A DNA stretch of 64,000 nucleotides from Bacteroidota bacterium (GTDB lineage: Bacteria > Bacteroidota > Bacteroidia > Bacteroidales > JACABE01), in contig JAPLDQ010000013.1 in NCBI GenBank assembly GCA_026391675.1, positions 1 through 64,000 on the forward strand. Direction: 5' to 3'. Position numbers and translations under genes: made by a program. The notes beneath the pieces were generated by a model. That model was not told the origin of the DNA and made no database searches. It worked only from the letters and a program-made list of their open reading frames with translations. Each line of letters begins with the position of its first letter. Position 1 is the stretch's first letter. This document shows, piece after piece, positions 1-64,000 of the stretch.

Positions 1-105
1 TCTGCTGAATCTTTTAATGCTAAAATCAAAGCGTTTAGAGCTTCTTTTAGAGGGGTAAGAAATATCTCTTTTTTCTTGTTCAGATTAGCTAATATTTTTG
101 CCTAA
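1..105 (+). CDS. C-terminal end of an IS transposase (partial, cut by window edge)
   Basis: An open frame enters from the left edge and stops with TAA at 103-105. The 34 visible residues (AESFNAKIKAF ... FFLFRLANIFA) match my memory of the C-terminus of ISL3/ISAon1-like transposases of Bacteroidota, in particular the NAKIKAFR and FFLFRL motifs. The bases just after the stop, to about 145, may contain the right end of the insertion sequence, but the other end lies outside the window, so the inverted repeat cannot be checked. The assignment rests on a short tail only. Confidence 0.6.
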   Translation, partial: SAESFNAKIKAFRASFRGVRNISFFLFRLANIFA

Positions 106-278
106 ATAAATTAACTCCTCAACTTTTCGTCTTGATCCCAATCCTATTCATATTTTTAAATTTAATAAAAAGAATTTTACCTCGTTTAAATGTAAAAACA
201 TAATTTAGTTAAAAAGCAGACAGATATATTATTATAATTTGCATAAGATCAGTCGGTAGCGTAAAATTTATTGTGTTG

Positions 279-986
279 CTATATATAGCGGTCTACTATT
301 TTACAATCAATTTTTATTTGAGTTTTAGTCCCATTAAATTCATCATAGCTGATAATTCTGGCTTGATGAAATTTATATTCGACATATTTATTGCGTTGTT
401 TGTCGGGTAATACCAATACAAATAAATCTGGGTTAGCATTCATGTTCAATCTTTTGCTGATATCATTTTTTGAAATCAACATAAATTGCCCATTTAAATC
501 GTTGAAGTTATAATCACAGTCGATAATTTCATGAGGTTGTGAATTTTTATCATCGTCAAAAAAATACCATCCAATATTATTATCCTTTTTTATTGATGGT
601 GCTTGGAAAGGGGGCCCTGGATTCAAATGCACACCTTTTGAAGTTTGAGTAGTCACAATGATTTTCTTTGGTTCCAAAATGAATTTAAATTCATCAATAT
701 TATTTTCTCCCTTTAAAAACCCAACTCTAATAAGAATTAAAATATCCTCCTTATAGGGATTCTTATTAGGCCTTGTAACTAAAAGCATTTTAGCTATTTT
801 CTTTTTGGAGTTTATCAAATTAACCAATTCTTCAACTATTTTGTCACTCCTGTTAATTAGAAGCGTAATATTACCATTGACATCTAACGCTTCAATCATG
901 ACTTTTTTACCCGAAATGGAATTATCGCCCGGTATTCCATGAAGCCAGGATTTATTTGATTTTAATTCTGTAAATATTTTTGCCAT
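279..986 (-). CDS. hypothetical protein, 235 aa
   Basis: A full-length frame begins with ATG at 986 and ends at 279. I do not recognise the family. It has no signal peptide and no membrane segment. The protein is rich in lysine, asparagine and isoleucine, with a proline-rich stretch near the middle (NPGPPFQAPS). Composition suggests a soluble cytoplasmic protein. It stands alone between a transposase tail and a decayed region, so it may be accessory DNA. The lack of stops over 235 codons in AT-rich sequence supports a real gene. Confidence 0.6.
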   Translation of the reverse strand: MAKIFTELKSNKSWLHGIPGDNSISGKKVMIEALDVNGNITLLINRSDKIVEELVNLINSKKKIAKMLLVTRPNKNPYKEDILILIRVGFLKGENNIDEFKFILEPKKIIVTTQTSKGVHLNPGPPFQAPSIKKDNNIGWYFFDDDKNSQPHEIIDCDYNFNDLNGQFMLISKNDISKRLNMNANPDLFVLVLPDKQRNKYVEYKFHQARIISYDEFNGTKTQIKIDCKIVDRYI

Positions 987-1195
987 TTCTATTTAAGTTT
1001 AAATTATTCATTCACATAATAATTATAACGTTTTTATATTGTACGACAAACTCATACAAAAATAACCAGATTTGGTTGCAGGCTGGACATTTCAAGAAGT
1101 ATTTATTCCCCACAAATGTAATATATTTTCAACCTAAGTGTTAAAATTTTCTTAATTTTTTATCTTTTATATTTAAAAAATAATAGCATTTTCTT

Positions 1196-1412
1196 ATGAA
1201 TATCTATGAATTTGATAATCTTCCGAATGAAGATAAAGCTAAAATTCTATTTATTGATGGAGAATATTAAGAGGTGAGATTATATATTGGGTAAAATGAT
1301 TAATTTATATAGCATTACCGAAAAATATTATTTTCTGAAAGGAAATACTATCGACAGAATTGGATTAGTTAAAGATGATAGAATACTGATAAGTGAATTG
1401 ATTCAATGTTGA
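1196..1412 (+). pseudogene. remnant of a small Bacteroidota protein gene
   Basis: A short frame from ATG 1196 to TAA 1270 encodes 24 residues starting MNIYEFDNLPNEDKAK, which resembles the N-terminus of a family of small cytoplasmic proteins common in Bacteroidota. A second frame from 1296 to 1412 (39 residues, LYSITEKYYFLKG) could be the rest of the same gene after a frameshift and small deletion. Neither piece looks functional on its own. The family link is from memory and the frameshift reading is inference. Confidence 0.4.
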
Positions 1413-1433
1413 AAGTGTATTTCAACATGTTTG

Positions 1434-1482
1434 AAATGAAAAAAGCCACAATGCTGTGGCTTTTCGCTCCCCTTAGTGGACT
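1434..1482 (-). repeat. copy of the tRNA-Asn terminator and tRNA 3' tail
   Basis: These bases are nearly the same as 8245-8292: an A-run, a GCCACA...TGTGGC hairpin, then TTTTCGCTCCCC and a GGACTT block from the tRNA-Asn T-arm. After about 1482 the similarity ends, so no tRNA is present. It looks like a fragment left by duplication or by past insertion at a tRNA-Asn 3' end. The surrounding interval 987-1646 holds this, the small pseudogene, and nothing else I can identify. Confidence 0.55.
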
Positions 1483-1646
1483 TTTCTCGAACATTTCCAG
1501 GGAAGAAATTGAGGCTTATGAACGGCTTAATAAATTGGTAAATAAATACATAATTTAAAATTACACATCTACTGGTAAACATTTAGCTGACAATTTACAA
1601 TCTATAAAAGCAATTGTTTATAACAAGTACGATCCACCAAATTCCT

Positions 1647-4082
1647 TTAAAAATATAAGCGGTACATGATGTTTGGGTATAATCCAAACTGTGTAACATA
1701 TCCAATTTTTCCGGGTTTAGTTTCATCGTAATATTCTGATATTTTACCCTTGTTGTTGGTAATGTTATCCAAGGTTATAAAAAGTTCGTGTGTAAGCTTG
1801 TGTTTATTCCATTTATAACTTGCCGATAAATTTATCTGGTAAATGTCTTCAAATTTTTTATCATACGCTTTCTTATAATCCCAAAATTTATTGGTTGCAG
1901 GATTTGCAGCATTGTTTCCCAGTGCATCTGTTAATAAAGGAATATACCTTTGTCCGCCTCCGAAAAACACTTTGGTATTTAAGTTCAGCGTTTGATTTTT
2001 CTTTTTCCCAAGATGTGCAAATTCTTTACCAAATAATATATTTACCAGATAGTTTCCATTGTATTTGGTATTTCTCTCAATGCCTTCCAGCGTTTTATAT
2101 TTTGAATTATAAATTGAGGCATTAATTAAATAGTAATAACTTCTACTGAAAAAGCGCTCAATGGTAAGTTCTACGCCATAGTTTTTTCCACTTCCTTTAT
2201 TTACCAGGGCAACATATCTGAAATCAGTGCCTTCGTTAATGGTTGAATAATAGCTTGTGTCGTTGTTTTCAACAGGTAAGTTGTATAAGTATTGATAGTA
2301 TGCCTCTACCTTTACTCTTAAATTTTCTCCGAAACGTTTTTCATACCCTAAAACAAAATGATCTGCTTTTAATAAATCCAGGTTTTTATTTGGTTCTGTT
2401 ATGCTACCATCTGGATTTTTAACCATTGCAAAATAATTATGTACACTTTCCATAGTACTGTGTTTGCCGTATCCGGCATTGAGTGAACTTGAACTGTTAA
2501 GCTTCCAGTTTATAGCATATCTTGGTTCAATTGTACTTTTGTTATTATATAATACATTCATGTTATTAAATCCGGCAACAATGGTAATATTTTCATTTAA
2601 ACGATACTTCCAGCTGATAAAATTATTTAAGGTAGCTATTTTTTCGTTGAAGTTGGCCATTGAAAACATAGTGGCGGAGCTGTCCTGCATACTGCTTAGT
2701 TTGTAATCATAATCATGTATAGCATATTTTGTTCCTATTTGAATGGTGTTTTTTGCATTTATTTTGTAGTTATATGTTATTGCTCCCCTGTATACATAAT
2801 TCTTTAACCTGCTTTGATAATCCAACGCTCTGTTACCAACTGAATCATGCATAAATTCACCCAGCCCGTTATATAATTTAGTAGTTTTTATCTTAAAAAC
2901 ATCTTCATTAATTCCATCGCCTGAATAAGAAACTGTGGTTTTTAAAAAGCTATTTTCACTTATACTGATCGTATGCATCATTCCAATATTTGTAAGATAA
3001 TTACTTTTGTCATAATCTTCGGTGATATCAGATGTAATGGTACCATTAGTGGGAGTTGCAATCATATCGGCCTTTACATCTGTCATTGAAGCACTGCTTT
3101 TTCCCATCAATCCATAGAATGAAAATACACCTGCTTTTTTTGCAGGCAGCACAATTTTAAAAGCACCATCCTGATAATTCAATACTCCGTTAAGTTTAAT
3201 GATACCCAGATTATTTAAAAGGGAAATGGTAGAAAACCTGTAATTTATGAGGAATGAACCACCATAGCCTTTTTTAAACGGTCCTTCTACTGTCAGATCC
3301 GTACCTTGAATTCCAACGCCTAATGATGTTTCATACTTTTGATTATTACCATTCCTGATTTTTACATCATATACTCCTGATAAAACATTGCCATACTCCG
3401 GTGCAAATGCCCCTGTTGAGAAGTCTGATGTACCTAATAAGCTGTTATTTAATGCGCTTACACCACCACTTATTGAATTTTGATCAGCAAAATGGGTAGG
3501 ATTGGTAATTTCTACTCCGTCCAGTCGCCATTGAATGTATTTTGGTGAATTACCTCTTACGATGATATCGTTTCCTCCATTTTGTGAAGCTGTGACTCCG
3601 GCAAAATTTGATAGTATTTTGGAAGGGTCGTCAAGACCGCCGGCATAACGTTTTGTTTCCTCCGCTGATATTGATTGAGAACTGATTATCGACATCTGAT
3701 TTATTGCCTCACCTTTGTTTTTATCTGCTTTTATGACTACTTCTTTCATTTTCAATACAGATTCCTGCAGAGCAAGATTTAAGATTTTCTCTTTACCTGT
3801 GTTGACTTCAATATCCGGAATAATTTTGGTTTCATATCCCATGAAAGATATCTGGAGTACAATTCTTCCGACATCAATTTTTTCCAGTCTGAACTCACCG
3901 TTAATATCAGTTACTGCTCCCTTTACCGGATCAGACCCAACCAGCTTTACGGCTACCCCAATTAATGGTAATTGACTGTCCATATCTATTACAGTGCCTC
4001 TTACTGTTTGTGTTAATTGTTGACTAAATGCCACCGTAGTGAACATGATAATTATAAATGTTGTGTAAATTATTTTTTTCAT
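1647..4082 (-). CDS. TonB-dependent outer-membrane receptor with carboxypeptidase-regulatory-like N-terminus
   Basis: The 811-residue protein begins with a Sec signal peptide (about residues 1-20, ending in AFSQ). A CarboxypepD_reg-like beta-sandwich follows at about 25-110 (GTVIDMDSQLPLIGVAVKLVG), then a plug domain at about 130-230 and a beta-barrel ending in an aromatic residue (YRLYF). It should sit in the outer membrane and import a ligand using TonB energy. No SusD-like partner lies beside it, so it is not a typical glycan-uptake pair. It is the last gene of a minus-strand cluster, 23 bases after a DUF4386 gene and downstream of a LytTR two-component pair that may control it. The substrate cannot be read from sequence. 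Confidence 0.9.
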   Translation of the reverse strand: MKKIIYTTFIIIMFTTVAFSQQLTQTVRGTVIDMDSQLPLIGVAVKLVGSDPVKGAVTDINGEFRLEKIDVGRIVLQISFMGYETKIIPDIEVNTGKEKILNLALQESVLKMKEVVIKADKNKGEAINQMSIISSQSISAEETKRYAGGLDDPSKILSNFAGVTASQNGGNDIIVRGNSPKYIQWRLDGVEITNPTHFADQNSISGGVSALNNSLLGTSDFSTGAFAPEYGNVLSGVYDVKIRNGNNQKYETSLGVGIQGTDLTVEGPFKKGYGGSFLINYRFSTISLLNNLGIIKLNGVLNYQDGAFKIVLPAKKAGVFSFYGLMGKSSASMTDVKADMIATPTNGTITSDITEDYDKSNYLTNIGMMHTISISENSFLKTTVSYSGDGINEDVFKIKTTKLYNGLGEFMHDSVGNRALDYQSRLKNYVYRGAITYNYKINAKNTIQIGTKYAIHDYDYKLSSMQDSSATMFSMANFNEKIATLNNFISWKYRLNENITIVAGFNNMNVLYNNKSTIEPRYAINWKLNSSSSLNAGYGKHSTMESVHNYFAMVKNPDGSITEPNKNLDLLKADHFVLGYEKRFGENLRVKVEAYYQYLYNLPVENNDTSYYSTINEGTDFRYVALVNKGSGKNYGVELTIERFFSRSYYYLINASIYNSKYKTLEGIERNTKYNGNYLVNILFGKEFAHLGKKKNQTLNLNTKVFFGGGQRYIPLLTDALGNNAANPATNKFWDYKKAYDKKFEDIYQINLSASYKWNKHKLTHELFITLDNITNNKGKISEYYDETKPGKIGYVTQFGLYPNIMYRLYF

Positions 4083-4105
4083 TGTTTTGTTATTTTTAAA
4101 AATTA

Positions 4106-4807
4106 TTATTTTGTATTAAATGAAGAATATACTTCAGATGAATTAAATCCTTTAACGATAAGCCATACCGCTAAAGACATTTCATAAGCGAATACCGGAA
4201 TCGCAAGGATTGCTCCCCATACAGAAAGTTGATGAAAAACGCCGAACATAACCAAGAAGGCGCAGACCAAGATGAGAGATCCTCCAGCAAATCCCAGGAT
4301 TGATATGAAACGCGGAACGAGTTTCGAATCATATAAAAAATAGCTCATTAGCAGTGTACTTGGGCCCAAAGCGAGGTTAGGTCCAAGCAAAAATGTCCAA
4401 TTATGAATCGCCACCAGTAATTTGCCAATTGTCAAAAAAGACGATGCATTTGGAGTTAATGTTTTTACATACTCCTGATGTAAAGTTAGTATCGATAACA
4501 GGCTGATGATTCCGATAGTTATGAGAATAGCTTCAAGAAGCCTGAAACAGACATACCCAATTGCTATACTTTCATTTTCCTTATTGATGATTGGAAACAT
4601 CATAACGGAAATTCCAATAACAGAAAATACAAGAATCAGCTCATTAAAAGCGCCCCAGATTACTTGTGTATTATTTACTGTATTTTTAATAATGTATTCA
4701 GTATCATTCAGTACAGGCTGATAGAGCGCTAAACCTATTATTGCAGTAAAGGTTGCAACTATATATAATACACCTGTAATGATTGATATATCTCTGTTTG
4801 CTTTCAT
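4106..4807 (-). CDS. DUF4386 family membrane protein
   Basis: The protein has 233 residues and about six hydrophobic helices, starting with ITGVLYIVATFTAIIGLALY near residues 10-30. Its length, the early pairing of helices and the Leu/Gly-rich C-terminal segments fit the DUF4386 family, whose function is not established. It should be an inner-membrane protein. It lies between an outer-membrane barrel gene (57 bases upstream) and the TonB receptor gene (23 bases downstream) and is probably cotranscribed with them. Confidence 0.8.
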   Translation of the reverse strand: MKANRDISIITGVLYIVATFTAIIGLALYQPVLNDTEYIIKNTVNNTQVIWGAFNELILVFSVIGISVMMFPIINKENESIAIGYVCFRLLEAILITIGIISLLSILTLHQEYVKTLTPNASSFLTIGKLLVAIHNWTFLLGPNLALGPSTLLMSYFLYDSKLVPRFISILGFAGGSLILVCAFLVMFGVFHQLSVWGAILAIPVFAYEMSLAVWLIVKGFNSSEVYSSFNTK

Positions 4808-4864
4808 TTTTTTATTTTTCAGGATACTTTGTTTGAGATTTATATTATTGTTTTAAGAATGGAG

Positions 4865-5578
4865 TTAAAAATTAAATGTTTCTATTTTTTTCCCGAGTGG
4901 GTTGGTCTTCCATGGTTTGGAAAAATGCACACTGATAATGAGCCCCCTGTTAAACATTTCCTTGTCGTATGAGATGTTGGTTAAACCATAGCAGTATCTT
5001 ATGTCCAGTGCCAGCCTTTTTTGTTTAATCTTAAACATAAACCCTCCACCCATTTGAATGCCTGCATCCATTCGGTATATAGCACCGGCTGAACTATTAA
5101 ATGAGATAGTTTTACTGACACCTTCAATTGTCCGGGTTCCACTAAAATTATAAGAAATGGATGGCCCTGCATTCATATAAAATTTACCAAAATGGAAACG
5201 AGCCAACACAGGTAATTCAAATGCATTTAATTTAATAATTGATTGTTGGAAGGTTAATGGATTCTGAGCTGATATTTCACCACCCCTTCTTATATAATAC
5301 AGTTCAGTAACCAGCGAGAATTTCGAAGTAATACCTGCTTGAAATGACACACCCGCATTTATTCCTTTAACTGATTCCTTATAATCTGATATGGCTGTAT
5401 TTGAACTTCCATAATTGAGGTTTGTACTCACTACATTAATCATAAGATCAAAATAGGTTTCCGCTGATTTTCCACCATCCCTTATTTTCTCTGATCCTGA
5501 TTCCTTTGTTTGACCGAATGAATTTCCGTATAGAAGAATCATTGCGAGTATGAAACCTGATTGTTTCTTTATTTTCAT
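4865..5578 (-). CDS. outer-membrane beta-barrel protein (porin-family / PorT-like)
   Basis: The 237-residue protein has an N-terminal signal peptide (MKIKKQSGFILAMILLYGNS, cleaved near SFGQ). Alternating amphipathic strands follow, as in the OMP_b-brl_2 family of Bacteroidota: GINAGVSFQAGITSKFSLVTE, FYMNAGPSISYNFSG and a late LDIRYCYGLTNI. An eight-stranded barrel in the outer membrane is expected. The gene lies 122 bases after the LytTR regulator gene, on the same strand, so it may be a regulatory target. A second frame overlapping the start (5448-5645) is a shadow. Confidence 0.8.
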   Translation of the reverse strand: MKIKKQSGFILAMILLYGNSFGQTKESGSEKIRDGGKSAETYFDLMINVVSTNLNYGSSNTAISDYKESVKGINAGVSFQAGITSKFSLVTELYYIRRGGEISAQNPLTFQQSIIKLNAFELPVLARFHFGKFYMNAGPSISYNFSGTRTIEGVSKTISFNSSAGAIYRMDAGIQMGGGFMFKIKQKRLALDIRYCYGLTNISYDKEMFNRGLIISVHFSKPWKTNPLGKKIETFNF

Positions 5579-5700
5579 ATCTTTTTGTATAAATTATTTT
5601 ACAAAAGTATATGAATGGAATAGTGCTAAAAAATCTGTTATGCAAATCAGGCTAAGATGTCTGCATACTGGTGTTTTTAGTCTGCAAAATGCATGGAGGT

Positions 5701-6396
5701 TTATGGTTTACGATGAATGATTTGAAAGAAGACCTCTTTGTATGTTTCAGAAATGGGGATTAATTCATCTGCAATTTTTATTCTGTTCCGTTCAATCGAT
5801 ACGATTTTATTTATAGCAACCATATAAGATTTATGCACTCTGCATACTATGTTTGCAGGGATTATTTTTTCAAACTCATTGAAATTCTGCAATGTCATTA
5901 CCTTTTTATTCGTCGTATGGATTCTTCGGTAATCTCTCATCCCTTCAATGTAAACGATTTCATTAAGCATGATTTTTTCCAGTCTGTATTCTGTCTTTAC
6001 GAAGATGAAGTCAGGTTGAGAATCCGAATTATGGCTAACTAAATTTTCATGAGCCTTGTTTACAGCTTTTAAAAACCGATCAAAAGTAAATGGTTTAAGC
6101 AGGTAGTCAGTTACATTAAGTTCATAACCTTTTAATGCATATTTCTGATATGCTGTTGTAATAATAACCTGACCGTCTATTTTTGTACTTTCCAGCAATT
6201 CAATACCTGATAATTCATCCATATTTATATCCAAAAAAAGCAAATCGACTTTATTAGATTTTAAATAGTAGAGCGCATTCAGAGCATTGTCAAACGTATC
6301 AATTAAATTCAGAAAGGGAATTTTATTGACAAAGTCACTGGTTCTCTTGAGAGCCAGAGGTTCGTCTTCGATTATAATACAGGAATATCTATCCAT
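5701..6396 (-). CDS. LytTR-type DNA-binding response regulator
   Basis: The 231-residue protein has a receiver domain at about 1-120, with acidic residues EDE near position 11, the phospho-acceptor Asp in DLLFLDINM (near 57) and the conserved Lys in LLKPF (near 104). A LytTR DNA-binding domain follows at about 130-230 (IVYIEGMRDYRRIH ... RVHKSYMVAINKI). It is a transcription regulator phosphorylated by the sensor kinase encoded just upstream, with which it overlaps by 8 bases. Likely targets are the outer-membrane and membrane genes downstream on the same strand, but this is inference from position. Confidence 0.93.
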   Translation of the reverse strand: MDRYSCIIIEDEPLALKRTSDFVNKIPFLNLIDTFDNALNALYYLKSNKVDLLFLDINMDELSGIELLESTKIDGQVIITTAYQKYALKGYELNVTDYLLKPFTFDRFLKAVNKAHENLVSHNSDSQPDFIFVKTEYRLEKIMLNEIVYIEGMRDYRRIHTTNKKVMTLQNFNEFEKIIPANIVCRVHKSYMVAINKIVSIERNRIKIADELIPISETYKEVFFQIIHRKP

Positions 6397-7456
6397 TTTG
6401 AATTATTAGATTTACTGTATAAAGGTTGCAATGCTTACTTAATTCCAATTCATGTTTATCCGGATAAATCAGATTAAGACGCTTTTGAATGAGATCGTTA
6501 CCTAATCCATTACTTTCCTGCTTTAATTTTCTATTAGAATCGAACTTGTTTTTACATACAAACCGTATGCTCTTCTTTTCAATAAACAGTTGAACATTAA
6601 TTGCATGCTCTATTTTTTTATTGGTAGTATGTTTAAAGGCATTTTCAATGAATTGAATAAATACCATTGGGGCTATAGTTTTATCACCGGGAATACCTGT
6701 TATCTGAAAACTTACATAATTTACATTTGAGGTTCTTATTTTTTGTAATTCTATATACTTTTCTATATATTCAATCTCCTTTTCAAGCAGGATTGTTTCT
6801 GTTTTAGTCTCGTACAACATAAAACGTAAAATATCGGATAGCTTATTTAAATAATTAGAAGCTATTGTAGCATTCTCCAATATCAATACATCGATGTTAT
6901 TCAGTGTATTGAATAAAAAATGAGGATCCAGCTGGGCTTTTATCAATGCCATTTCTGTTTCCTGGTTTTTTCTTTTCAATTCTTCTTTCAATTTTATTTC
7001 ATCAACCCAGGTAATAAAACCTTTAAGTACCAATGCTACAGTACCGGATATTGTTGAAATAAAGCTCATCGCTCCTATAACAGTAAAAACAGTAGATCTG
7101 CCGTTTTTGCCGCCTTTATCCATGTCAATCATACGGCCTGTTTCTATAAAATAGCGTATCAGGATATATGCTATTACAGAAGCGCCTATGGCAATCAGAA
7201 TACCGGAAATAATGGAAAGCAGATTTTTCTTTTGTTGCAGGTACTTTGGAAATACCAGAAAATAACATCCATAAAATGTTATAAAAGAAGGGAAAAATGC
7301 AAACAGGAAAAGTGCAAAGAAAGCATTAATGATTCTTGCTGTCTGATCCACGGAATGACTACTGCTCCTATAGAAAACCGCTAACATAATTGCTATCAAA
7401 AGAAGATAGCACGCCCAAAAACCGATGTGAAACAAAACAATGTTTGACCTTTTCAT
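6389..7456 (-). CDS. LytS/YehU-type sensor histidine kinase
   Basis: The protein has 355 residues. Four hydrophobic helices occupy about the first 155 residues. A short coiled coil (KLKEELKRKNQETEMALIKAQ) leads to the His_kinase domain, with the phospho-accepting histidine in LDPHFLFNTLNN and the ATP-binding N-box in FIQFIENAFKH. No separate sensor domain is visible, so the membrane part probably senses. It overlaps the response regulator gene, which points to cotranscription and a dedicated pair. Confidence 0.92.
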   Translation of the reverse strand: MKRSNIVLFHIGFWACYLLLIAIMLAVFYRSSSHSVDQTARIINAFFALFLFAFFPSFITFYGCYFLVFPKYLQQKKNLLSIISGILIAIGASVIAYILIRYFIETGRMIDMDKGGKNGRSTVFTVIGAMSFISTISGTVALVLKGFITWVDEIKLKEELKRKNQETEMALIKAQLDPHFLFNTLNNIDVLILENATIASNYLNKLSDILRFMLYETKTETILLEKEIEYIEKYIELQKIRTSNVNYVSFQITGIPGDKTIAPMVFIQFIENAFKHTTNKKIEHAINVQLFIEKKSIRFVCKNKFDSNRKLKQESNGLGNDLIQKRLNLIYPDKHELELSKHCNLYTVNLIIQNG

Positions 7457-7859
7457 AAATTCGATTTCAGTGATTTATTAGAAACAAATTTGCTGATAAA
7501 AAAAATGACATAAATAGTATGTCAATGAGTTATTTTTTTTAGGTAAGTTAGTGTGTTGTGAATTGAAATTCAATATTACTGACATGAATTAGCGAATAAT
7601 AAATAAACATATATTTCATGAAAGAGTTCATTATCCAATTTAATCATTTTTGTAACAATCAACTTTGCTATTCGTTCTTAATTTCTTAACCAGATATTGT
7701 TTTTTACTTACTTGATATTTAATAGTAAATAACCAATGTTATCTATATATTTTTAGAATTTGATTTTTTCTTACCCATCAAACTACATGTTTATATAATT
7801 CAACCGAGACTGAGACTGATCCTATAACAATATCAATTATTTGCAAAAAAAGACAAAAA
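7457..7859. other. intergenic region without recognised gene
   Basis: About 400 bases of AT-rich sequence upstream of the sensor kinase gene. It presumably contains the promoter of the kinase-regulator cluster, but I cannot place a convincing -7/-33 pair. I see no conserved coding frame, RNA gene or repeat until the hairpin at 7860. Confidence 0.5.
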
Positions 7860-7883
7860 AAAGAGGCTAAAAATAGCCTCTTT
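7860..7883. terminator. bidirectional hairpin terminator
   Basis: A perfect 10-base stem (AAAGAGGCTA with TAGCCTCTTT) closes a 4-base loop and is flanked by A- and T-runs. On the minus strand it lies just after the GIY-YIG gene and its tRNA-derived tail, so it probably ends that transcript. Confidence 0.75.
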
Positions 7884-7891
7884 AATTTGGG

Positions 7892-7965
7892 TGCTCCCCT
7901 TGCTTGACTTGAACCAGCGACCCTCTGATTAATCCCGCACATGCGGGACTCTAACCAACTGATTT
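7892..7965 (-). pseudogene. broken tRNA-Asn copy with palindrome in the anticodon arm
   Basis: Read on the minus strand, the D-arm (AGTTGGTTAGAG) is followed by the palindrome TCCCGCATGTGCGGGA (7933-7948), then the 3' side of the anticodon stem (TTAATCAGAGGG), the T-arm and an acceptor end (AAGGGGAGC). Compared with the intact tRNA-Asn at 8278, the T-stem carries mismatches, the 5' acceptor is missing, and the anticodon loop is replaced by the palindrome. It cannot make a working tRNA. The D-arm and palindrome are also the last codons and the stop of the GIY-YIG gene. Confidence 0.75.
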
Positions 7966-8240
7966 AAAATTCCTGTTGGGGCAAAGTCAGGGTTTATTAG
8001 TTGTAGAACTAAATTTCTGCTTTTTTGTCTTTTTATAAATTTCTCGAGCTTATCAGCATCTCCTTTATTCTCTGAAACCTGAAATACAGCTTTTAATTCC
8101 CAATTCTTATATTTGCCTGTGAATTTGTCCTGGCTATTATTATTATGTTCTTCCAGACGCCTCCAGGGGTCAGAACTTTGGCCAACATAGAAAATATCTG
8201 CCGATATTGAATAAATGATATAAATATAAAACATATGCAA
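7929..8240 (-). CDS. small GIY-YIG endonuclease-domain protein
   Basis: The 103-residue protein has the GIY-YIG fold: YIYIIYS near residue 5, YVGQS near 19, then WRRLEEHNN with the catalytic Arg, and a later Glu in KLEKFIKRQKS. Such single-domain proteins (UvrC N-terminus/YhbQ type) cut DNA or act as small homing-type nucleases. Translation may begin at Met1 (8240) or at Met3 (8234), which gives the family's usual MFYIYII start. The last eleven residues (NQLVRVPHVRD) and the stop are encoded by a tRNA-Asn D-arm plus palindrome. The gene begins 10 bases after the intact tRNA-Asn terminator. This layout suggests a selfish element tied to tRNA-Asn. Confidence 0.85.
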   Translation of the reverse strand: MHMFYIYIIYSISADIFYVGQSSDPWRRLEEHNNNSQDKFTGKYKNWELKAVFQVSENKGDADKLEKFIKRQKSRNLVLQLINPDFAPTGILNQLVRVPHVRD

Positions 8241-8249
8241 ATTTAAATG

Positions 8250-8276
8250 AAAAAAGCCACATCACTGCGGCTTTTC
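8250..8276 (-). terminator. terminator of tRNA-Asn
   Basis: On the minus strand the hairpin AAAGCCGC...GTGGCTTT followed by a T-run lies directly after the tRNA-Asn 3' end. Confidence 0.75.
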
Positions 8277-8277
8277 G

Positions 8278-8351
8278 CTCCCCCTGCTGGACTTGAACCA
8301 GCGACCCTCTGATTAACAGTCAGATGCTCTAACCAACTGAGCTAAGGAGGA
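8278..8351 (-). tRNA. tRNA-Asn (GTT)
   Basis: The minus strand folds into a full cloverleaf of 74 bases: acceptor TCCTCCT with AGGGGGA, D-stem GCTC/GAGC, anticodon stem TCTGA/TCAGA with loop CTGTTAA (anticodon GTT), and T-arm GCTGGTTCAAGTCCAGC. The discriminator is G and CCA is not encoded. It is the only intact member of a local cluster of tRNA-Asn fragments. Confidence 0.95.
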
Positions 8352-8517
8352 TTTTTCCTTTTTTCTATTTCAAATTTCCTTTCCCCTCTGATTAATCCCG
8401 TACGTACGGGACTCTAACCAACTGAGCTAAGGAGGATTATTCCTTTTTTCTATTTCAAATTTCCTTTTTCCCTCTGATTAATCCCGCACGTGCGGGACTC
8501 AACCAACTGAACTAAAG
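8345..8517 (-). repeat. two tandem 85-bp units: tRNA-Asn 5' half plus 16-bp palindrome plus spacer
   Basis: Two units repeat with an exact 85-base period (the AACCAACTGA block is at 8331, 8416 and 8501). On the minus strand each has a tRNA-Asn acceptor/D-arm, then a palindrome in place of the anticodon loop (TCCCGTACGTACGGGA at 8396-8411, TCCCGCACGTGCGGGA at 8482-8497), then TTAATCAGAGGG and a shared spacer (AAATTTGAAATAGAAAAAAGG). Both stop before the T-arm. In both, the D-arm frame would read QLVRVP(Y/H)VRD-stop, the same tail as the GIY-YIG protein. Confidence 0.85.
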
Positions 8518-8570
8518 ATTAATTTTAAATTTTAGGTCTGCAAAATTATACAAAGTTTTAAAATAAACAA

Positions 8571-8578
8571 TACCTTTG
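8571..8578 (+). promoter_or_regulatory. -7 box of the PfkB kinase gene
   Basis: TACCTTTG fits the Bacteroidota TAnnTTTG consensus. It overlaps a TTG that would be the longest-frame start, which supports the downstream ATG at 8603 as the real start. Confidence 0.6.
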
Positions 8579-8602
8579 CGCAAAATTTTTAAAAATAATT
8601 TT

Positions 8603-9586
8603 ATGAGCAAAGTTATAGGAATGGGTAACGCACTGGTAGACATCATGACACGTTTAGAAAGTGACGCATTATTACACGAATTTAATTTACCCAAGGGAAG
8701 CATGCAGCTGGTCGACAGCAATGCCGCTGAAATCGTTTCAAAAGGCACACATCATCTCCACAAACAGCAATCATCAGGAGGTTCAGCTGCCAATACCATA
8801 CACGGACTGGCCAGTTTAGGCATAGATACAGGTTTCATAGGAACTATCGGCGAAGATGAATTTGGCTTGTTTTTTCACGAAGATTTAATGAAAAACAATA
8901 TACATCCCAAACTTTTTAAAGTTAAAGCTGAATCCGGAAGAGCCATTGCATTAATCAGTCCGGATTCGGAAAGAACTTTTGCAACTTATCTGGGTGCAGC
9001 CATTGAATTGTCTGTTGACCACCTCACAGAAGATATTTTTGATGATTTTCATTATTTCCATATCGAAGGTTATCTGGTTCAGAATCACGACCTGATCAGA
9101 AAAGCTGTTGAACTGGCTAAAGCAAAGGGCTTAACGGTTTCACTTGACCTTGCCAGTTTTAATGTTGTGGAAGCTAATCTTGGCTTTTTAAAAGAAATCA
9201 TCAAAAAATATGTTGATATCGTTTTTGCCAATGAAGAGGAAGCCAAAGCCTTTACCGGATTACAACCGGAAGAATCATTGCATGAAATTGCAAAAGATTG
9301 CGATATTGCCGTAGTAAAAGTGGGTAAAAATGGTTCTTTAATCAAAAAAGACGGCACAGTATATACCATAGGTGTCATCAAAGCCGACAGTATAGATACC
9401 ACAGGCGCCGGTGACGTATATGCATCGGGATTTATCTACGGTCTTGTAAAAGGCCTTTCCATGCAAAAATGCGGCGAAATCGGAGCTATTTTATCAGGTA
9501 AGGTTATTGAAGTAATCGGAGCCAAAATGGATAGTCCCAGATGGGATGCTATCCGTAAAATGGTTGCTGATGTTGAACAATCTTAG
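8603..9586 (+). CDS. PfkB-family kinase, adenosine-kinase-like
   Basis: From ATG 8603 the protein has 327 residues and starts MSKVIGMGNALVDIM, typical of the family. A first signature lies near residue 55 (SGGSAANTIHGLASLG) and the second signature near 270 (DTTGAGDVYASGF), which holds the catalytic Asp and the anion hole. The family phosphorylates sugars or nucleosides with ATP in the cytoplasm. The overall pattern is that of the adenosine kinase/sugar kinase annotated in many Bacteroidota. The substrate is inferred and could also be a ribose-like sugar. Confidence 0.88.
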   Translation: MSKVIGMGNALVDIMTRLESDALLHEFNLPKGSMQLVDSNAAEIVSKGTHHLHKQQSSGGSAANTIHGLASLGIDTGFIGTIGEDEFGLFFHEDLMKNNIHPKLFKVKAESGRAIALISPDSERTFATYLGAAIELSVDHLTEDIFDDFHYFHIEGYLVQNHDLIRKAVELAKAKGLTVSLDLASFNVVEANLGFLKEIIKKYVDIVFANEEEAKAFTGLQPEESLHEIAKDCDIAVVKVGKNGSLIKKDGTVYTIGVIKADSIDTTGAGDVYASGFIYGLVKGLSMQKCGEIGAILSGKVIEVIGAKMDSPRWDAIRKMVADVEQS

Positions 9587-9681
9587 GCAAAAGAAATACA
9601 GGCATTTATTATATAGATGTAATTCCTGAAAATTTATTAAAATATTCTAAATTACACTATTAATAATTGAGCAGTTTTTTA

Positions 9682-9689
9682 TATATTTG
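9682..9689 (+). promoter_or_regulatory. -7 box of the EF-G-like gene
   Basis: TATATTTG lies 44 bases before the start codon and fits TAnnTTTG. No clear -33 element is visible at the usual spacing. Confidence 0.5.
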
Positions 9690-9732
9690 CCATCCGTTTT
9701 GAATATTAATAATAAAATCAATATAAATTAAC

Positions 9733-11868
9733 ATGAAGGTTTACCAGACAAAAGAAATTAAAAATATTGCCCTGGTTGGCGGAGCTAAATCAGGGAAAAC
9801 CACCATTGCAGAAGCAATGTTGTTCGAAGGTGGTTTAATTAAAAGACGCGGAACAATTGAAGATAAAACTACAGTTTCCGACTATAGAGCCATTGAACTT
9901 GAACGTCAAAACTCAATTTCATCAACTTTATTATATATTGAACATAACGGTTATAAAATTAATATCATTGATGCTCCCGGTTTCGATGATTTTATCGGTG
10001 AAGTTGCTGCAGCGTTGAAAGTTGCAGATACAGCCATAATGGTTATTAATGCTCAATCCGGTATTGACGTTGGGACTGATTTAGCCTGGCGCTATTCCGC
10101 ACAAAACGGAAATTCAGTTATTTTTGCTATTAACCATCTGGAACATGAAAATTCCAATTTCGACGAAATGATTCGTCAGTTAAAACAAACCTATGGTAAA
10201 AATGTAACAATCTGCCAATATCCTGTTAATCCCGGTTTAGGCTTTAATGCTGTGATTGACCTGATGAAAATGAAAATGTTAAAATTCCCGGAAAATGGCG
10301 GTACTGCCGAAGAACTTGATATTCCTGCTGCAGAAATGGATAAAGCCGAAGAATTACATGGAATTTTAGTTGAAAATGCAGCTGAAGCCGATGAATCACT
10401 AATGGAAATTTTCTTTGATAAAGGAACTTTAACCATTGAAGAATTAAGACAAGGTATTAAAGCTGGTATTACCAACAGAGGTTTATTCCCTGTAATGTGT
10501 GTTGCCGGTAAACATAATATGGGCGTTCAGCGTTTATTGGAATTTATAACCTATAATGCTCCAAGTCCAAACGATATAAAAAATGTAAAAACCGTTTCAG
10601 GTAAAACATTGGAATATAAAACAACTGATCCTGCTACTTTATTTATTTTTAAAACAGGTATCGAAGAACATTTAGGCGAAATATCATTCTTTAAAATATA
10701 TGCAGGCGAAGTAACTGAAGGTATGGACATTGTGAATTCTGCCAATGGTTCAAAGGAACGTATTTCTCAGATCTTTTCTATTGCCGGTAAAAACCGCGAA
10801 AAGTTGCCAAAAGCTGTTGCAGGAGATATCGTAGCAACTATCAAACTTAAGAGTTGTTTCACTAACAATACATTAAATTCAGGTAAAAATGCTGATGATT
10901 CTATAATTCCAATCGTTTTCCCTGATCCAAAATTCAGAACTGCTATAAAAGCTAAAAACCAGGCTGACGATGAAAAATTAGGTGCTATACTGAATGAAAT
11001 GCATAAGGTTGACCAAACCATCACTGTTGAGTATTCTAAAGAGTTAAAACAAATTATATTAAGCGGACAGGGTGAATTGCATTTAAATATTGCAAAATGG
11101 CATCTGGAAACCATTAATAAAATTGAAATAGAATTTATTGCTCCTAAAATTCCTTATCGCGAAACCATTACCAAACCTGCAAAAACCATGTACCGTCATA
11201 AAAAACAATCAGGTGGTGCCGGACAATTTGGTGAAGTTCACATTATGATTCAACCTTATACCGAAGGTATGTCAAACCAGACCGAATTCCCTATCCGTGC
11301 AACAACTGAAGAAAAATTATTATGGGGTGGCAAACTAATTTTCAACAACTGTATTGTTGGTGGTGCTATTGATGCACGTTTCTTACCGGCTATCCTTAAA
11401 GGGATAATGGAAAAAATGGAAGAAGGTCCTTTAACAGGTTCTTATGCCCGTGATATCGTTGTAAACGTTTATGACGGCAAAATGCACCCTGTTGACTCCA
11501 ATGAACTTTCATTCAAACTGGCAGGTCGTCAGGCCTTCAGAGAAGCATTTAAATTAGCAGGTCCAAAAATTCTTGAACCAATTTATGATGTTGAAGTTAT
11601 TGTTCCTTCAGAAAGAATGGGTGATGTTATGACCGACTTACAAGGCAGAAGAGCTGTTGTAATGGGCATGGACAGCGAAGGCACCTATCAGATTATCAAA
11701 GCTAAGGTACCATTGGCAGAAATGAATAAATACTCTACAGCCTTAAGTTCTTTAACCAGCGGCAGAGCCACTTATTCTTTAAAGTATGCTGATTATCAAC
11801 AGGTACCAACCGATGTTCAGAACGCTTTACTAAAAGCTTACGAAGAACAGGAAAAAGACGAAGAATAG
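9733..11868 (+). CDS. elongation factor G paralogue (EF-G2 type)
   Basis: The 711-residue protein has the full EF-G layout: G domain to about residue 280, domain II, domain III, domain IV near 470-600 (including GGAGQFGEVHI) and domain V. The P-loop is GGAKSGKTT (near 16-24). The G3 motif reads DAPGFDDF (80-87) instead of DTPGHVDF, so the catalytic histidine is Phe84. G4 is NHLE (134-137) rather than NKxD. A second EF-G without GTPase activity has been described in Bacteroides thetaiotaomicron, and this protein fits that type. It probably drives translocation without, or with slow, GTP hydrolysis. It is monocistronic and followed by a strong terminator. Confidence 0.88.
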   Translation: MKVYQTKEIKNIALVGGAKSGKTTIAEAMLFEGGLIKRRGTIEDKTTVSDYRAIELERQNSISSTLLYIEHNGYKINIIDAPGFDDFIGEVAAALKVADTAIMVINAQSGIDVGTDLAWRYSAQNGNSVIFAINHLEHENSNFDEMIRQLKQTYGKNVTICQYPVNPGLGFNAVIDLMKMKMLKFPENGGTAEELDIPAAEMDKAEELHGILVENAAEADESLMEIFFDKGTLTIEELRQGIKAGITNRGLFPVMCVAGKHNMGVQRLLEFITYNAPSPNDIKNVKTVSGKTLEYKTTDPATLFIFKTGIEEHLGEISFFKIYAGEVTEGMDIVNSANGSKERISQIFSIAGKNREKLPKAVAGDIVATIKLKSCFTNNTLNSGKNADDSIIPIVFPDPKFRTAIKAKNQADDEKLGAILNEMHKVDQTITVEYSKELKQIILSGQGELHLNIAKWHLETINKIEIEFIAPKIPYRETITKPAKTMYRHKKQSGGAGQFGEVHIMIQPYTEGMSNQTEFPIRATTEEKLLWGGKLIFNNCIVGGAIDARFLPAILKGIMEKMEEGPLTGSYARDIVVNVYDGKMHPVDSNELSFKLAGRQAFREAFKLAGPKILEPIYDVEVIVPSERMGDVMTDLQGRRAVVMGMDSEGTYQIIKAKVPLAEMNKYSTALSSLTSGRATYSLKYADYQQVPTDVQNALLKAYEEQEKDEE

Positions 11869-11896
11869 TCAAAGTATATTTATCTTTATATTACAG

Positions 11897-11925
11897 AAAA
11901 CGCCGGTTAATAGCCGGCGTTTTTT
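11897..11925 (+). terminator. intrinsic terminator of the EF-G-like gene
   Basis: The stem AAAACGCCGG / CCGGCGTTTT with a 7-base loop is followed by a T-run, 29 bases after the stop codon. Confidence 0.9.
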
Positions 11926-12040
11926 ATTATAATTATTTTTGATTGAAGTTTAAGAATAACTTATAAAATTAAAAAATATTTTGTACGTATAAAAACATAG
12001 GAACAGTAATAGTTTCCTTATTAAACCCAATGCTAGTTTT

Positions 12041-12118
12041 GTCATTCCGAACGAAGTGAGGAATCTCATTAAAATTAAAAAACAGATTTTTTAGATGCTT
12101 CACTTCGTTCAGCATGAC
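12041..12118. repeat. imperfect inverted repeat (GTCATTCCGAACGAAGTGAGG type)
   Basis: The left arm starts GTCATTCCGAACGAAGTGAG and the right arm ends CTTCACTTCGTTCAGCATGAC, with an AT-rich loop. This arm sequence is a widespread intergenic repeat in Bacteroidota genomes. It lies between the EF-G terminator and the converging secreted-protein gene. The rest of 11926-12196 shows nothing recognisable. Confidence 0.75.
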
Positions 12119-12196
12119 AAGAAAATGACAGCATAACAAAAAAGAATGAGATATTTCCTGATAAATAAATTACCAGTACTTTTTTAATCTAAAATC

Positions 12197-15100
12197 TTAT
12201 TGCTTAATAAACTTTATAACCCGTATTTCTTTAGCTGAGATAAGTTTCAGAACATACATCCCTTTAGGGAATCCTGAAACATCGATTATTTTTTTCTTTA
12301 ATAGATTCGATGTATATATTGGTTGACCCACCATATTTACCACTTCAATAATCTGTGCAGTATTTAAATCTGATTCAATAACAAGCTCATTTTTAACCGG
12401 ATTAGGATATACGCTTATTTTTTGATTGCCTGTTGCATCATTTAAACCTGTGATAGTATAAATCAGAATATTGGAAGAATCTGAGCTGCATCCGTTTATA
12501 GTTACAATTACAAAATAACTGCCTGATTGCTGAGGAATATATTTTGATGAAGTAGCATTTAAAATACTGCCTGAAGCTAAATTATACCATTGATTCCCGG
12601 ATATTGCGTCAGAAACCAGAGTATCGGCATGCTGTGTAATATGCGGAGCAGGTGGTATTGGAATAACATTTACAATTACTGTATCTTTTTTGGAAATACC
12701 GGATTGAATATGTGTAGCTGTAAGTTCATATGCAGTTGTTGTAATGGCTGTTGCAATCGGATTACTTACAATGGCTGAATTTAATCCTGTTGTTGGCATC
12801 CAGTTATAAGAAATGCCTGGTATTGCTGCTGTTCCCAGTTGAGCTGTACTGCCCTTACAGATTGTTTTATCGTTACCTGCATTTGCTGCTACTGTTCCGT
12901 TTATCTTAATATTGTCAATATAAAGTACATTTCCATAATCATTTATATTCTGAAAAGAAACAATAATTGACTGTCCTAAAAATGAATTTAGATTAATGGT
13001 ATCGGTTCGCCATTCAGAAGCAGCAGGCGTATAATAATTTGTCGTACTTGCAGTTGATAACGACAGACCTCCGTTATAATATACAGTAGAAAAGGAATTT
13101 CCACAGTCTGTTGATATCTTTACTGCTAAAGAATCAGCATATAATGCGCCATAAAAAGCATAGGCAATATCAAATGTCAGTTTTGCAGTAGCATAAGCTG
13201 AAAGGTTAATAGGCGAACTGCGTATTTCATCCTTAGTACCCACTGCATTATTACTATAATTGTCATATAACATAGAATTGGAGCTGGTTCCATATCCGCC
13301 ATATCCGTTGGCAATACTCCATATATATGAATCAGCAGAATCATCAATTATGGTCCATTGAGATGGAGGAAATCCATTTTCCAGACCTTCATTTACTGGT
13401 AAACTAATTCCTAAAGTAGATATTAAATTTGGTTTTGTAAGGCTAGAATTGTTTGTTCCATCGCTTACACTAAGGGAAACAGGATAAATACCGGCATTAT
13501 GATAATAAACTGTTGGGTTTCTTAAAGATGAAGAAGCTGGGGTACCACCGGGGAAAGTCCATGACCACGTGGTTGCAATACCTGTAGAGGCATCATTGAA
13601 ATGTACAACGCTATCCATACATATATTCTGTTTGTCAGCTGTAAATAAAGCACTGAGGGTGTTTAACGAACTGATAGGTGTTTCCCACATACCACGGCCA
13701 TACAATGAAGCTCTGAGCAAAGTATTAGCCGTGCCGTCATTATAAATGGAAAGGTCGCTTAATGTAGTTCTTGATGGTAAATTGTTGCTGTATAGCGTCC
13801 AATTTACTTCGTTAAGCCTTTTATAATAAACACTGTTATTACTCCCTATAAATATCAATTCATCTGTTAAAAGATATTCATCTGATAATATTCCGATATG
13901 ATTAACTGATGGAAGATTATAGGTAATATCTGTCCAGCTTGCACCATTATTGGTTGAATGATAAACCTTTGTATTGCAGGTAATATATAATGAATTCGGA
14001 TTTGTTTTTACAGAAGTTATTTTTGCCAGGGAATTGGTAGCATTTGGCAGAGTATACATTGTAAATGCAGGTGTAGCATTCAACGCATTATTGCTGACAT
14101 ATATCTTTGCATCATTGGTAATAAAATATAATCTGTTTGAATCTGCTACAGAAGAGTGAATATCCATTATTTTTTTATTCAAACTATCAATCCTGATCCA
14201 TGAAGGTGTAGCAGCAGTCAGATTTATTGTTCTGTAAACATTTGAATCTGTTGCAAAAGCTAGGTTTATATTTTTTCTGTTAAAAGTTATATTTTGTACT
14301 TTTACACCCGGAAATCCGTAAGTTGCATCACTCCCAGTTACATTTCTTCTTTTATTACTTCCCATATAATAAACCATTGAACTATTGGTTCGGTAATCGA
14401 AAAAGCAATTGGCACCCCAATCTCCTCCCCTGTTTGTCAGCCAGCCTGATGATACTGAATAAAGTTCACCGTTGTCCTGTGTACCAATACTTATCATATC
14501 TCTGCGTGTAGGGCTGCAATTACCATGGTAAATTTCATAACCATTTATTCCATTGCTTTTTTGAGCCCAGTTATTTCCACCATCAGTACTTAACCATATA
14601 CCACCATCATTTACATTCCATAATTTGTTGTTATTAAAGGGCGAGCATATTATCTGATGCATATCGGTATGTACTTTTTCCCACCAGTTTGTAAGCTGAG
14701 TCCAGGTAAGGCCTCCGTCAGTGGATTTCCAGACGGCATGTGCTACAACATAAATAATATTAGGATTAATTCTGTCAACTGTGATTGCATAATTATAATC
14801 CCCTTGCCCAACATCAGTTGAAGCGTTGGAATAATAGGTAATATAAGGTGATGCAGTTGTTTTTATTGCTGTAAATGAGCTTCCTCCATTGGTTGATTTA
14901 TAGAGCATTCCACCGTTGCCAACCATTCCGAAATATACAATATTGGTATCAGCAGGTGTAAGGCCTATACGGCAACCATTTCCGTTTGTAATACCGGTTG
15001 GTAATGTAATACCGGTATTTATCTGAGTCCAGGTATCACCAAAATCAGTAGAACGGAAAAAAGCAGTATCAGTTGTTGAAGCAAAAAGTGTTCTTGAATT

Positions 15101-15682
15101 AGCCGCTGTTTTTCGCTGAAGATCATCGAATTTACGGTTGGTTGATTTTAAGGTCCATGTATTTCCGCCGTCAGTGGTTTTAAATATACCGGCATTGGTA
15201 GCTGCTACAATTACGTTGTTATTGATCGGATCCATTATCATATCAACAACCAACTTACTGGTCAGTGTGGTTTGTGTAAAGGTCTGACCCCCATTGACAG
15301 ATTTCCATACCCCTGTTCCGTTATAATAATAATCATGATCTCCGGTTCCAAGATAAATTACAGCATTATTGGTATAATCAACACAAACTGATGCAAGACG
15401 CTGGCTCGACATAAAATCAGTTCCCGGTGTAACGGTCCAGTTATTTCCGCCGTCAGCAGTAATAAATAATCCTCCTCTTGCACTGATAGCATACATCTTC
15501 AATGAATCTGCAGTATGAAACTTCATCTGGCTTACCCTGCTGATACCGTTAATTTGTCCGCTGGCATTGGTTGGAAACATATTGGGTAATACGGCTGTCC
15601 AGTTTGCGTTTTGAGCTTGCAATAATCCTATTGAAACAAAAAGAAAATTTATAAAAAATAATATCTTGTTTTGCATCTTCAT
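12197..15682 (-). CDS. large secreted BNR/sortilin-type and PKD-domain protein with T9SS sorting signal
   Basis: The 1161-residue protein starts with a signal peptide (ILFFINFLFVSIGLLQAQ). Up to about residue 670 it is built of repeats of the form STDGGxTW (ADGGNNWTVT, SVNGGQTF, TTDGGNTW and more), the Asp-box/BNR motif of sortilin-like beta-propellers. A PKD-like domain follows at about 680-750 (VHFNDASTGIATTWSWTFPGG), then a jelly-roll-like region with SQWTIIDDS and CGNSF, an Ig-like part, and a C-terminal Por secretion tail (VYPNPVKNELVIES). The tail predicts export through the type IX system and attachment to, or release from, the cell surface. No catalytic residues can be assigned. The upstream small secreted gene is 6 bases away. 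Confidence 0.88.
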   Translation of the reverse strand: MKMQNKILFFINFLFVSIGLLQAQNANWTAVLPNMFPTNASGQINGISRVSQMKFHTADSLKMYAISARGGLFITADGGNNWTVTPGTDFMSSQRLASVCVDYTNNAVIYLGTGDHDYYYNGTGVWKSVNGGQTFTQTTLTSKLVVDMIMDPINNNVIVAATNAGIFKTTDGGNTWTLKSTNRKFDDLQRKTAANSRTLFASTTDTAFFRSTDFGDTWTQINTGITLPTGITNGNGCRIGLTPADTNIVYFGMVGNGGMLYKSTNGGSSFTAIKTTASPYITYYSNASTDVGQGDYNYAITVDRINPNIIYVVAHAVWKSTDGGLTWTQLTNWWEKVHTDMHQIICSPFNNNKLWNVNDGGIWLSTDGGNNWAQKSNGINGYEIYHGNCSPTRRDMISIGTQDNGELYSVSSGWLTNRGGDWGANCFFDYRTNSSMVYYMGSNKRRNVTGSDATYGFPGVKVQNITFNRKNINLAFATDSNVYRTINLTAATPSWIRIDSLNKKIMDIHSSVADSNRLYFITNDAKIYVSNNALNATPAFTMYTLPNATNSLAKITSVKTNPNSLYITCNTKVYHSTNNGASWTDITYNLPSVNHIGILSDEYLLTDELIFIGSNNSVYYKRLNEVNWTLYSNNLPSRTTLSDLSIYNDGTANTLLRASLYGRGMWETPISSLNTLSALFTADKQNICMDSVVHFNDASTGIATTWSWTFPGGTPASSSLRNPTVYYHNAGIYPVSLSVSDGTNNSSLTKPNLISTLGISLPVNEGLENGFPPSQWTIIDDSADSYIWSIANGYGGYGTSSNSMLYDNYSNNAVGTKDEIRSSPINLSAYATAKLTFDIAYAFYGALYADSLAVKISTDCGNSFSTVYYNGGLSLSTASTTNYYTPAASEWRTDTINLNSFLGQSIIVSFQNINDYGNVLYIDNIKINGTVAANAGNDKTICKGSTAQLGTAAIPGISYNWMPTTGLNSAIVSNPIATAITTTAYELTATHIQSGISKKDTVIVNVIPIPPAPHITQHADTLVSDAISGNQWYNLASGSILNATSSKYIPQQSGSYFVIVTINGCSSDSSNILIYTITGLNDATGNQKISVYPNPVKNELVIESDLNTAQIIEVVNMVGQPIYTSNLLKKKIIDVSGFPKGMYVLKLISAKEIRVIKFIKQ

Positions 15683-15688
15683 CTGTTT

Positions 15689-16144
15689 TTATTTCTGTTG
15701 TCTTTTAATTTCCTTCTGCTGTTTCTGCCAGATTCCGGCTCTTTCTTCTTCGGTTAGTATATGTCCGTTTTCCTGAACAAAGGGTTTCATTTCATTTATC
15801 CAGTTTTCGAAGCGTTTAACCTGATATTTCATTAATCCATAGTTGTTTAACTCTTCCGGACTTAAGGACTTTAGATATTCATCATCGGTTTCATTTTCAT
15901 TATTTTCATTGGCTTCAGCACGGGAATCTTCTTCCATTTTTGGTTTTTTGTGATATTGAAAATAAGTCTCATATGCTTTAATAGCTTCATAATAGTTCGC
16001 TTCCGGATTATCAATCATATTAATCCATAGCGGTTTGTTTTTATAATCAGATAAACTATCATTTTGTAGCTGAGCATTTCCCTTTAAAGTAAATAATAAT
16101 AAAATGAAACTAAAACAGATGTAATAATGAATTTGGCCTTTCAT
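15689..16144 (-). CDS. small secreted protein, 151 aa, unknown function
   Basis: The N-terminus is a signal peptide (YYICFSFILLLFTLKGNAQ). The mature part is very hydrophilic, with an acidic low-complexity stretch (EANENNENETDDE, near residues 75-90) and a basic end (QKQQKEIKRQQK). I do not recognise a domain. It ends 6 bases before the large BNR/PKD protein gene and is surely in the same transcript, so the two may act together at the cell surface. Confidence 0.7.
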   Translation of the reverse strand: MKGQIHYYICFSFILLLFTLKGNAQLQNDSLSDYKNKPLWINMIDNPEANYYEAIKAYETYFQYHKKPKMEEDSRAEANENNENETDDEYLKSLSPEELNNYGLMKYQVKRFENWINEMKPFVQENGHILTEEERAGIWQKQQKEIKRQQK

Positions 16145-16306
16145 ATATGTTTAATTTAATATATGCCGTAAAATTAATAAAAAATTGCCAATTACTTATT
16201 TTAATAATTTCAGCAAAGATGATTGAAAATTATCAGTTTATTTTATAACAAATTGAATATTATAGCATTTCTAAATTTAATAAAATAATAAAATACTTTA
16301 GCGATT

Positions 16307-16339
16307 TTGTAACTAAAACAAATATTTGTATTATTTTTG
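16307..16339 (+). promoter_or_regulatory. promoter of the arginine decarboxylase gene
   Basis: TTG at 16307-16309 and TATTTTTG at 16332-16339 are spaced by 22 bases, close to the Bacteroidota -33/-7 pattern. The start codon follows 76 bases later. Confidence 0.5.
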
Positions 16340-16414
16340 CATTACAAATAAAAATCAAATCCAAGTGATTTAGATTTGAATGTTTTTAGTCATCCAACTT
16401 ACTTACATTAAAAA

Positions 16415-17806
16415 ATGAAAAACAAATATATTGATTTGATTGAACAAACATTCGAATTTCCGAATGATGAATTCAAAGTAGTTGATAATGAATTATATTT
16501 CAACGAAGTACCATTGATGGATATTATCAAGCAATATGGAACTCCTTTAAAAATCAGTTATTTGCCAAAGATAAGCTCACAGATACAGAAAGCCAAACGT
16601 ATGTTTAACGTTGCCATGGCCAAGGTTGACTATCAGAGTACATATAATTATTGCTACTGCACCAAAAGTTCCCACTTTTCATTTGTAATGGAAGAAGCAT
16701 TGAAAAATGATATCAGCATAGAAACCTCTTCAGCCTTTGATATCAATATCATCAACGAATTATTTTTACTGGGGAAAATCAACAAAGAAAGATTTATCAT
16801 CTGTAACGGTTTTAAACGACCCCAATATGTTGAAAATATTGCGGAATTACTAAGTCAGGGATTTATTAACACCATACCTGTACTGGATAATAAGGATGAA
16901 ATCCGTTTACTGGATGAACAAATAATTGGTAGCTGTAAAATAGGTATCCGGATTGCAGCAGAAGAAGAACCCATGTTTGAGTTCTATACTTCACGCCTCG
17001 GCATGCGTTACAATGACATATTATCTTTCTATATTGACAACATCAAGAACAATCCCAAGTTTGAACTCAAGATGCTCCACTTCTTTATTAATACAGGTAT
17101 AAAAGATTCTGCCTATTACTGGAATGAGTTATCAAAGTGCGTTAATGTCTATTGCGAACTTAAAAAGATTTGTCCTGAGTTAGACTCATTAAACATAGGC
17201 GGAGGATTCCCGATTAAGAATAATCTGGGCTTTAACTATGACTATGAATACATGGCCGAAGAGATTATAGCTCAGGTAAAAAATATCTGTGATCAGCAAA
17301 AAGTAACTGAACCTCATATTTTTACTGAGTTTGGCTCATTTACTGTTGGCGAAAGCGGAGCCACTTTATTTTCCATCATCGACCAGAAACAGCAAAACGA
17401 CCGCGAGCTCTGGAATATGATAGACGGCTCATTCATGACAACTTTACCTGATACCTGGGCAATTAATCAGCGCTATATATTACTGGCCATCAATAACTGG
17501 GATAAAGAATACCAAAGAGTTTTCCTTGGCGGCTTAACCTGCGACAGTCAGGACTTTTATAATGCCGAAGCCCATTCGAATGCCGTATTCTTACCAAAAA
17601 TATCACAGGACGACCTGCAATATATAGGGTTTTTCCATACCGGTGCATACCAGGAATCCCTGGGTGGATATGGTGGTATCCAACATTGTTTAATACCTGC
17701 TCCCAAGCACATCATCATTGATATTGACGAAGAAGGTGAATATTATACCAAACTTTTTGCCAAGGAACAAAGTCATAAATCCATGCTTAAGATTTTAGGA
17801 TATTAA
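16415..17806 (+). CDS. arginine decarboxylase (PLP-dependent, alanine-racemase fold)
   Basis: The 463-residue protein matches the short arginine decarboxylase of Bacteroidota. The PLP lysine lies in YCYCTKSSHF (near residue 85), the phosphate-binding glycines in LNIGGGFPIKN (near 265) and the active-site Cys-Asp in GLTCDSQDFYNAE (near 380). It removes CO2 from arginine to give agmatine, the first step of polyamine synthesis, in the cytoplasm. It lies 217 bases upstream of a deoxyhypusine-synthase-like gene, which fits a polyamine role. The substrate is inferred from similarity in memory; other basic amino acids are possible. Confidence 0.82.
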   Translation: MKNKYIDLIEQTFEFPNDEFKVVDNELYFNEVPLMDIIKQYGTPLKISYLPKISSQIQKAKRMFNVAMAKVDYQSTYNYCYCTKSSHFSFVMEEALKNDISIETSSAFDINIINELFLLGKINKERFIICNGFKRPQYVENIAELLSQGFINTIPVLDNKDEIRLLDEQIIGSCKIGIRIAAEEEPMFEFYTSRLGMRYNDILSFYIDNIKNNPKFELKMLHFFINTGIKDSAYYWNELSKCVNVYCELKKICPELDSLNIGGGFPIKNNLGFNYDYEYMAEEIIAQVKNICDQQKVTEPHIFTEFGSFTVGESGATLFSIIDQKQQNDRELWNMIDGSFMTTLPDTWAINQRYILLAINNWDKEYQRVFLGGLTCDSQDFYNAEAHSNAVFLPKISQDDLQYIGFFHTGAYQESLGGYGGIQHCLIPAPKHIIIDIDEEGEYYTKLFAKEQSHKSMLKILGY

Positions 17807-17986
17807 AACTCCAAATTCTTCTCAGTGCAACGCTGTATATACTCATTTATACTCTGTGTAATATTTATTTAAATTTCACAGAGTTTCACAAAGTTTAAAA
17901 AAAGAGTTTCACTGAGAAATTTAAAAGACAAACTGAAATTGATTTTTATATTTAAAAAAACAAGCTAAAATTTTAGAAGAATTTAT

Positions 17987-17994
17987 TAATTTTG
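17987..17994 (+). promoter_or_regulatory. -7 box of the deoxyhypusine-synthase-like gene
   Basis: TAATTTTG fits TAnnTTTG, 29 bases before the ATG. A separate promoter here means the gene need not depend on the decarboxylase transcript. Confidence 0.5.
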
Positions 17995-18023
17995 CAAACC
18001 ATTATCAATTAAATAAATAACAC

Positions 18024-19046
18024 ATGAAAAAGTCAGATTTATTAAAAGACGTTGTAAAACATATTGATATCAAATCTTTTGATGCCACAACCATTATCAA
18101 TGCCATGCGCGATATGTCATTCACATCAAGAGATACAGCCAATGCCACTGATATCCTGATCAGAATGATAAATGAAGATGAATGCAGCATTATCCTGACA
18201 TTAGCAGGAAGCACAAGTGCAGCAGGATGTATGCAGGTTTATGTTGATATGGTTAAAGCCAATATGATAGATGCTATTGTTGCAACAGGTGCATCCATTG
18301 TTGATATGGACTTTTTCGAAGCCCTCGGATATAAACATTACAAAGGTTCACCATTTATTGACGACAGCAAACTCCGTGATTTGTATATCGACAGAATTTA
18401 CGATACCTATATTGATGAAGAAGAATTGCAGCATTGCGACAGAACCATCAAGGAAATTGCCGATTCATTGGAAAAAAGAGCCTATTCTTCCCGCGAATTT
18501 ATCCGCGAAATGGGTAAATATTTAACAACACATGCAAAGAAAAAAGATTCATTGGTTCAGGTTTGTTACGAACACAATGTACCTATCTTCTGCCCTGCAT
18601 TTACGGATAGCAGCGCCGGATTCGGTTTGGTTTTACATCAGTGGGAAAACCCTGAAAAACATTTATCCATTGATTCAGTTAAAGATTTCCTGGAATTAAC
18701 CAAAATTAAGATGGAAGCTCCAATTACCGGTTTGTTTATGATAGGTGGCGGTGTTCCTAAGAATTTCACACAGGATACCGTAATTTGTGCAGAAGTATTG
18801 GGAAAAGATGTTCCTATGCACAAATATGCAGTTCAGATTACCGTAGCAGATTCAAGAGACGGTGCCTGTTCAAGTTCAACACTGAAAGAAGCTTCATCAT
18901 GGGGTAAAGTGGATACCGTTTACGAACAAATGGTTTTTGCTGAAGCCACTTCTGTATTACCATTAATGATAAGCTATGCATACAACAACAGCAACTGGAA
19001 AGCAAGAAGCCAGAAGGAATGGACCAAGATGATTGATAAAAAATAA
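18024..19046 (+). CDS. deoxyhypusine synthase family protein
   Basis: The 340-residue protein has the deoxyhypusine synthase fold: an early LTLAGSTSAAG segment (NAD-binding region), IVATGASIVDMDF near residue 90, FCPAFTDSSAGF near 195, and GGGVPKN near 240, where the lysine aligns with the catalytic lysine of the eukaryotic enzyme (GGGVVKHH). The histidine after it is Asn here. SSSTLKEASSWGK near 290 matches the conserved SWGK. Bacteria lack eIF5A, so the usual protein target is absent. Bacterial members transfer the aminobutyl group of spermidine to other amines, such as in homospermidine synthesis. The adjacent arginine decarboxylase supports polyamine metabolism. Confidence 0.85.
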   Translation: MKKSDLLKDVVKHIDIKSFDATTIINAMRDMSFTSRDTANATDILIRMINEDECSIILTLAGSTSAAGCMQVYVDMVKANMIDAIVATGASIVDMDFFEALGYKHYKGSPFIDDSKLRDLYIDRIYDTYIDEEELQHCDRTIKEIADSLEKRAYSSREFIREMGKYLTTHAKKKDSLVQVCYEHNVPIFCPAFTDSSAGFGLVLHQWENPEKHLSIDSVKDFLELTKIKMEAPITGLFMIGGGVPKNFTQDTVICAEVLGKDVPMHKYAVQITVADSRDGACSSSTLKEASSWGKVDTVYEQMVFAEATSVLPLMISYAYNNSNWKARSQKEWTKMIDKK

Positions 19047-19067
19047 TCATTATTATATTAAAATCTG

Positions 19068-19106
19068 AAAGCCATTTTGAGTCAATCCGAAATGGCTTTT
19101 ATTTTT
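19068..19106 (+). terminator. intrinsic terminator
   Basis: The stem AAAGCCATTT / AAATGGCTTT with a 12-base loop and a following T-rich run lies 21 bases after the deoxyhypusine-synthase-like gene. Confidence 0.85.
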
Positions 19107-19172
19107 TTATTTTAACTATTCATTTTTGTAAATTTTCAATGATTTAACAACAAATAATCCGAAAAATATTTG

Positions 19173-19180
19173 TAATTTTG
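19173..19180 (+). promoter_or_regulatory. -7 box of tig
   Basis: TAATTTTG fits TAnnTTTG, 55 bases before the start codon of the trigger factor gene. Confidence 0.5.
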
Positions 19181-19235
19181 CATGCTTATTTTTAAAACGC
19201 AATTTACTTAATTATCAATAAATTAATAATTTCCA

Positions 19236-20585
19236 ATGAACATTACACAAGAAAATACAGGCGATTTAACAGCTGTTATCAAAATTGAATTAAATCAGGC
19301 AGATTATCAGGAAAAAGTTAGTAAACAATTAAAGGATTTCCAGCAAAAAGCCAATGTTCCGGGTTTCCGTCCGGGTAAAGTGCCTTTTGGTATGGTACAG
19401 AAAATGTACGGTAAAGGTGTAAAAATTGACGAAATCAATAAAGTATTGTCTGAAGCATTGGAACTGCATATTACTGAAAATAAGATAGAAACATTGGGCA
19501 GCCCATTGATGAGCGAAGAAAAAAATGCCAATATCGACTGGGATAATCAGGACGATTTTGAATTTTACTTTGATATTGCCATTCAACCTGAAGTAAACAT
19601 TGACCTGGAAAGTATTAAAGTGGATAAATTCAACATCAAAGCAGACGATAAACTGATAGACCAGTTTGTACTTGACATACAGAAACGTCACGGACATGCC
19701 CATTCACATGATGAAGCAGATGAACATGATATTATTCATGCTGATGCTGTTGAACTGGATGAAAATATGAATGAAAAAGAAAACGGTATCAAATCCAAAG
19801 TTTCTTTTGCAGTTGAAAAAATTACCGATGCTAAATTAAAAGCTTCAATTATTGGCTTAAAAATAGGAAATCCTGTTGATTTGAATATGATGGCTGCTTT
19901 TGGCTCGGAAGAAGAAGTTGCCCATATTTTAAATTTAAAAAATGATGACGCAGCACTCAAATCAACATACAGAATCAGTGCATTGGAAATCAGCCATCTG
20001 CACGAAGCTGAACTGAATGAAGAATTATTTAAAAGAGTATATCCACAAGATGATATAACTACCATAGAAGATTTCCGCAAACGCATAGCCCAGGAAGCTG
20101 AAGCTTACTATGAAAAGGAAAGCGACCAGAAATTACTGGGTGATGTTATCACCAAATTGATTGAAGAAACCAAAGTGGAATTACCAGCTGAATTTCTGAA
20201 AAGATGGTTACTGGAAAGCAACCGCAATAAAGTTACTGCAGAACAAATAGAATCTGATTTTGGAGCTTACGAACGTTCATTGAAATGGCAATTGATTGAA
20301 AACAAATTAATTACCGCAAACAGCATACATGTTGAAGAAGCTGAAGTAAGAGCATATATTAAAGAATTTGTATTGGGCCAGTATTTCCCTAAATCAGAAG
20401 ATGAAGAACAGGATAAACGTATGGACAGCATTGTAGATACCATCATGAAAAATGAAAAAGAAATAAAAAGAATTTACGATGAAATGTACGACAAAAAGAT
20501 GATATCTTTGTTTAAAGAGAAAGTAAAAACTAAAGCTAAAGATATTACTTTTGAAGACTTTGTAAAATTAGCACAGAAAAACTAG
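19236..20585 (+). CDS. tig: trigger factor
   Basis: The 449-residue protein has the N-terminal ribosome-binding domain with the signature PGFRPGKVP (near residue 44) that docks at the ribosomal exit tunnel. A divergent middle (PPIase-like) region contains a His/Asp-rich stretch near 150 (HGHAHSHDEADEHD), and the C-terminal helical chaperone domain ends at about 445. It binds nascent chains cotranslationally. The order tig-clpP-clpX is conserved in many bacteria and supports the call. The histidine-rich segment is unusual and might bind metal, but it lies in a poorly conserved loop. Confidence 0.93.
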   Translation: MNITQENTGDLTAVIKIELNQADYQEKVSKQLKDFQQKANVPGFRPGKVPFGMVQKMYGKGVKIDEINKVLSEALELHITENKIETLGSPLMSEEKNANIDWDNQDDFEFYFDIAIQPEVNIDLESIKVDKFNIKADDKLIDQFVLDIQKRHGHAHSHDEADEHDIIHADAVELDENMNEKENGIKSKVSFAVEKITDAKLKASIIGLKIGNPVDLNMMAAFGSEEEVAHILNLKNDDAALKSTYRISALEISHLHEAELNEELFKRVYPQDDITTIEDFRKRIAQEAEAYYEKESDQKLLGDVITKLIEETKVELPAEFLKRWLLESNRNKVTAEQIESDFGAYERSLKWQLIENKLITANSIHVEEAEVRAYIKEFVLGQYFPKSEDEEQDKRMDSIVDTIMKNEKEIKRIYDEMYDKKMISLFKEKVKTKAKDITFEDFVKLAQKN

Positions 20586-20591
20586 TTCATC

Positions 20592-20680
20592 AAATTATGA
20601 ATTATGAGTTATGAATTATGAATACACAATTTAATAACTTAATAACCAATAACTTAATAACCTAATAACCAATAACCAAA
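20592..20680. repeat. low-complexity repeats between tig and clpP
   Basis: ATTATGAATTATGAGTTATGAATTATGAA is followed by repeated AATAACTTAATAACC units up to the clpP start. The pattern resembles simple-sequence expansion. It leaves no room for an ordinary promoter, so clpP is probably read from upstream. Confidence 0.6.
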
Positions 20681-21354
20681 TGCATAACGAATTCAGAAAA
20701 TACGCCATCAAACACAGAGGCATTAACAGCCTTAGTTTTGACAAATACCATTCAGTAATGAATAATGGATATATTTCTCCGACCATTATTGAGGAACGTC
20801 AGCTGAACGTTGCATCCATGGATGTATTCTCAAGATTGATGATGGACCGCATCATTTTTCTGGGTGTAGCTATTGATGACACTGTTGCCAATATCATTCA
20901 GGCTCAATTATTATTTCTGGAATCGGTTGATTCATCAAAAGACATACAGATTTACCTTAATACACCTGGTGGTTCAGTATATGCCGGCTTAGGAATATAC
21001 GATACCATGCAGTATATAGCCCCGGAAGTTGCTACAATATGCACAGGAATGGCTGCTTCAATGGGAGCAATTTTGTTATGCGCCGGTGCTGAAGGTAAAA
21101 GAACTGCTTTAAAACATTCTCGTATACTTATTCACCAACCTATGGGTGGTGCCGAAGGACAAGCCTCTGATATTGAAATTACTGCAAGAGAAATTCAGAA
21201 GTTAAAAAAAGAATTATACGATATCATAGCGCATCATTCAAAACAAACCTATGATAAGATATGGCAGGATGCTGACCGCGATTACTGGATGACAGCTGAA
21301 GAAGCTAAAAACTACGGAATGATTGACGAGATCCTGATCCGTAACAAAAAATAA
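20680..21354 (+). CDS. clpP: ATP-dependent Clp protease proteolytic subunit
   Basis: The 224-residue serine protease has the nucleophile in GMAASMGAILL (Ser near residue 126), the catalytic His in RILIHQPMGG (near 151) and the Asp in the following helical segment. The N-terminal propeptide is longer than in E. coli ClpP. It forms tetradecameric rings that degrade proteins fed by ClpX, encoded next. The start ATG at 20680 is preceded by repeats rather than a clear ribosome-binding site, as is common in this phylum. Confidence 0.95.
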   Translation: MHNEFRKYAIKHRGINSLSFDKYHSVMNNGYISPTIIEERQLNVASMDVFSRLMMDRIIFLGVAIDDTVANIIQAQLLFLESVDSSKDIQIYLNTPGGSVYAGLGIYDTMQYIAPEVATICTGMAASMGAILLCAGAEGKRTALKHSRILIHQPMGGAEGQASDIEITAREIQKLKKELYDIIAHHSKQTYDKIWQDADRDYWMTAEEAKNYGMIDEILIRNKK

Positions 21355-21556
21355 AGAAATGTCCATGTTCTAAAGAACGCTAAATGAAATAATTATATCA
21401 TGGATATTCCATTGGCGAAATTTGATAAATATTAATAAAACAGAACATAGTAACTTTAACGGATTCAGAAATATAATAAAAAATAAATAAATGAAATTGA
21501 GTATAAGCTTAATATTTAGTATTCAAATATTAAAAGCTTAATTAATAAGGATAAAA

Positions 21557-22792
21557 ATGCAAAAAGAGAAGGAAAAATGTTCATTTTGTGGACGTTCAAA
21601 AGCCAATACCAACATACTTATTGCCGGTTTAGAGGCAAAAATATGCGACTATTGTGTGTTGCAGGCCAAAGCTATACTGGATGAAGAATCACCACAAAAA
21701 AAATCGCAGGAATTAAGCAAAATAAATATCCTTAAACCTTCCGAAATTAAACATCATCTGGACCAATATGTAATCGGTCAGGAAGAAGCCAAGAAATACC
21801 TTTCCGTTGCCGTTTACAACCATTTTAAGCGTATTAACCAACCTCCGGCCAAAGATAATGATGATGTTGAAATTGAAAAATCCAATATCATTATCGTTGG
21901 TGAAACAGGAACCGGAAAAACTTTATTGGCCCGTACCATTGCAAGGATGTTGCACGTTCCTTTCTGCATCGCTGATGCTACAGTGCTTACCGAAGCAGGT
22001 TATGTAGGCGAAGATGTGGAAAGCATTCTTTCCCGCTTGTTGCAGGCTGCTGATTTTAATGTGGAAGCCGCAGAACGCGGAATTATTTTTATTGATGAAA
22101 TTGATAAAATTGCACGTAAAAGTGACAATCCTTCGATTACCCGTGATGTTTCCGGCGAAGGTGTTCAGCAGGCATTGCTGAAACTGCTTGAAGGAGCAGT
22201 GGTAAGTGTTCCGCCTCAGGGTGGGCGCAAGCATCCTGAACAAAAAATGATACAGGTAAATACTCAGAATATTCTTTTTATTGCCGGCGGTGCTTTTGAC
22301 GGTATTGATAAAAAAATCGGCAGCCGCATGAAAGCCAATATGATTGGATATGCAGCAGCAAAGGAAACTGATGTTATCGACAAGAAGAATTTATTGCAAT
22401 ATGTGGCACCACAGGATATCCGCAGCTATGGAATGATTCCCGAAATTGTTGGTCGTTTCCCGGTTTTGACAAGCCTTAATCCTTTAGATAAAGATGCCCT
22501 CAGACGTATTCTGACAGAACCTAAAAATGCATTGGTAAAACAATATGTCAAACTTTTCAAAATGGATCATATTGATTTAAGTTTTGATGATGCTGTACTT
22601 GATTTTATTGTTGATAAAGCGCTGGAATTTAAGCTGGGTGCCCGCGGACTGCGTTCAATACTGGAAAATATAATGACTGATGCCATGTTCGACTTTCCTT
22701 CGATGCAAGACGTAAAACATCTGAATATTACTTTAGATTATGCCAGTGAAAAACTGCAAAAAACCAATATCGCAAAACTAAAGGTTGCCTAA
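21557..22792 (+). CDS. clpX: Clp protease ATP-binding subunit ClpX
   Basis: The 411-residue protein has the N-terminal zinc-binding domain (CSFCGR ... CDYC, Cys at about 8, 11, 30 and 33), the Walker A motif GETGTGKT near residue 118 and Walker [10 protein letters not shown] near 180. The sensor and RGLRS segments of the Clp AAA+ family are present near the end ([13 protein letters not shown]). The hexamer unfolds substrates and passes them to ClpP. It lies 202 bases downstream of clpP, so it may be cotranscribed or have its own promoter. Confidence 0.96.
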
Positions 22793-22844
22793 AATCCGTT
22801 AGTATTTTATTCGAAATTAATCATTTTGCATTTATAAATTTTCC

Positions 22845-22852
22845 TACATTTG
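22845..22852 (+). promoter_or_regulatory. -7 box of the aspartate kinase gene
   Basis: TACATTTG fits TAnnTTTG, with TTG at 22826-22828 as a possible -33 element (16-base spacing). It covers the TTG that would be the longest start, so translation must begin at ATG 22877. Confidence 0.6.
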
Positions 22853-22876
22853 TCTATACTAAATGCTCAGAATAAT

Positions 22877-24154
22877 ATGAAGGTCTTTAAATTTGGTGGT
22901 GCATCTGTCAACAGCGCAGATGCAGTTAAAAATGTAGCTGAAATACTCAAAAATTATAAAGAAGAGAAACTGCTGATCGTAATTTCTGCGATGGGTAAGA
23001 CTACCAATGCCCTGGAAAGACTTTGCCAGGCTTATTTGGATAAAACAACTGATTGCCATGATATTTTTGAAGGAATTTACAACTATCATTTTCAGATTAT
23101 CAATGCTTTATTCAGCGACAAAAACCATGAAATTTTTGAAGAGATAAATTCTATTTTTAAAGAATTAAACATTAAAATCAAATCTCACCCTTCTGAAAAT
23201 TACGACTTTGAATATGACCAGATTGTTTCTACAGGGGAATTACTTTCCACAAAAATTATCAGCTTCTACCTGAACAGTAGCGGTATTAAAAATACCTGGC
23301 TCAATGCCTGTGATATCATTAAAACTGATAATACCTATCGTGAAGGTAAAGTTGACTGGCAGGAATGTATGCACAAAACCAACAGACTACTGATTCCAAT
23401 TTTTGAGGATAAATTTTCACCGGTTTCATTTGTTATCACACAAGGATTTGTCGGAAGTTCGCCTGATGAACACCCTATAACACTGGGCCGCGAAGGTTCC
23501 GATTATTCTGCTGCAATATTTGCATACAACCTGAATGCTACTGAGATGATTATCTGGAAAGATGTACCGGGTGTTTTAAATGCTGACCCCAAGTATTTTG
23601 AAGATACACATAAGCTGGATAAAATATCTTACACTGAAGCCATTGAGCTGGCCTATTACGGTGCCAGTATCATCCACCCAAAAACAATCAAACCGCTACA
23701 GAATAAGAATATTCCTTTAAAGATAAAATCATTTATTCATCCCGAGGAAGAAGGAACTATAATCTCCGATATAGATCAGGCAGAAGGCTTGATTCCTTCA
23801 TTTATTTTCAAGAAAAACCAATGTCTGGTTTCAATCTCACCAAGAGATTTTTCGTTTATTGCAGAAGAAAATCTATCTTCTATCTTTGGGATATTAGCCA
23901 AAATTGGCATAAAAATCAACCTGATGCAGAATTCTGCAATTAGTTTTTCCATCTGTATTGATGAAAATAATAATAAGTTCGAACTTTTAATTTCTGAGCT
24001 AAAAAAAGATTATAAAGTCAAGTATAATCAAAATCTTGAACTGATTACAATCCGGCATTACGACCAGCAGACGATAGATAAACTGGTAAATGGCCGGGAA
24101 ATAAAACTGGAACAAAAGAGCAGGTTAACAGTTCAGATTGTAGTAAAAGGTTGA
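22877..24154 (+). CDS. aspartate kinase
   Basis: From ATG 22877 the protein has 425 residues and begins MKVFKFGGASV, the ATP-binding KFGG motif of aspartate kinases. Other family marks are SAMGKTTNALE, FVGSSPDEHPITLGREGSDYS (substrate and ATP site) and KDVPGVLNADPK. The C-terminal 130 residues look like paired ACT domains, which usually bind lysine or threonine for feedback control. It phosphorylates aspartate at the start of the lysine, threonine and methionine pathways. The length fits a monofunctional enzyme without a homoserine dehydrogenase domain. The next gene converges on it. Confidence 0.93.
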   Translation: MKVFKFGGASVNSADAVKNVAEILKNYKEEKLLIVISAMGKTTNALERLCQAYLDKTTDCHDIFEGIYNYHFQIINALFSDKNHEIFEEINSIFKELNIKIKSHPSENYDFEYDQIVSTGELLSTKIISFYLNSSGIKNTWLNACDIIKTDNTYREGKVDWQECMHKTNRLLIPIFEDKFSPVSFVITQGFVGSSPDEHPITLGREGSDYSAAIFAYNLNATEMIIWKDVPGVLNADPKYFEDTHKLDKISYTEAIELAYYGASIIHPKTIKPLQNKNIPLKIKSFIHPEEEGTIISDIDQAEGLIPSFIFKKNQCLVSISPRDFSFIAEENLSSIFGILAKIGIKINLMQNSAISFSICIDENNNKFELLISELKKDYKVKYNQNLELITIRHYDQQTIDKLVNGREIKLEQKSRLTVQIVVKG

Positions 24155-24162
24155 GTTATAAA

Positions 24163-25569
24163 TTAATCTTTTGCCTCAAAACTCAGATTCAGATTCCCTT
24201 TAAAATTTACAGCCACTTTAATGGATTCGGGTGTAAGAAAAATATTATCAATATATAAATCCAGTATCTGACCGTTGAGCAATACATTTTTTGTAATATA
24301 ATTATTACTCAGTTTTTGCTGAATCAGGCGTTTGGATTCTGCCAGCTTATCCCCTATCGGAAATACCAGACTGGGTTCTATCATCCTGATCAGTTTGTTG
24401 TGCAACAGCCAATTGGCAGTTTTTATCAATGCATTTCTTGTTTGAAGCTCAAAGTCAATGTCAACAATCCTTACAGTAGCATTTGCTGAATCATATACCG
24501 GTTTGCCGGTAAAATAAATGGTGGCATTTAAACTACCGATAAGGGTAGTGGCGATTATCATTTTATTATTGCTTCCATAAACTTTAATATCTGTAACAGT
24601 AACTGTTTTTTTATCCTGGGTAAAAGTTTTACCTTTCAGAAACTGCTTAGCCAGCGTATCTGCCGTTTTATAGGAAATGTCAGCCAACAGGTTGATATTA
24701 AAATTATTATCCATGGTTTTTACCATTTTATAATCGGGTAAGCCGGTATTTTTTGATGCAGGTGGTTCAGAACCCATATAAGATTCAATGAGTGATTTTA
24801 TTCCAATGGAAATCTTAATTTTACCATTCTGACTGAGTATGGGAGTCGATGAAATTTCCTGAGGATTAAGTTTTAACCAGATATTGTATTCGTTATTTAT
24901 TTTTATTGGTTTTTGCAAACTAATCCATACATCCTGTATATATTTCCGCATGGAAAAATTTTGTTTTATCGCTTTATCAATTTCACTGCTGATGGTTCCC
25001 TGATTTTTCTTTAAAATTGAACCGGCAATGAATTTTATCGGAATATCAATAGGACCAACCTTAATTACCGGTGTGCTCAGCCATTCGAAGCCATCTGAAT
25101 TTGTAAAAGTAGAAATTGTCCAGTCGGGGTTAATATAAAAGGTAGATTTAAATTTCAGTGCAATTTCAGCGTTAATTTCACGATAATCAGAAACACTAAT
25201 TCCCAGTAATTCTTTTTTAAATCCGGCTTTAATCCATAATTTCAGGGGAATACGATAGGAAAGCTGATTATTTTCATAGTTCAGTGTAAAATCTTCTTTT
25301 TTCCAGGCCTTAACCATTACATTGTCATTATCATTGTCTTCAAAACTATTATCTTCATATATCAAACCAGTGAATTTTTTATTAATACTGTTCTGAAGAT
25401 CAGCTATATTAATATATAATGGCAGATTGATAACAGAAGGTTTAGGTGTATAATTAGGAGCAACATAAGCTTCTTCAGGACGTGTTATTTTTAATGAAGA
25501 ACAACTGTAAAGGAAGCCAAGTAACAATAATAAAATAATAATATTGAAATGGATGGTGACTTTTTTCAT
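24163..25569 (-). CDS. DUF4403 family lipoprotein
   Basis: The 468-residue protein starts with a lipoprotein signal (FNIIILLLLLGFLYSCSS, lipobox Cys near residue 23). The mature part shows the DUF4403 pattern: PSVINLPLYINIADLQNSINKKF near 45-65, then a repeated beta-rich region and a second LNLSF-type end. The fold is thought to resemble lipid-binding tubular (BPI/TULIP-like) proteins, but the function is not known. It should be anchored to a membrane in the cell envelope. The gene ends 8 bases from the converging aspartate kinase gene. Confidence 0.85.
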   Translation of the reverse strand: MKKVTIHFNIIILLLLLGFLYSCSSLKITRPEEAYVAPNYTPKPSVINLPLYINIADLQNSINKKFTGLIYEDNSFEDNDNDNVMVKAWKKEDFTLNYENNQLSYRIPLKLWIKAGFKKELLGISVSDYREINAEIALKFKSTFYINPDWTISTFTNSDGFEWLSTPVIKVGPIDIPIKFIAGSILKKNQGTISSEIDKAIKQNFSMRKYIQDVWISLQKPIKINNEYNIWLKLNPQEISSTPILSQNGKIKISIGIKSLIESYMGSEPPASKNTGLPDYKMVKTMDNNFNINLLADISYKTADTLAKQFLKGKTFTQDKKTVTVTDIKVYGSNNKMIIATTLIGSLNATIYFTGKPVYDSANATVRIVDIDFELQTRNALIKTANWLLHNKLIRMIEPSLVFPIGDKLAESKRLIQQKLSNNYITKNVLLNGQILDLYIDNIFLTPESIKVAVNFKGNLNLSFEAKD

Positions 25570-25680
25570 ATTGTGACAGATTTAAAACAAAAGTAAAAAA
25601 ATTAAGTAAATAATCAGTTTATCATTCAATTAAAATGTTCATTTTTCTGAATGCAGATTTTATCGTATTAAAAATTTTTA

Positions 25681-25688
25681 TATATTTG
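25681..25688 (+). promoter_or_regulatory. -7 box of tRNA-Ala
   Basis: TATATTTG fits TAnnTTTG and ends 10 bases before the tRNA 5' end. Confidence 0.65.
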
Positions 25689-25698
25689 CAAAAGGATT

Positions 25699-25772
25699 GG
25701 GGCGTTAGCTCAGTTGGCTAGAGTGTCAGACTGGCAGTCTGAAGGTCATGGGTTCGACTCCCATACGCTCCA
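25699..25772 (+). tRNA. tRNA-Ala (GGC), likely integration site
   Basis: A 74-base cloverleaf: acceptor GGGGCGT with ACGCTCC (one G-T pair), D-arm GCTC/GAGT, anticodon stem TCAGA/TCTGA with loop CTGGCAG (anticodon GGC) and T-arm ATGGGTTCGACTCCCAT. CCA is not encoded. A tyrosine recombinase gene lies 76 bases downstream and faces it, the usual geometry of an element inserted at a tRNA 3' end. Confidence 0.95.
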
Positions 25773-25784
25773 CAAACAAAATCA

Positions 25785-25817
25785 AGCCGTTACAAAATAA
25801 ATGTAACGGCTTTTTTA
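25785..25817 (+). terminator. terminator of tRNA-Ala
   Basis: The perfect stem AGCCGTTACA / TGTAACGGCT with a 7-base loop and a T-run lies 12 bases after the tRNA. It probably also ends the convergent recombinase transcript. Confidence 0.9.
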
Positions 25818-25843
25818 TTTGTGGTGTAGTTTTGTGGTGTAGT
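25818..25843. repeat. 13-bp tandem direct repeat beside the recombinase gene
   Basis: TTTGTGGTGTAGT occurs twice in direct succession (25818-25830 and 25831-25843), between the tRNA terminator and the end of the recombinase gene. This is where arm-type recombinase or excisionase sites of an attachment site would lie. Confidence 0.65.
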
Positions 25844-25847
25844 TTTT

Positions 25848-27140
25848 TCATTTTGGGAATACTCGAAACATGTTTTTTGACCTATCTTTTGAAATGGATT
25901 TAGCTATTTCTTTTTGATCAATGTAATGCTTTTTTGTTATCGAATAATTAGCATGCTGAAGTAATTTTGTAATATTTTTAGGATGGTATAATGCATTAGC
26001 TGTAATATAAGTGTGTCTTAACGATGTCATTGTAACAATGTAATTTCTATCTAATTTTTTGAAGTAAAAAGTAAACGCATCAGAGGCAGTTTTTGATAAA
26101 TTAATTCGACTTTTTTCATTGGGGGCTATAATAAACTCATTTTTATCTTTGTTTTCATTTAATCCTAAATCCAACAACAAGGCCTCTAACTCGGCTATAA
26201 TAGGAACATAATCAAATTCTAATTCATCTTTCTTTACCTTATTTTTAAGCTGATTAGCCTTATAATCAGGAACTGAAATATAGATTGGTCTATTATTCTC
26301 CCACTGGATCATATTCCATTTCATTTGAAATATCGCCTTATCTCTTCTGCCTGTAAATGCTTTTAATTTATAAGCCTCATTAAGCCAATCTCTATATCTA
26401 TTTCTTCTCGTATTTTTCCCGATTAGCTCTACTGAATCCAATGGACTAATAATTTTCAACAAATCATAGAAATCTTTTTTTGTAATACTAATATTGGTTT
26501 CTTTAGTTGCTTTCAATTTTATTTTCTTAAATACATTTTTTAATTCATACTCTTTAATATCGATCAAATAAGTAAACAAACCTCGTAACGTTTTTACATT
26601 ATTATTAAACGTATAACTTGAATTAGTTAATTCATTTAAAAAATCATAATATCCCCCAACAATGTGATCATTTACATCATTTATCTTAAATATATCAATA
26701 TTAATATTCTTTGTAAGAAGATATTTTTTAAAATTTTTTAAATTTGAATTAACATTATCGATATATCTTTCGGAATTATGCTTTTTCGCATAACTTGGAA
26801 CATCAACATCACTTAAAAAATCTATATACATTGACATGCAATCAAGTAACAAAATCGGGTTTTTAACTGGTGTCAAATTTTCTTTTCGATAAAAACCTCT
26901 TGAAATATCATTTCTTAAATCAATTAATTCTTTAACGGCTTCATCATAATTCCGAGCAACTAAAGTTTTAATTATCCGTTTTCTACTTCCATCAGGAAGA
27001 ATGATAATAGCTCTATATTTAGTTTTTTCAATAGGATGTAAGCAGCCATTATTTGGTTCATTATTTCTATGAATTACTTTATGGCAATTTGAACATCTAA
27101 TTTCTAAGCCTTTATATGGCCTATATTGTAGCTTTTCCAT
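25848..27140 (-). CDS. tyrosine recombinase (integrase)
   Basis: The 430-residue protein has a core-binding SAM-like domain at about 95-215 and a C-terminal catalytic domain. The catalytic residues are visible: Arg in FTGRRDKAI (near 266), the TSLRHTY box with its Arg (near 375), the late His in LLQHANYS and the nucleophile Tyr in KKHYID (near 405). The N-terminal 45 residues hold a CSNCHKVIH...GC cysteine cluster that may bind zinc, followed by an arm-binding beta-rich region. It should catalyse insertion and excision of the element at the adjacent tRNA-Ala. A small DNA-binding protein gene precedes it by 5 bases. Confidence 0.9.
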   Translation of the reverse strand: MEKLQYRPYKGLEIRCSNCHKVIHRNNEPNNGCLHPIEKTKYRAIIILPDGSRKRIIKTLVARNYDEAVKELIDLRNDISRGFYRKENLTPVKNPILLLDCMSMYIDFLSDVDVPSYAKKHNSERYIDNVNSNLKNFKKYLLTKNINIDIFKINDVNDHIVGGYYDFLNELTNSSYTFNNNVKTLRGLFTYLIDIKEYELKNVFKKIKLKATKETNISITKKDFYDLLKIISPLDSVELIGKNTRRNRYRDWLNEAYKLKAFTGRRDKAIFQMKWNMIQWENNRPIYISVPDYKANQLKNKVKKDELEFDYVPIIAELEALLLDLGLNENKDKNEFIIAPNEKSRINLSKTASDAFTFYFKKLDRNYIVTMTSLRHTYITANALYHPKNITKLLQHANYSITKKHYIDQKEIAKSISKDRSKNMFRVFPK

Positions 27141-27145
27141 ATTTT

Positions 27146-27538
27146 TTAGTTTTTATATATTTTTTTAGCTTTATCAGTCTTAGGCGTATATCTTGAATAT
27201 GAATGGACTGAATTGGGTTTATAATCTGAATCTATTTTATATAATTCATTCTTTTTCAATAAATTATAAGCTTCTTCCCATTTATCCCCGTATTCTCTTT
27301 GTAAACTTATAAGAATCAATTTATCGTTTGCTTTTTCAAAATAAAATTTATAAACAAACCTTCTATTTCCATCCTTATCAATTGGTACATTATTTTTATA
27401 ACACCATTTTATAACACTTGCAATTGTCTTATAATGTATTATATCTCCAATTTCCTGGAGAGATAACCGTTCATACATGTAATCTTTACTTACCATGTCT
27501 GTTGAGGTTATCGTATTATATACATTATTTGGTTTCAA
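27146..27538 (-). CDS. small helix-turn-helix protein, possible excisionase
   Basis: The 130-residue protein has a central segment (ERLSLQEIGDIIHYKTIASVIKWCYKN, about 22-48) that looks like a helix-turn-helix followed by a wing (NRRFVYKFYFE), as in excisionase or MerR-like DNA-binding proteins. The rest is basic and shows no other domain. It lies 5 bases upstream of the recombinase gene in the same direction, the usual place for a directionality factor. The function is inferred from position and fold impression only. Confidence 0.6.
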   Translation of the reverse strand: MKPNNVYNTITSTDMVSKDYMYERLSLQEIGDIIHYKTIASVIKWCYKNNVPIDKDGNRRFVYKFYFEKANDKLILISLQREYGDKWEEAYNLLKKNELYKIDSDYKPNSVHSYSRYTPKTDKAKKIYKN

Positions 27539-27570
27539 AATTTTCTTAATTAAATTTCCTTGATTTTATA

Positions 27571-27614
27571 ACCAGATTACCTAATAATCAAATCTCTTTA
27601 TTATGTAATCTGGT
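27571..27614. promoter_or_regulatory. long inverted repeat upstream of the excisionase-recombinase pair
   Basis: ACCAGATTAC (27571-27580) and GTAATCTGGT (27605-27614) are perfect complements. The stem continues inward with TAATAA/TTATTA after one mismatch. No T-run follows on the minus strand, so it is more likely an operator or recombination site than a terminator. It begins 33 bases before the ATG of the small helix-turn-helix gene. Confidence 0.6.
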
Positions 27615-27642
27615 ATTATTTACAATTCAACTTTGAATAGTT

Positions 27643-28419
27643 TTAGATTACTTTTTGCATTGAAATAGGCATCTCTCTATGGATTTGTCCCTGTAACATA
27701 CACCCACCCTTAGCATAATCAGGACTTTTCTTGTCCTTCGTAGGATCTTGAGCATCTGGATTGTATTTTTTCAAGCCCCATTGTTTGAAGAAGAATTGAA
27801 TTGAAGCCTTCATACATTTTTTCTGGATATTTAATATCCATTCCTCATCCATTTTGCGAGCACCGTGTCCAGATTCCCCACCAACAATTACCCAATCTAT
27901 ACCTGCTAAATTCATGTTTGGTAATGGTGATAATAAGGGTTCACATGAAAGAAATTTAAATTTCGCACCAGTGTTTGTTAATAAATCAATCCTTGAAGTA
28001 TTATCAAAATCTTCTACTGATACCCCCATCCAGATATTATCAGTCCATGTTAATAGACCGTCAGAATCATATTTGCTGAGCAAATCTGTTCTTTTAGTTA
28101 GGATTTGGTAGGTGTGCTGTGGTGTATTATTCATCACATTAAAAACTGACTGGATAAATTCGATAGGAACATCTTTATGGAAAAGATCACTCATTGAGTT
28201 AACAAAGATTAATCTTGGTCTTTTCCACATATAAGGGTCATTCAATGACTCAGGGTGCACTGTAAGTTTAAAGCCATTCTTGTATTTTTCTTGACCCATT
28301 GCTTTGAGCCGTTTAGACATATTTTCAGCATAACAATTTTTGCATCCTGCTGAAATTTTGTCACATCCTGTTGTTGGATTCCAAGTATCGGAAGTCCAAG
28401 AAATTTTACTTTTACTCAT
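27643..28419 (-). CDS. DUF5131 (phage Gp37/Gp68) family protein
   Basis: The 258-residue protein begins SKISWTSDTWNPTTGCDKIS and has the cysteine set GCDKISAGCKNCYAE (near 18-32), a probable iron-sulfur or metal site. Later marks are PHTYQILTKR-type residues (HTYQILTKRTD), WIGVSVED-type (WMGVSVED) and DWVIVGGESGHGARKM. These identify the Gp37/Gp68 family found in phages and mobile elements. Its chemistry is not established; the cysteines and barrel-like pattern recall radical SAM enzymes. It lies inside the element. Confidence 0.88.
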   Translation of the reverse strand: MSKSKISWTSDTWNPTTGCDKISAGCKNCYAENMSKRLKAMGQEKYKNGFKLTVHPESLNDPYMWKRPRLIFVNSMSDLFHKDVPIEFIQSVFNVMNNTPQHTYQILTKRTDLLSKYDSDGLLTWTDNIWMGVSVEDFDNTSRIDLLTNTGAKFKFLSCEPLLSPLPNMNLAGIDWVIVGGESGHGARKMDEEWILNIQKKCMKASIQFFFKQWGLKKYNPDAQDPTKDKKSPDYAKGGCMLQGQIHREMPISMQKVI

Positions 28420-28494
28420 AATTATTAAATTTAATTTATTATTTCATTTTATTATTATTTGTAATCTTATTAATTATCTTTACTACTATAAAAT

Positions 28495-29025
28495 TTATAA
28501 TACTTCATTCATAAAATTTTCAAGCTCCAAATTGTCATCATTTATTTTGCAATTATCATAATTAAATGCTCTATGTATTATATCTATTAAATCTTGAGAG
28601 TAGCCATAAATTTTTAATGCAGTTTTTGACATCTTAATAAAATCATAAGCATTTGATAACTCCAATTCCAAGTTCCCATGGTCAAATATTAAGCATAATT
28701 TATCTGAAAAATCTATTATTATTTTGTAAAATGCATTTTTATCAAAAACGGCCCAAGCTGGATGATCGAAATCATTATCAACAGATTTACCTTGATAATA
28801 AAAATCCAAGAAATATATTTCATCTTCTTTATGTTTTTTCTTAAAAACCAAAATCTCATTTTGGGTAGAACGAACAAAATATATAGAACTCTGTTCCCAT
28901 GGTTTTAAGTGATCGTTTTGAAATCCACAAAAAATAAAGTCATAAGATCTCCCCATATTTTTATAAGAAAAGGAAGAATCTTTTATTGGTACGGTTTTAA
29001 CGATTTTTTTAATTACAGTTTTCAT
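28495..29025 (-). CDS. hypothetical protein, 176 aa
   Basis: I do not recognise this family. The protein is soluble, rich in Asp, Lys and aromatic residues, with no signal peptide or membrane segment. It starts at ATG 29025 (MKTVIKKIVKTVPIKDSSF) and ends 75 bases before the DUF5131 gene on the same strand, so the two may share a transcript. Its place within the element suggests an accessory function. Confidence 0.6.
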   Translation of the reverse strand: MKTVIKKIVKTVPIKDSSFSYKNMGRSYDFIFCGFQNDHLKPWEQSSIYFVRSTQNEILVFKKKHKEDEIYFLDFYYQGKSVDNDFDHPAWAVFDKNAFYKIIIDFSDKLCLIFDHGNLELELSNAYDFIKMSKTALKIYGYSQDLIDIIHRAFNYDNCKINDDNLELENFMNEVL

Positions 29026-29241
29026 ATTGATAAATTTTTATTGGTTACTAATTTATTAAGCATGGTTCTCCCAGTCCGATATTATCGGTATTTTCTAATT
29101 GCCTGTTTTTCTGTTGATTGTTTAGATTCTAAGAATGCATTTCTTTAATTTCATATAGCATTTCTGCATTCTTCTGAGCATTTTTATCGTTTATGATAAA
29201 TTTGCTACTTTAGATATAGAGATTATTATATTGTCTCTTTT

Positions 29242-30159
29242 TCATTCATTTCTTTTACTCCTAACTTTAATCATTGATATCTCTCGTAGAAGCATTTTAA
29301 GCAGTTCTGACTCACTTTTAACCAGCAACCCTTCTTGGCCCTTTGGTATGTGATAATTGTCTCCTATAGCCTTTATTTCGATCCCAAATAGCTGTTTATC
29401 CTCATTCATATATAATATATCAAACATAAGTTGCTGAAATGGTAGGTTGTTAATGCTCAGCCTATCCATACGCATCATTCTTGCAACGGCTTGTTTTATA
29501 CTTACACTATTATGCAGATTATAATTTTCAGGGTCAATCAGCGGCATTCCAACTGTTTTTCTGATATTATCAATATGAAATGTAAATTCAGATAGAAATT
29601 CTGACAATCTATTGCTTTTGCTTGAATTATCAGGTTCTGTTTGAGTTATTTTCCTGATTTCTTCACTTATATTGAAATTATATTCATTACCCTCAGATAA
29701 TAAAGAAATCTTTGAGCTTTGACCATCACCAGGAACTTTTGATTCACCCAAAACCAAAAAGAAATCCTGTGAAGAAAGAAATACTGATGTGATCATAATT
29801 ACCAAATCAAACGGAGATAACATCCTGAGTTTAGCATCTTCCTGATGAATATTATTATTAAATTGTACAATTATATCGAATCGTTTACCGATTTTCTTCA
29901 GATATAGAGCGAATTCCAATGAAATCCTATCAGAGAATGAGAATTTTCGTTTACCATTTTTAGTTGCCCTGGAAGCTCGTATAATGTTTTTATCCGAATA
30001 ATAATTAAGCATCCGATACGATAAAGTTGAGTTAAATTCAAAATTCGAATTTCTTATCAATCTCAGAAAGCTTAAATTGTTATTTTTAAGCTGGGTTAGA
30101 ATAGCATCTTCAACCAATTTTATTTTTGAGTCATTTGGAAAGATGATTGATTTTTTCAT
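29242..30159 (-). CDS. MerR-like winged-helix regulator of the element
   Basis: The 305-residue protein has a segment at about 45-95 (STLSYRMLNYYSDKNIIRASRATKNGKRKFSFSDRISLEFALYL, in parts) that fits a MerR-type winged helix: YRxLNYYxxKxII, a basic wing, then RKFSFxDxxxLE. The remaining 200 residues match nothing I know and have no membrane segment. A typical MerR effector domain is absent. Two identical 18-base sequences lie upstream (30195 and 30310) and may be its operators. It probably controls element genes. Confidence 0.65.
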   Translation of the reverse strand: MKKSIIFPNDSKIKLVEDAILTQLKNNNLSFLRLIRNSNFEFNSTLSYRMLNYYSDKNIIRASRATKNGKRKFSFSDRISLEFALYLKKIGKRFDIIVQFNNNIHQEDAKLRMLSPFDLVIMITSVFLSSQDFFLVLGESKVPGDGQSSKISLLSEGNEYNFNISEEIRKITQTEPDNSSKSNRLSEFLSEFTFHIDNIRKTVGMPLIDPENYNLHNSVSIKQAVARMMRMDRLSINNLPFQQLMFDILYMNEDKQLFGIEIKAIGDNYHIPKGQEGLLVKSESELLKMLLREISMIKVRSKRNE

Positions 30160-30194
30160 GTTTTTTAAAATTTAACACAAAGATCGGAATAATT

Positions 30195-30327
30195 TTTTTA
30201 ATGTGCAAATTTTTCTTACAAATGTATGATAATTATTTTAAATATTTGATATTTAATAATATACATTTCTATTTAGGACACAGGAAGTATTACAAAAATA
30301 CGACCAATATTTTTAATGTGCAAATTT
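30195..30327 (-). promoter_or_regulatory. two identical 18-bp sites upstream of the MerR-like gene
   Basis: TTTTTAATGTGCAAATTT occurs at 30195-30212 and 30310-30327, 115 bases apart. On the minus strand each reads AAATTTGCACATTAAAAA. The second copy forms a TAAATTTG box that fits the -7 consensus, so it may be a promoter-operator for the 30159 gene, and the first copy a second operator. Confidence 0.6.
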
Positions 30328-30363
30328 AGCGAAAAGTATATTTTTATCCAGACACATAAATAT

Positions 30364-33321
30364 TTAATAATCAGTATTGTATATGAATTCGTTAGCGATA
30401 AGCAATGGAAAGTTCGAGAATACCTTAACCTCAACATCTTCTCTGAGTGGCCTGGCTCTGCCAACTGCTTGCAGCAACTCAGATTCAATATATCTTAACT
30501 GAAGATTTTGCAGCTCTTTGTTCTCATAGGTAAAGAATACAAACTTCCTGCTATCCCAAACAATGTTTCTGAAATTTAATTTGCAATCATCATCATTGAC
30601 ATCAATACCTATGGCACCTCCCCAAAGCTTATAAACAATCTCATTTGCATGAGGAGTTCCAACAACACTAATATCATCACCGCAATATTCATCATAACCT
30701 TCAGCATTATTATAATGCATTGTATTTGAAGCATTTTTGAATAGCTCCTTTTTGGTTTTAAAAGTTATAATTGGGTTTAAATTACCAGAAAGTGATATTA
30801 CCCATTCAACATCCTCAGCTGTCATTCCTGAGCGGCTCATTGAACGTGCTGGGTATTGTGTAATATATCCATTTAACTTAATATTTGAGATATCTGTAAC
30901 CTTAACCCTGTCACCATAAAGCTTCTTATAAATATCCACCATCGGTGTTGCACTCAGGATTATCACCTTTTTATCTTCTGGCAGCTTGTGGTGTATCACA
31001 TAATAAATCTTATCGAGGTGTTTTGTGTCTCTGATAAAAGCGGCCGCTTTGATGAATTTAAATACATTGGTGCTAATATCTAATCTGCTAACAGCAGCAA
31101 TCATATCTTCTCTTTTAACATCAACCTTATCTATATTAATAAAAATTCCTGGTTCGGCAGCATTAACTTTTTCATATAACTTATCGAATGATTCATTTTT
31201 AAGAAGTTTTTTTAGCTTATATAGATCTGTCAGTGTTGTATCCTTTATTTCTAATACATTCTCGATAGGATCTTCATCAAATATAATCTCTTTGCCTGGG
31301 TTATCAGAATATAAACCTCGTATATGTGTTGTCAACAATGGCTTACCTTTAATATTTCTACACATTTCGAGATTGTTAATGTATTCCTCCGCCAATTGCC
31401 TATCTTTCTTTGAACTTTCATCATAACCAGGCATTTCAGCAATATTATTCAGTTGAATGTTTACAGCTTCACTCATTCCAAGATCAAATAAATTTCTAAA
31501 CATTTGGTTTCTTGATTCATCATTGAAAGTGGGAAACTCTGGTATGATTACATGATCACTGTTGCCAGCTTTTTTCATTCTTTCACTTGTTTCATTTTTC
31601 AATAGATGTGTCGGCTGGCATATTATAATTTCATTTGTTATCTTCTCAAGCCTTCTACCACGACCTATACCTGTTGGTGCTATTATTATATGTATATCGG
31701 TGTCATATGACGTTAAGGCATCATCCAAGGCTTTATCATGAAGTTTCTCACCTTCTTCAAGAGATATCAATTCTGGTTTCATTATTATCTCTGGTTCAAA
31801 TCTTGATACTTTTACAGCAGCTATCAATGAATAATACTGATGATCCTCTTCATAAGGACTGAAATTCTCCAATTTCATTGGAAGATAATCATAACAATCT
31901 ACACAGTTGAAGATGGTAAATTTATGTTTAGTATAGTTGGCTCTATTCATATTATTATGTTTCAACATCATCTCTTTCATATATTTTATTCCCCCTTTGA
32001 ACCATCTTAAATTGGTAGCCAATCCAAATATTTCATTATGTGATAATTGTTTGCCATTTACAAAATCATTGAATATTTTTATTCTTTCACTTAACAGATC
32101 AAAATCATGATAATTGTTCTTGAAAGATCCCAATTCTTCAATATATTTAATGGTTCCAGAGGATTCTGTCTCCAAACGGGTGTTACTATATATATGTAAT
32201 AGTTCCACCCATTTGGAGCCAATTTTCCTTCTTTTCCCGTTATCCTTGGTAATGACATGATTTGATACAAAATCAATAAGTTTATTTATATCAATAGATA
32301 AAGAAGTAATCATTTTTGGTTCATTACCGCCAAAGTACATTCTTGATATATCTGTACATAAGGGATCAGCTTCTTTATTGAAAACTGTTTTAACCATTTG
32401 GATGATGTGAAACTTTTGTTGATCTGGATCATAAATAACAGAATCTGTAGAATAAACCAATCTGAATCTTGGACACTTATCATCAACATGACTGAAAGTA
32501 AAATAATAAAAGTTTGGTGTTATATCAAATTCTTTAAACTTATCCAAAGCATCATCAACTTTTATTGTTTCATCAAAATCAAGATAATACACTGACTGAC
32601 TTACCCAATTATTGTTTGAACGAGTGCCAGCCAACAAAGCTGGCACGATCGTTCCTTTTGTATCAGTTGAAAAATAAGATATTTCGTTAATGGTCATACC
32701 TGTAACTACATTTATATTATCGTTTATAAAAAATACTTCAGGTTGTGATGGTTTTGTATATTGAGGTGTAATATCTACAGTTACGAAATGAATTAAATCA
32801 TTCTGTGGTGTTGTACCATCATATGATGTTAGAACTGTTATAAGCTTCTTATATTCATCCTCAGCAAGGTTGTTTAACACAACCTCGCCCAGAGGTTCAA
32901 ATTCACCTTGTACAACCTTAAAATCAATCATATTTGTTATAACATAATGACCTTTGCTTGTGGTTGTTGTTACTTTAATATCATCGCCCGCAGCAATCAA
33001 TCTGGACATACACAGTTCAGTATCCAGGCATGAAAACAAAAGTTGCATTCCGTAAGGTTCTGACCATTGGATGACAAGCTTTTCTTTTATGTCTTTTGGT
33101 ATGAGATCCAGCATTTTGTTGGCTATCAGAGAGCTGGATACAATGTTAATGGAGGTAAATCTATTTGATGTCTCAATTCCAATTGTGCCACCGTTTCTGT
33201 AATGGCTTTGCCAACTTGGCAGTTCATGGTCTTTATGATATGGCCACTTTGTGCCAATGGAACTAAACAATCTTACATTTAGTTCATCAAGTAAATTTGG
33301 GTTTTGTGCTTCATTCTTCAT
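30364..33321 (-). CDS. primase-helicase type replication protein of a mobile element
   Basis: The 985-residue protein combines two parts. At about 220-350 it resembles an archaeo-eukaryotic-type primase: YYLDFDETIK with acidic metal ligands, CPRFRLVYSTD, and DISRMYFGG. At about 545-960 it looks like a superfamily 2 helicase: IIAPTGIGRGRRLEKI at the Walker A position, IIFDEDP as motif II, VIILSATPM as motif III and VGRARPLRED as motif VI. Replication initiators of integrated plasmids and satellites have this layout. The Walker A lysine-threonine pair is Arg-Gly, so ATP hydrolysis may be lost or altered. The gene overlaps a ribbon-helix-helix gene upstream. Confidence 0.7.
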   Translation of the reverse strand: MKNEAQNPNLLDELNVRLFSSIGTKWPYHKDHELPSWQSHYRNGGTIGIETSNRFTSINIVSSSLIANKMLDLIPKDIKEKLVIQWSEPYGMQLLFSCLDTELCMSRLIAAGDDIKVTTTTSKGHYVITNMIDFKVVQGEFEPLGEVVLNNLAEDEYKKLITVLTSYDGTTPQNDLIHFVTVDITPQYTKPSQPEVFFINDNINVVTGMTINEISYFSTDTKGTIVPALLAGTRSNNNWVSQSVYYLDFDETIKVDDALDKFKEFDITPNFYYFTFSHVDDKCPRFRLVYSTDSVIYDPDQQKFHIIQMVKTVFNKEADPLCTDISRMYFGGNEPKMITSLSIDINKLIDFVSNHVITKDNGKRRKIGSKWVELLHIYSNTRLETESSGTIKYIEELGSFKNNYHDFDLLSERIKIFNDFVNGKQLSHNEIFGLATNLRWFKGGIKYMKEMMLKHNNMNRANYTKHKFTIFNCVDCYDYLPMKLENFSPYEEDHQYYSLIAAVKVSRFEPEIIMKPELISLEEGEKLHDKALDDALTSYDTDIHIIIAPTGIGRGRRLEKITNEIIICQPTHLLKNETSERMKKAGNSDHVIIPEFPTFNDESRNQMFRNLFDLGMSEAVNIQLNNIAEMPGYDESSKKDRQLAEEYINNLEMCRNIKGKPLLTTHIRGLYSDNPGKEIIFDEDPIENVLEIKDTTLTDLYKLKKLLKNESFDKLYEKVNAAEPGIFINIDKVDVKREDMIAAVSRLDISTNVFKFIKAAAFIRDTKHLDKIYYVIHHKLPEDKKVIILSATPMVDIYKKLYGDRVKVTDISNIKLNGYITQYPARSMSRSGMTAEDVEWVISLSGNLNPIITFKTKKELFKNASNTMHYNNAEGYDEYCGDDISVVGTPHANEIVYKLWGGAIGIDVNDDDCKLNFRNIVWDSRKFVFFTYENKELQNLQLRYIESELLQAVGRARPLREDVEVKVFSNFPLLIANEFIYNTDY

Positions 33322-33484
33322 CCTTTTTAGGGTTTAACTTCTCTTTATTATAAACCAGTTGTTTGTGGATAAACTGGCGTAACCATGCTGATAAGCTCTG
33401 ATAGCTATTCTCAGCTTCGTAATTGATCATTTTAATTAAATCGTCCGACAAGTAGAGGGATAATCTTCGGTAATTTTTTTTCAT
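33311..33484 (-). CDS. ribbon-helix-helix DNA-binding protein, 57 aa
   Basis: A short frame from ATG 33484 to TGA 33311 encodes 57 residues. The start KKNYRRLSLYLSDDLIKMI is a beta strand and first helix of the ribbon-helix-helix fold, and SLSAWLRQFIHKQL is the second helix. Proteins of this type repress their own operon or control plasmid replication. The stop overlaps the start of the primase-helicase gene by 11 bases, which implies translational coupling. An inverted repeat 23 bases upstream is a probable operator. Confidence 0.8.
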   Translation of the reverse strand: MKKNYRRLSLYLSDDLIKMINYEAENSYQSLSAWLRQFIHKQLVYNKEKLNPKKDEE

Positions 33485-33506
33485 TTTAAAAAACAGCCTA
33501 TGGGTA

Positions 33507-33537
33507 ATTTCTGGAATCGGCTTATCTCACCAGAAAT
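33507..33537. promoter_or_regulatory. inverted repeat, probable operator of the ribbon-helix-helix gene
   Basis: ATTTCTGG (33507-33514) and CCAGAAAT (33530-33537) are perfect complements separated by 15 bases, just upstream of the ribbon-helix-helix start codon. Confidence 0.6.
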
Positions 33538-33730
33538 ATTATTATATGATTAAAAAGGCAATTCACCTTTCTAATAAATAGCGCTTTTTTAATAAAAAAA
33601 CATCACTATTATTACAATAATAAGAAATTAATATTAAAGAGTCAAGGGGTAGGGTTTAAAAATCAAATAATACATTTTGATAAACATTCAATTTTTCAAA
33701 ACTAATTTTCATTTATTAACATTAAATTAA

Positions 33731-33738
33731 TAAATTTG
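33731..33738 (+). promoter_or_regulatory. -7 box upstream of the methylase stub and defence operon
   Basis: TAAATTTG fits TAnnTTTG and lies 123 bases before the methylase stub. It is the best candidate for the promoter that drives the large operon from 34460. Confidence 0.45.
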
Positions 33739-33861
33739 TCCGTTCAGAAGACCAGGAAAACAACTCGGACAGCTACAATGGAATATTAGGATGTTATTCC
33801 AAAATAAACATCATGATAATCAGCAATTAAATTAAAAACCAAATAGTATCAAACAATACTT

Positions 33862-34131
33862 ATGGCAATAATAAAATCGGAATTATATAGTTCAGTTTGG
33901 AAAATGTGTGATGAACTTAGAGGTGGTATGGATGCAAGTCAGTATAAGGATTATTTGCTTGTAATGCTTTTTTTGAAATATATAAGTGATAAATGGGCAG
34001 GTCAACCATACGCCCCAATTACTATTCCCGTTTGTTCAAGTTTTAAAGATATGGTTGCACTGAAATGTGTAACAGACATTGGATTAACAAATTATTATGA
34101 TTTAGCAGTATTCTTAAGATTTTTGACATGA
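33862..34131 (+). pseudogene. 5' stub of a type I restriction methylase gene (hsdM)
   Basis: The first 75 or so of 89 residues match the HsdM N-terminal domain: KSELYSSVWKMCDELRGGMDASQYKDYLL, LFLKYISDKWAG, ITIPxxSSFKDMVALK, SDIG-like TDIG. The real protein is 500-800 residues and goes on with the catalytic domain. Here homology stops after TDIG (about 34083) and the frame ends with unrelated LTNYYDLAVFLRFLT. No hsdS or hsdR is present. It is a truncated remnant left by deletion or by replacement with the downstream operon. Confidence 0.85.
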
Positions 34132-34316
34132 AATTAATTAATAACCAGGATACCAGACTTTATGATGAACTTAAGTCTAAACTTACCAATGATTCTATAG
34201 TATATATTTCATCATCTTACTTTAGTATTCTAGCTTTATATGAACTTTCAGACTTACCTTTAAAGGTAAAGTCTATTAAAATTTTATTGAAAATTAAGAT
34301 TTATCAAATGATATAA
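34128..34316 (+). pseudogene. 5' stub of a PLD-like/helicase defence gene
   Basis: The 62 residues start KLINNQDTRLYDELKSKL and then SIVYISSSYFSILALYELSD, which resembles the N-terminus of phospholipase-D-like proteins and PLD-helicases in defence islands. The rest is missing. The start ATG overlaps the stop of the hsdM stub by 4 bases. Between 34317 and 34459 there is only decayed sequence (for example FDKKLENLSKKYH in one frame). The family link is from memory and moderately sure. Confidence 0.5.
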
Positions 34317-34459
34317 GATATGTATAAGACAAAATAGAATCTAATGCTAATTTTGATAAAAAGTTGGAAAATTTAAGTAAAAAATATCATAAAACAATTT
34401 TCAATATTTAGCTTAGATTAACATGGAACTTTCAATATATAAAATAATTAAATGAGTAA

Positions 34460-37303
34460 ATGAATCTCACAATTGGACAAAGAATATCTACAAGAGGCGA
34501 AGATTTTATTATCAACAAAGTTGATACTAATCACGATGGTACATTCCTTATTTATGCTGAAGGAATAAGCGAGTTAGTTAAAGGTAAAAGATTTTCATTT
34601 GATTCTTATCTCGACACAGACATTAAACCAGTTGATCCAAATAAAACACTTTTAGTGCCTGATACAGATAGTGGATACCGAAAAACAAAATTGTTTTTGG
34701 AAACGCAAATTCGTAATGCTGCCATTTTCTCCGAAAAAATAACTATTGGTCACAAAGCAGCTATAGATGTTGCTGACTACCAATTAACTCCAACTATAAA
34801 GGCATTGCAACTGCCAAGACCAAGGTTGTTGATTGCTGACGGAGTCGGGCTGGGTAAAACCATCGAGGTAGGTATCTTTCTTTCCGAAATGATTAAACGT
34901 GGAAAAGGTAAACGAATCATGTTGCTTGCACCTAAATCTATCTTATCTCAGTTTCAGCAAGAGTTGTGGAATCGTTTTGCAATCCCACTGGTACGTCTAG
35001 ATTCTGAAGGGATAGCAAGAATAAAAACTGAGCTACCTGCTAATAAAAACCCATTTGAGTACTTTGATAAAACAATAATCTCCATAGACACATTGAAAAA
35101 TAATGCAAAATTCAGACATTATTTAGAAAAATCACGCTGGGACATTATCGTCATTGATGAATGTCATACTATTGCCAACGATAAAAGTCAGAGGGGTGAT
35201 TTAGCTCAGTTCCTGGCTAAAAAATGTGAGTCATTAATTCTTACATCTGCCACACCTCACAATGGAAGAAAAGAGAATTTTGCCAATCTTATTTCAATGA
35301 TTGAACCAACCGCTATTCCCAAAAGTGGTGATTATGACAAGAGCAATGTAGAGCCTTACTATGTCAGAAGGTTCAAAAATGATATTACAGAAGCAAATAT
35401 CAGAGCTAATTTTCAGGAAAGGGAAATTATTAGAGTCTCTGCACCATTGAGTTCTTACGAAGTCGATTTTCTGAAATTCCAACAAGAGCTTAAAATAAAA
35501 GCAATTAGTTCCATTAATGAAGGAAAACCTAAAGATGATTTTCTTTTTTCAATTGGGATTTTTAAAGCCTTTATGTCTTCACCTCAAGCTGCATTGGTTA
35601 GTTTGAACAAAAGAATTGAAAAGGTTTCTACACAAAACATACAGACAGGTTTATACGAAGAAAACTTAGACGTGTTAGAAACGCTAAGAAACAAAGTCAG
35701 ACTGGTAATTGAAAATAACAGTGATACAAAATACTCCAAACTCAGGGACACATTAATTTCATTGGGTTGGTCGGGTAAAAAGAATGACGATAGGTATGTG
35801 ATTTTTACTGAGAGCATTGCGACACTTCATTTTTTAGGAGATAAACTTAAAGATGATTTTAATCTGACAGATGAATCACTTAAATTCTTTCATGGTGTCG
35901 TACCCGAAACAGAGCAACAGAAAATAATTGAAGATTTTGGTAAAGCCGACAGTTCAGTTAAACTATTGATATGCTCGGATGCTGGTTCGCAGGGTGTAAA
36001 CCTACACTTCTTCTGCAACCGCATGTTTAATTATGACATACCATGGTCGCTAATAACCCTGGAGCAACGTAATGGTAGAATAGACCGATACGGACAAAAG
36101 AAAATTCCTTACATTTATTATTTAGTTGCCGAATCAGACATTGATGGATTAAAAACCGATTTACATATTGTTGAAAGACTTACTCAAAAAGAGGAGGTTG
36201 TATATAAAACGCTGGGGGATGCAGGTTCGGTAATGAAACTATATAATTCAACCAAAGAAGAAAAATTAGTTGAAAATGCGTTCCTAAAACAAGACGAAAA
36301 CTTCCTTGATAAAACTCAAAATACTAACAGCGATTTCGATTTTTCAACTCTTTTTGGAGATATTGATGATAAAACGCCTGCTATAATTACTAATAATCCA
36401 TTTGAAAAACCGCTTTCAATTTATCAGAAAGATGCACAGTTTTATAGTGAGTTGTTCGACCAATTAAAATCAAGCAACCAAATAGGTTCTAATGAAGTCA
36501 GCGTAAGCGATGGTTATGTTGAAATCTCCAATACTAAAGATTTGAATCAGGTATTATTTGACCTTCCATTAGAATCTAAACCATCCATTGGTGGATTGTT
36601 TAAACTTTCACTCGATAAAGATTTAGTTCAAAAATCGATTGAAGCTGCCAGAAAGAAAAAAGGTGAATGGGCTGAATTTCAGGTATTGTATGAATTACAC
36701 CCAGTTGTAAGATACTTTATGACCAAACTGGAAGCTAGTGTCCATAAAGACTCTGCTTTAGTTGCGAAATCGAGAAAACTACCTTCTGATTCTGCTTGGT
36801 TCGTATTTCACGGACAGGTTTCAAATAGTTTAGGTCAACCTGTTATTGCTGACTTTTTAGTAGTAGGCTTAAAATGGGACGGATCAATACTAAGAAAAAC
36901 ATTTGACTTGTCAGATTTTATTGATGAGTTTCAACTGAGGAGCCAATTATACACTGAAGAAATTCCTGAAACTGAACTTGGAAATTTACAAGAGATATTG
37001 ACAGATGCTGTTGAATGGGCTGTTGAACACATGTTCGAAGATCAACAACTACTTCAATTAAAAATGGAACAAAAGATGTCGATCTACCAATCAAAATTAG
37101 AAAAATGGCATACTGAAGCTATGCAACAACTTGAAATTGATTTTAGTGAGAGGTCGGTGGGTTATTTCTGGTCGAGAATCAGGGATTCGAAACAACGTGA
37201 AATTGAGACTATCTTAAGTAATTCAAGCCAATATTTCCAGGATTTAACCTCATTGCAGGGTGACCCATATTTAAAGGTGTTAGCCGTTTTTTATAATAAA
37301 TAA
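34460..37303 (+). CDS. SNF2-type superfamily 2 helicase, DrmD-like
   Basis: The 947-residue protein has a 120-residue N-terminal part, Walker A in ADGVGLGKTIE (near 126-136), MLLAPKSIL (motif Ia), a DECH box (near 234), LTSATPHNG (motif III), then the C-terminal helicase half with CSDAGSQGVNLHFF and QRNGRIDRYGQ (near 535-546). A 350-residue C-terminal extension has coiled-coil features near 860-900. This is the pattern of the SNF2-like helicase DrmD of DISARM class 1. The methylase gene follows 6 bases later. It likely translocates on double-stranded DNA and is the first gene of the operon. Confidence 0.85.
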   Translation: MNLTIGQRISTRGEDFIINKVDTNHDGTFLIYAEGISELVKGKRFSFDSYLDTDIKPVDPNKTLLVPDTDSGYRKTKLFLETQIRNAAIFSEKITIGHKAAIDVADYQLTPTIKALQLPRPRLLIADGVGLGKTIEVGIFLSEMIKRGKGKRIMLLAPKSILSQFQQELWNRFAIPLVRLDSEGIARIKTELPANKNPFEYFDKTIISIDTLKNNAKFRHYLEKSRWDIIVIDECHTIANDKSQRGDLAQFLAKKCESLILTSATPHNGRKENFANLISMIEPTAIPKSGDYDKSNVEPYYVRRFKNDITEANIRANFQEREIIRVSAPLSSYEVDFLKFQQELKIKAISSINEGKPKDDFLFSIGIFKAFMSSPQAALVSLNKRIEKVSTQNIQTGLYEENLDVLETLRNKVRLVIENNSDTKYSKLRDTLISLGWSGKKNDDRYVIFTESIATLHFLGDKLKDDFNLTDESLKFFHGVVPETEQQKIIEDFGKADSSVKLLICSDAGSQGVNLHFFCNRMFNYDIPWSLITLEQRNGRIDRYGQKKIPYIYYLVAESDIDGLKTDLHIVERLTQKEEVVYKTLGDAGSVMKLYNSTKEEKLVENAFLKQDENFLDKTQNTNSDFDFSTLFGDIDDKTPAIITNNPFEKPLSIYQKDAQFYSELFDQLKSSNQIGSNEVSVSDGYVEISNTKDLNQVLFDLPLESKPSIGGLFKLSLDKDLVQKSIEAARKKKGEWAEFQVLYELHPVVRYFMTKLEASVHKDSALVAKSRKLPSDSAWFVFHGQVSNSLGQPVIADFLVVGLKWDGSILRKTFDLSDFIDEFQLRSQLYTEEIPETELGNLQEILTDAVEWAVEHMFEDQQLLQLKMEQKMSIYQSKLEKWHTEAMQQLEIDFSERSVGYFWSRIRDSKQREIETILSNSSQYFQDLTSLQGDPYLKVLAVFYNK

Positions 37304-37309
37304 AGTGCC

Positions 37310-40300
37310 ATGATTAAGTTTATTAAAAATACAGGAGATTATTTTTCTTCAAATTATTTTGACGAGGATTTTACTACCAAAGTTCTCTCAAAATGTGGTT
37401 ATGGTGCAGATGATATAAAAGAATTTAATAAAAGGATTACACCTTTAAAAGACAGATTCTTTAAGTTTAAGCAGCTTTATATAGAAGGGCGCCTCAGAAC
37501 TAAAGATAAAATTAACGAAACAAATTTGTTTCACACTACATTACTCAATGCATTAGGTTATAACGGTAATAAAACGAATTATCATAAATTATTTCAGTTA
37601 ACAGAACAAGAAGCAATACCTGTTCGTCACATTCTGTATCGGGGTGAACAACCACACCTTATGATTATGGAAATGCAAGCATTAATCAAAGAGGATGATA
37701 CAGACCCTGATGGTCTGTTTGAACAACGATACAATGTAGAGGATGAATTATTATCAAATCCGCCTCAAAAGTACCATAGAAGTCAATGGGAAGACATATT
37801 TACAGTACCAGAGGGGATAAAAATTTCACCCGTAATTATAAACAAAGCAATTTCTGAACTTTTCTTACTAGAACCTCATTACCGTCCAAGATATATTCTT
37901 TTGTTAGCAGGGAATATTGTATATCTCCTTGAACAGGAAAAATGGTTCAGAGGAAGTTATTTAGAGTTTGATCTTGAAGAATTATTCAGTGAAGCAACTG
38001 CGAGTCCACGAGCAAATTATTATGCGCTTTTTTACTTCCTTACAAGCAAAGAAGCATTATCTCCAGAAAGTAATATGGTGCTTCTGGACCAATTAAATGA
38101 AGATAGCCACAAAAGTGCCTACGAAGTTACACAAGATCTGAAAGAAGGTATCATTCACGCAATAGAAACGCTGGCTAATGAAGCATTATATTACCAAAAA
38201 CAGATACTTAAAGAAGAATATGATGAAACTGATAATCAATTTGAACAGGAAATTAAGGACGATTGCTTAAGGATAATTTATCGTTTGCTGTTTATATTTT
38301 ATGCTGAAAGTCGTGAAGATTTGGATATTCTTCCAAGTAACGATCCTATCTATAACAAAGGTTATTCCCTTGAAATGCTTCGTGATTTAGAGCAAGTTCC
38401 CTTATACTCCGAAACCAGTTTGAATGGTTACTTCTTTCACGAATCATTAAGTAAGCTTTTCAAAGTTCTTAGTTCAGGATACCGTGAAATTGAAAATGGA
38501 AACAATAAAAGTTTCAGGGTACGACATATTGATTCACCTTTTTTTGATGAAAGAAAGCTTAAACACTTGTACAAGGTGAAGTTTCGGAACAAAATCTGGC
38601 AAGATATTATTTGTAGACTGTCTCTATCAAAAAAACAAAACAACCGATCAAGAGGTCGGATTTCATATGCAAATTTAGGAATAAATCAATTAGGCAGTGT
38701 TTACGAAAGTTTGTTGGCTTATCGTGGTTTTTATGCCGAAGTGGACTATATTGAAGTGCATAAAAAGGATAAACCAACTGAGGGAACTTACTTAGTACCA
38801 CGAAGTCGAATGGACGATTTTGATAATGGTGAAATATTAAAAGACATCAATGGCGATGTCATCATTTTAAACAAAGGTACTTTTGTATATCGACTAAGTG
38901 GAAGGGACAGACAAAAATCTGCATCTTATTATACACCAGAAGTTCTTACACAATCAACGGTAAAATACACATTGAAACCGATTTTAGAAAAGTTGGACAA
39001 AGATGAAATGAAAGCGGTTGACTTACTTGATTTGAAGCTTTTGGAACCAGCCATGGGCGCAGCTGCATTCCACAACGAAATGATTAATCAACTTGCTGAA
39101 GCCTATATCGCTTATCGCCAAAAAGAGTTAAGAGATGCTGGCAGAATTGAATGGAAAGTGGAACCTGATAAGTACAAAGAAGAATTACAAAAAGTTAAGG
39201 CTTATATAGCAACAAACAATGTATATGGTGTTGATTTAAATCCCACAGCCATTGAACTTGGAAAGTTGTCATTGTGGCTTAATGTGATACATAAAGACAT
39301 GGAAACACCTTTTTTTAGCAACCGTATTTGTGTAGGAAATGCAGTTGTGGGTGCTTGGCTAAAGGTTTACAAAGTATCTGATGTGGAACAAGAATATGGA
39401 ACAGATAAAAAACCACTAAAAAATCAACCAAATAAAGCATGGTGGGATAATGCTCCCAGGCAATTGGAATTTAAGTCACAAAATGATTATGAAAAGATAA
39501 AACATGGCAGAAAACAGGATGAAATCTATCACTTTCTTCTACCTGATAAAAATATGGTTCCTTCTGCAGGTATTAAAATGTTGAAAGATGAATACGTCTT
39601 ATTTACAAAAAAAGTAACAGAGTGGAAAAAGGAATGGACTAAACCTCTCAATAAGGAAGAAATTGAAAATCTAAAACTAATAAGTAATAAGATAGATGAA
39701 TTGTTAGCTGAGTATTATCAATTTCAAAGAACAATAAACATTAAAACCTGTACACGTCAGAATATTTTTGGAGCAGTTAAAAAGAATGAACAAGCAGAAC
39801 TGGGTCTGAGAAGCTACGATGAAAAAGAACGATTAGCCGACCAGCGAAACCGACATAATTCACCTTATTTTAAATTGAAATTGGTTATGGATTACTGGTG
39901 TAGTCTGTGGTTTTGGGATGTACGTCAGGCAGATGAGTTACCATCAAGAACACAATTTTGGAGTGATATTGCCAATATCTTGGATTTGGATACCAATAAA
40001 GCCATGGAAGGAATTCTGCTAAAAAGGGGGCAACAAAATCTTTTCGAAAGTATTACACAATTAAACATGGCTTTTGAATCAGATATAACCAGAAATGAGA
40101 AAAAAGAAGTAAATGCTACAACTGATTTTATAGATGCTGTGGTTGAATACACCAACCGTAAGGATTTATTTGATAATAACCAACGGCTTTCTATTGTGAG
40201 TGAGTTGGCAAAGAAATTCTTCTTTTTTCATCCGCAATTAGAATTTCTAGACGTATTCTGGGAACGTGCTGGATTTGATTTGATTGCAGGGAATCCCCCT

Positions 40301-42184
40301 TGGATAAGCGTAGGTCTCGATGAAAAAGGGATATTATCAACAAATAAACAAGAAATCCTAATAAGAAAATATTCCTCTCCTGAAATTAAAAAAATCTTAA
40401 CTGAATGTATCAAAAAAGATTCAGATCTTAAATTAATTCTTGTTGAAGAGAGTCTGGAATGTGAAAATCTTAAATCATTTATAACAAGTCACCAAAACTA
40501 TTTTAATCTCTCCAAGCAAAGAAATAATCTATATAAATGCATCCTTAATAATTCTTTACTCCTTCTCAATATAGAAGGTATTTCTGGAATAATACATCCT
40601 GAAGAATTTTATTTAGAAGCAAATGAAGGTATTTTGAGACAGAAGCTTTATTCAAACTTAATTTATCATTTTCACTTTCGAAATGAATTAAAACTGTTTG
40701 AAGGAGTTCAAAACCAACAAGAATTTTGCATCTCAATTTTCTATAAAAAGAAAGATTCTTATGGGTTCCATAACCTTTACAATCTTTTTCATCCTTGCAC
40801 AATATTCTTATCATTAGTTAATACATTGAATTATAGTGAATTGGGTGGTATAAAAGTTATAAATGAACAAAATGAAAAATTTGAATGGAATTTGTTACCA
40901 AGTTGTGATAGAGATATTTATTTAGATAAAAGTACATTATCTAAAATTACAGAAGTTGATAAAACTACAGGATTACCTAATGGGAAATTACCAAATATAT
41001 TTTCTCGTAAAATACTTCAAACAATAATTACACTATTCAAACTTGATCGTCTAAGCAAAAATTCAACGTTTTATGGAACAGATTGCTGGAATGAGGTAAA
41101 TGCGATAAATAATGGCCAAATTAAAAAGGTGACTAAATTTCCTGATTATGAGAAGAATGAAATGATTTTTAATGGTGCTCATTTTTTTGTTTCAAATCCA
41201 TTCTATCAATGCCCAATTGAGAGTTTTAAAAGAAATACTGATTATGACATAATTGATTTAACATCAATTAATGAAGATTTTTTTTCAAGAACAAATTTTA
41301 TTCCTGGTAATCGATTTGAAGACTATTTTAATTTAGAAGAAAATAATATATGGTTTGAGAATTATAAATTGGCTTTTAATAAGATGCTAGATCCTGCATC
41401 AGAGAGAACAATTAGACCAGTTATTATTCCTCCAAAGACCTCACATATAAATAGCGTTTATTCAGTAGTATTTAAGACAAATGTTGATTTAATTGTTACA
41501 ACTGGAATTACTTCATCGATAATATTTGACTATATAATTAAATCATCTGGAGCATCAAATTTAACTATTGAAGTAATTAATAACATTCCATATATTAATA
41601 CCGCGCAATCTCAAAATATATTCGATAATCTTACAGCAAGAGTTTTAAGATTAAATTGTTTAAATAAATATTATGATGTGCTATGGCAAGTAGTATATTC
41701 TGAAAGATACAATGCTATAAAATGGACTAAAAATGACTCTAGATTATCTCATTTTAAGTTTCTTAGCCAGAAATTAGAGTTTGAATCTGCTCTACGAAAT
41801 TCTTTTGAAAGAAGGCAAGCATTATTGGAAATTGATGTTTTGGTTTGTAAATTATTAAACTTAGAAATTGAAGAACTTATTTCAATCTATTTGGCTCAAT
41901 TTCCTATTGTTCAGCAATATGAATATGATACTTGGTATGATACCAAAGGAAATATCGTATTTACATGCAGCAAAGGCCTGATAGGTATAGGCTTGGATCG
42001 TAAGGAATGGGAACAGATAAAAAACATGCAGGTTGGTGAAACCTACGAACATACTATTACCAAAAGTGAATTATACCAGGGCAAGAAAATAACCTATTAT
42101 GCTCCTTTCGATAAATGTGACCGAGTAGAAGATTACAAAGTGGCATGGAAGCATTTTGAAGAGGTGTTTAACAAACAATTTTAA
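37310..42184 (+). CDS. large adenine-specific DNA methyltransferase, DrmMI-like
   Basis: The 1624-residue protein has a 520-residue N-terminal region, then the sequence GRDRQKSASYYTPEVLTQ that leads into the methylase core. Motif I is EPAMGAAAFHNE (near 578), the S-adenosylmethionine site, and motif IV is NPPW (near 994) in LIAGNPPWIS. About 415 residues lie between them, with a charged insert. This arrangement fits the Eco57I/PglX-like N6-adenine methylases and especially DrmMI of DISARM class 1, although this protein is longer. The C-terminal 600 residues should hold target recognition. It would mark host DNA as self. It lies between the SNF2 helicase and the sacsin-type ATPase genes. Confidence 0.85.
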   Translation: MIKFIKNTGDYFSSNYFDEDFTTKVLSKCGYGADDIKEFNKRITPLKDRFFKFKQLYIEGRLRTKDKINETNLFHTTLLNALGYNGNKTNYHKLFQLTEQEAIPVRHILYRGEQPHLMIMEMQALIKEDDTDPDGLFEQRYNVEDELLSNPPQKYHRSQWEDIFTVPEGIKISPVIINKAISELFLLEPHYRPRYILLLAGNIVYLLEQEKWFRGSYLEFDLEELFSEATASPRANYYALFYFLTSKEALSPESNMVLLDQLNEDSHKSAYEVTQDLKEGIIHAIETLANEALYYQKQILKEEYDETDNQFEQEIKDDCLRIIYRLLFIFYAESREDLDILPSNDPIYNKGYSLEMLRDLEQVPLYSETSLNGYFFHESLSKLFKVLSSGYREIENGNNKSFRVRHIDSPFFDERKLKHLYKVKFRNKIWQDIICRLSLSKKQNNRSRGRISYANLGINQLGSVYESLLAYRGFYAEVDYIEVHKKDKPTEGTYLVPRSRMDDFDNGEILKDINGDVIILNKGTFVYRLSGRDRQKSASYYTPEVLTQSTVKYTLKPILEKLDKDEMKAVDLLDLKLLEPAMGAAAFHNEMINQLAEAYIAYRQKELRDAGRIEWKVEPDKYKEELQKVKAYIATNNVYGVDLNPTAIELGKLSLWLNVIHKDMETPFFSNRICVGNAVVGAWLKVYKVSDVEQEYGTDKKPLKNQPNKAWWDNAPRQLEFKSQNDYEKIKHGRKQDEIYHFLLPDKNMVPSAGIKMLKDEYVLFTKKVTEWKKEWTKPLNKEEIENLKLISNKIDELLAEYYQFQRTINIKTCTRQNIFGAVKKNEQAELGLRSYDEKERLADQRNRHNSPYFKLKLVMDYWCSLWFWDVRQADELPSRTQFWSDIANILDLDTNKAMEGILLKRGQQNLFESITQLNMAFESDITRNEKKEVNATTDFIDAVVEYTNRKDLFDNNQRLSIVSELAKKFFFFHPQLEFLDVFWERAGFDLIAGNPPWISVGLDEKGILSTNKQEILIRKYSSPEIKKILTECIKKDSDLKLILVEESLECENLKSFITSHQNYFNLSKQRNNLYKCILNNSLLLLNIEGISGIIHPEEFYLEANEGILRQKLYSNLIYHFHFRNELKLFEGVQNQQEFCISIFYKKKDSYGFHNLYNLFHPCTIFLSLVNTLNYSELGGIKVINEQNEKFEWNLLPSCDRDIYLDKSTLSKITEVDKTTGLPNGKLPNIFSRKILQTIITLFKLDRLSKNSTFYGTDCWNEVNAINNGQIKKVTKFPDYEKNEMIFNGAHFFVSNPFYQCPIESFKRNTDYDIIDLTSINEDFFSRTNFIPGNRFEDYFNLEENNIWFENYKLAFNKMLDPASERTIRPVIIPPKTSHINSVYSVVFKTNVDLIVTTGITSSIIFDYIIKSSGASNLTIEVINNIPYINTAQSQNIFDNLTARVLRLNCLNKYYDVLWQVVYSERYNAIKWTKNDSRLSHFKFLSQKLEFESALRNSFERRQALLEIDVLVCKLLNLEIEELISIYLAQFPIVQQYEYDTWYDTKGNIVFTCSKGLIGIGLDRKEWEQIKNMQVGETYEHTITKSELYQGKKITYYAPFDKCDRVEDYKVAWKHFEEVFNKQF

Positions 42185-42196
42185 ACGAATATTATT

Positions 42197-45100
42197 ATGA
42201 GTGTGAAGTTTAGTTTGGTAAGATTCTTAAAAAGAAACAATATTCAATTGAATCGCTTTTATGCAAAGCTAAAAGGAGATGACTCTAAAACGTATTTTGG
42301 GGAAATTTATTCAGTTGAATCGAATCAAGTAGTATTAAACGAAAAGGATAAAAGATTACAAATATTTTTCCCGAGAGAAAACAAACAATTTGAACTAAAT
42401 ATAACATATGAATTTAGCCTAATTGTAAATTATGATGAAGGGAAAAATAAGGAAAGTGTTTTTATTGAATACAAAAACAACCCACCTAAGGCTTTAGCTA
42501 ATTTAAGTAATCAAACAAAGGTAGGTGTAATTAAAAATAATCCAGAAATAATCCAGAAAAGAACAGTTATTCCATTAAAAGCTAATCCAATGGTTGAATC
42601 TTTTCTATTTAAAAATGGAATTAAAACAAATAGGTTTTATGGGAAATGTATCCTAACCGAGAAAGGAAATTATATATTTTGTGAAGTAATTTCAAAAGAA
42701 GATGGAAATTTCTTATTAGATAATTCAGGTAACAGACAAACAGTTTTCATTGGCAAGGAATCAAAGCTATGTATGGTTGAAAGTTTCTATGAGTTTAGTA
42801 TACATATAGACTTTGATAAAGAGACTAATGATGAGTTCCTGAAAGTTGATTCGAAAATAAATCTTCCTCATAAACTTGAACTGAATCCTTATAAAGAAAT
42901 TGTTAGACTTAGATACGAGCGTCTTGATAATCCTGAAGCAAATAAAATGATTGCAAATCTGATGAGAGAGATTGGTAAAGGACTTTATTCTTCAAAACAA
43001 CGAATGATATTTGAGTTACTTCAGAATGCAGATGATACACCTGCTTGTGATGAAGTACATTTTTATATAGTTACACATGAAGATTATTTTTTAATAATGC
43101 ATAATGGAATCCCATTTAATAGAGATGATGTTGAAGCTATAACAAGTGCTGCCGAAAGTACCAAAAGACTTGATCGAAAAAAAACGGGTTATAAAGGGAT
43201 TGGATTTAAGTCTGTATTTACTGACAGTGAAGAGGTAATAATTAAATCGGGTGGTTACTTATTTAGCTTTATGCGGAATTACAATGGATTTGATAATTTT
43301 GATAGTTTTTATTTCAATAAGCAAAGATATTTAGATTATCCAAAACTACTTGAAGAAGATAAACTTAAATACACAAAACAGCGTAAAAGTTTCAATGGTA
43401 ATACAGATATTCCATGGCAATTAATACCAATTTGGCAAGATAGTGTTCCTGAAGTTTTGCAAGATACAAGGTTCGTTCAGTTTGAGAATAATAATAATGT
43501 AGGGATTGCTATTAAATTTGGTGAGGAAAAAATAAAAGGGTATTTAGATGCTGTTGCTGCATTTGCTCAAAAACCTCATTTTATGTTATTTCTCAGAAAT
43601 GTTACACTTTTTAAGTCTTTTAAGAATCAAGTTGAAATTAAAAAATCTGGAATTAATCCGATTACAATTGAAAGAAAAAATTGGGATAGTGATGATTTTG
43701 TAATAAAGTATTTTAAAAAAGAAATTGATAATATTGAAGTTAATGATGAATCTTTAGCTCAAGAAGGAGTCCATATTTACAAACGAGAGAAATTGAATGA
43801 TTATGGCGAAAAGAATCACTATTTTAGTCACGATATTGAAGGTAAAAAGGAAATAGAATCAATTCCACCAAAACTAGCAGCATTTGATAAAACAACCATT
43901 ACATTCGCTGCACCAATTATAGACGCTAAACTACAAGCGGAGCCTGAATATTTAAGCGGAAAATTAACATCCAGTTTCTTTACTTATTTGCCAATGAAAG
44001 AGCAGAGAATTTCTTTGCCATTTCTTGTAAATGCTGATTTTGTTCCTGATTCTAGTCGAGAAAAACTACAAGGTGATAATCAGTGGAATGAATATATTAT
44101 AGCTAAAATAGCCAGGAATCATGTTTTATGGTTAAAGGAGCTAGCAGAACAGTGTATAGAGTATAAACAGGTTCATCCCGAATACCTTTCATTATTACTA
44201 AAAGAACCAATACAATATGAAGATACAATAAATCAACTGATAAATAAATATAACAGTATATATCTAGAAACAATTGAAAACACGCCGTTTGTACTTACTG
44301 AAAATTTGGTAGTCTTACAAAAGAATGAGATAATTATTGATAAAATCGGGCTTTCAGATATTTTGGGAGTTGATTCATTTTATACTCTTTCAGAAACAAC
44401 AAAAAAACTTCCATCTAAAAACATTAACATAAAATATCTTTTTAGTAAGTACTTAGAAATTGAAAAATTTGATCATGAAGTATTCATATCATTATTAGAA
44501 GAGGATGATAAAAAAGAAATTTTAAGAAATACCATATCTGGTTTAAATAAAAGTCAATATACTAGGTTTCTAGATTGGTTTGATAAAATGACACTGAAAT
44601 TTAATTTTGAGAAAGATTGGTTGTTTTTTATCCCTTTTATAAAGGTAAATGACAGTGTCTTTTCTTTAGAAGAAATTCTTAAAAATGAGTTTATAATACT
44701 GAATACAAGTTCATTAAATGTTGTATCTGATATACTTATAAAGCTGGGATTTGAATTGACGAACAAAACCTTAGATAAATATACATCTATTTGGGATAAA
44801 CTTGATGTTTACAATATTGATGAAGAAATACTATATGGAAAAATTGCAAATAGTAATAAGCTATCATTACTTGATGCAAATGAAAAATCAAGATTAATAA
44901 CATTTTTAGCTAAATTAGATAATATTGGCGATACTAAATATGCTCAGTCATTATTATTATTTAAAAGTCAGGATAAAAGCAAAACTTTAAAACCACTTGG
45001 AAAATTAATTTCAAATACAATTAAAAACTTACCAAAGTGGTTAGAGCCTTTAAGAATTAATCTGAAGGAAGAAAACGCACTTAATCCTTCTTTTAAGAAA

Positions 45101-47968
45101 TATTTAGTAATAGAAAAAAATTTACTTACGAAGGTTTTCTCAGACCCACATTTATTCTCTGACATTACAAAATATATAAACAATGAAAACGTTGAACTCT
45201 TTTATACATATCTTACCAATTTAGTCAAAATCCATAAACAAAGTAATGATAATAAAATTCAATTAGTTGGAGTCTCTGATGTGCCATGGCTATATATTCC
45301 AGCAATTGAATGTTTTACCACACCAGAAAACGCCTATTTCCCTGATAGCCTGTTAGAACTTTCATTAGATAAATATAATCATACAAAAATTGTTATTGAA
45401 GGAATAACAGAATTACAAATTCCACATTTTTCCTCTTTAAATTTAATCAAAGAATTAAATCTGGGGTCAAAAAAAGTTAAGTTTACTGATTCCTTAATTG
45501 ATGTTGAAACTATTGAAGAAGAAGAAGAAGAAGAGATTGAATCTGTTGACTTTGACCTTGAAATTATAAATGATTTTATTGAATGGTTGGCTAAAAATAA
45601 TGAGACGGATTTCTTAGAAGAAAGATTAATTTTATTAGAAGCGGGTAAATACATTATAAAACCAGCAATGAGTAAAATTCAGTATTATTCTTTATCTAAA
45701 ACACAGATTGACTTTATTTCCAAACAGTATGATACAAAAGATGATTTTATTCTATTTGATAAAAGTATTTATAGTGAGAATTGTAAAAAAATCGGTTTAG
45801 TTGAAGGTGATCAATTAATTGAAAAAATTATCGATTCTGGATGTTGTTCCATTGAATTATCAAAGTTTATTAATTTGACCGTAAGCTCAAAAATTATTAA
45901 CAAATACCTTTTAACATTAGTAAAAGTTGAAATTGACACAAACAAACTGCATGATGCAAAAAGTGACGTTAATAAAGTATTTTCTCTGGCAATAATAAAT
46001 TTACAAGAAAACGAAGAAGGTTTTAATAAATTTAGGACTAAAATAGTGGTTGATTCTTTTCCTTTATTAGAAAGAGCAATTTCAGACGACATATTTTTCT
46101 CACAAATAAAAACTGAACTAAAAACAAAATTATCTGAAGTTTTAACAGAATATAAAGACAAAACTTTTTCGCTGACCAAAGTTTTAGATTCATTTGAAAA
46201 TATCGACAAACAGAAATTGAAAAAGTTTTTTGAACCTATTAAAATCCCAACAAATAAAATTTACACTATTTTAATACAGAATTATACTTACTTCAATGCA
46301 GTTCAGACTTTTTTCCTTCTTTATTATCAAAAACATATAAATTCAACTAATCCTTTTCTAAATAAAACAAACTTTCTAAATAAGTATTCCGTTAATAAAA
46401 ACGAATATGAGAAATCCGCACAAGAATTTCTAACTATATGTTGTAATGAAAATTTTAAGGATTTTGCAGGTGTTTTCAATTTTCCTGATTTTAACCCAAT
46501 TGTTACGATTATTGAAGAAAAGTATGCACTTCAAAGTGAAAGGTTACCCGATTGGGTAAAAAAATGGCTACAAACAGATACTAACGATTCTCGTGTGAAA
46601 TACATAAAACTACTTGGAGTTAATGATATTACATCTCCAGTAGTCTTATTAAGAAAAGCAATATTTGAAGGTGTCGAAGATATGGATGCAGCAAGAGGTA
46701 ATCTAAATAACAAAGCTTTATTTGCTAATACATTGATATGGATGAAGGAGAATAAAACAAAATGTAAATCAAAATATAATGATGACTTATTAAAACCGCT
46801 ATATAATAAAGCTATTAATTTGAGTTTGAATTTTAAAGATTTTCCTTTACCAATTATTGAGAATATTGAACAAATGACATATTCTTTAGAATCATTTCAA
46901 CAAGGAATAGTTTATCATAGATACAATTCAACATGGGATATACATAAAGAAATAATTTTTAAGTATCTGTCAAAAAATAACATCAAAGTGGTTTCAGATA
47001 TGTTACCTCCTTCCATTCGAACAATTATTGGTACGATTAATCACAATGTTATAGATGATCTTGACCAAGAAAATATTAAACTCAACAGTGAAGATTTAGT
47101 AGATAAATTTTATACTACCTGGCCTAAAAAAAATCAATTCATAATAAAAAAATATCGTGGATCTAATCTGCCTTATCGTATAACATACAACACATTTCTG
47201 ATAAGCACTTATAAAAAGAATTTTGCTATTAAAAATGGTGATTATTATCTTGTATGTGAAAGTATTATAAATTCAATTCCATATTCCATTAAAGAACATA
47301 TATCTCCATCATTATATGCAGATTTGGATTCACATATCAGGGAATTTAAATTGAAAATAAATAAAATTGACTATTCCGATGAAGAAATTGCAATATTAAA
47401 AAAGTTTCTAAATGATGATGAAATACCAGAGTCATTCAGAAAAAATCTGAATCTTGCTGCATTGGTTTCTGCATTGATAAATCTAAAAAAAGAAGGATTT
47501 GATGTTGATAAAGCAAATAATAACCTGATTAATACTCATGAATATGCTCAATTAAATCCAATATATAAAAATGATATTGAATATATCGTAATGTGCAGAT
47601 CAGCTCGACAAGGTTTATTATATATGACAGCTCAATCATGGAATAGATTAGAAGATGATTCAATATTACTTTTTGTTGATTTAGGATTTGATAAATACAA
47701 ATTATTTTACAACAAACAAGATGTTTTAAAAGCCAATAATAAGGATACAGATTATCAAATTCTAAGAATCGAAACCGATGCAAATGTTTCAAATATTGAT
47801 TCCATATTAGATGGTTCTTTCAATCAATTAGATAAACTATGGATAATATTCAGAGTTAAGGAAAATAAAAACTATGATGCTTTATATTATAAGAAATTAG
47901 GAGCAGACAATTCAAGTAATAATAAAGCTACAATAAAAAATGATTACACAGATATAGATGAGTATTAA
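42197..47968 (+). CDS. giant sacsin-type GHKL ATPase, 1923 aa
   Basis: Two related domains open the protein (about 1-100 and 118-235): each has F(L/K)xxNxIxxNRFYxK and a late YEFS(L/I)xxxxD segment, a clear tandem duplication. A sacsin-like GHKL ATPase follows: ELLQNADD (near 272), HNGIPF (near 300) and GYKGIGFKSVF (near 330). About 1500 residues remain without known domains, with an acidic run (IEEEEEEEIE, near 1103). GHKL ATPases of this type occur in several defence systems and in Hsp90-like chaperones. It may sense or remodel protein-DNA complexes. The gene is inside the operon, 12 bases after the methylase and 6 before the next gene. Confidence 0.8.
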   Translation: MSVKFSLVRFLKRNNIQLNRFYAKLKGDDSKTYFGEIYSVESNQVVLNEKDKRLQIFFPRENKQFELNITYEFSLIVNYDEGKNKESVFIEYKNNPPKALANLSNQTKVGVIKNNPEIIQKRTVIPLKANPMVESFLFKNGIKTNRFYGKCILTEKGNYIFCEVISKEDGNFLLDNSGNRQTVFIGKESKLCMVESFYEFSIHIDFDKETNDEFLKVDSKINLPHKLELNPYKEIVRLRYERLDNPEANKMIANLMREIGKGLYSSKQRMIFELLQNADDTPACDEVHFYIVTHEDYFLIMHNGIPFNRDDVEAITSAAESTKRLDRKKTGYKGIGFKSVFTDSEEVIIKSGGYLFSFMRNYNGFDNFDSFYFNKQRYLDYPKLLEEDKLKYTKQRKSFNGNTDIPWQLIPIWQDSVPEVLQDTRFVQFENNNNVGIAIKFGEEKIKGYLDAVAAFAQKPHFMLFLRNVTLFKSFKNQVEIKKSGINPITIERKNWDSDDFVIKYFKKEIDNIEVNDESLAQEGVHIYKREKLNDYGEKNHYFSHDIEGKKEIESIPPKLAAFDKTTITFAAPIIDAKLQAEPEYLSGKLTSSFFTYLPMKEQRISLPFLVNADFVPDSSREKLQGDNQWNEYIIAKIARNHVLWLKELAEQCIEYKQVHPEYLSLLLKEPIQYEDTINQLINKYNSIYLETIENTPFVLTENLVVLQKNEIIIDKIGLSDILGVDSFYTLSETTKKLPSKNINIKYLFSKYLEIEKFDHEVFISLLEEDDKKEILRNTISGLNKSQYTRFLDWFDKMTLKFNFEKDWLFFIPFIKVNDSVFSLEEILKNEFIILNTSSLNVVSDILIKLGFELTNKTLDKYTSIWDKLDVYNIDEEILYGKIANSNKLSLLDANEKSRLITFLAKLDNIGDTKYAQSLLLFKSQDKSKTLKPLGKLISNTIKNLPKWLEPLRINLKEENALNPSFKKYLVIEKNLLTKVFSDPHLFSDITKYINNENVELFYTYLTNLVKIHKQSNDNKIQLVGVSDVPWLYIPAIECFTTPENAYFPDSLLELSLDKYNHTKIVIEGITELQIPHFSSLNLIKELNLGSKKVKFTDSLIDVETIEEEEEEEIESVDFDLEIINDFIEWLAKNNETDFLEERLILLEAGKYIIKPAMSKIQYYSLSKTQIDFISKQYDTKDDFILFDKSIYSENCKKIGLVEGDQLIEKIIDSGCCSIELSKFINLTVSSKIINKYLLTLVKVEIDTNKLHDAKSDVNKVFSLAIINLQENEEGFNKFRTKIVVDSFPLLERAISDDIFFSQIKTELKTKLSEVLTEYKDKTFSLTKVLDSFENIDKQKLKKFFEPIKIPTNKIYTILIQNYTYFNAVQTFFLLYYQKHINSTNPFLNKTNFLNKYSVNKNEYEKSAQEFLTICCNENFKDFAGVFNFPDFNPIVTIIEEKYALQSERLPDWVKKWLQTDTNDSRVKYIKLLGVNDITSPVVLLRKAIFEGVEDMDAARGNLNNKALFANTLIWMKENKTKCKSKYNDDLLKPLYNKAINLSLNFKDFPLPIIENIEQMTYSLESFQQGIVYHRYNSTWDIHKEIIFKYLSKNNIKVVSDMLPPSIRTIIGTINHNVIDDLDQENIKLNSEDLVDKFYTTWPKKNQFIIKKYRGSNLPYRITYNTFLISTYKKNFAIKNGDYYLVCESIINSIPYSIKEHISPSLYADLDSHIREFKLKINKIDYSDEEIAILKKFLNDDEIPESFRKNLNLAALVSALINLKKEGFDVDKANNNLINTHEYAQLNPIYKNDIEYIVMCRSARQGLLYMTAQSWNRLEDDSILLFVDLGFDKYKLFYNKQDVLKANNKDTDYQILRIETDANVSNIDSILDGSFNQLDKLWIIFRVKENKNYDALYYKKLGADNSSNNKATIKNDYTDIDEY

Positions 47969-47974
47969 TAAACT

Positions 47975-49762
47975 ATGAATATATCAATAGAAAAGCATAT
48001 TGAATTTTACAATTTAGAGATAACATCTATTCTTGAAAAATGGGATAATTATCTTTCAAAGCAGATGCGTATTCTCATTAGTGAAAAAGATCTCTTTATT
48101 GGGAGGTTATGGGCTTATGAAGAGAAAAGTGGAATGTTCATACTTAGATTCAAATCTTCAGAAGTCCCAAGAATAAATACACCTTACTTTATTGGATTCT
48201 TAGGAAACGGAGTTGTTGGAAATCCTTCAAATTGGGATTTTACTTATCGCGAATTCAGAGAATCAGAAAAGGTTGATTATTGGAGTAAAAGAGGTGGGGA
48301 AGCAAATATTATAAGTTATTGGAAAACTGAGGAACAATGGTCTTTCATAATTATAAATATTGTTGATCCTAATTTACATGATTTTATTATTAGAGAATTT
48401 ATTGAGAAAAAAATACAACCATTATTAGTTGTAGCTGAGACAGATCCTCCCCTTGATTATCTTTTAAATTTAAAGGAATATCTTGAATATAAATTAGATG
48501 ATAAAATTCTTGATGTTGATATTGAGAAAGATGCTAAGTCATGGAAACCTATAAATTTAGACAATAGCTTGTCAGTTTTAGAAAAAGTTCTTCCAGAAAT
48601 CGAAAATAATAAAATTACAACAATTCAGGGCCCTCCTGGGACTGGTAAGTCATATTTTGCTGCTCAGGTATGTGATTATTATATGTCCAGTAGTAAGTCA
48701 ATAGCTGTATGTGCAATGACAAATAAGGCTTTAATGGAGATTGTCGGTCAACCACCATTAAAAGAGACACTTAAAAAAGGTTTTGTTTATAAAACATCAT
48801 TAACAAAAGATGAAACAATAAAAGAGCGTAATTTAAGATTAGTAGATAGATTTACCCCAAAGCAGGGAGAGTTATTATTAACTACCTATTATCAACTATC
48901 AGGATTTTATTTTGAACTGTGTAAGGATGTGAAACGATTTGATTTATTAATTATTGAAGAGGCATCACAGGCTTTTTTAGCTACTTTATCTATGTTTTCT
49001 CAAATTGCTGATAAGATTTTGATTATTGGGGACCACAAACAGTTACCTCCAATTGTTGTATCAAGTGATAAAAAATTAATAAATATACACCCTAATATTT
49101 ATGCATTAATAAATGGGTTAGAGATATTTGTTTATAACGAGATTTCACCTTGTTACAGGTTTACTAAAACGAGACGCTTGACTACAAACTGTGCTGAATT
49201 AACAGGTAATTTTTATGATAATCAGTTAGAGAGTATTTCTGAAATAGACGAAATTGCTATTAACAGAGAATTTCCATTAACTGTTTTTGACAAATTTGGC
49301 GGGGTATCGATATCAAAACTTTCAAAGGCAGGTAATAATTCGATTTCAGAATATGTTATTTTCAAAAGCATTGTTTTATTAACGAAAACATTGCTTGAAA
49401 AAGATAATAACATTAATATCTCAATTCTAGTTCCAACCATTAATCTAGAAAAAGAAATAACTCAGGCTTTTAGTAGAGTTAGACTTGATCATAAAAGAAT
49501 AATTATCAGTACGGTGCAAAAAGTTCAAGGTTTAACCTGTGACTATACTTTCTATTATATGCCTTTGACACATGTTTTCATGGAATTAAATGATAATTTA
49601 TTCAACGTAGTTACAAGTAGAGCAAAAAAAGGATGTTTTATTATTACATATAGACATTTAAATTTAATAGAGGGTATATCTTTCGAGGTTAACAATTTTA
49701 TTAAAGGTTGTTTAGATGTTACAAAAGAATTTATTGAAATTACACAAAAAATAACTGATTAA
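47975..49762 (+). CDS. UPF1/DNA2-like superfamily 1 helicase
   Basis: The 595-residue protein has a 200-residue N-terminal domain that I do not recognise, then a superfamily 1B core: Walker A IQGPPGTGKSYFA (near 218), Walker B LLIIEEASQAF (near 326), GDHKQLPPIV (near 351), then TVQKVQGLTCDY and FNVVTSRAKKG as motifs V and VI. DNA2/NAM7/UPF1-like enzymes unwind DNA or RNA 5' to 3'. The second helicase half is short. Position between the sacsin-type ATPase and the DEAD/DUF1998 helicase suggests that it is a core component. Confidence 0.85.
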   Translation: MNISIEKHIEFYNLEITSILEKWDNYLSKQMRILISEKDLFIGRLWAYEEKSGMFILRFKSSEVPRINTPYFIGFLGNGVVGNPSNWDFTYREFRESEKVDYWSKRGGEANIISYWKTEEQWSFIIINIVDPNLHDFIIREFIEKKIQPLLVVAETDPPLDYLLNLKEYLEYKLDDKILDVDIEKDAKSWKPINLDNSLSVLEKVLPEIENNKITTIQGPPGTGKSYFAAQVCDYYMSSSKSIAVCAMTNKALMEIVGQPPLKETLKKGFVYKTSLTKDETIKERNLRLVDRFTPKQGELLLTTYYQLSGFYFELCKDVKRFDLLIIEEASQAFLATLSMFSQIADKILIIGDHKQLPPIVVSSDKKLINIHPNIYALINGLEIFVYNEISPCYRFTKTRRLTTNCAELTGNFYDNQLESISEIDEIAINREFPLTVFDKFGGVSISKLSKAGNNSISEYVIFKSIVLLTKTLLEKDNNINISILVPTINLEKEITQAFSRVRLDHKRIIISTVQKVQGLTCDYTFYYMPLTHVFMELNDNLFNVVTSRAKKGCFIITYRHLNLIEGISFEVNNFIKGCLDVTKEFIEITQKITD

Positions 49763-49765
49763 AAG

Positions 49766-52700
49766 ATGTTACCATTACAACAGGCATATGAAGTAAAATA
49801 TTCAATACTTGAATATCTTAAAGCTACTTTTAGTTTCAAAGATAAGACTGTTCATGAGGCTTTCTACAATTTCATTAATGATAATGAAAATGGAATTTTC
49901 AAAGGACCTTATATCTCTTTAAAGTTGCCGTTTGTAAAAGCAGAAGATAAAGATTATATTCCATTAGTGATAAAGCCCAATTTCCCCCCATATGACCACC
50001 AACTTAAAGCATTTAAACGATTAACAAACCAAAATGGTCACACACCTAAATCAACTTTAATTACAACAGGTACATCTTCGGGTAAAACGGAGTGTTTTAT
50101 GTATCCAATTCTTGATTACTGCTACAATATGCAACACAAGCTGGGAATTAAAGTAATCATACTTTATCCAATGAATGCATTGGCTACTGACCAAGCAAAA
50201 AGATTAGCTGAAACTATATGGAACGATGAAAGATTAAAAGGTAAAATAACTGCTGGATTATTTATTGGTGAAGGAAAAGATAAGAAGAAATTTCCCAAAG
50301 ACATGGGATTTGAAAATATAATTGAAAACAGACAAAGTATTGTAGATAGCCCTCCTGATATACTTTTGACTAATTTTAAGATGCTTGATTATTCTTTAAT
50401 GAGAAATACATTCCATAACCTGTGGAACTTCAACATTAATGACACGACATTGCTTCAATATATAGTTTTAGATGAGTTGCATACTTATGATGGTGCTCAG
50501 GGAACTGATGTTGCTAATCTTATAAGAAGGTTAAAACTTAAACTTAAAATAGAAAAAGGTCAAATTTGCGCAGTAGGTACTTCAGCTACAATGGGTTCAG
50601 GAGAAGATTCAACCAAGCTATTAATTGAATATGCAGAAAAAGTATATGGTGAAAGTTTTGACAATAACTCTATAATAACTGAACATAGACTTAATGTCAA
50701 TGATTTTTTTGATGATGATGAAACCTTAGATAGATATATCCCAAGACAAATTGGTCTTGTTGATAGCAGACTAGCAGAGAATGAAACTTATTCATCTTAT
50801 ATTCAAAGACAGAAAAGACTTTGGCAAATACCTGAAGCAGTTAATGAAACTCAGTTAGGCGAAGAGTTAAAAAAACTCAAATTAGTAAAAGACCTGGTGT
50901 CAATTACTAATGTCGAAATTAAAGAATTAAGAGATTTATTAAAGGAATTAGCTGATTTAAACCATGAATTTAAACGTCTCTCAGAATGGGATAGTGTGAA
51001 TGAATTTAACCCTAGAGAAGAGATTATCAATTCTATTTTAGCTCTGATTAGTGAGGCTAAAACAAAAGATAAAAAAAAATCAGCATTTTTATATCTCCAG
51101 ATTCAAATTTGGATTAGAGAACTTAGTGGTGTCCTAAGAGAATTATCAGAAATGCCAAAGTTTGTATGGAAAGATGCTGTTGGAGATAAAAAAGAACCAA
51201 AAGCAATGCCATCATATTTTTGTCGTGAATGTGGATCAAGTGGATGGTTGATGGTCAAAGACGATAATAAAAACTTTTTTTCAAAAGATCCTAGTCAAGT
51301 TTATGATTATTTCTTCAGTAACCATAAGAATATATATTTTACAAATACAATTAATCATAAACATGTAGAAGAATACGAGCCTAATATTGTTTTAAATGAC
51401 TATTTGAATGTTATTGATTTAAGTCTAAGTAGTAATACAGGCGAGAATCAATTAAGGATTCACTCAGTCAGAAAACTAAAAGAGAATAAAGCTCGACATA
51501 TTTGTCCCGAATGTAATACTGAAAATACAATAGGAATTATCGGCACCAGGGTAGCTACTCTTTCGTCTATTACTATTAGTCAGATTTTGTCTTCTGATCT
51601 TGACCCGAGACACGAGAAATATAGAAAAATTTTAGCCTTTACTAATAGCGTTCAGGATGCAGCACATCAAGCTGGATTTGTTGAAGCAAGAAATTATCGC
51701 TTTACTTTTCGTTCCTCATTACAAAAAGTTATTAACATACTAAATAAACCAGTTTCATTAAATGAACTTCAAGAAGAATTTATAAAATATTGGAAAACAA
51801 ATGCTGATCCATCAGGTGAAAACAATGAGGAAGCTTATTTTTATAGATTCCTTCCAGATGATTATAAAGGGAAAGTTGATTTAGCCAATGATTTTAAATT
51901 TCAGAATAAATTCTCAGAAGAATTTAAACATGAGTTTGATTTAAGAATAAAATGGGAAGTTGCCTCTGAATTTGGATATAATGCTCTTATTGGTAGAACT
52001 TTAGAAAAAACAGGTGCATCAGCAACAAAGTTCGATGAAGAAAAACTTAAAGAGGTGTATCCTAAAATAAAGGATTGGCTTTTTACAAATGATATTAATA
52101 TTACTGAAGCTGAGTTGATGCCATTTATTAATGGTATGCTTCATAGAATAAGAACTCGTGGAGGAATAGATAACGAATACTTCAGTAAGTTCAGGTCAAA
52201 TAAATTAGAGCTTAGAGACCTCAATTGGTGGCAGGATAGCAGACATTTTTTAAACAAGAATTTTGGAATGAAATCAAGACTTCCGAAGCTAATTACAAAT
52301 GAAAGTCATTCGAAAGGGATGCTGGATTTTACCCATTCAACTTCTAATACATGGTTTAAAAATTATTTTTCAAAATCATTTCAAAATGCTCAAAACTATA
52401 ATGCAATTGTAAATGACTTTTATAGTGAATTACTTGATACTTTAACAGAAGTTGGGATTTTGAATAAAGTAATAAACAAAAATAATAACAATTATGCCAT
52501 ATTACCTGAATCTATAATAATTGAAAATAAAGTAAAATGTCATGAATGTAATAGTTGTGCTTCTAAATTGAATGTTGCTGAAAGTGATAATTTAACAGTT
52601 CAAACAAATTGTCTGGATTATACTTGTAAAAGTGGTATATATTTTCCAAAACCACCTACAAGACCAAATTATTACCAATTAGTATATAACAGGAATAGAT

Positions 52701-55700
52701 CACCACGTATTTATGCAGCTGAACATACAGGCCTTCTTGAAAGGAAAGATCGTGAAAATAAGGAAACTGACTTCAAAGAACGACCAAAATTTAACTCATT
52801 AAATACCATTGTTGCTACTTCTACACTTGAAATGGGTATTGATATAGGTACGTTGAACACAGCTATCAACAATTCTATCCCACCACTTACATCTAATTTC
52901 CTTCAAAGGGTTGGACGTGCAGGACGAAGTACTGGAACTGCTTTAATTACAAACTTTGCTCAGAGTAAGCCTCATGATTTATTCTATTATCAAGAGCCTT
53001 CTGATATGATGGACGGTGAGATAGCTACACCAGGTTGTTATCTTGAAGCGAAGGATATATTATTCAGGCATTTTTTTGCATTTTGTCTTGATAATTGGTC
53101 AAGTGATGATCCCAAAAACCATAGTATCCCATCTCGATTAATTACCCTGAGATTACTTACTACTGACTTAAATACACCTGATTTTTTCCCAAATCGTATC
53201 ATTTCATATATTAAATCAAAAGAAAATGAATTTTTAAATCGGTTCAATGAATTTTACAAACCCGATTTAGAAGATATTAAAGTATTAGAACTCTTAAGAG
53301 AATATTTACTTGAAGAATCTTTTTATAATAGGTTGAGAAAAGTTTTTGAAAAATTAAAGGCTGAGTACCAATATATTTTTGAAAAAAGATATGAGATTGA
53401 CGAATCTATAAAAATTAACAAACTTGCTGAAAATGATGATGAAAGAAAAACACTTGAATCCGAAAAGAAAGCATTATGGGGATTAAAAAGATTACTAGAT
53501 AAACGATCATTACTTGAGCATCTTACAAACGTTGGAATGTTACCAAACTATGCTTTTCCTGAAACTGGAGTGACACTTAATGCATGGGTGAAAGACAATC
53601 AGGCAAAAGGTAGTAATAGTATTCCTCGTGATCACCAATTTGAAATAGTAAGATCATCCAATGTTGCTATAAGGGAGTTTGCTCCAGATAATCATTTCTA
53701 TTCGCAAGGTTATAAATTTGATATATCAGGTATTAATACATTTGACTGGAAAGATACGGGTACTTTAATTGAAAAACGATTCTGTTCCAATTGTGACAAT
53801 ATTGAAATTGCGGTCAAGGCAAATGAGATTACATGTCCCAAATGTGGTGACAGTTCTTGGTCGTCAGTTAAAAACAAACACATCTTTGTCAGGCTAAATG
53901 GAGTCAAATCAGCAAATACGAGAGATAAAGCTACTTTGGATGATAGTAGCGATGACCGTGATTCGAGCCAGTATAAAATTTCGAAGCATATTAAGTTCGA
54001 TGATAATAGTTTTCAAGGTGCTTGGGGAATGAAGGATATTCCTTTTGGTATTGAGTACGTAAAGAATGCAGACATTCAGATAGTTAATCTTGGTTTGTTT
54101 TCAACAGTTGATGCAAACAAAATTTCAATAAACAATATTGAAAACGTACCTTATCATGGTTTTGTAACATGTAAGCATTGTGGTAAAAGTTCATCAGAAC
54201 CTCATAAAGCAAGGTTTGATAAAAACTTCAAATTTCATTATGGATATTGTAAATATAAAAACATACTTTATCAGGGACATCGTGATGAGGTGTTTGAGGA
54301 AGTGTATCTATTTAAAGAAATGAAAACTGAGGCTTTAAAGGTACTTTTACCTGTTCAAGACTTTGATGGTGAAGCGCAAGTAAAAATGTTTAAAGCTGGA
54401 TTAGAGTTAGGACTTAAAAAATACTACAAAGGAAACCCACAACACATCAGCATACTCGACTATCTTGAGTATAATGTCCAAAATTCAAGGTTCGACAGAT
54501 ATTTGGTAATACACGATAATATTGCAGGTGGAACAGGTTATTTAGAAAAACTATTCAATCCTGTTGAATTTACCGAAGTTATAACAAAGGCATATCAGGC
54601 TATAAAGGAATGTTCATGTCAACACAATGGTAAAGATGGGTGTTACAGATGTATATTCACTTATTCAAATCAATCTATTCAGAATGAATTAAGTAGGTCA
54701 GTTGCCGAGAAACTATTCAAAAAAATTGTTGATAAATCAAGTGCTTGGGAAAGATATAATTCGGGAATAAATAAGTTAACAGGCAATGGTCAAATTGAAG
54801 AAAGTGAGCTTGAAGATCGCTTTATCAGAAGTTTACGGAATCACATACAGACTAAAGAAATTGAAGGCTGGTTATTTGAAGATTTTATTCAAGATGGTGT
54901 GGTTAATTATAAATTTAGAATTAAAAATGGAAACGATTCATATAGTTATTTCATTAGGCCACAGGTTGAATTAGGAAAGTCTGATGGTATTTCATACCGA
55001 ACAAGAACAGACTTTTATATTACTTTAACAAGTATTAATATAAATGGTCAACCGATTGAAGATATTTCTGTATTATCTTCTTTTAAAGATATAGCAATTT
55101 ACTTGGATGGTTATACATATCACGCTACCAAGGAAAATCAACGATTCTTTAATGATTTACAAAAACGTAATTCAATAGTCAATTCTGGTAATAAGTTATC
55201 CTGGACATTAACCTGGGATGATTTAGAAAGGTTTGATTCTACTGATGAACATTCAAAGAAGGATAATTTGGCATTGACTTCTGATCACTATAATACAATG
55301 AATATTTATAAAAACATCCCATATTGGATGAAATTTAGTAGTGAAATTATTCAGACATCAAACTCAATGGATAGATTAATTTGGCTATTATCTAACCCTA
55401 AACAGGATCAATTTGTAATTGAAAAAACGAATTTGTATTTGTCACTTTTGCAAATAGAATTTGGAAAACCTTCTGTAGATGAAAAAGAAATTGAAAATTA
55501 CTTTTTAAAGTTTACAAATCAACCTGAAACCACACAGATTGCTTCAAATCGGACAAGCGGTCAATTTTATGTTTTTCCTGAAATTCAAATTAATGAATTA
55601 AACATAATAAAATTTACAAACGCTATCAAACTCTCCGATTTAAAACTAAAATCATCACTTTATGTTGATGAGATTAATGAAGCAATAAATAAAGAAACTT

Positions 55701-56041
55701 GGGAAAAATTTTGGCAAATATATAATCTAACACAGCAATCAACTCAAATTATATTTGGTGATCAAATGACAGAATCCGAAATTGACAAATATGAATGTTT
55801 AAAATATCATGATGTTGAATTACATAGTATTGTAAAGCAATTTATTGATAACAATTTTGATTTTGAAAAAGAAGGCGGTTTCTTTCTTCCAAATGGAAAT
55901 GGTTTTGCAGAAGCTATGTTAGGTTCTCATGAGTATAAATTTTTTATAAATCCATTATCAGAAGTTGATCGTCAGATATTTTTAAAATCAGGATTCATTG
56001 AAATTGAACCAGCAAAATTTAACATTAATAATATACAATAA
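49766..56041 (+). CDS. DEAD-box helicase with DUF1998 region, DruE-like (or fused DrmA-DrmB)
   Basis: The 2091-residue protein has Walker A TTGTSSGKTECF (near 100), a DELH box (near 235), GTSATMGSG (motif III), two Cys pairs in FCRECGSSGW and HICPECNTEN, then TLEMGIDIG (near 1021) and QRVGRAGRS (near 1046). The DUF1998 zinc region follows: CSNCDNI, ITCPKCGDSSW, and a last cluster CSCQHNGKDGCYRC (near 1614) after DNIAGGTGYLEKLF. The C-terminal 400 residues include YLDGYTYH and LSWTLTWDDL, which recall the PD-(D/E)xK or Vsr-like end of this family. The length and order match Druantia DruE. In DISARM the helicase (DrmA) and DUF1998 (DrmB) parts are separate. It begins 3 bases after the UPF1-like gene. 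Confidence 0.85.
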   Translation: MLPLQQAYEVKYSILEYLKATFSFKDKTVHEAFYNFINDNENGIFKGPYISLKLPFVKAEDKDYIPLVIKPNFPPYDHQLKAFKRLTNQNGHTPKSTLITTGTSSGKTECFMYPILDYCYNMQHKLGIKVIILYPMNALATDQAKRLAETIWNDERLKGKITAGLFIGEGKDKKKFPKDMGFENIIENRQSIVDSPPDILLTNFKMLDYSLMRNTFHNLWNFNINDTTLLQYIVLDELHTYDGAQGTDVANLIRRLKLKLKIEKGQICAVGTSATMGSGEDSTKLLIEYAEKVYGESFDNNSIITEHRLNVNDFFDDDETLDRYIPRQIGLVDSRLAENETYSSYIQRQKRLWQIPEAVNETQLGEELKKLKLVKDLVSITNVEIKELRDLLKELADLNHEFKRLSEWDSVNEFNPREEIINSILALISEAKTKDKKKSAFLYLQIQIWIRELSGVLRELSEMPKFVWKDAVGDKKEPKAMPSYFCRECGSSGWLMVKDDNKNFFSKDPSQVYDYFFSNHKNIYFTNTINHKHVEEYEPNIVLNDYLNVIDLSLSSNTGENQLRIHSVRKLKENKARHICPECNTENTIGIIGTRVATLSSITISQILSSDLDPRHEKYRKILAFTNSVQDAAHQAGFVEARNYRFTFRSSLQKVINILNKPVSLNELQEEFIKYWKTNADPSGENNEEAYFYRFLPDDYKGKVDLANDFKFQNKFSEEFKHEFDLRIKWEVASEFGYNALIGRTLEKTGASATKFDEEKLKEVYPKIKDWLFTNDINITEAELMPFINGMLHRIRTRGGIDNEYFSKFRSNKLELRDLNWWQDSRHFLNKNFGMKSRLPKLITNESHSKGMLDFTHSTSNTWFKNYFSKSFQNAQNYNAIVNDFYSELLDTLTEVGILNKVINKNNNNYAILPESIIIENKVKCHECNSCASKLNVAESDNLTVQTNCLDYTCKSGIYFPKPPTRPNYYQLVYNRNRSPRIYAAEHTGLLERKDRENKETDFKERPKFNSLNTIVATSTLEMGIDIGTLNTAINNSIPPLTSNFLQRVGRAGRSTGTALITNFAQSKPHDLFYYQEPSDMMDGEIATPGCYLEAKDILFRHFFAFCLDNWSSDDPKNHSIPSRLITLRLLTTDLNTPDFFPNRIISYIKSKENEFLNRFNEFYKPDLEDIKVLELLREYLLEESFYNRLRKVFEKLKAEYQYIFEKRYEIDESIKINKLAENDDERKTLESEKKALWGLKRLLDKRSLLEHLTNVGMLPNYAFPETGVTLNAWVKDNQAKGSNSIPRDHQFEIVRSSNVAIREFAPDNHFYSQGYKFDISGINTFDWKDTGTLIEKRFCSNCDNIEIAVKANEITCPKCGDSSWSSVKNKHIFVRLNGVKSANTRDKATLDDSSDDRDSSQYKISKHIKFDDNSFQGAWGMKDIPFGIEYVKNADIQIVNLGLFSTVDANKISINNIENVPYHGFVTCKHCGKSSSEPHKARFDKNFKFHYGYCKYKNILYQGHRDEVFEEVYLFKEMKTEALKVLLPVQDFDGEAQVKMFKAGLELGLKKYYKGNPQHISILDYLEYNVQNSRFDRYLVIHDNIAGGTGYLEKLFNPVEFTEVITKAYQAIKECSCQHNGKDGCYRCIFTYSNQSIQNELSRSVAEKLFKKIVDKSSAWERYNSGINKLTGNGQIEESELEDRFIRSLRNHIQTKEIEGWLFEDFIQDGVVNYKFRIKNGNDSYSYFIRPQVELGKSDGISYRTRTDFYITLTSININGQPIEDISVLSSFKDIAIYLDGYTYHATKENQRFFNDLQKRNSIVNSGNKLSWTLTWDDLERFDSTDEHSKKDNLALTSDHYNTMNIYKNIPYWMKFSSEIIQTSNSMDRLIWLLSNPKQDQFVIEKTNLYLSLLQIEFGKPSVDEKEIENYFLKFTNQPETTQIASNRTSGQFYVFPEIQINELNIIKFTNAIKLSDLKLKSSLYVDEINEAINKETWEKFWQIYNLTQQSTQIIFGDQMTESEIDKYECLKYHDVELHSIVKQFIDNNFDFEKEGGFFLPNGNGFAEAMLGSHEYKFFINPLSEVDRQIFLKSGFIEIEPAKFNINNIQ

Positions 56042-58128
56042 TGAAACTATTCATTCATGACAAATGCATGGAGAGGTTGATTGAACTTCCCAAAGCAATA
56101 GCGAAAAAAGTATTGGAATTCAATAAGAAATTCAGAGAAAATTCACGTTCTGAAGCAATTCATTTAGAACCAATAATTACATTTAAAGATTCGTCACTAA
56201 GAACAGCAAGAATCGACCAAAAATATAGGGCAATTATAGGTGTTGCTTCAGGTGATAATTATCATTTATTATGGGTAGACAACCATGATGAAGCCATGGA
56301 TTGGGCAAAAAACAAGGTATTTGAGTGGAACGAAAATACGCAAATTGCACAGATTTATTCAATGCCAAATAATATTGATGTAAATGTACTAAGACCTGAA
56401 AATGTATCAAATGTTTTGTTTTCTAATTATTCTGATATTGAATTAATTAATATTGGTGTTCCAGTTACTCTTATTGAACTTGTAAAAGGAATATCTGATT
56501 TAAAAGAACTTGAGGCTGCAGAAAAATTCTTACCAAATGATGCATTTGAAAATTTGTTTTATTTATCCGAAGGAATAAGCATAACTCAATTGATTTCAGA
56601 GATAAATGATGGAAAATCAAGTTCTATTAATTCGGAAGATCAATTAAATAGTAATAATAATAAACGTTATTTTGTTGAAGTAGATGATTTGTTGATGGAC
56701 GAAATAATCAATGGTGACTTTGTTAAATGGCAAACATTTCTTCATCCAACACAACGTCAATTGGTTGAGTCAAATTTTAAAGGTTCTGTGAAAGTTTCTG
56801 GTGGAGCTGGAACTGGAAAAACAGTTGCAGCATTACATAGATTAAAAAAATTATCAAGCGAACAAGATAAGACTGATTTTAGGAAAATTATTTTTATAAC
56901 ATTTACAAATGCATTAACAAAGAACTTAAAGAATTTAGCAAACAAACTCTCTATAGATAATTCAAAAGTAATAATTACTAACATTGATTCATTAGTCAAA
57001 GAATTAGCCTTAAATGCTAAAATAACTACTATAAATTCAAGGATACTTGATATGTATAATTCTAAAAGTAGTGCTGAAGTGTGGGATGAAATTTTGGAAA
57101 ATAATCTTAGTGAATTTGAAGTCCGTTTTCTTTCAGCAGAATATCAGAATGTAATTTTATATAATGATGTTAAAACTCTTGATGTCTATTTAAATACAAG
57201 TAGAATAGGAAGAGGTAAACCATTGACTCGTAAACAAAAAATTGATATTTGGACTTTGGTTGAGAAATACAAGCATTTTAAACAATCTAATGATTTTTTT
57301 GATAGATATGAGCTTTTTAATCTTCTTTCAAATTATAATGATAAAAATGAAATAAAACCGTTTAAACATGTTATTGCAGATGAAATTCAAGATCTATCAA
57401 ACGTTGAATTACGACTTTTGCGATCACTGGTAGAGGTAAAAGAAAATGATATGTTTCTAGTTGGTGATCCATATCAGAAAATCTATGATAAGAAAATCAA
57501 TTTCTCTTCTGTAGGAATTTCAATTAGAGGTAATCGAAGTAAACAATTAAGAATTAATTATAGAACATCTGAAGAAATAAAAAAATTAGCTATCTCTACA
57601 ATTAAAGGAATAAATTACGACGATTTCGATGGTGAACAAGAAAAACTAGTGGGGTATTTATCTGTCTTTCATGGAGAACGTCCAATCTATGAAATATTCT
57701 CTACAAAAGGTCAAGAAATTGATTTTGTTATTGAGAACCTATCAATTCTAAAGGACACTGGATTAAATTTAAATGCAATGGCAATAGGATCAAGAACAAA
57801 AGATGGGTTAAAGGATATCAAAACATTACTCCACAAATTAAAAATACCCTATAATGATATTACAACATCTTCATCAAATGATTCGGATGGAATTGTATTA
57901 TCAACATTTCATGGATTAAAAGGTCTTGAATTTAAAGCATTGTTTCTTATTGATGTTAATAATAGAACATGCCCATTAATAGTTAGTGATTTTTATAAAA
58001 TGGATGAAAATGAGAAAACAGAATATATAAGCAGAGAAAAAAGTCTTATTTATGTTGCAATGACAAGAGCAATAACCTTTCTTATGATAACTGGTACTGG
58101 AATAAAATCCGATAGTATTTGTATTTAA
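56041..58128 (+). CDS. UvrD-type superfamily 1 helicase with ParE/RelE-like N-terminus
   Basis: The 695-residue protein starts with about 105 residues like a ParE/RelE toxin fold: MERLIELPKAIAKKVLEFNKKF, TARIDQKYRAI and NYHLLWVDNHDEAMDWA. A linker leads to the helicase: VSGGAGTGKTVAALH (near 253), IADEIQDLS (near 445), VGDPYQKIYD (near 473), LRINYRTSEE, STFHGLKGLEF and YVAMTRAITF (near 671). The core is short, with no clear 2B domain. Its start codon overlaps the stop of the preceding gene (TAATG), so translation is coupled. The toxin-like part could target the translation apparatus or only mediate binding. Confidence 0.85.
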   Translation: MKLFIHDKCMERLIELPKAIAKKVLEFNKKFRENSRSEAIHLEPIITFKDSSLRTARIDQKYRAIIGVASGDNYHLLWVDNHDEAMDWAKNKVFEWNENTQIAQIYSMPNNIDVNVLRPENVSNVLFSNYSDIELINIGVPVTLIELVKGISDLKELEAAEKFLPNDAFENLFYLSEGISITQLISEINDGKSSSINSEDQLNSNNNKRYFVEVDDLLMDEIINGDFVKWQTFLHPTQRQLVESNFKGSVKVSGGAGTGKTVAALHRLKKLSSEQDKTDFRKIIFITFTNALTKNLKNLANKLSIDNSKVIITNIDSLVKELALNAKITTINSRILDMYNSKSSAEVWDEILENNLSEFEVRFLSAEYQNVILYNDVKTLDVYLNTSRIGRGKPLTRKQKIDIWTLVEKYKHFKQSNDFFDRYELFNLLSNYNDKNEIKPFKHVIADEIQDLSNVELRLLRSLVEVKENDMFLVGDPYQKIYDKKINFSSVGISIRGNRSKQLRINYRTSEEIKKLAISTIKGINYDDFDGEQEKLVGYLSVFHGERPIYEIFSTKGQEIDFVIENLSILKDTGLNLNAMAIGSRTKDGLKDIKTLLHKLKIPYNDITTSSSNDSDGIVLSTFHGLKGLEFKALFLIDVNNRTCPLIVSDFYKMDENEKTEYISREKSLIYVAMTRAITFLMITGTGIKSDSICI

Positions 58129-58207
58129 TAAATTCATAGTCTTTTTTCAAATATGACATTATTGTTAACACTGATGATTGAAAAGAAGATTGAAAAAAAA
58201 TAATTGA

Positions 58208-58402
58208 ATGATAAAAATAAAGGGAAACATTACAGAAGAAACAGGGAATATAAAAGCAAAAAGTCCAAATGATATCCAGCGAAAAAAAATTTTGGAAGAC
58301 TACACAATAGAGGAATTAAACGAAATGCCCCCACAAGTCGTGATGGAATTGTTTGCAGAATCTGCTTTACAAGATTTTACAGATGATGAGAATGATATTT
58401 AA
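58208..58402 (+). CDS. small acidic protein, 64 aa, unknown function
   Basis: A frame from ATG 58208 to TAA 58402 encodes an acidic peptide (MIKIKGNITEETGNIKAKS ... ALQDFTDDENDI) without a recognised domain. It lies 79 bases after the UvrD-type helicase gene and could be the last gene of the defence operon. The next gene is on the other strand and overlaps its end by 4 bases. A short peptide like this might be an inhibitor or a partner of the operon proteins, but nothing shows it. Confidence 0.5.
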   Translation: MIKIKGNITEETGNIKAKSPNDIQRKKILEDYTIEELNEMPPQVVMELFAESALQDFTDDENDI

Positions 58403-59061
58403 AGTTCAGAATAATCCCCCTCTTCACCAATTAATTCAGATAAATATTTTCCAAAGGGAAATAAGAACATTTCAATATTCTCAGGTTCTGTTTTATACAG
58501 AAGAGATAATTTATCTATTATTATCAAATAATCTTTATATCTTTTTATAGCATTTTCATAATTAATACCTTTTAAAATCATAAGTTCATCATATCGTTCT
58601 AAATCAACAATATCAATTATTTGCTGATCAAGAATTAAAGCTTTAAAACCTTCAATTCTTGTGTTAAGAAAGTAAGCAAACTTACTCATTGTAGATAATC
58701 CTAATCCATCAATAAGTTTTATGTCTTTTTCTAATTTATTAATACTAATATCTTTACGAACATATTCTTGGAGTATATTAATTAAATTATTAAAATTATC
58801 ATTTTTAAGTAATATATCAATATTTTTTCCACGCCCTTTTGTTGGATAACCCCACATTAATGTTTTAATTACAAACTCCTTTAAATCCCAACTTGAATTT
58901 ATTATATCAAATCTGTTAAGGGTAATTATACTTTTGCCATTAAATATCTTATAAATTATATCAGATTGATCTTCACAAATCCAATTTTTTATTTTTATGT
59001 CAAAAGATTGATTATTAACAGGTAATTCAATTATTAAATTTTTAAAGTTTGACATTCTCAT
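58399..59061 (-). CDS. hypothetical protein, 220 aa, possible OGG-fold
   Basis: The protein starts MRMSNFKNLIIELPVNN. Segments VIKTLMWGYPTKGRGKNI (near 68-85) and GLGLSTMSKFAYFLNTRIEG (near 120-139) recall the helix-hairpin-helix and neighbouring part of the small 8-oxoguanine glycosylase-fold proteins found in mobile elements; I cannot confirm this. It has no signal peptide. It faces the defence operon and overlaps the end of the 64-residue frame by 4 bases. Two other minus-strand genes of unknown function lie upstream. Confidence 0.6.
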   Translation of the reverse strand: MRMSNFKNLIIELPVNNQSFDIKIKNWICEDQSDIIYKIFNGKSIITLNRFDIINSSWDLKEFVIKTLMWGYPTKGRGKNIDILLKNDNFNNLINILQEYVRKDISINKLEKDIKLIDGLGLSTMSKFAYFLNTRIEGFKALILDQQIIDIVDLERYDELMILKGINYENAIKRYKDYLIIIDKLSLLYKTEPENIEMFLFPFGKYLSELIGEEGDYSEL

Positions 59062-59190
59062 TTTATTATTTTTAGATGATTTTCACAATGTTATCCAATT
59101 ACTACTTCAATGAATTTAAAAAAGCTATCTATATGAAATCCTCAATGTAAGAATACTATGAAGCTAAAATTACAATATATTTTATTCATT

Positions 59191-60333
59191 TTAAATTTCA
59201 TAAAAAGTACCTTTAGAGCTATTTTTGCTGCTTTCCATAAGCTGCAATTTAGTCAAAGATGAGATTAATAATAATTCTTCTTTAATATCATTTAAGCTAA
59301 TTTCATTTATAAAACTACTTTTTAAAGCTATATTATAGGTTGCTCTTAATTTTTTGGAACTTATTTTCCCAGAAATATACTTCTTCAATTCGTTTGTTAT
59401 CTTTTTAATAGTTACAAATCGATCAATATTTTCATTCATAATATTAAATAATGGCATTTCGTGATCTAAGGCAATTTCACTTAATTCATATACAGTTAAT
59501 GGAGTAAGTGTTTTATTGTCAGATTCTTTCGTTAATAGTGACTTAAAAGCATTATTGAAATGTGCCGAAACAATATTCTTATCAATTTCTAATTTAGAAA
59601 TCTGACTTAATTTTATTTCACCCTCTTCATGATAAATCATAATTTCATCCAGGATACTATCGAGCCACTTATCAAAAAAAACTTTCCCACCAGTATAGTA
59701 GAAATATCTTTTTATGAATCCTATAGGATAAAAAATATTATCATAATGTCGATCTTGGGTAATCATTCGAAGTGTGAAATTTTTATATAAATCCTGCTTT
59801 GAATATACTTTTTTTAAGGCATTAATTTTATAGGTCTTAATAATAGGAATTTTATCTGCTTTATCTATTTTAGATATTAGTACTTCAATAGAATTCACCA
59901 TATAATTGTTAAATGGCGAAACTGAATAAATAGCATTATTTGAGGAGTTGTTATCATTAACTGTATCAATATTGGAATCAATATAAAATAATAAAAATTC
60001 CTCGTACTGGTATAGCCCACTCTTCCATTTATTAATAGAACTTAAGGGAGAATCTAAAATATCGTTAATGTTATCTAAAGATAAGAAGTTTATCATAGTA
60101 TTAATAATGTTAAGCATATCTTGAGTATCCCCAGTAGTTACTGAAAATTCTAATAAATGAAATAAATTTAAACCTTCATTTGATTCATTAAGATAAATTT
60201 TAGTATACTTATCAGCACCAGCAACATAACTACAATAGGAATTTGCTGATGGTAAAGGCAATTTTGCTTCATTAACTAACCAATCAATAAATTCAGTACG
60301 TAAAAAAAACTTGTTTTTCATAATTATATTCAT
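59191..60333 (-). CDS. hypothetical protein, 380 aa
   Basis: The protein has no signal peptide and no recognised domain. It is rich in Asn, Ile and Lys and has many predicted helices. The N-terminus (FLRTEFIDWLVNEAKLPLPSANSYCSYVAGADKY, in part) has a pattern like the N-terminal segment of some element-borne proteins that bind DNA or recombine, with a PLPSANSY turn. The start could be Met1 (60333) or Met5 (60321). It lies 12 bases after a 115-residue gene on the same strand and 129 bases before the 220-residue gene, so the three probably form one operon. Confidence 0.6.
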   Translation of the reverse strand: MNIIMKNKFFLRTEFIDWLVNEAKLPLPSANSYCSYVAGADKYTKIYLNESNEGLNLFHLLEFSVTTGDTQDMLNIINTMINFLSLDNINDILDSPLSSINKWKSGLYQYEEFLLFYIDSNIDTVNDNNSSNNAIYSVSPFNNYMVNSIEVLISKIDKADKIPIIKTYKINALKKVYSKQDLYKNFTLRMITQDRHYDNIFYPIGFIKRYFYYTGGKVFFDKWLDSILDEIMIYHEEGEIKLSQISKLEIDKNIVSAHFNNAFKSLLTKESDNKTLTPLTVYELSEIALDHEMPLFNIMNENIDRFVTIKKITNELKKYISGKISSKKLRATYNIALKSSFINEISLNDIKEELLLISSLTKLQLMESSKNSSKGTFYEI

Positions 60334-60345
60334 ATAAATTATTAA

Positions 60346-60693
60346 TTAGTTAAAATATAAACGATTAGATAGATTTTTAGCCAAAACAGTAATAGTATTT
60401 TTATAAACTTCTGGGCGAATTAATAAGTCGATTTGAGTCTCCAAAGTTAGTGTTTCATTATTAACTTTTAAATCTTTTATGTACTTAGGTTTTTTAACAA
60501 ATTCTAAATAAGTTAAATCGTTACATTCTGAAAACTCAATCGTTTCAGTTGATAATTCTTTGGTCATAAAAAAGACCAATTGATAATAATTCTCAGAATA
60601 TAATGAATCCTCATAAAAGGTCAGCCCTATACATATTTCATCGTTATATTTAAATTTAACCCAACGGTGAGGAATAAAGATTGGTTTTTTCAT
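60346..60693 (-). CDS. hypothetical protein, 115 aa
   Basis: The protein starts MKKPIFIPHRWVKFKYNDEICIGLTFYED and has no known domain. It is predicted to be soluble, with a beta-rich first half. It lies 12 bases upstream of the 380-residue gene in the same direction and is likely to be translated with it. The small size and the partner gene would suit an antitoxin or regulator, but the sequence does not show it. Confidence 0.55.
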   Translation of the reverse strand: MKKPIFIPHRWVKFKYNDEICIGLTFYEDSLYSENYYQLVFFMTKELSTETIEFSECNDLTYLEFVKKPKYIKDLKVNNETLTLETQIDLLIRPEVYKNTITVLAKNLSNRLYFN

Positions 60694-61048
60694 ATATTGT
60701 AATATTTAAAAAATTTTAATATCACATATATCCAATATTTCTCCGAAATATTAACAAATATCAAATTATTTTCAATAAAAATTGAAATTTATACCGATTC
60801 TAAATAAAATCAGCTCATATACAGTGTAATACAGAAATATTCAACTTAAATTAAATAAATTTACAGAAATACATTTTTTTTCAAACTTATTAAGAGAACA
60901 AAACGAGAGTCGTTTGAAATAAATTCTGGTTATAATAAAACATCAGTGTCTAAACAAATGTTAATGTAGCTTAAATGAAGCCTTGGGCTGATGTTTTGCA
61001 TGCTGATTAAAGCAAATCTATTCTTAAATAAAAATGTTTTCAGAAGGC
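60694..61048. other. intergenic region upstream of the HipBA repeat
   Basis: These AT-rich bases contain no coding frame, RNA gene or strong hairpin that I can support. The right edge of the integrated element could be in this interval, because after it backbone-like sequence (copies of a secreted-protein gene) begins. No tRNA-Ala end copy was seen. Confidence 0.45.
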
Positions 61049-61225
61049 TTAAAAATGCTGTTTAACGACAATTTGATTAGTTCGATTAAGTTTTTTTCTA
61101 AGTAGTTCGGATAAAGCCACAACATTATATACCATTGCTACATAAACCCATGAATTTCCAACTTTCTTTTCTTATACAACACAGTCAAGAACGCCAGCGC
61201 CTAATTTAAAAGCACCCTCCCCTTC
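61049..61225 (-). pseudogene. 3' fragment of a secreted-protein gene, copy of 63051-63190
   Basis: Read on the minus strand, one frame gives EGEGAFKLGAGVLDCVV, a stop, then EKKVGNSWVYVAMVYNVVALSELLRKK. This matches the end of the intact protein at 63051-63761 (KGDGKFGTSTRILIS then EKKVGNLWVYEAMIYNVVVFS). A stop in the middle and the lack of an upstream part show that it is broken. The nucleotide match continues into the downstream flank (AAAATGCTGTT at 61052 and 63018). Confidence 0.75.
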
Positions 61226-61235
61226 TTGTATTTAA

Positions 61236-61311
61236 CTGATATGAAATAAAAAAACTCAAAGAAACTTTTGCAAATTTAAATAGAATATTGTATATTTGCC
61301 TGAAATATCAG
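61236..61311 (+). promoter_or_regulatory. promoter of the HipBA-type operon with flanking inverted repeat
   Basis: TTG (61268-61270) and TATATTTG (61291-61298) are 20 bases apart, a good -33/-7 pair. CTGATAT (61236-61242) and ATATCAG (61305-61311) are inverted half-sites on either side of it, suitable for autorepression by the HipB-like protein. The -7 box overlaps the longest frame, so the start is ATG 61336. Confidence 0.6.
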
Positions 61312-61335
61312 TCACTAACTAATAAATTACACTTA

Positions 61336-61686
61336 ATGAATGAATACTCAGACTATAATTGGATAGCAGCAAGTGATACTGCATTAATGGGAGTCATTGG
61401 TTCTTTTATAAAACATCACCGTATACTTCAAAATAAAACGCAGACACAGCTTGCTAAAGAAGCAGGCATAGCCCGCTCAACGTTAAGTTTGTTTGAAAGG
61501 GGTGAAAATACAAGTATGATTGTATTTATTCAACTTCTTAGGACATTAAATCTTTTACACCTCCTGCAGTCGTTTCAGGTAAAACAACAAATTAGTCCTT
61601 TACAGCTGGCTAAAATGGAAAAATCAGTGCGAAGAAGAGTAAGAAAAAAAGAAGAAAATAATTCTCAACCTAAATCTGAGTGGTAA
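61336..61686 (+). CDS. hipB: HipB-like helix-turn-helix antitoxin
   Basis: From ATG 61336 the protein has 116 residues and an XRE-type helix-turn-helix: IGSFIKHHRILQNKTQTQLAKEAGIARSTLSLFERG in the first half, with the recognition helix in ARSTLSLFE. The C-terminal third is very basic (KSVRRRVRKKEE). In HipBA systems such a protein binds the toxin and represses the operon. The stop codon overlaps the start of the HipA-like gene by one base, which fits a toxin-antitoxin pair. The longer upstream frame (from 61288) starts inside the promoter and is not used. Confidence 0.85.
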   Translation: MNEYSDYNWIAASDTALMGVIGSFIKHHRILQNKTQTQLAKEAGIARSTLSLFERGENTSMIVFIQLLRTLNLLHLLQSFQVKQQISPLQLAKMEKSVRRRVRKKEENNSQPKSEW

Positions 61687-62984
61687 TGGCAAATACAGCT
61701 ACAGTTAAAATCTGGAATAAAGAAGTTGGTGCCATTGCATGGGATCCATTAACGGGTGTTGGTACTTTTGAGTTTGATGCAGCTTTCATAAAAAATAATT
61801 GGGATCTTGCTCCAATTAAGATGCCTGTTAATAGAACAATTAATAGAACATTTTCCTTCTCTGAATTAAGTAGAAGCAACACATTTCAGGGTTTACCTGG
61901 CTTACTTGCCGATGTTTTACCAGATAAATATGGAAATACACTTATAGATGCATGGTTAGCTCGTGAAGGAAGACCCTCTGGTAGTTTAAACCCAGTTGAA
62001 AAGCTCTTATTTATGGGGAAAAGAGGAATGGGAGCCCTTGAATTTGAACCTCCTGATAAAAGAGGGACAAATACTTCTACTAATATTGAGCTGAACAGTC
62101 TTGTTCAGGTAGCAAATGACATCCTCAATAAAAGAATTGATTTTTCGACAAATTTAAGTAGTAATGTAAACAAGAAACTGATTGATATTCTCAAAATTGG
62201 TACTTCTGCTGGAGGAGCAAGGGCAAAAGCGGTTATTGCTTATAATCCAGTAACTGGAAAAGTTAAAAGCGGACAGGCTGAGGCTCCAGAAGGGTTTACA
62301 CATTGGTTGATAAAATTCGATGGGGTTCAAGATTTGCAGTTTGGCGATTCAAAAGGCTATGGAAGGGTTGAAATGGCTTATTATTTGATGGCTAAAGATG
62401 CTGAGATAGAAATGGCTGAGTGTCGTTTGTTTGAAGAAAATGACAGAGCTCATTTTATGACTCGCAGATTTGACCGAGATCCAAATACTGGGAAATTGCA
62501 TTTTCAGAGTTTTTGTGCTATGCAGCACTTTGATTTTAATGACGTAAATTCATATAGCTATGAACAACTTTTTGAAACCATGCGATTACTTGGCTTAACT
62601 TATCCACAAGCAGAGCAATTGTTCAGACGAATGGTATTTAATGTAATTGCCCGTAATTGTGATGACCATACTAAAAACTTTGCTTTCATTATGGATAAAA
62701 ATGGAATATGGAAACTTTCACCCGCTTATGATTTATGTTATTCATATAACCCTGACAGCTTATGGGTTAGCCAACAATCATTAAGTGTGAATGGTAAACG
62801 AAAAAATATTAAACGTTATGATTTACTTGCTGTAGCCAAGCATATGAATATCAAAAAAGCTGCAAATATTATTGCACAAATAAATGATATAGTAAGCAAA
62901 TGGAGTGATTATGCCGAGCAAACAAAAGTAAACATTGATTTACATCATATAATAAAGAAAAATCTTATCAACATTAATAATTAA
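61686..62984 (+). CDS. hipA: HipA-like serine/threonine kinase toxin
   Basis: From ATG 61686 the protein has 432 residues with the N-terminal HipA domain (KIWNKEVGAIAWDP ... LPGLLADVLPDKYGN) and a kinase-like core. GTSAGGARAKAVI is the ATP-loop region, HWLIKFDG contains the conserved Lys, and the catalytic segment is ARNCDDHTKNFAF with SPAYDLCYS after it. HipA of E. coli phosphorylates glutamyl-tRNA synthetase and causes persistence. The target here is unknown. The gene is coupled to the HipB-like gene, and repeated sequence flanks the pair. Confidence 0.9.
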   Translation: MANTATVKIWNKEVGAIAWDPLTGVGTFEFDAAFIKNNWDLAPIKMPVNRTINRTFSFSELSRSNTFQGLPGLLADVLPDKYGNTLIDAWLAREGRPSGSLNPVEKLLFMGKRGMGALEFEPPDKRGTNTSTNIELNSLVQVANDILNKRIDFSTNLSSNVNKKLIDILKIGTSAGGARAKAVIAYNPVTGKVKSGQAEAPEGFTHWLIKFDGVQDLQFGDSKGYGRVEMAYYLMAKDAEIEMAECRLFEENDRAHFMTRRFDRDPNTGKLHFQSFCAMQHFDFNDVNSYSYEQLFETMRLLGLTYPQAEQLFRRMVFNVIARNCDDHTKNFAFIMDKNGIWKLSPAYDLCYSYNPDSLWVSQQSLSVNGKRKNIKRYDLLAVAKHMNIKKAANIIAQINDIVSKWSDYAEQTKVNIDLHHIIKKNLININN

Positions 62985-63015
62985 TCTTACATGAATCAAT
63001 GTGCCTTTTAAATGT

Positions 63016-63185
63016 TTAAAATGCTGTTATAGGCAATGTAGGTAGTTCAGTTATGTTTCTTTTTTAATTGGTTTGGAAAAGACTACAACATTATATATCA
63101 TAGCTTCATAAACCCATAAATTTCCTACTTTCTTTTCGGATATAAGTATTCTGGTGGAAGTGCCAAATTTACCATCACCTTTTCT
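63016..63185. repeat. second copy of the sequence found at 61050-61215
   Basis: These bases (start AAAATGCTGTTAT, end within the last codons of the gene at 63051) match 61050-61215 at a level that I judge from reading as well above chance, including ACAACATTATATA and CATAAACCCAT and TTTCCTACTTTCTTTTC against TTTCCAACTTTCTTTTC. The HipBA pair lies between the two direct copies. Confidence 0.7.
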
Positions 63186-63761
63186 TAATATACTCCGATT
63201 GTGAGGAGGTGAGTTCTTGTAATCATAAAATAGACTAAGATGTAGAAACATTTTGCCTTTGCTTTCATTCTTTTTTATTACTTTTAATACAATGTCTTTT
63301 CCCGACTGAATTCGGTTATACTCTTGCCAATAAAAAACCAGCTCCTGCATAATTTCACCATTTCCTTCCAATCCCTCTGTTACATTAATTTGATATTTAT
63401 CAGGATAATTGGTTTTAGGTTTGGTAAAATACATGGGGTTCCCAAATAATTCCTGATGTGCTCTGTAATCCCCTGGAATATAATCAAATATTGAAAACAA
63501 ATCCTTTCCTTCTTCTAAGTTTGTTTGAATAACATCTAAATAATAGTCTACTCTGGATTTAGCAAATAAATCCAAAGAATTATTTCTTTCCAGATTATTT
63601 AATACTGTTTGAACATATAATTTTAAACAACTATCCAGCATATCATTAGTGTATGGCAGGCTGTATCTATAAAAGATTTGTGATTGTGCTGTCCCCTTTA
63701 CAGAAATCATTGTCATTAAAATTATTAAAATAATGACAGCCTTTTTGACTATATTTTTCAT
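63051..63761 (-). CDS. secreted protein, 236 aa, unknown function
   Basis: The N-terminus is a signal peptide (AVIILIILMTMISVKGTAQS). The mature part starts QIFYRYSLPYTNDML and has no recognised domain; it contains SPPHNRSILRKGDGKFGTSTR and WVYEAMIYNVVVFSK. Export to the periplasm or surface is expected. The gene starts 6 bases after the end of an AAA-type ATPase gene on the same strand and is probably cotranscribed with it. A broken 3' copy lies 2 kb away at 61049. Confidence 0.65.
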   Translation of the reverse strand: MKNIVKKAVIILIILMTMISVKGTAQSQIFYRYSLPYTNDMLDSCLKLYVQTVLNNLERNNSLDLFAKSRVDYYLDVIQTNLEEGKDLFSIFDYIPGDYRAHQELFGNPMYFTKPKTNYPDKYQINVTEGLEGNGEIMQELVFYWQEYNRIQSGKDIVLKVIKKNESKGKMFLHLSLFYDYKNSPPHNRSILRKGDGKFGTSTRILISEKKVGNLWVYEAMIYNVVVFSKPIKKET

Positions 63762-63767
63762 ATTTTT

Positions 63768-64000
63768 TTAAGCTATTAATTTATATCCAATTGATTTAAT
63801 TCCTTTATTTCGATAACTGCACTCATCTTTAACTAAATTGATTAAGTAGTCATCAGAATTTATATCTTCTGAAATTTCCAGTATCGAATTTATCAGGAAT
63901 TTCTTTTTTATATTATAAATCTGACCTCCGCTCAAATCGTAATTATTGCTTATTTTTAATAGCAGTTCTTCATTTACTTCAGAAAACTCATTTTGTAAAA
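63768..64000 (-). CDS. C-terminal end of an AAA-type ATPase (partial, cut by window edge)
   Basis: A minus-strand frame enters from the right edge and stops at 63768. The last 77 residues include NYDLSGGQIYNIKKKFLINSI and KSIGYKLIA. The SGGQIxNI motif is the small-domain end of AAA-type ATPases of the Bacteroidota (LSGGQIENI). Its main part lies outside the window. It is upstream of the 236-residue secreted protein gene in the same direction. Confidence 0.65.
   Translation of the reverse strand, partial: LQNEFSEVNEELLLKISNNYDLSGGQIYNIKKKFLINSILEISEDINSDDYLINLVKDECSYRNKGIKSIGYKLIA

Follow-up and report, generated by a model that had tools for sequence, protein, structure and literature searches.

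ARMADA Type II is a four-gene bacterial antivirus system described in a preprint by Bell et al. (2025, PMC12458937), whose authors call ARMADA a missing link between DISARM and Druantia. In E. coli, ARMADA II protects against phages without killing the cell, and all four genes are required (PMC12458937). The part of the preprint available to us describes these genes as standing in strict order and reports tests of E. coli versions. Here we compare this system with an operon found in the window, a stretch of 64,000 nucleotides from a Bacteroidota bacterium (contig JAPLDQ010000013.1).

The operon consists of six co-directional open reading frames on the + strand (34460-58128), separated by 6, 12, 6 and 3 nt and, for the last pair (armC/armD), overlapping by 1 nt, which confirms the tight six-gene unit proposed by the first-pass annotation. 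The start given there was correct, but the end had been set at 58402, about 270 nt beyond the last stop codon and inside the gene of an OGG-like glycosylase located downstream on the - strand (58399-59061). The operon lies in a variable region whose left edge is a tRNA-Ala(GGC) gene (25699..25773, + strand): DNA colinearity with a genome of the same genus, G003, stops 6 nt past it. Adjoining this tRNA is a gene for a putative integrase of 430 aa (25848..27140, - strand), supported by a weak match to phrog_216 (E 1.1e-6) and by no Pfam or NCBIfam match. The recombinase previously placed beside the operon is thus present as a weak candidate, about 7 kb upstream. In the 91-kb contig, the 3' end of the tRNA is repeated only as a 13-base inverted match, and eight flanking proteins had no match in the other fetched loci, that of G239 included.

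The four core genes

On sequence evidence, genes 1, 2, 5 and 6 are ArmA, ArmB, ArmC and ArmD of ARMADA Type II. All four proteins align with their counterparts from E. coli ATCC 8739 across most of their length. The first (armA, 34460..37303, 947 aa), a BrxHII/RapA-like SNF2 helicase, shows 36% identity over 968 columns; the second (armB, 37310..42184, 1624 aa), a PglX/YeeA-like adenine methylase which also matches the PADLOC profile REase_MTase_IIG with 1499 bits, shows 35% over 1503 columns. The fifth (armC, 49766..56041, 2091 aa) is a YprA/DruE-like DEAD helicase with DEAD, Helicase_C and MZB (DUF1998) domains and a C-terminal nuclease-like domain, and aligns with 29% identity over 1907 columns. 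The sixth (armD, 56041..58128, 695 aa), a GajB/UvrD-like helicase with an N-terminal extension, aligns with 31% identity over 710 columns, its N-terminal part covered; it presents UvrD domains without a RelE-family Pfam match, the published ArmD being GajB-like with an N-terminal RelE-like domain. In the alignments, the eight residues mutated by Bell et al. are all kept: the Walker K133 and D233 in ArmA, N995 of the NPPW motif and G583 of the SAM motif in ArmB, K107 and D236 in ArmC, and K260 and D447 in ArmD. The order armA-armB-armC-armD is maintained, with an ArmA-like and then an ArmB-like gene adjacent at the start of the operon, as ARMADA Type II requires, and the two remaining genes, g3 and g4, sit between armB and armC.

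The C-terminal part of ArmC was studied separately. Its nuclease-like residues E1683, D1749, D1781, H1786, D1797 and R1801 are present in 60-61 of 61 homologues. The model of residues 1650-2091 has a mean pLDDT of 69 and a usable core, for which the top VIA-align 2 match was BsoBI, a protein with a restriction-enzyme fold (Z 8.4, rmsd 3.2 over 138 residues; next match 5.3), a score to be read with the tool's warning that Z 7-8 is common for unmatched models. Foldseek returned no match at E <= 0.001 and the profile of this region hit nothing in PDB at E values up to 1; the C-terminal nuclease of ARMADA II ArmC is of Vsr type, and Vsr was missing from the structural matches listed.

The first-pass annotation had recognized the domains correctly in outline (SNF2, methylase, sacsin-type ATPase, UPF1-like, DEAD/MZB and UvrD-type helicases), and its reading as an operon of anti-phage type, with an adenine methylase of the self-marking type, is still what the sequences suggest. 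It had further proposed a new combination in which parts of DISARM class 1 are joined with parts of Druantia, with genes 1 and 2 as drmD and drmMI, gene 5 as DruE or as DrmA and DrmB fused, and the last gene belonging to neither system. The best named profile matches do point that way, DrmD for gene 1 and DruE for gene 5, in a database (PADLOC-DB 2023) that predates the ARMADA paper. The DISARM likeness of the first genes stands, but membership fails, with gene 1 scoring 344 bits against an NCBI cut-off of 610 for DrmD; likewise gene 5 resembles DruE but fits ArmC over 1907 columns, its alignment with E. coli DruE being limited to 253 and 352. Since one published system accounts for all four core genes, including the UvrD-type helicase, now identified as ArmD, we reject the new hybrid.

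Other named systems fared no better. For DISARM class 1, separate DrmA and DrmB were not found, a single fused helicase-MZB protein being present instead, and none of the six proteins matched the PLD nuclease DrmC. No further Druantia profile appeared among the best 25 matches listed for genes 1, 5 and 6. Gene 6 matches GajB of Gabija (106 bits), but GajA was not among the matches listed for the six proteins. Gene 1 also matches the HmaA profile with 207 bits; Hma, as far as the available part of its description goes, has three genes with an m5C methylase, unlike this operon. ARMADA Type II therefore covers four of the six genes, g3 and g4 lying outside it, and these two were rightly judged foreign to DISARM and Druantia.

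An accessory slot between armB and armC

The junction between armB and armC is a slot that has been repeatedly filled and emptied, with different contents in close relatives, a property that could not be seen for g3 and g4 from one sequence. We surveyed 80 ArmC loci, the best of at least 564 relatives ranked by their match to the window, near-copies included. Of the 46 loci in which this junction could be assessed, 23 had more than 300 bp between the two genes; in the other 34, armB was missing or truncated, went unrecognised or lay beyond the contig. By the same measure the armA-armB junction was opened in 0/33 assessable loci and armC-armD in 2/63; a Fisher test on these counts takes no account of kinship among loci. 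A smaller first-draw sample had shown an occupied slot in 5 of 12 loci. An ArmC tree with 61 rows requires the slot to have changed occupancy at least 16 times, and in the compared pairs homology is lost no more than about 15 nt from where armB ends and armC starts. ArmC was also found at eight loci in IMG/VR, where three of the six readable junctions contained open reading frames. The armB-armC region is present in 518 of 5426 E. coli genomes (461 spanning at least 80% of the query), and in all 25 of the 518 matches that were listed the alignment crosses the junction with no added length. As about half of the loci have an empty slot, the core does not depend on cargo.

The contents were assessed by running 36 of the 95 collected slot ORFs against the family library, together with the slot ORFs of G239, Nostoc and the window. 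They comprise AbiE toxin-antitoxin pairs, GmrSD-type proteins, AlbA/Schlafen-ATPases (AlbA_2-HATPase), sacsin-ATPases, kinase-like proteins, SIR2 and others, some of them not plainly defensive (HSP70, DUF932, IrrE-type). PADLOC had no match for 3/10 cargo proteins, and Pfam none for 2/10, 3/10 and 5/10 in three batches. Such high diversity would suit independent or selfish defence units, functionally unlinked to ARMADA, that persist at this junction since they would do harm at any other place in the operon; AbiE, a toxin-antitoxin pair, is able to maintain itself, and a relative of the g3-g4 pair exists outside ARMADA. However, 48 of the 49 slot ORFs run in the same direction as the operon, the junctions are tight, and many cargo proteins look like defence or toxin families and not like random genes, so that we consider passengers the less likely reading.

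The g3-g4 pair and its possible role

In the window the slot (42185..49765, + strand) holds g3, g4 and their spacers. The product of g3 (42197..47968, 1923 aa) is a sacsin/Tiamat-like GHKL ATPase: it matches the sacsin N-terminal domain NF047352 (77.5 bits for a cut-off of 50) and TmtA profiles of PADLOC, the best with 306 bits over 233-809 and a longer, weaker one over 268-1870, for which no curated cut-off exists. The residues of its GHKL site are maintained in four aligned sequences. A model of residues 1-830 built from four sequences (mean pLDDT 34) was too low for use, and a profile of g3 hit nothing in PDB at E values up to 0.1. The product of g4 (47975..49762, 595 aa) is a UPF1-like SF1 helicase with an AAA_11 match (68.5 bits) and a Walker A motif, GPPGTGKS, at 219. 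Plasmid records gave 38 matches to g4, none spanning 80% of it, and IMG/VR a single weak relative. Both genes are extras added to the ARMADA II core, and they are probably on the same transcript as the core genes, because the genes are 3-12 nt apart.

A search for the same neighbourhood found all six genes in identical order in G883, with the g3 ortholog in the slot and the g4 ortholog directly before armC; because of this recurrence, the arrangement is not due to chance. The G883 copy bears a 117-aa ORF between armA and armB and may be inactive, because its armB is broken and its armC cut. In G491, a g4 ortholog again directly precedes armC in the slot, the locus being cut by the contig end. 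These two cases could indicate a fixed six-component subtype in which g3 and g4 are integral core subunits of this lineage. We find this improbable because the nearest relatives by ArmC, G601 (71%) and G239 (65-66%), carry different cargo; moreover, four genes suffice in E. coli (PMC12458937), and in G291 a related pair stands without ARMADA, adjoining an Argonaute.

Our preferred reading, to which we give a probability of roughly 0.6, sees an ARMADA II operon whose armB-armC slot is interchangeable and holds a two-gene backup-effector cassette. ArmB would mark self DNA, and unmarked phage DNA would be attacked by ArmA, ArmC and ArmD. The cassette would be a second, semi-autonomous layer; its GHKL ATPase may sense or switch, and its SF1 helicase may act on nucleic acid, perhaps RNA, since a relative bears a fused PIN domain. 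By analogy with PrrC in EcoprrI, it might fire upon failure or inhibition of the core.

A bolder proposal, which we advance tentatively and at less than even odds, is that the junction evolved as a docking slot, the core being a platform that co-expresses and gates any effector cassette plugged into it, and that the sacsin-ATPase and UPF1-helicase constitute an undescribed two-gene defence module. If true, one marking-and-sensing core would drive many interchangeable second-line responses (AbiE, GmrSD pairs, AlbA- or sacsin-type ATPases, kinases, SIR2). The slot also opens to experiment the idea, put forward, in the part of the source available, as a hypothesis in 2012 (PMC3506569), that a primary immune system gates back-up effectors; PrrC is the example of this that has been well studied. 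A junction open at roughly every second assessed locus offers, through its contents, a direct route to new defence modules, and the recurring sacsin-ATPase/UPF1-helicase pair, judged by its sequences, is a concrete candidate.

Comparison with known systems

DISARM class 1 shares with the operon a related SNF2 helicase and methylase, and a YprA-type helicase is common to DISARM and Druantia; in DISARM, DrmA and DrmB are split and a PLD nuclease is added (Bell et al. 2025, PMC12458937). The gene set of the window is found in neither DISARM class 1 nor Druantia. Tiamat is a single-gene system, and g3 shares its sacsin-type ATPase and TmtA profile match, but is longer, paired with a helicase and nested inside another system.

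In the available part of its description, PrrC is a second-line effector embedded in the EcoprrI type IC restriction operon (PMC3874165), likewise an effector gene inside a restriction-modification operon; there, one known effector is restrained by the enzyme, whereas the ARMADA slot accepts many kinds of cargo and any interaction is putative. The accessible portion of Rakesh and Krishnan (2026, PMC12839542), in which ARMADA, DISARM and Druantia are unmentioned, describes varied auxiliary or backup nuclease effectors within or beside BREX and BREX-related loci. These are similar extras at a modification-based defence locus, but in ARMADA II the cargo sits at one junction.

With ARMADA Type II itself (E. 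coli NCTC 12900 and ATCC 8739) the operon shares four homologous genes in the same relative order and the eight mutated residues. It differs by its 29-36% identity to the E. coli proteins and by the two genes added between armB and armC, where the E. coli versions examined have none. The four-gene ARMADA II was already known; what is added here is the armB-armC slot with its exchangeable contents.

Core genes and genomic setting

The six ORFs of the operon (34460-58128, plus strand; g1 to g6) were found where the first-pass annotation had placed them, on a single strand and with spacings of 6, 12, 6 and 3 nt plus a 1-nt overlap; the genes stood, but not the proposed end at 58402, which reaches slightly into a minus-strand glycosylase-like gene. 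The view of the operon as a mixture of DISARM and Druantia parts agrees with the PADLOC-DB (2023) labels (DrmD, REase_MTase_IIG, TmtA, Mko-like helicase, DruE and GajB), but the core genes are those of ARMADA Type II, and the match of g5 to DruE is confined to 253 and 352 columns. As described by Bell et al. (2025 preprint, PMC12458937), ARMADA Type II consists of a BrxHII-like ArmA, a PglX-like ArmB, a YprA-like ArmC and a RelE-GajB-like ArmD in strict order. With the operon of E. coli ATCC 8739 as reference, g1 aligned with ArmA (36% over 968 columns), g2 with ArmB (35% over 1503), g5 with ArmC (29% over 1907) and g6 with ArmD (31% over 710), and every residue mutated by Bell et al. is conserved (ArmA K133 and D233, ArmB G583 and N995, ArmC K107 and D236, ArmD K260 and D447). 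The predicted model of the C-terminal part of ArmC suggests a restriction-endonuclease-like fold (BsoBI, Z 8.4); a Vsr-type nuclease in particular is only a possibility, as is a RelE-like fold in g6, which had no RelE-family Pfam match.

A tRNA-Ala, with a weak integrase match beside it, lies 8.7 kb upstream of the operon start; colinearity with DNA of the same-genus genome G003, which has that tRNA too, stops 6 nt beyond it. The right end of the region holding the operon was looked for and not found. According to Bell et al. (PMC12458937), E. coli ARMADA II also sits on tRNA-integrated elements. Left of the operon, positions 25699-33321 look like a mobile-element backbone, from the tRNA-Ala and weak integrase match on; this flank encodes a phage-family protein (27643-28419; phrog_2045, E 3e-88) and a 985-aa protein matching phrog_25531 (E 3.5e-19), and helicase-primase only at E 0.009. 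On the right, 58399-62984 holds a minus-strand gene for an OGG-like DNA glycosylase, a HipA-like kinase gene (61680-62984) and two ORFs with no family assignment.

The two genes between armB and armC

The remaining genes, g3 (42197-47968) and g4 (47975-49762), occupy the armB-armC junction, hereafter the slot. The sacsin-type ATP-binding domain of g3 scores over the NCBI cut-off, and its GHKL-site residues are conserved in 4/4 aligned sequences; g4 is a UPF1-like SF1 helicase whose Walker motifs are intact. At E <= 0.001, g3 matched 15 of 395 phylum genomes, mainly within the ATPase domain, and at E <= 1e-40 the only matches of g4 among 385 phylum genomes were the window's own genome and G291.

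In G883, a genome of the same order, armA, armB, g3, g4 and armC are arranged as in the window. The orthologs of g3 (34% over 1748 columns) and g4 (44% over 593 columns) overlap there, and g4 also overlaps armC. The G883 armB (L184:10383-15281) is split by a premature stop within the NPPW catalytic motif, and the armC is cut near a contig edge, with the second half on another contig (L186), so that this copy may be inactive or misassembled, the split and the cut reflecting decay or misassembly. In G491, of the same class, the contig starts inside a g4 ortholog (41%), directly followed by armC (49%) and armD. The G883 armC is 68% to that of the window over half of armC; G601 (71%) and G239 (65-66%), whose slots hold other cargo, are at least as close, or nearly. 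Finally, G291 presents a g3 relative followed by a g4 relative (30-32%) fused to a PIN domain (L065:12163-19012), directly 3' of pAgo and YhcG-type nuclease genes in a Type I restriction island; no ARMADA genes surround the pair in the 19 kb read, and it is a candidate stand-alone defence pair.

Occupancy and contents of the slot

Junctions were compared in 80 loci, the best 80 of at least 564 relatives found by scanning with an ArmC alignment. Among these, gaps above 300 bp occurred in 0/33 armA-armB, 23/46 armB-armC and 2/63 armC-armD junctions, the last two being one of 302 bp and one with opposite-strand ORFs; Fisher tests, which ignore kinship, gave 1.8e-7 and 5.9e-9. A stricter rule, under which the gap had to contain an ORF of 90 aa or longer, gave 0, 21 and 1. 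In the 27 loci where all three junctions were readable, 0, 12 and 1 were opened, respectively. Because the 10-kb flank could conceal large armA-armB insertions, the direct predecessor served as second measure: in the same best 80 of 564, armA directly precedes armB in 31/36 and armC precedes armD in 62/69, but armB precedes armC in only 21/65; the edge of a contig, a shadow ORF or the lack of an armB accounts for some of the misses. Of 49 slot ORFs, 48 have the orientation of the operon. Outside this sample, one armA-armB insertion was seen, a 117-aa ORF in G883.

Less biased draws (395 genomes of the phylum, 395 of the class and 295 of the order) gave a long ArmC-type match in 16 genomes, the window's own counted. 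The slot was occupied in 5 of the 12 with armB and armC both readable (window, G239, G580, G601, G883) and empty in the other seven (G342, G366, G374, G304, G488, G380, G039); G440, G312, G491 and G631 were left out of this count, and some of the genomes are shared with the 80 loci (G374 is L101, G580 L072, G631 L075 and G440 L091). In G440 (Salinivenus; L091, L056), armC is full-length and two large unassigned ORFs (821 and 1042 aa) stand at the expected place of armB. The E. coli slot looks empty among the matches listed, as do the slots of copies carried on Pseudanabaena, Tsukamurella and E. coli plasmids; that of Nostoc linckia holds a 185-aa ORF.

The contents are diverse: AbiEi/AbiEii pairs (recognised from profiles in G239 and L083, and in L120, which clusters with them), two GmrSD_N proteins with a third ORF (G601), sacsin-type ATPases (window, L073, L074, L078, G883), AlbA_2-HATPase_c_4 (L072, L084; by clustering L086, L154), Orf5/HEC-06/mREase_IV (L097; by clustering L104), kinase-like PD-T4-6/mad6 (L106; by clustering L145), PbeA-like helicase (L087), PDC-M28B (L099), SIR2_2 (L134), AAA_21 with DUF6088 (L121), DprA (L140), NOV_C (L130), IrrE-type (L136), HSP70 (L089), DUF932 (L152), PDDEXK proteins (L088, L077) and, in Simplicispira, a 1627-aa protein combining a NERD nuclease domain with kinase-like and UPF1-like helicase domains (L114:1564-6447). 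For L073, L077, L083, L088 and L120 the slot position is taken from adjacency to armC, since armB is out of view. PADLOC matched seven of 10 cargo proteins (L086 weakly) and none of the other three; Pfam matched 8/10, 7/10 and 5/10 in three sets.

On an ArmC tree of 61 rows (29 occupied, 32 empty), occupancy changed at least 16 times, 14 of them forced by well-supported branches, against a mean of about 20.5 for shuffled labels, and is therefore partly clustered. All six rows of the window's Bacteroidota clade are occupied, with four kinds of content: g3 and g4 (window), AbiE (G239), sacsin with NOV_C (L074, L078) and AlbA_2-HATPase (L072, L084); the named neighbours in the tree suggest that the window's genome is itself of this phylum. 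In L086, L155 and L157, DNA homology is lost no more than about 15 nt from the armB stop and returns no more than about 15 nt from the armC start. Two Nostoc loci compared with each other are 74% identical on the armB side, and a block of 97% identity sets in precisely with the start codon of armC.

Possible role and comparison with known systems

In their main text, Bell et al. use none of the terms accessory, intervening, inserted between and additional gene, and neither sacsin nor Tiamat; the other ARMADA literature found mentions the system in passing, and for nested or inserted defence genes the search returned the BREX paper (PMC12839542). Within those searches, which covered main texts and openly available papers, the slot was not found in print. 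From published work and the domains, ArmB would mark, and ArmA, ArmC and ArmD would attack. The slot cargo may add a second layer, by analogy with PrrC within EcoprrI, a precedent for such an arrangement (PMC3874165), with the immunity-suicide coupling hypothesis (PMC3506569) and with the auxiliary effectors described inside BREX loci (PMC12839542).
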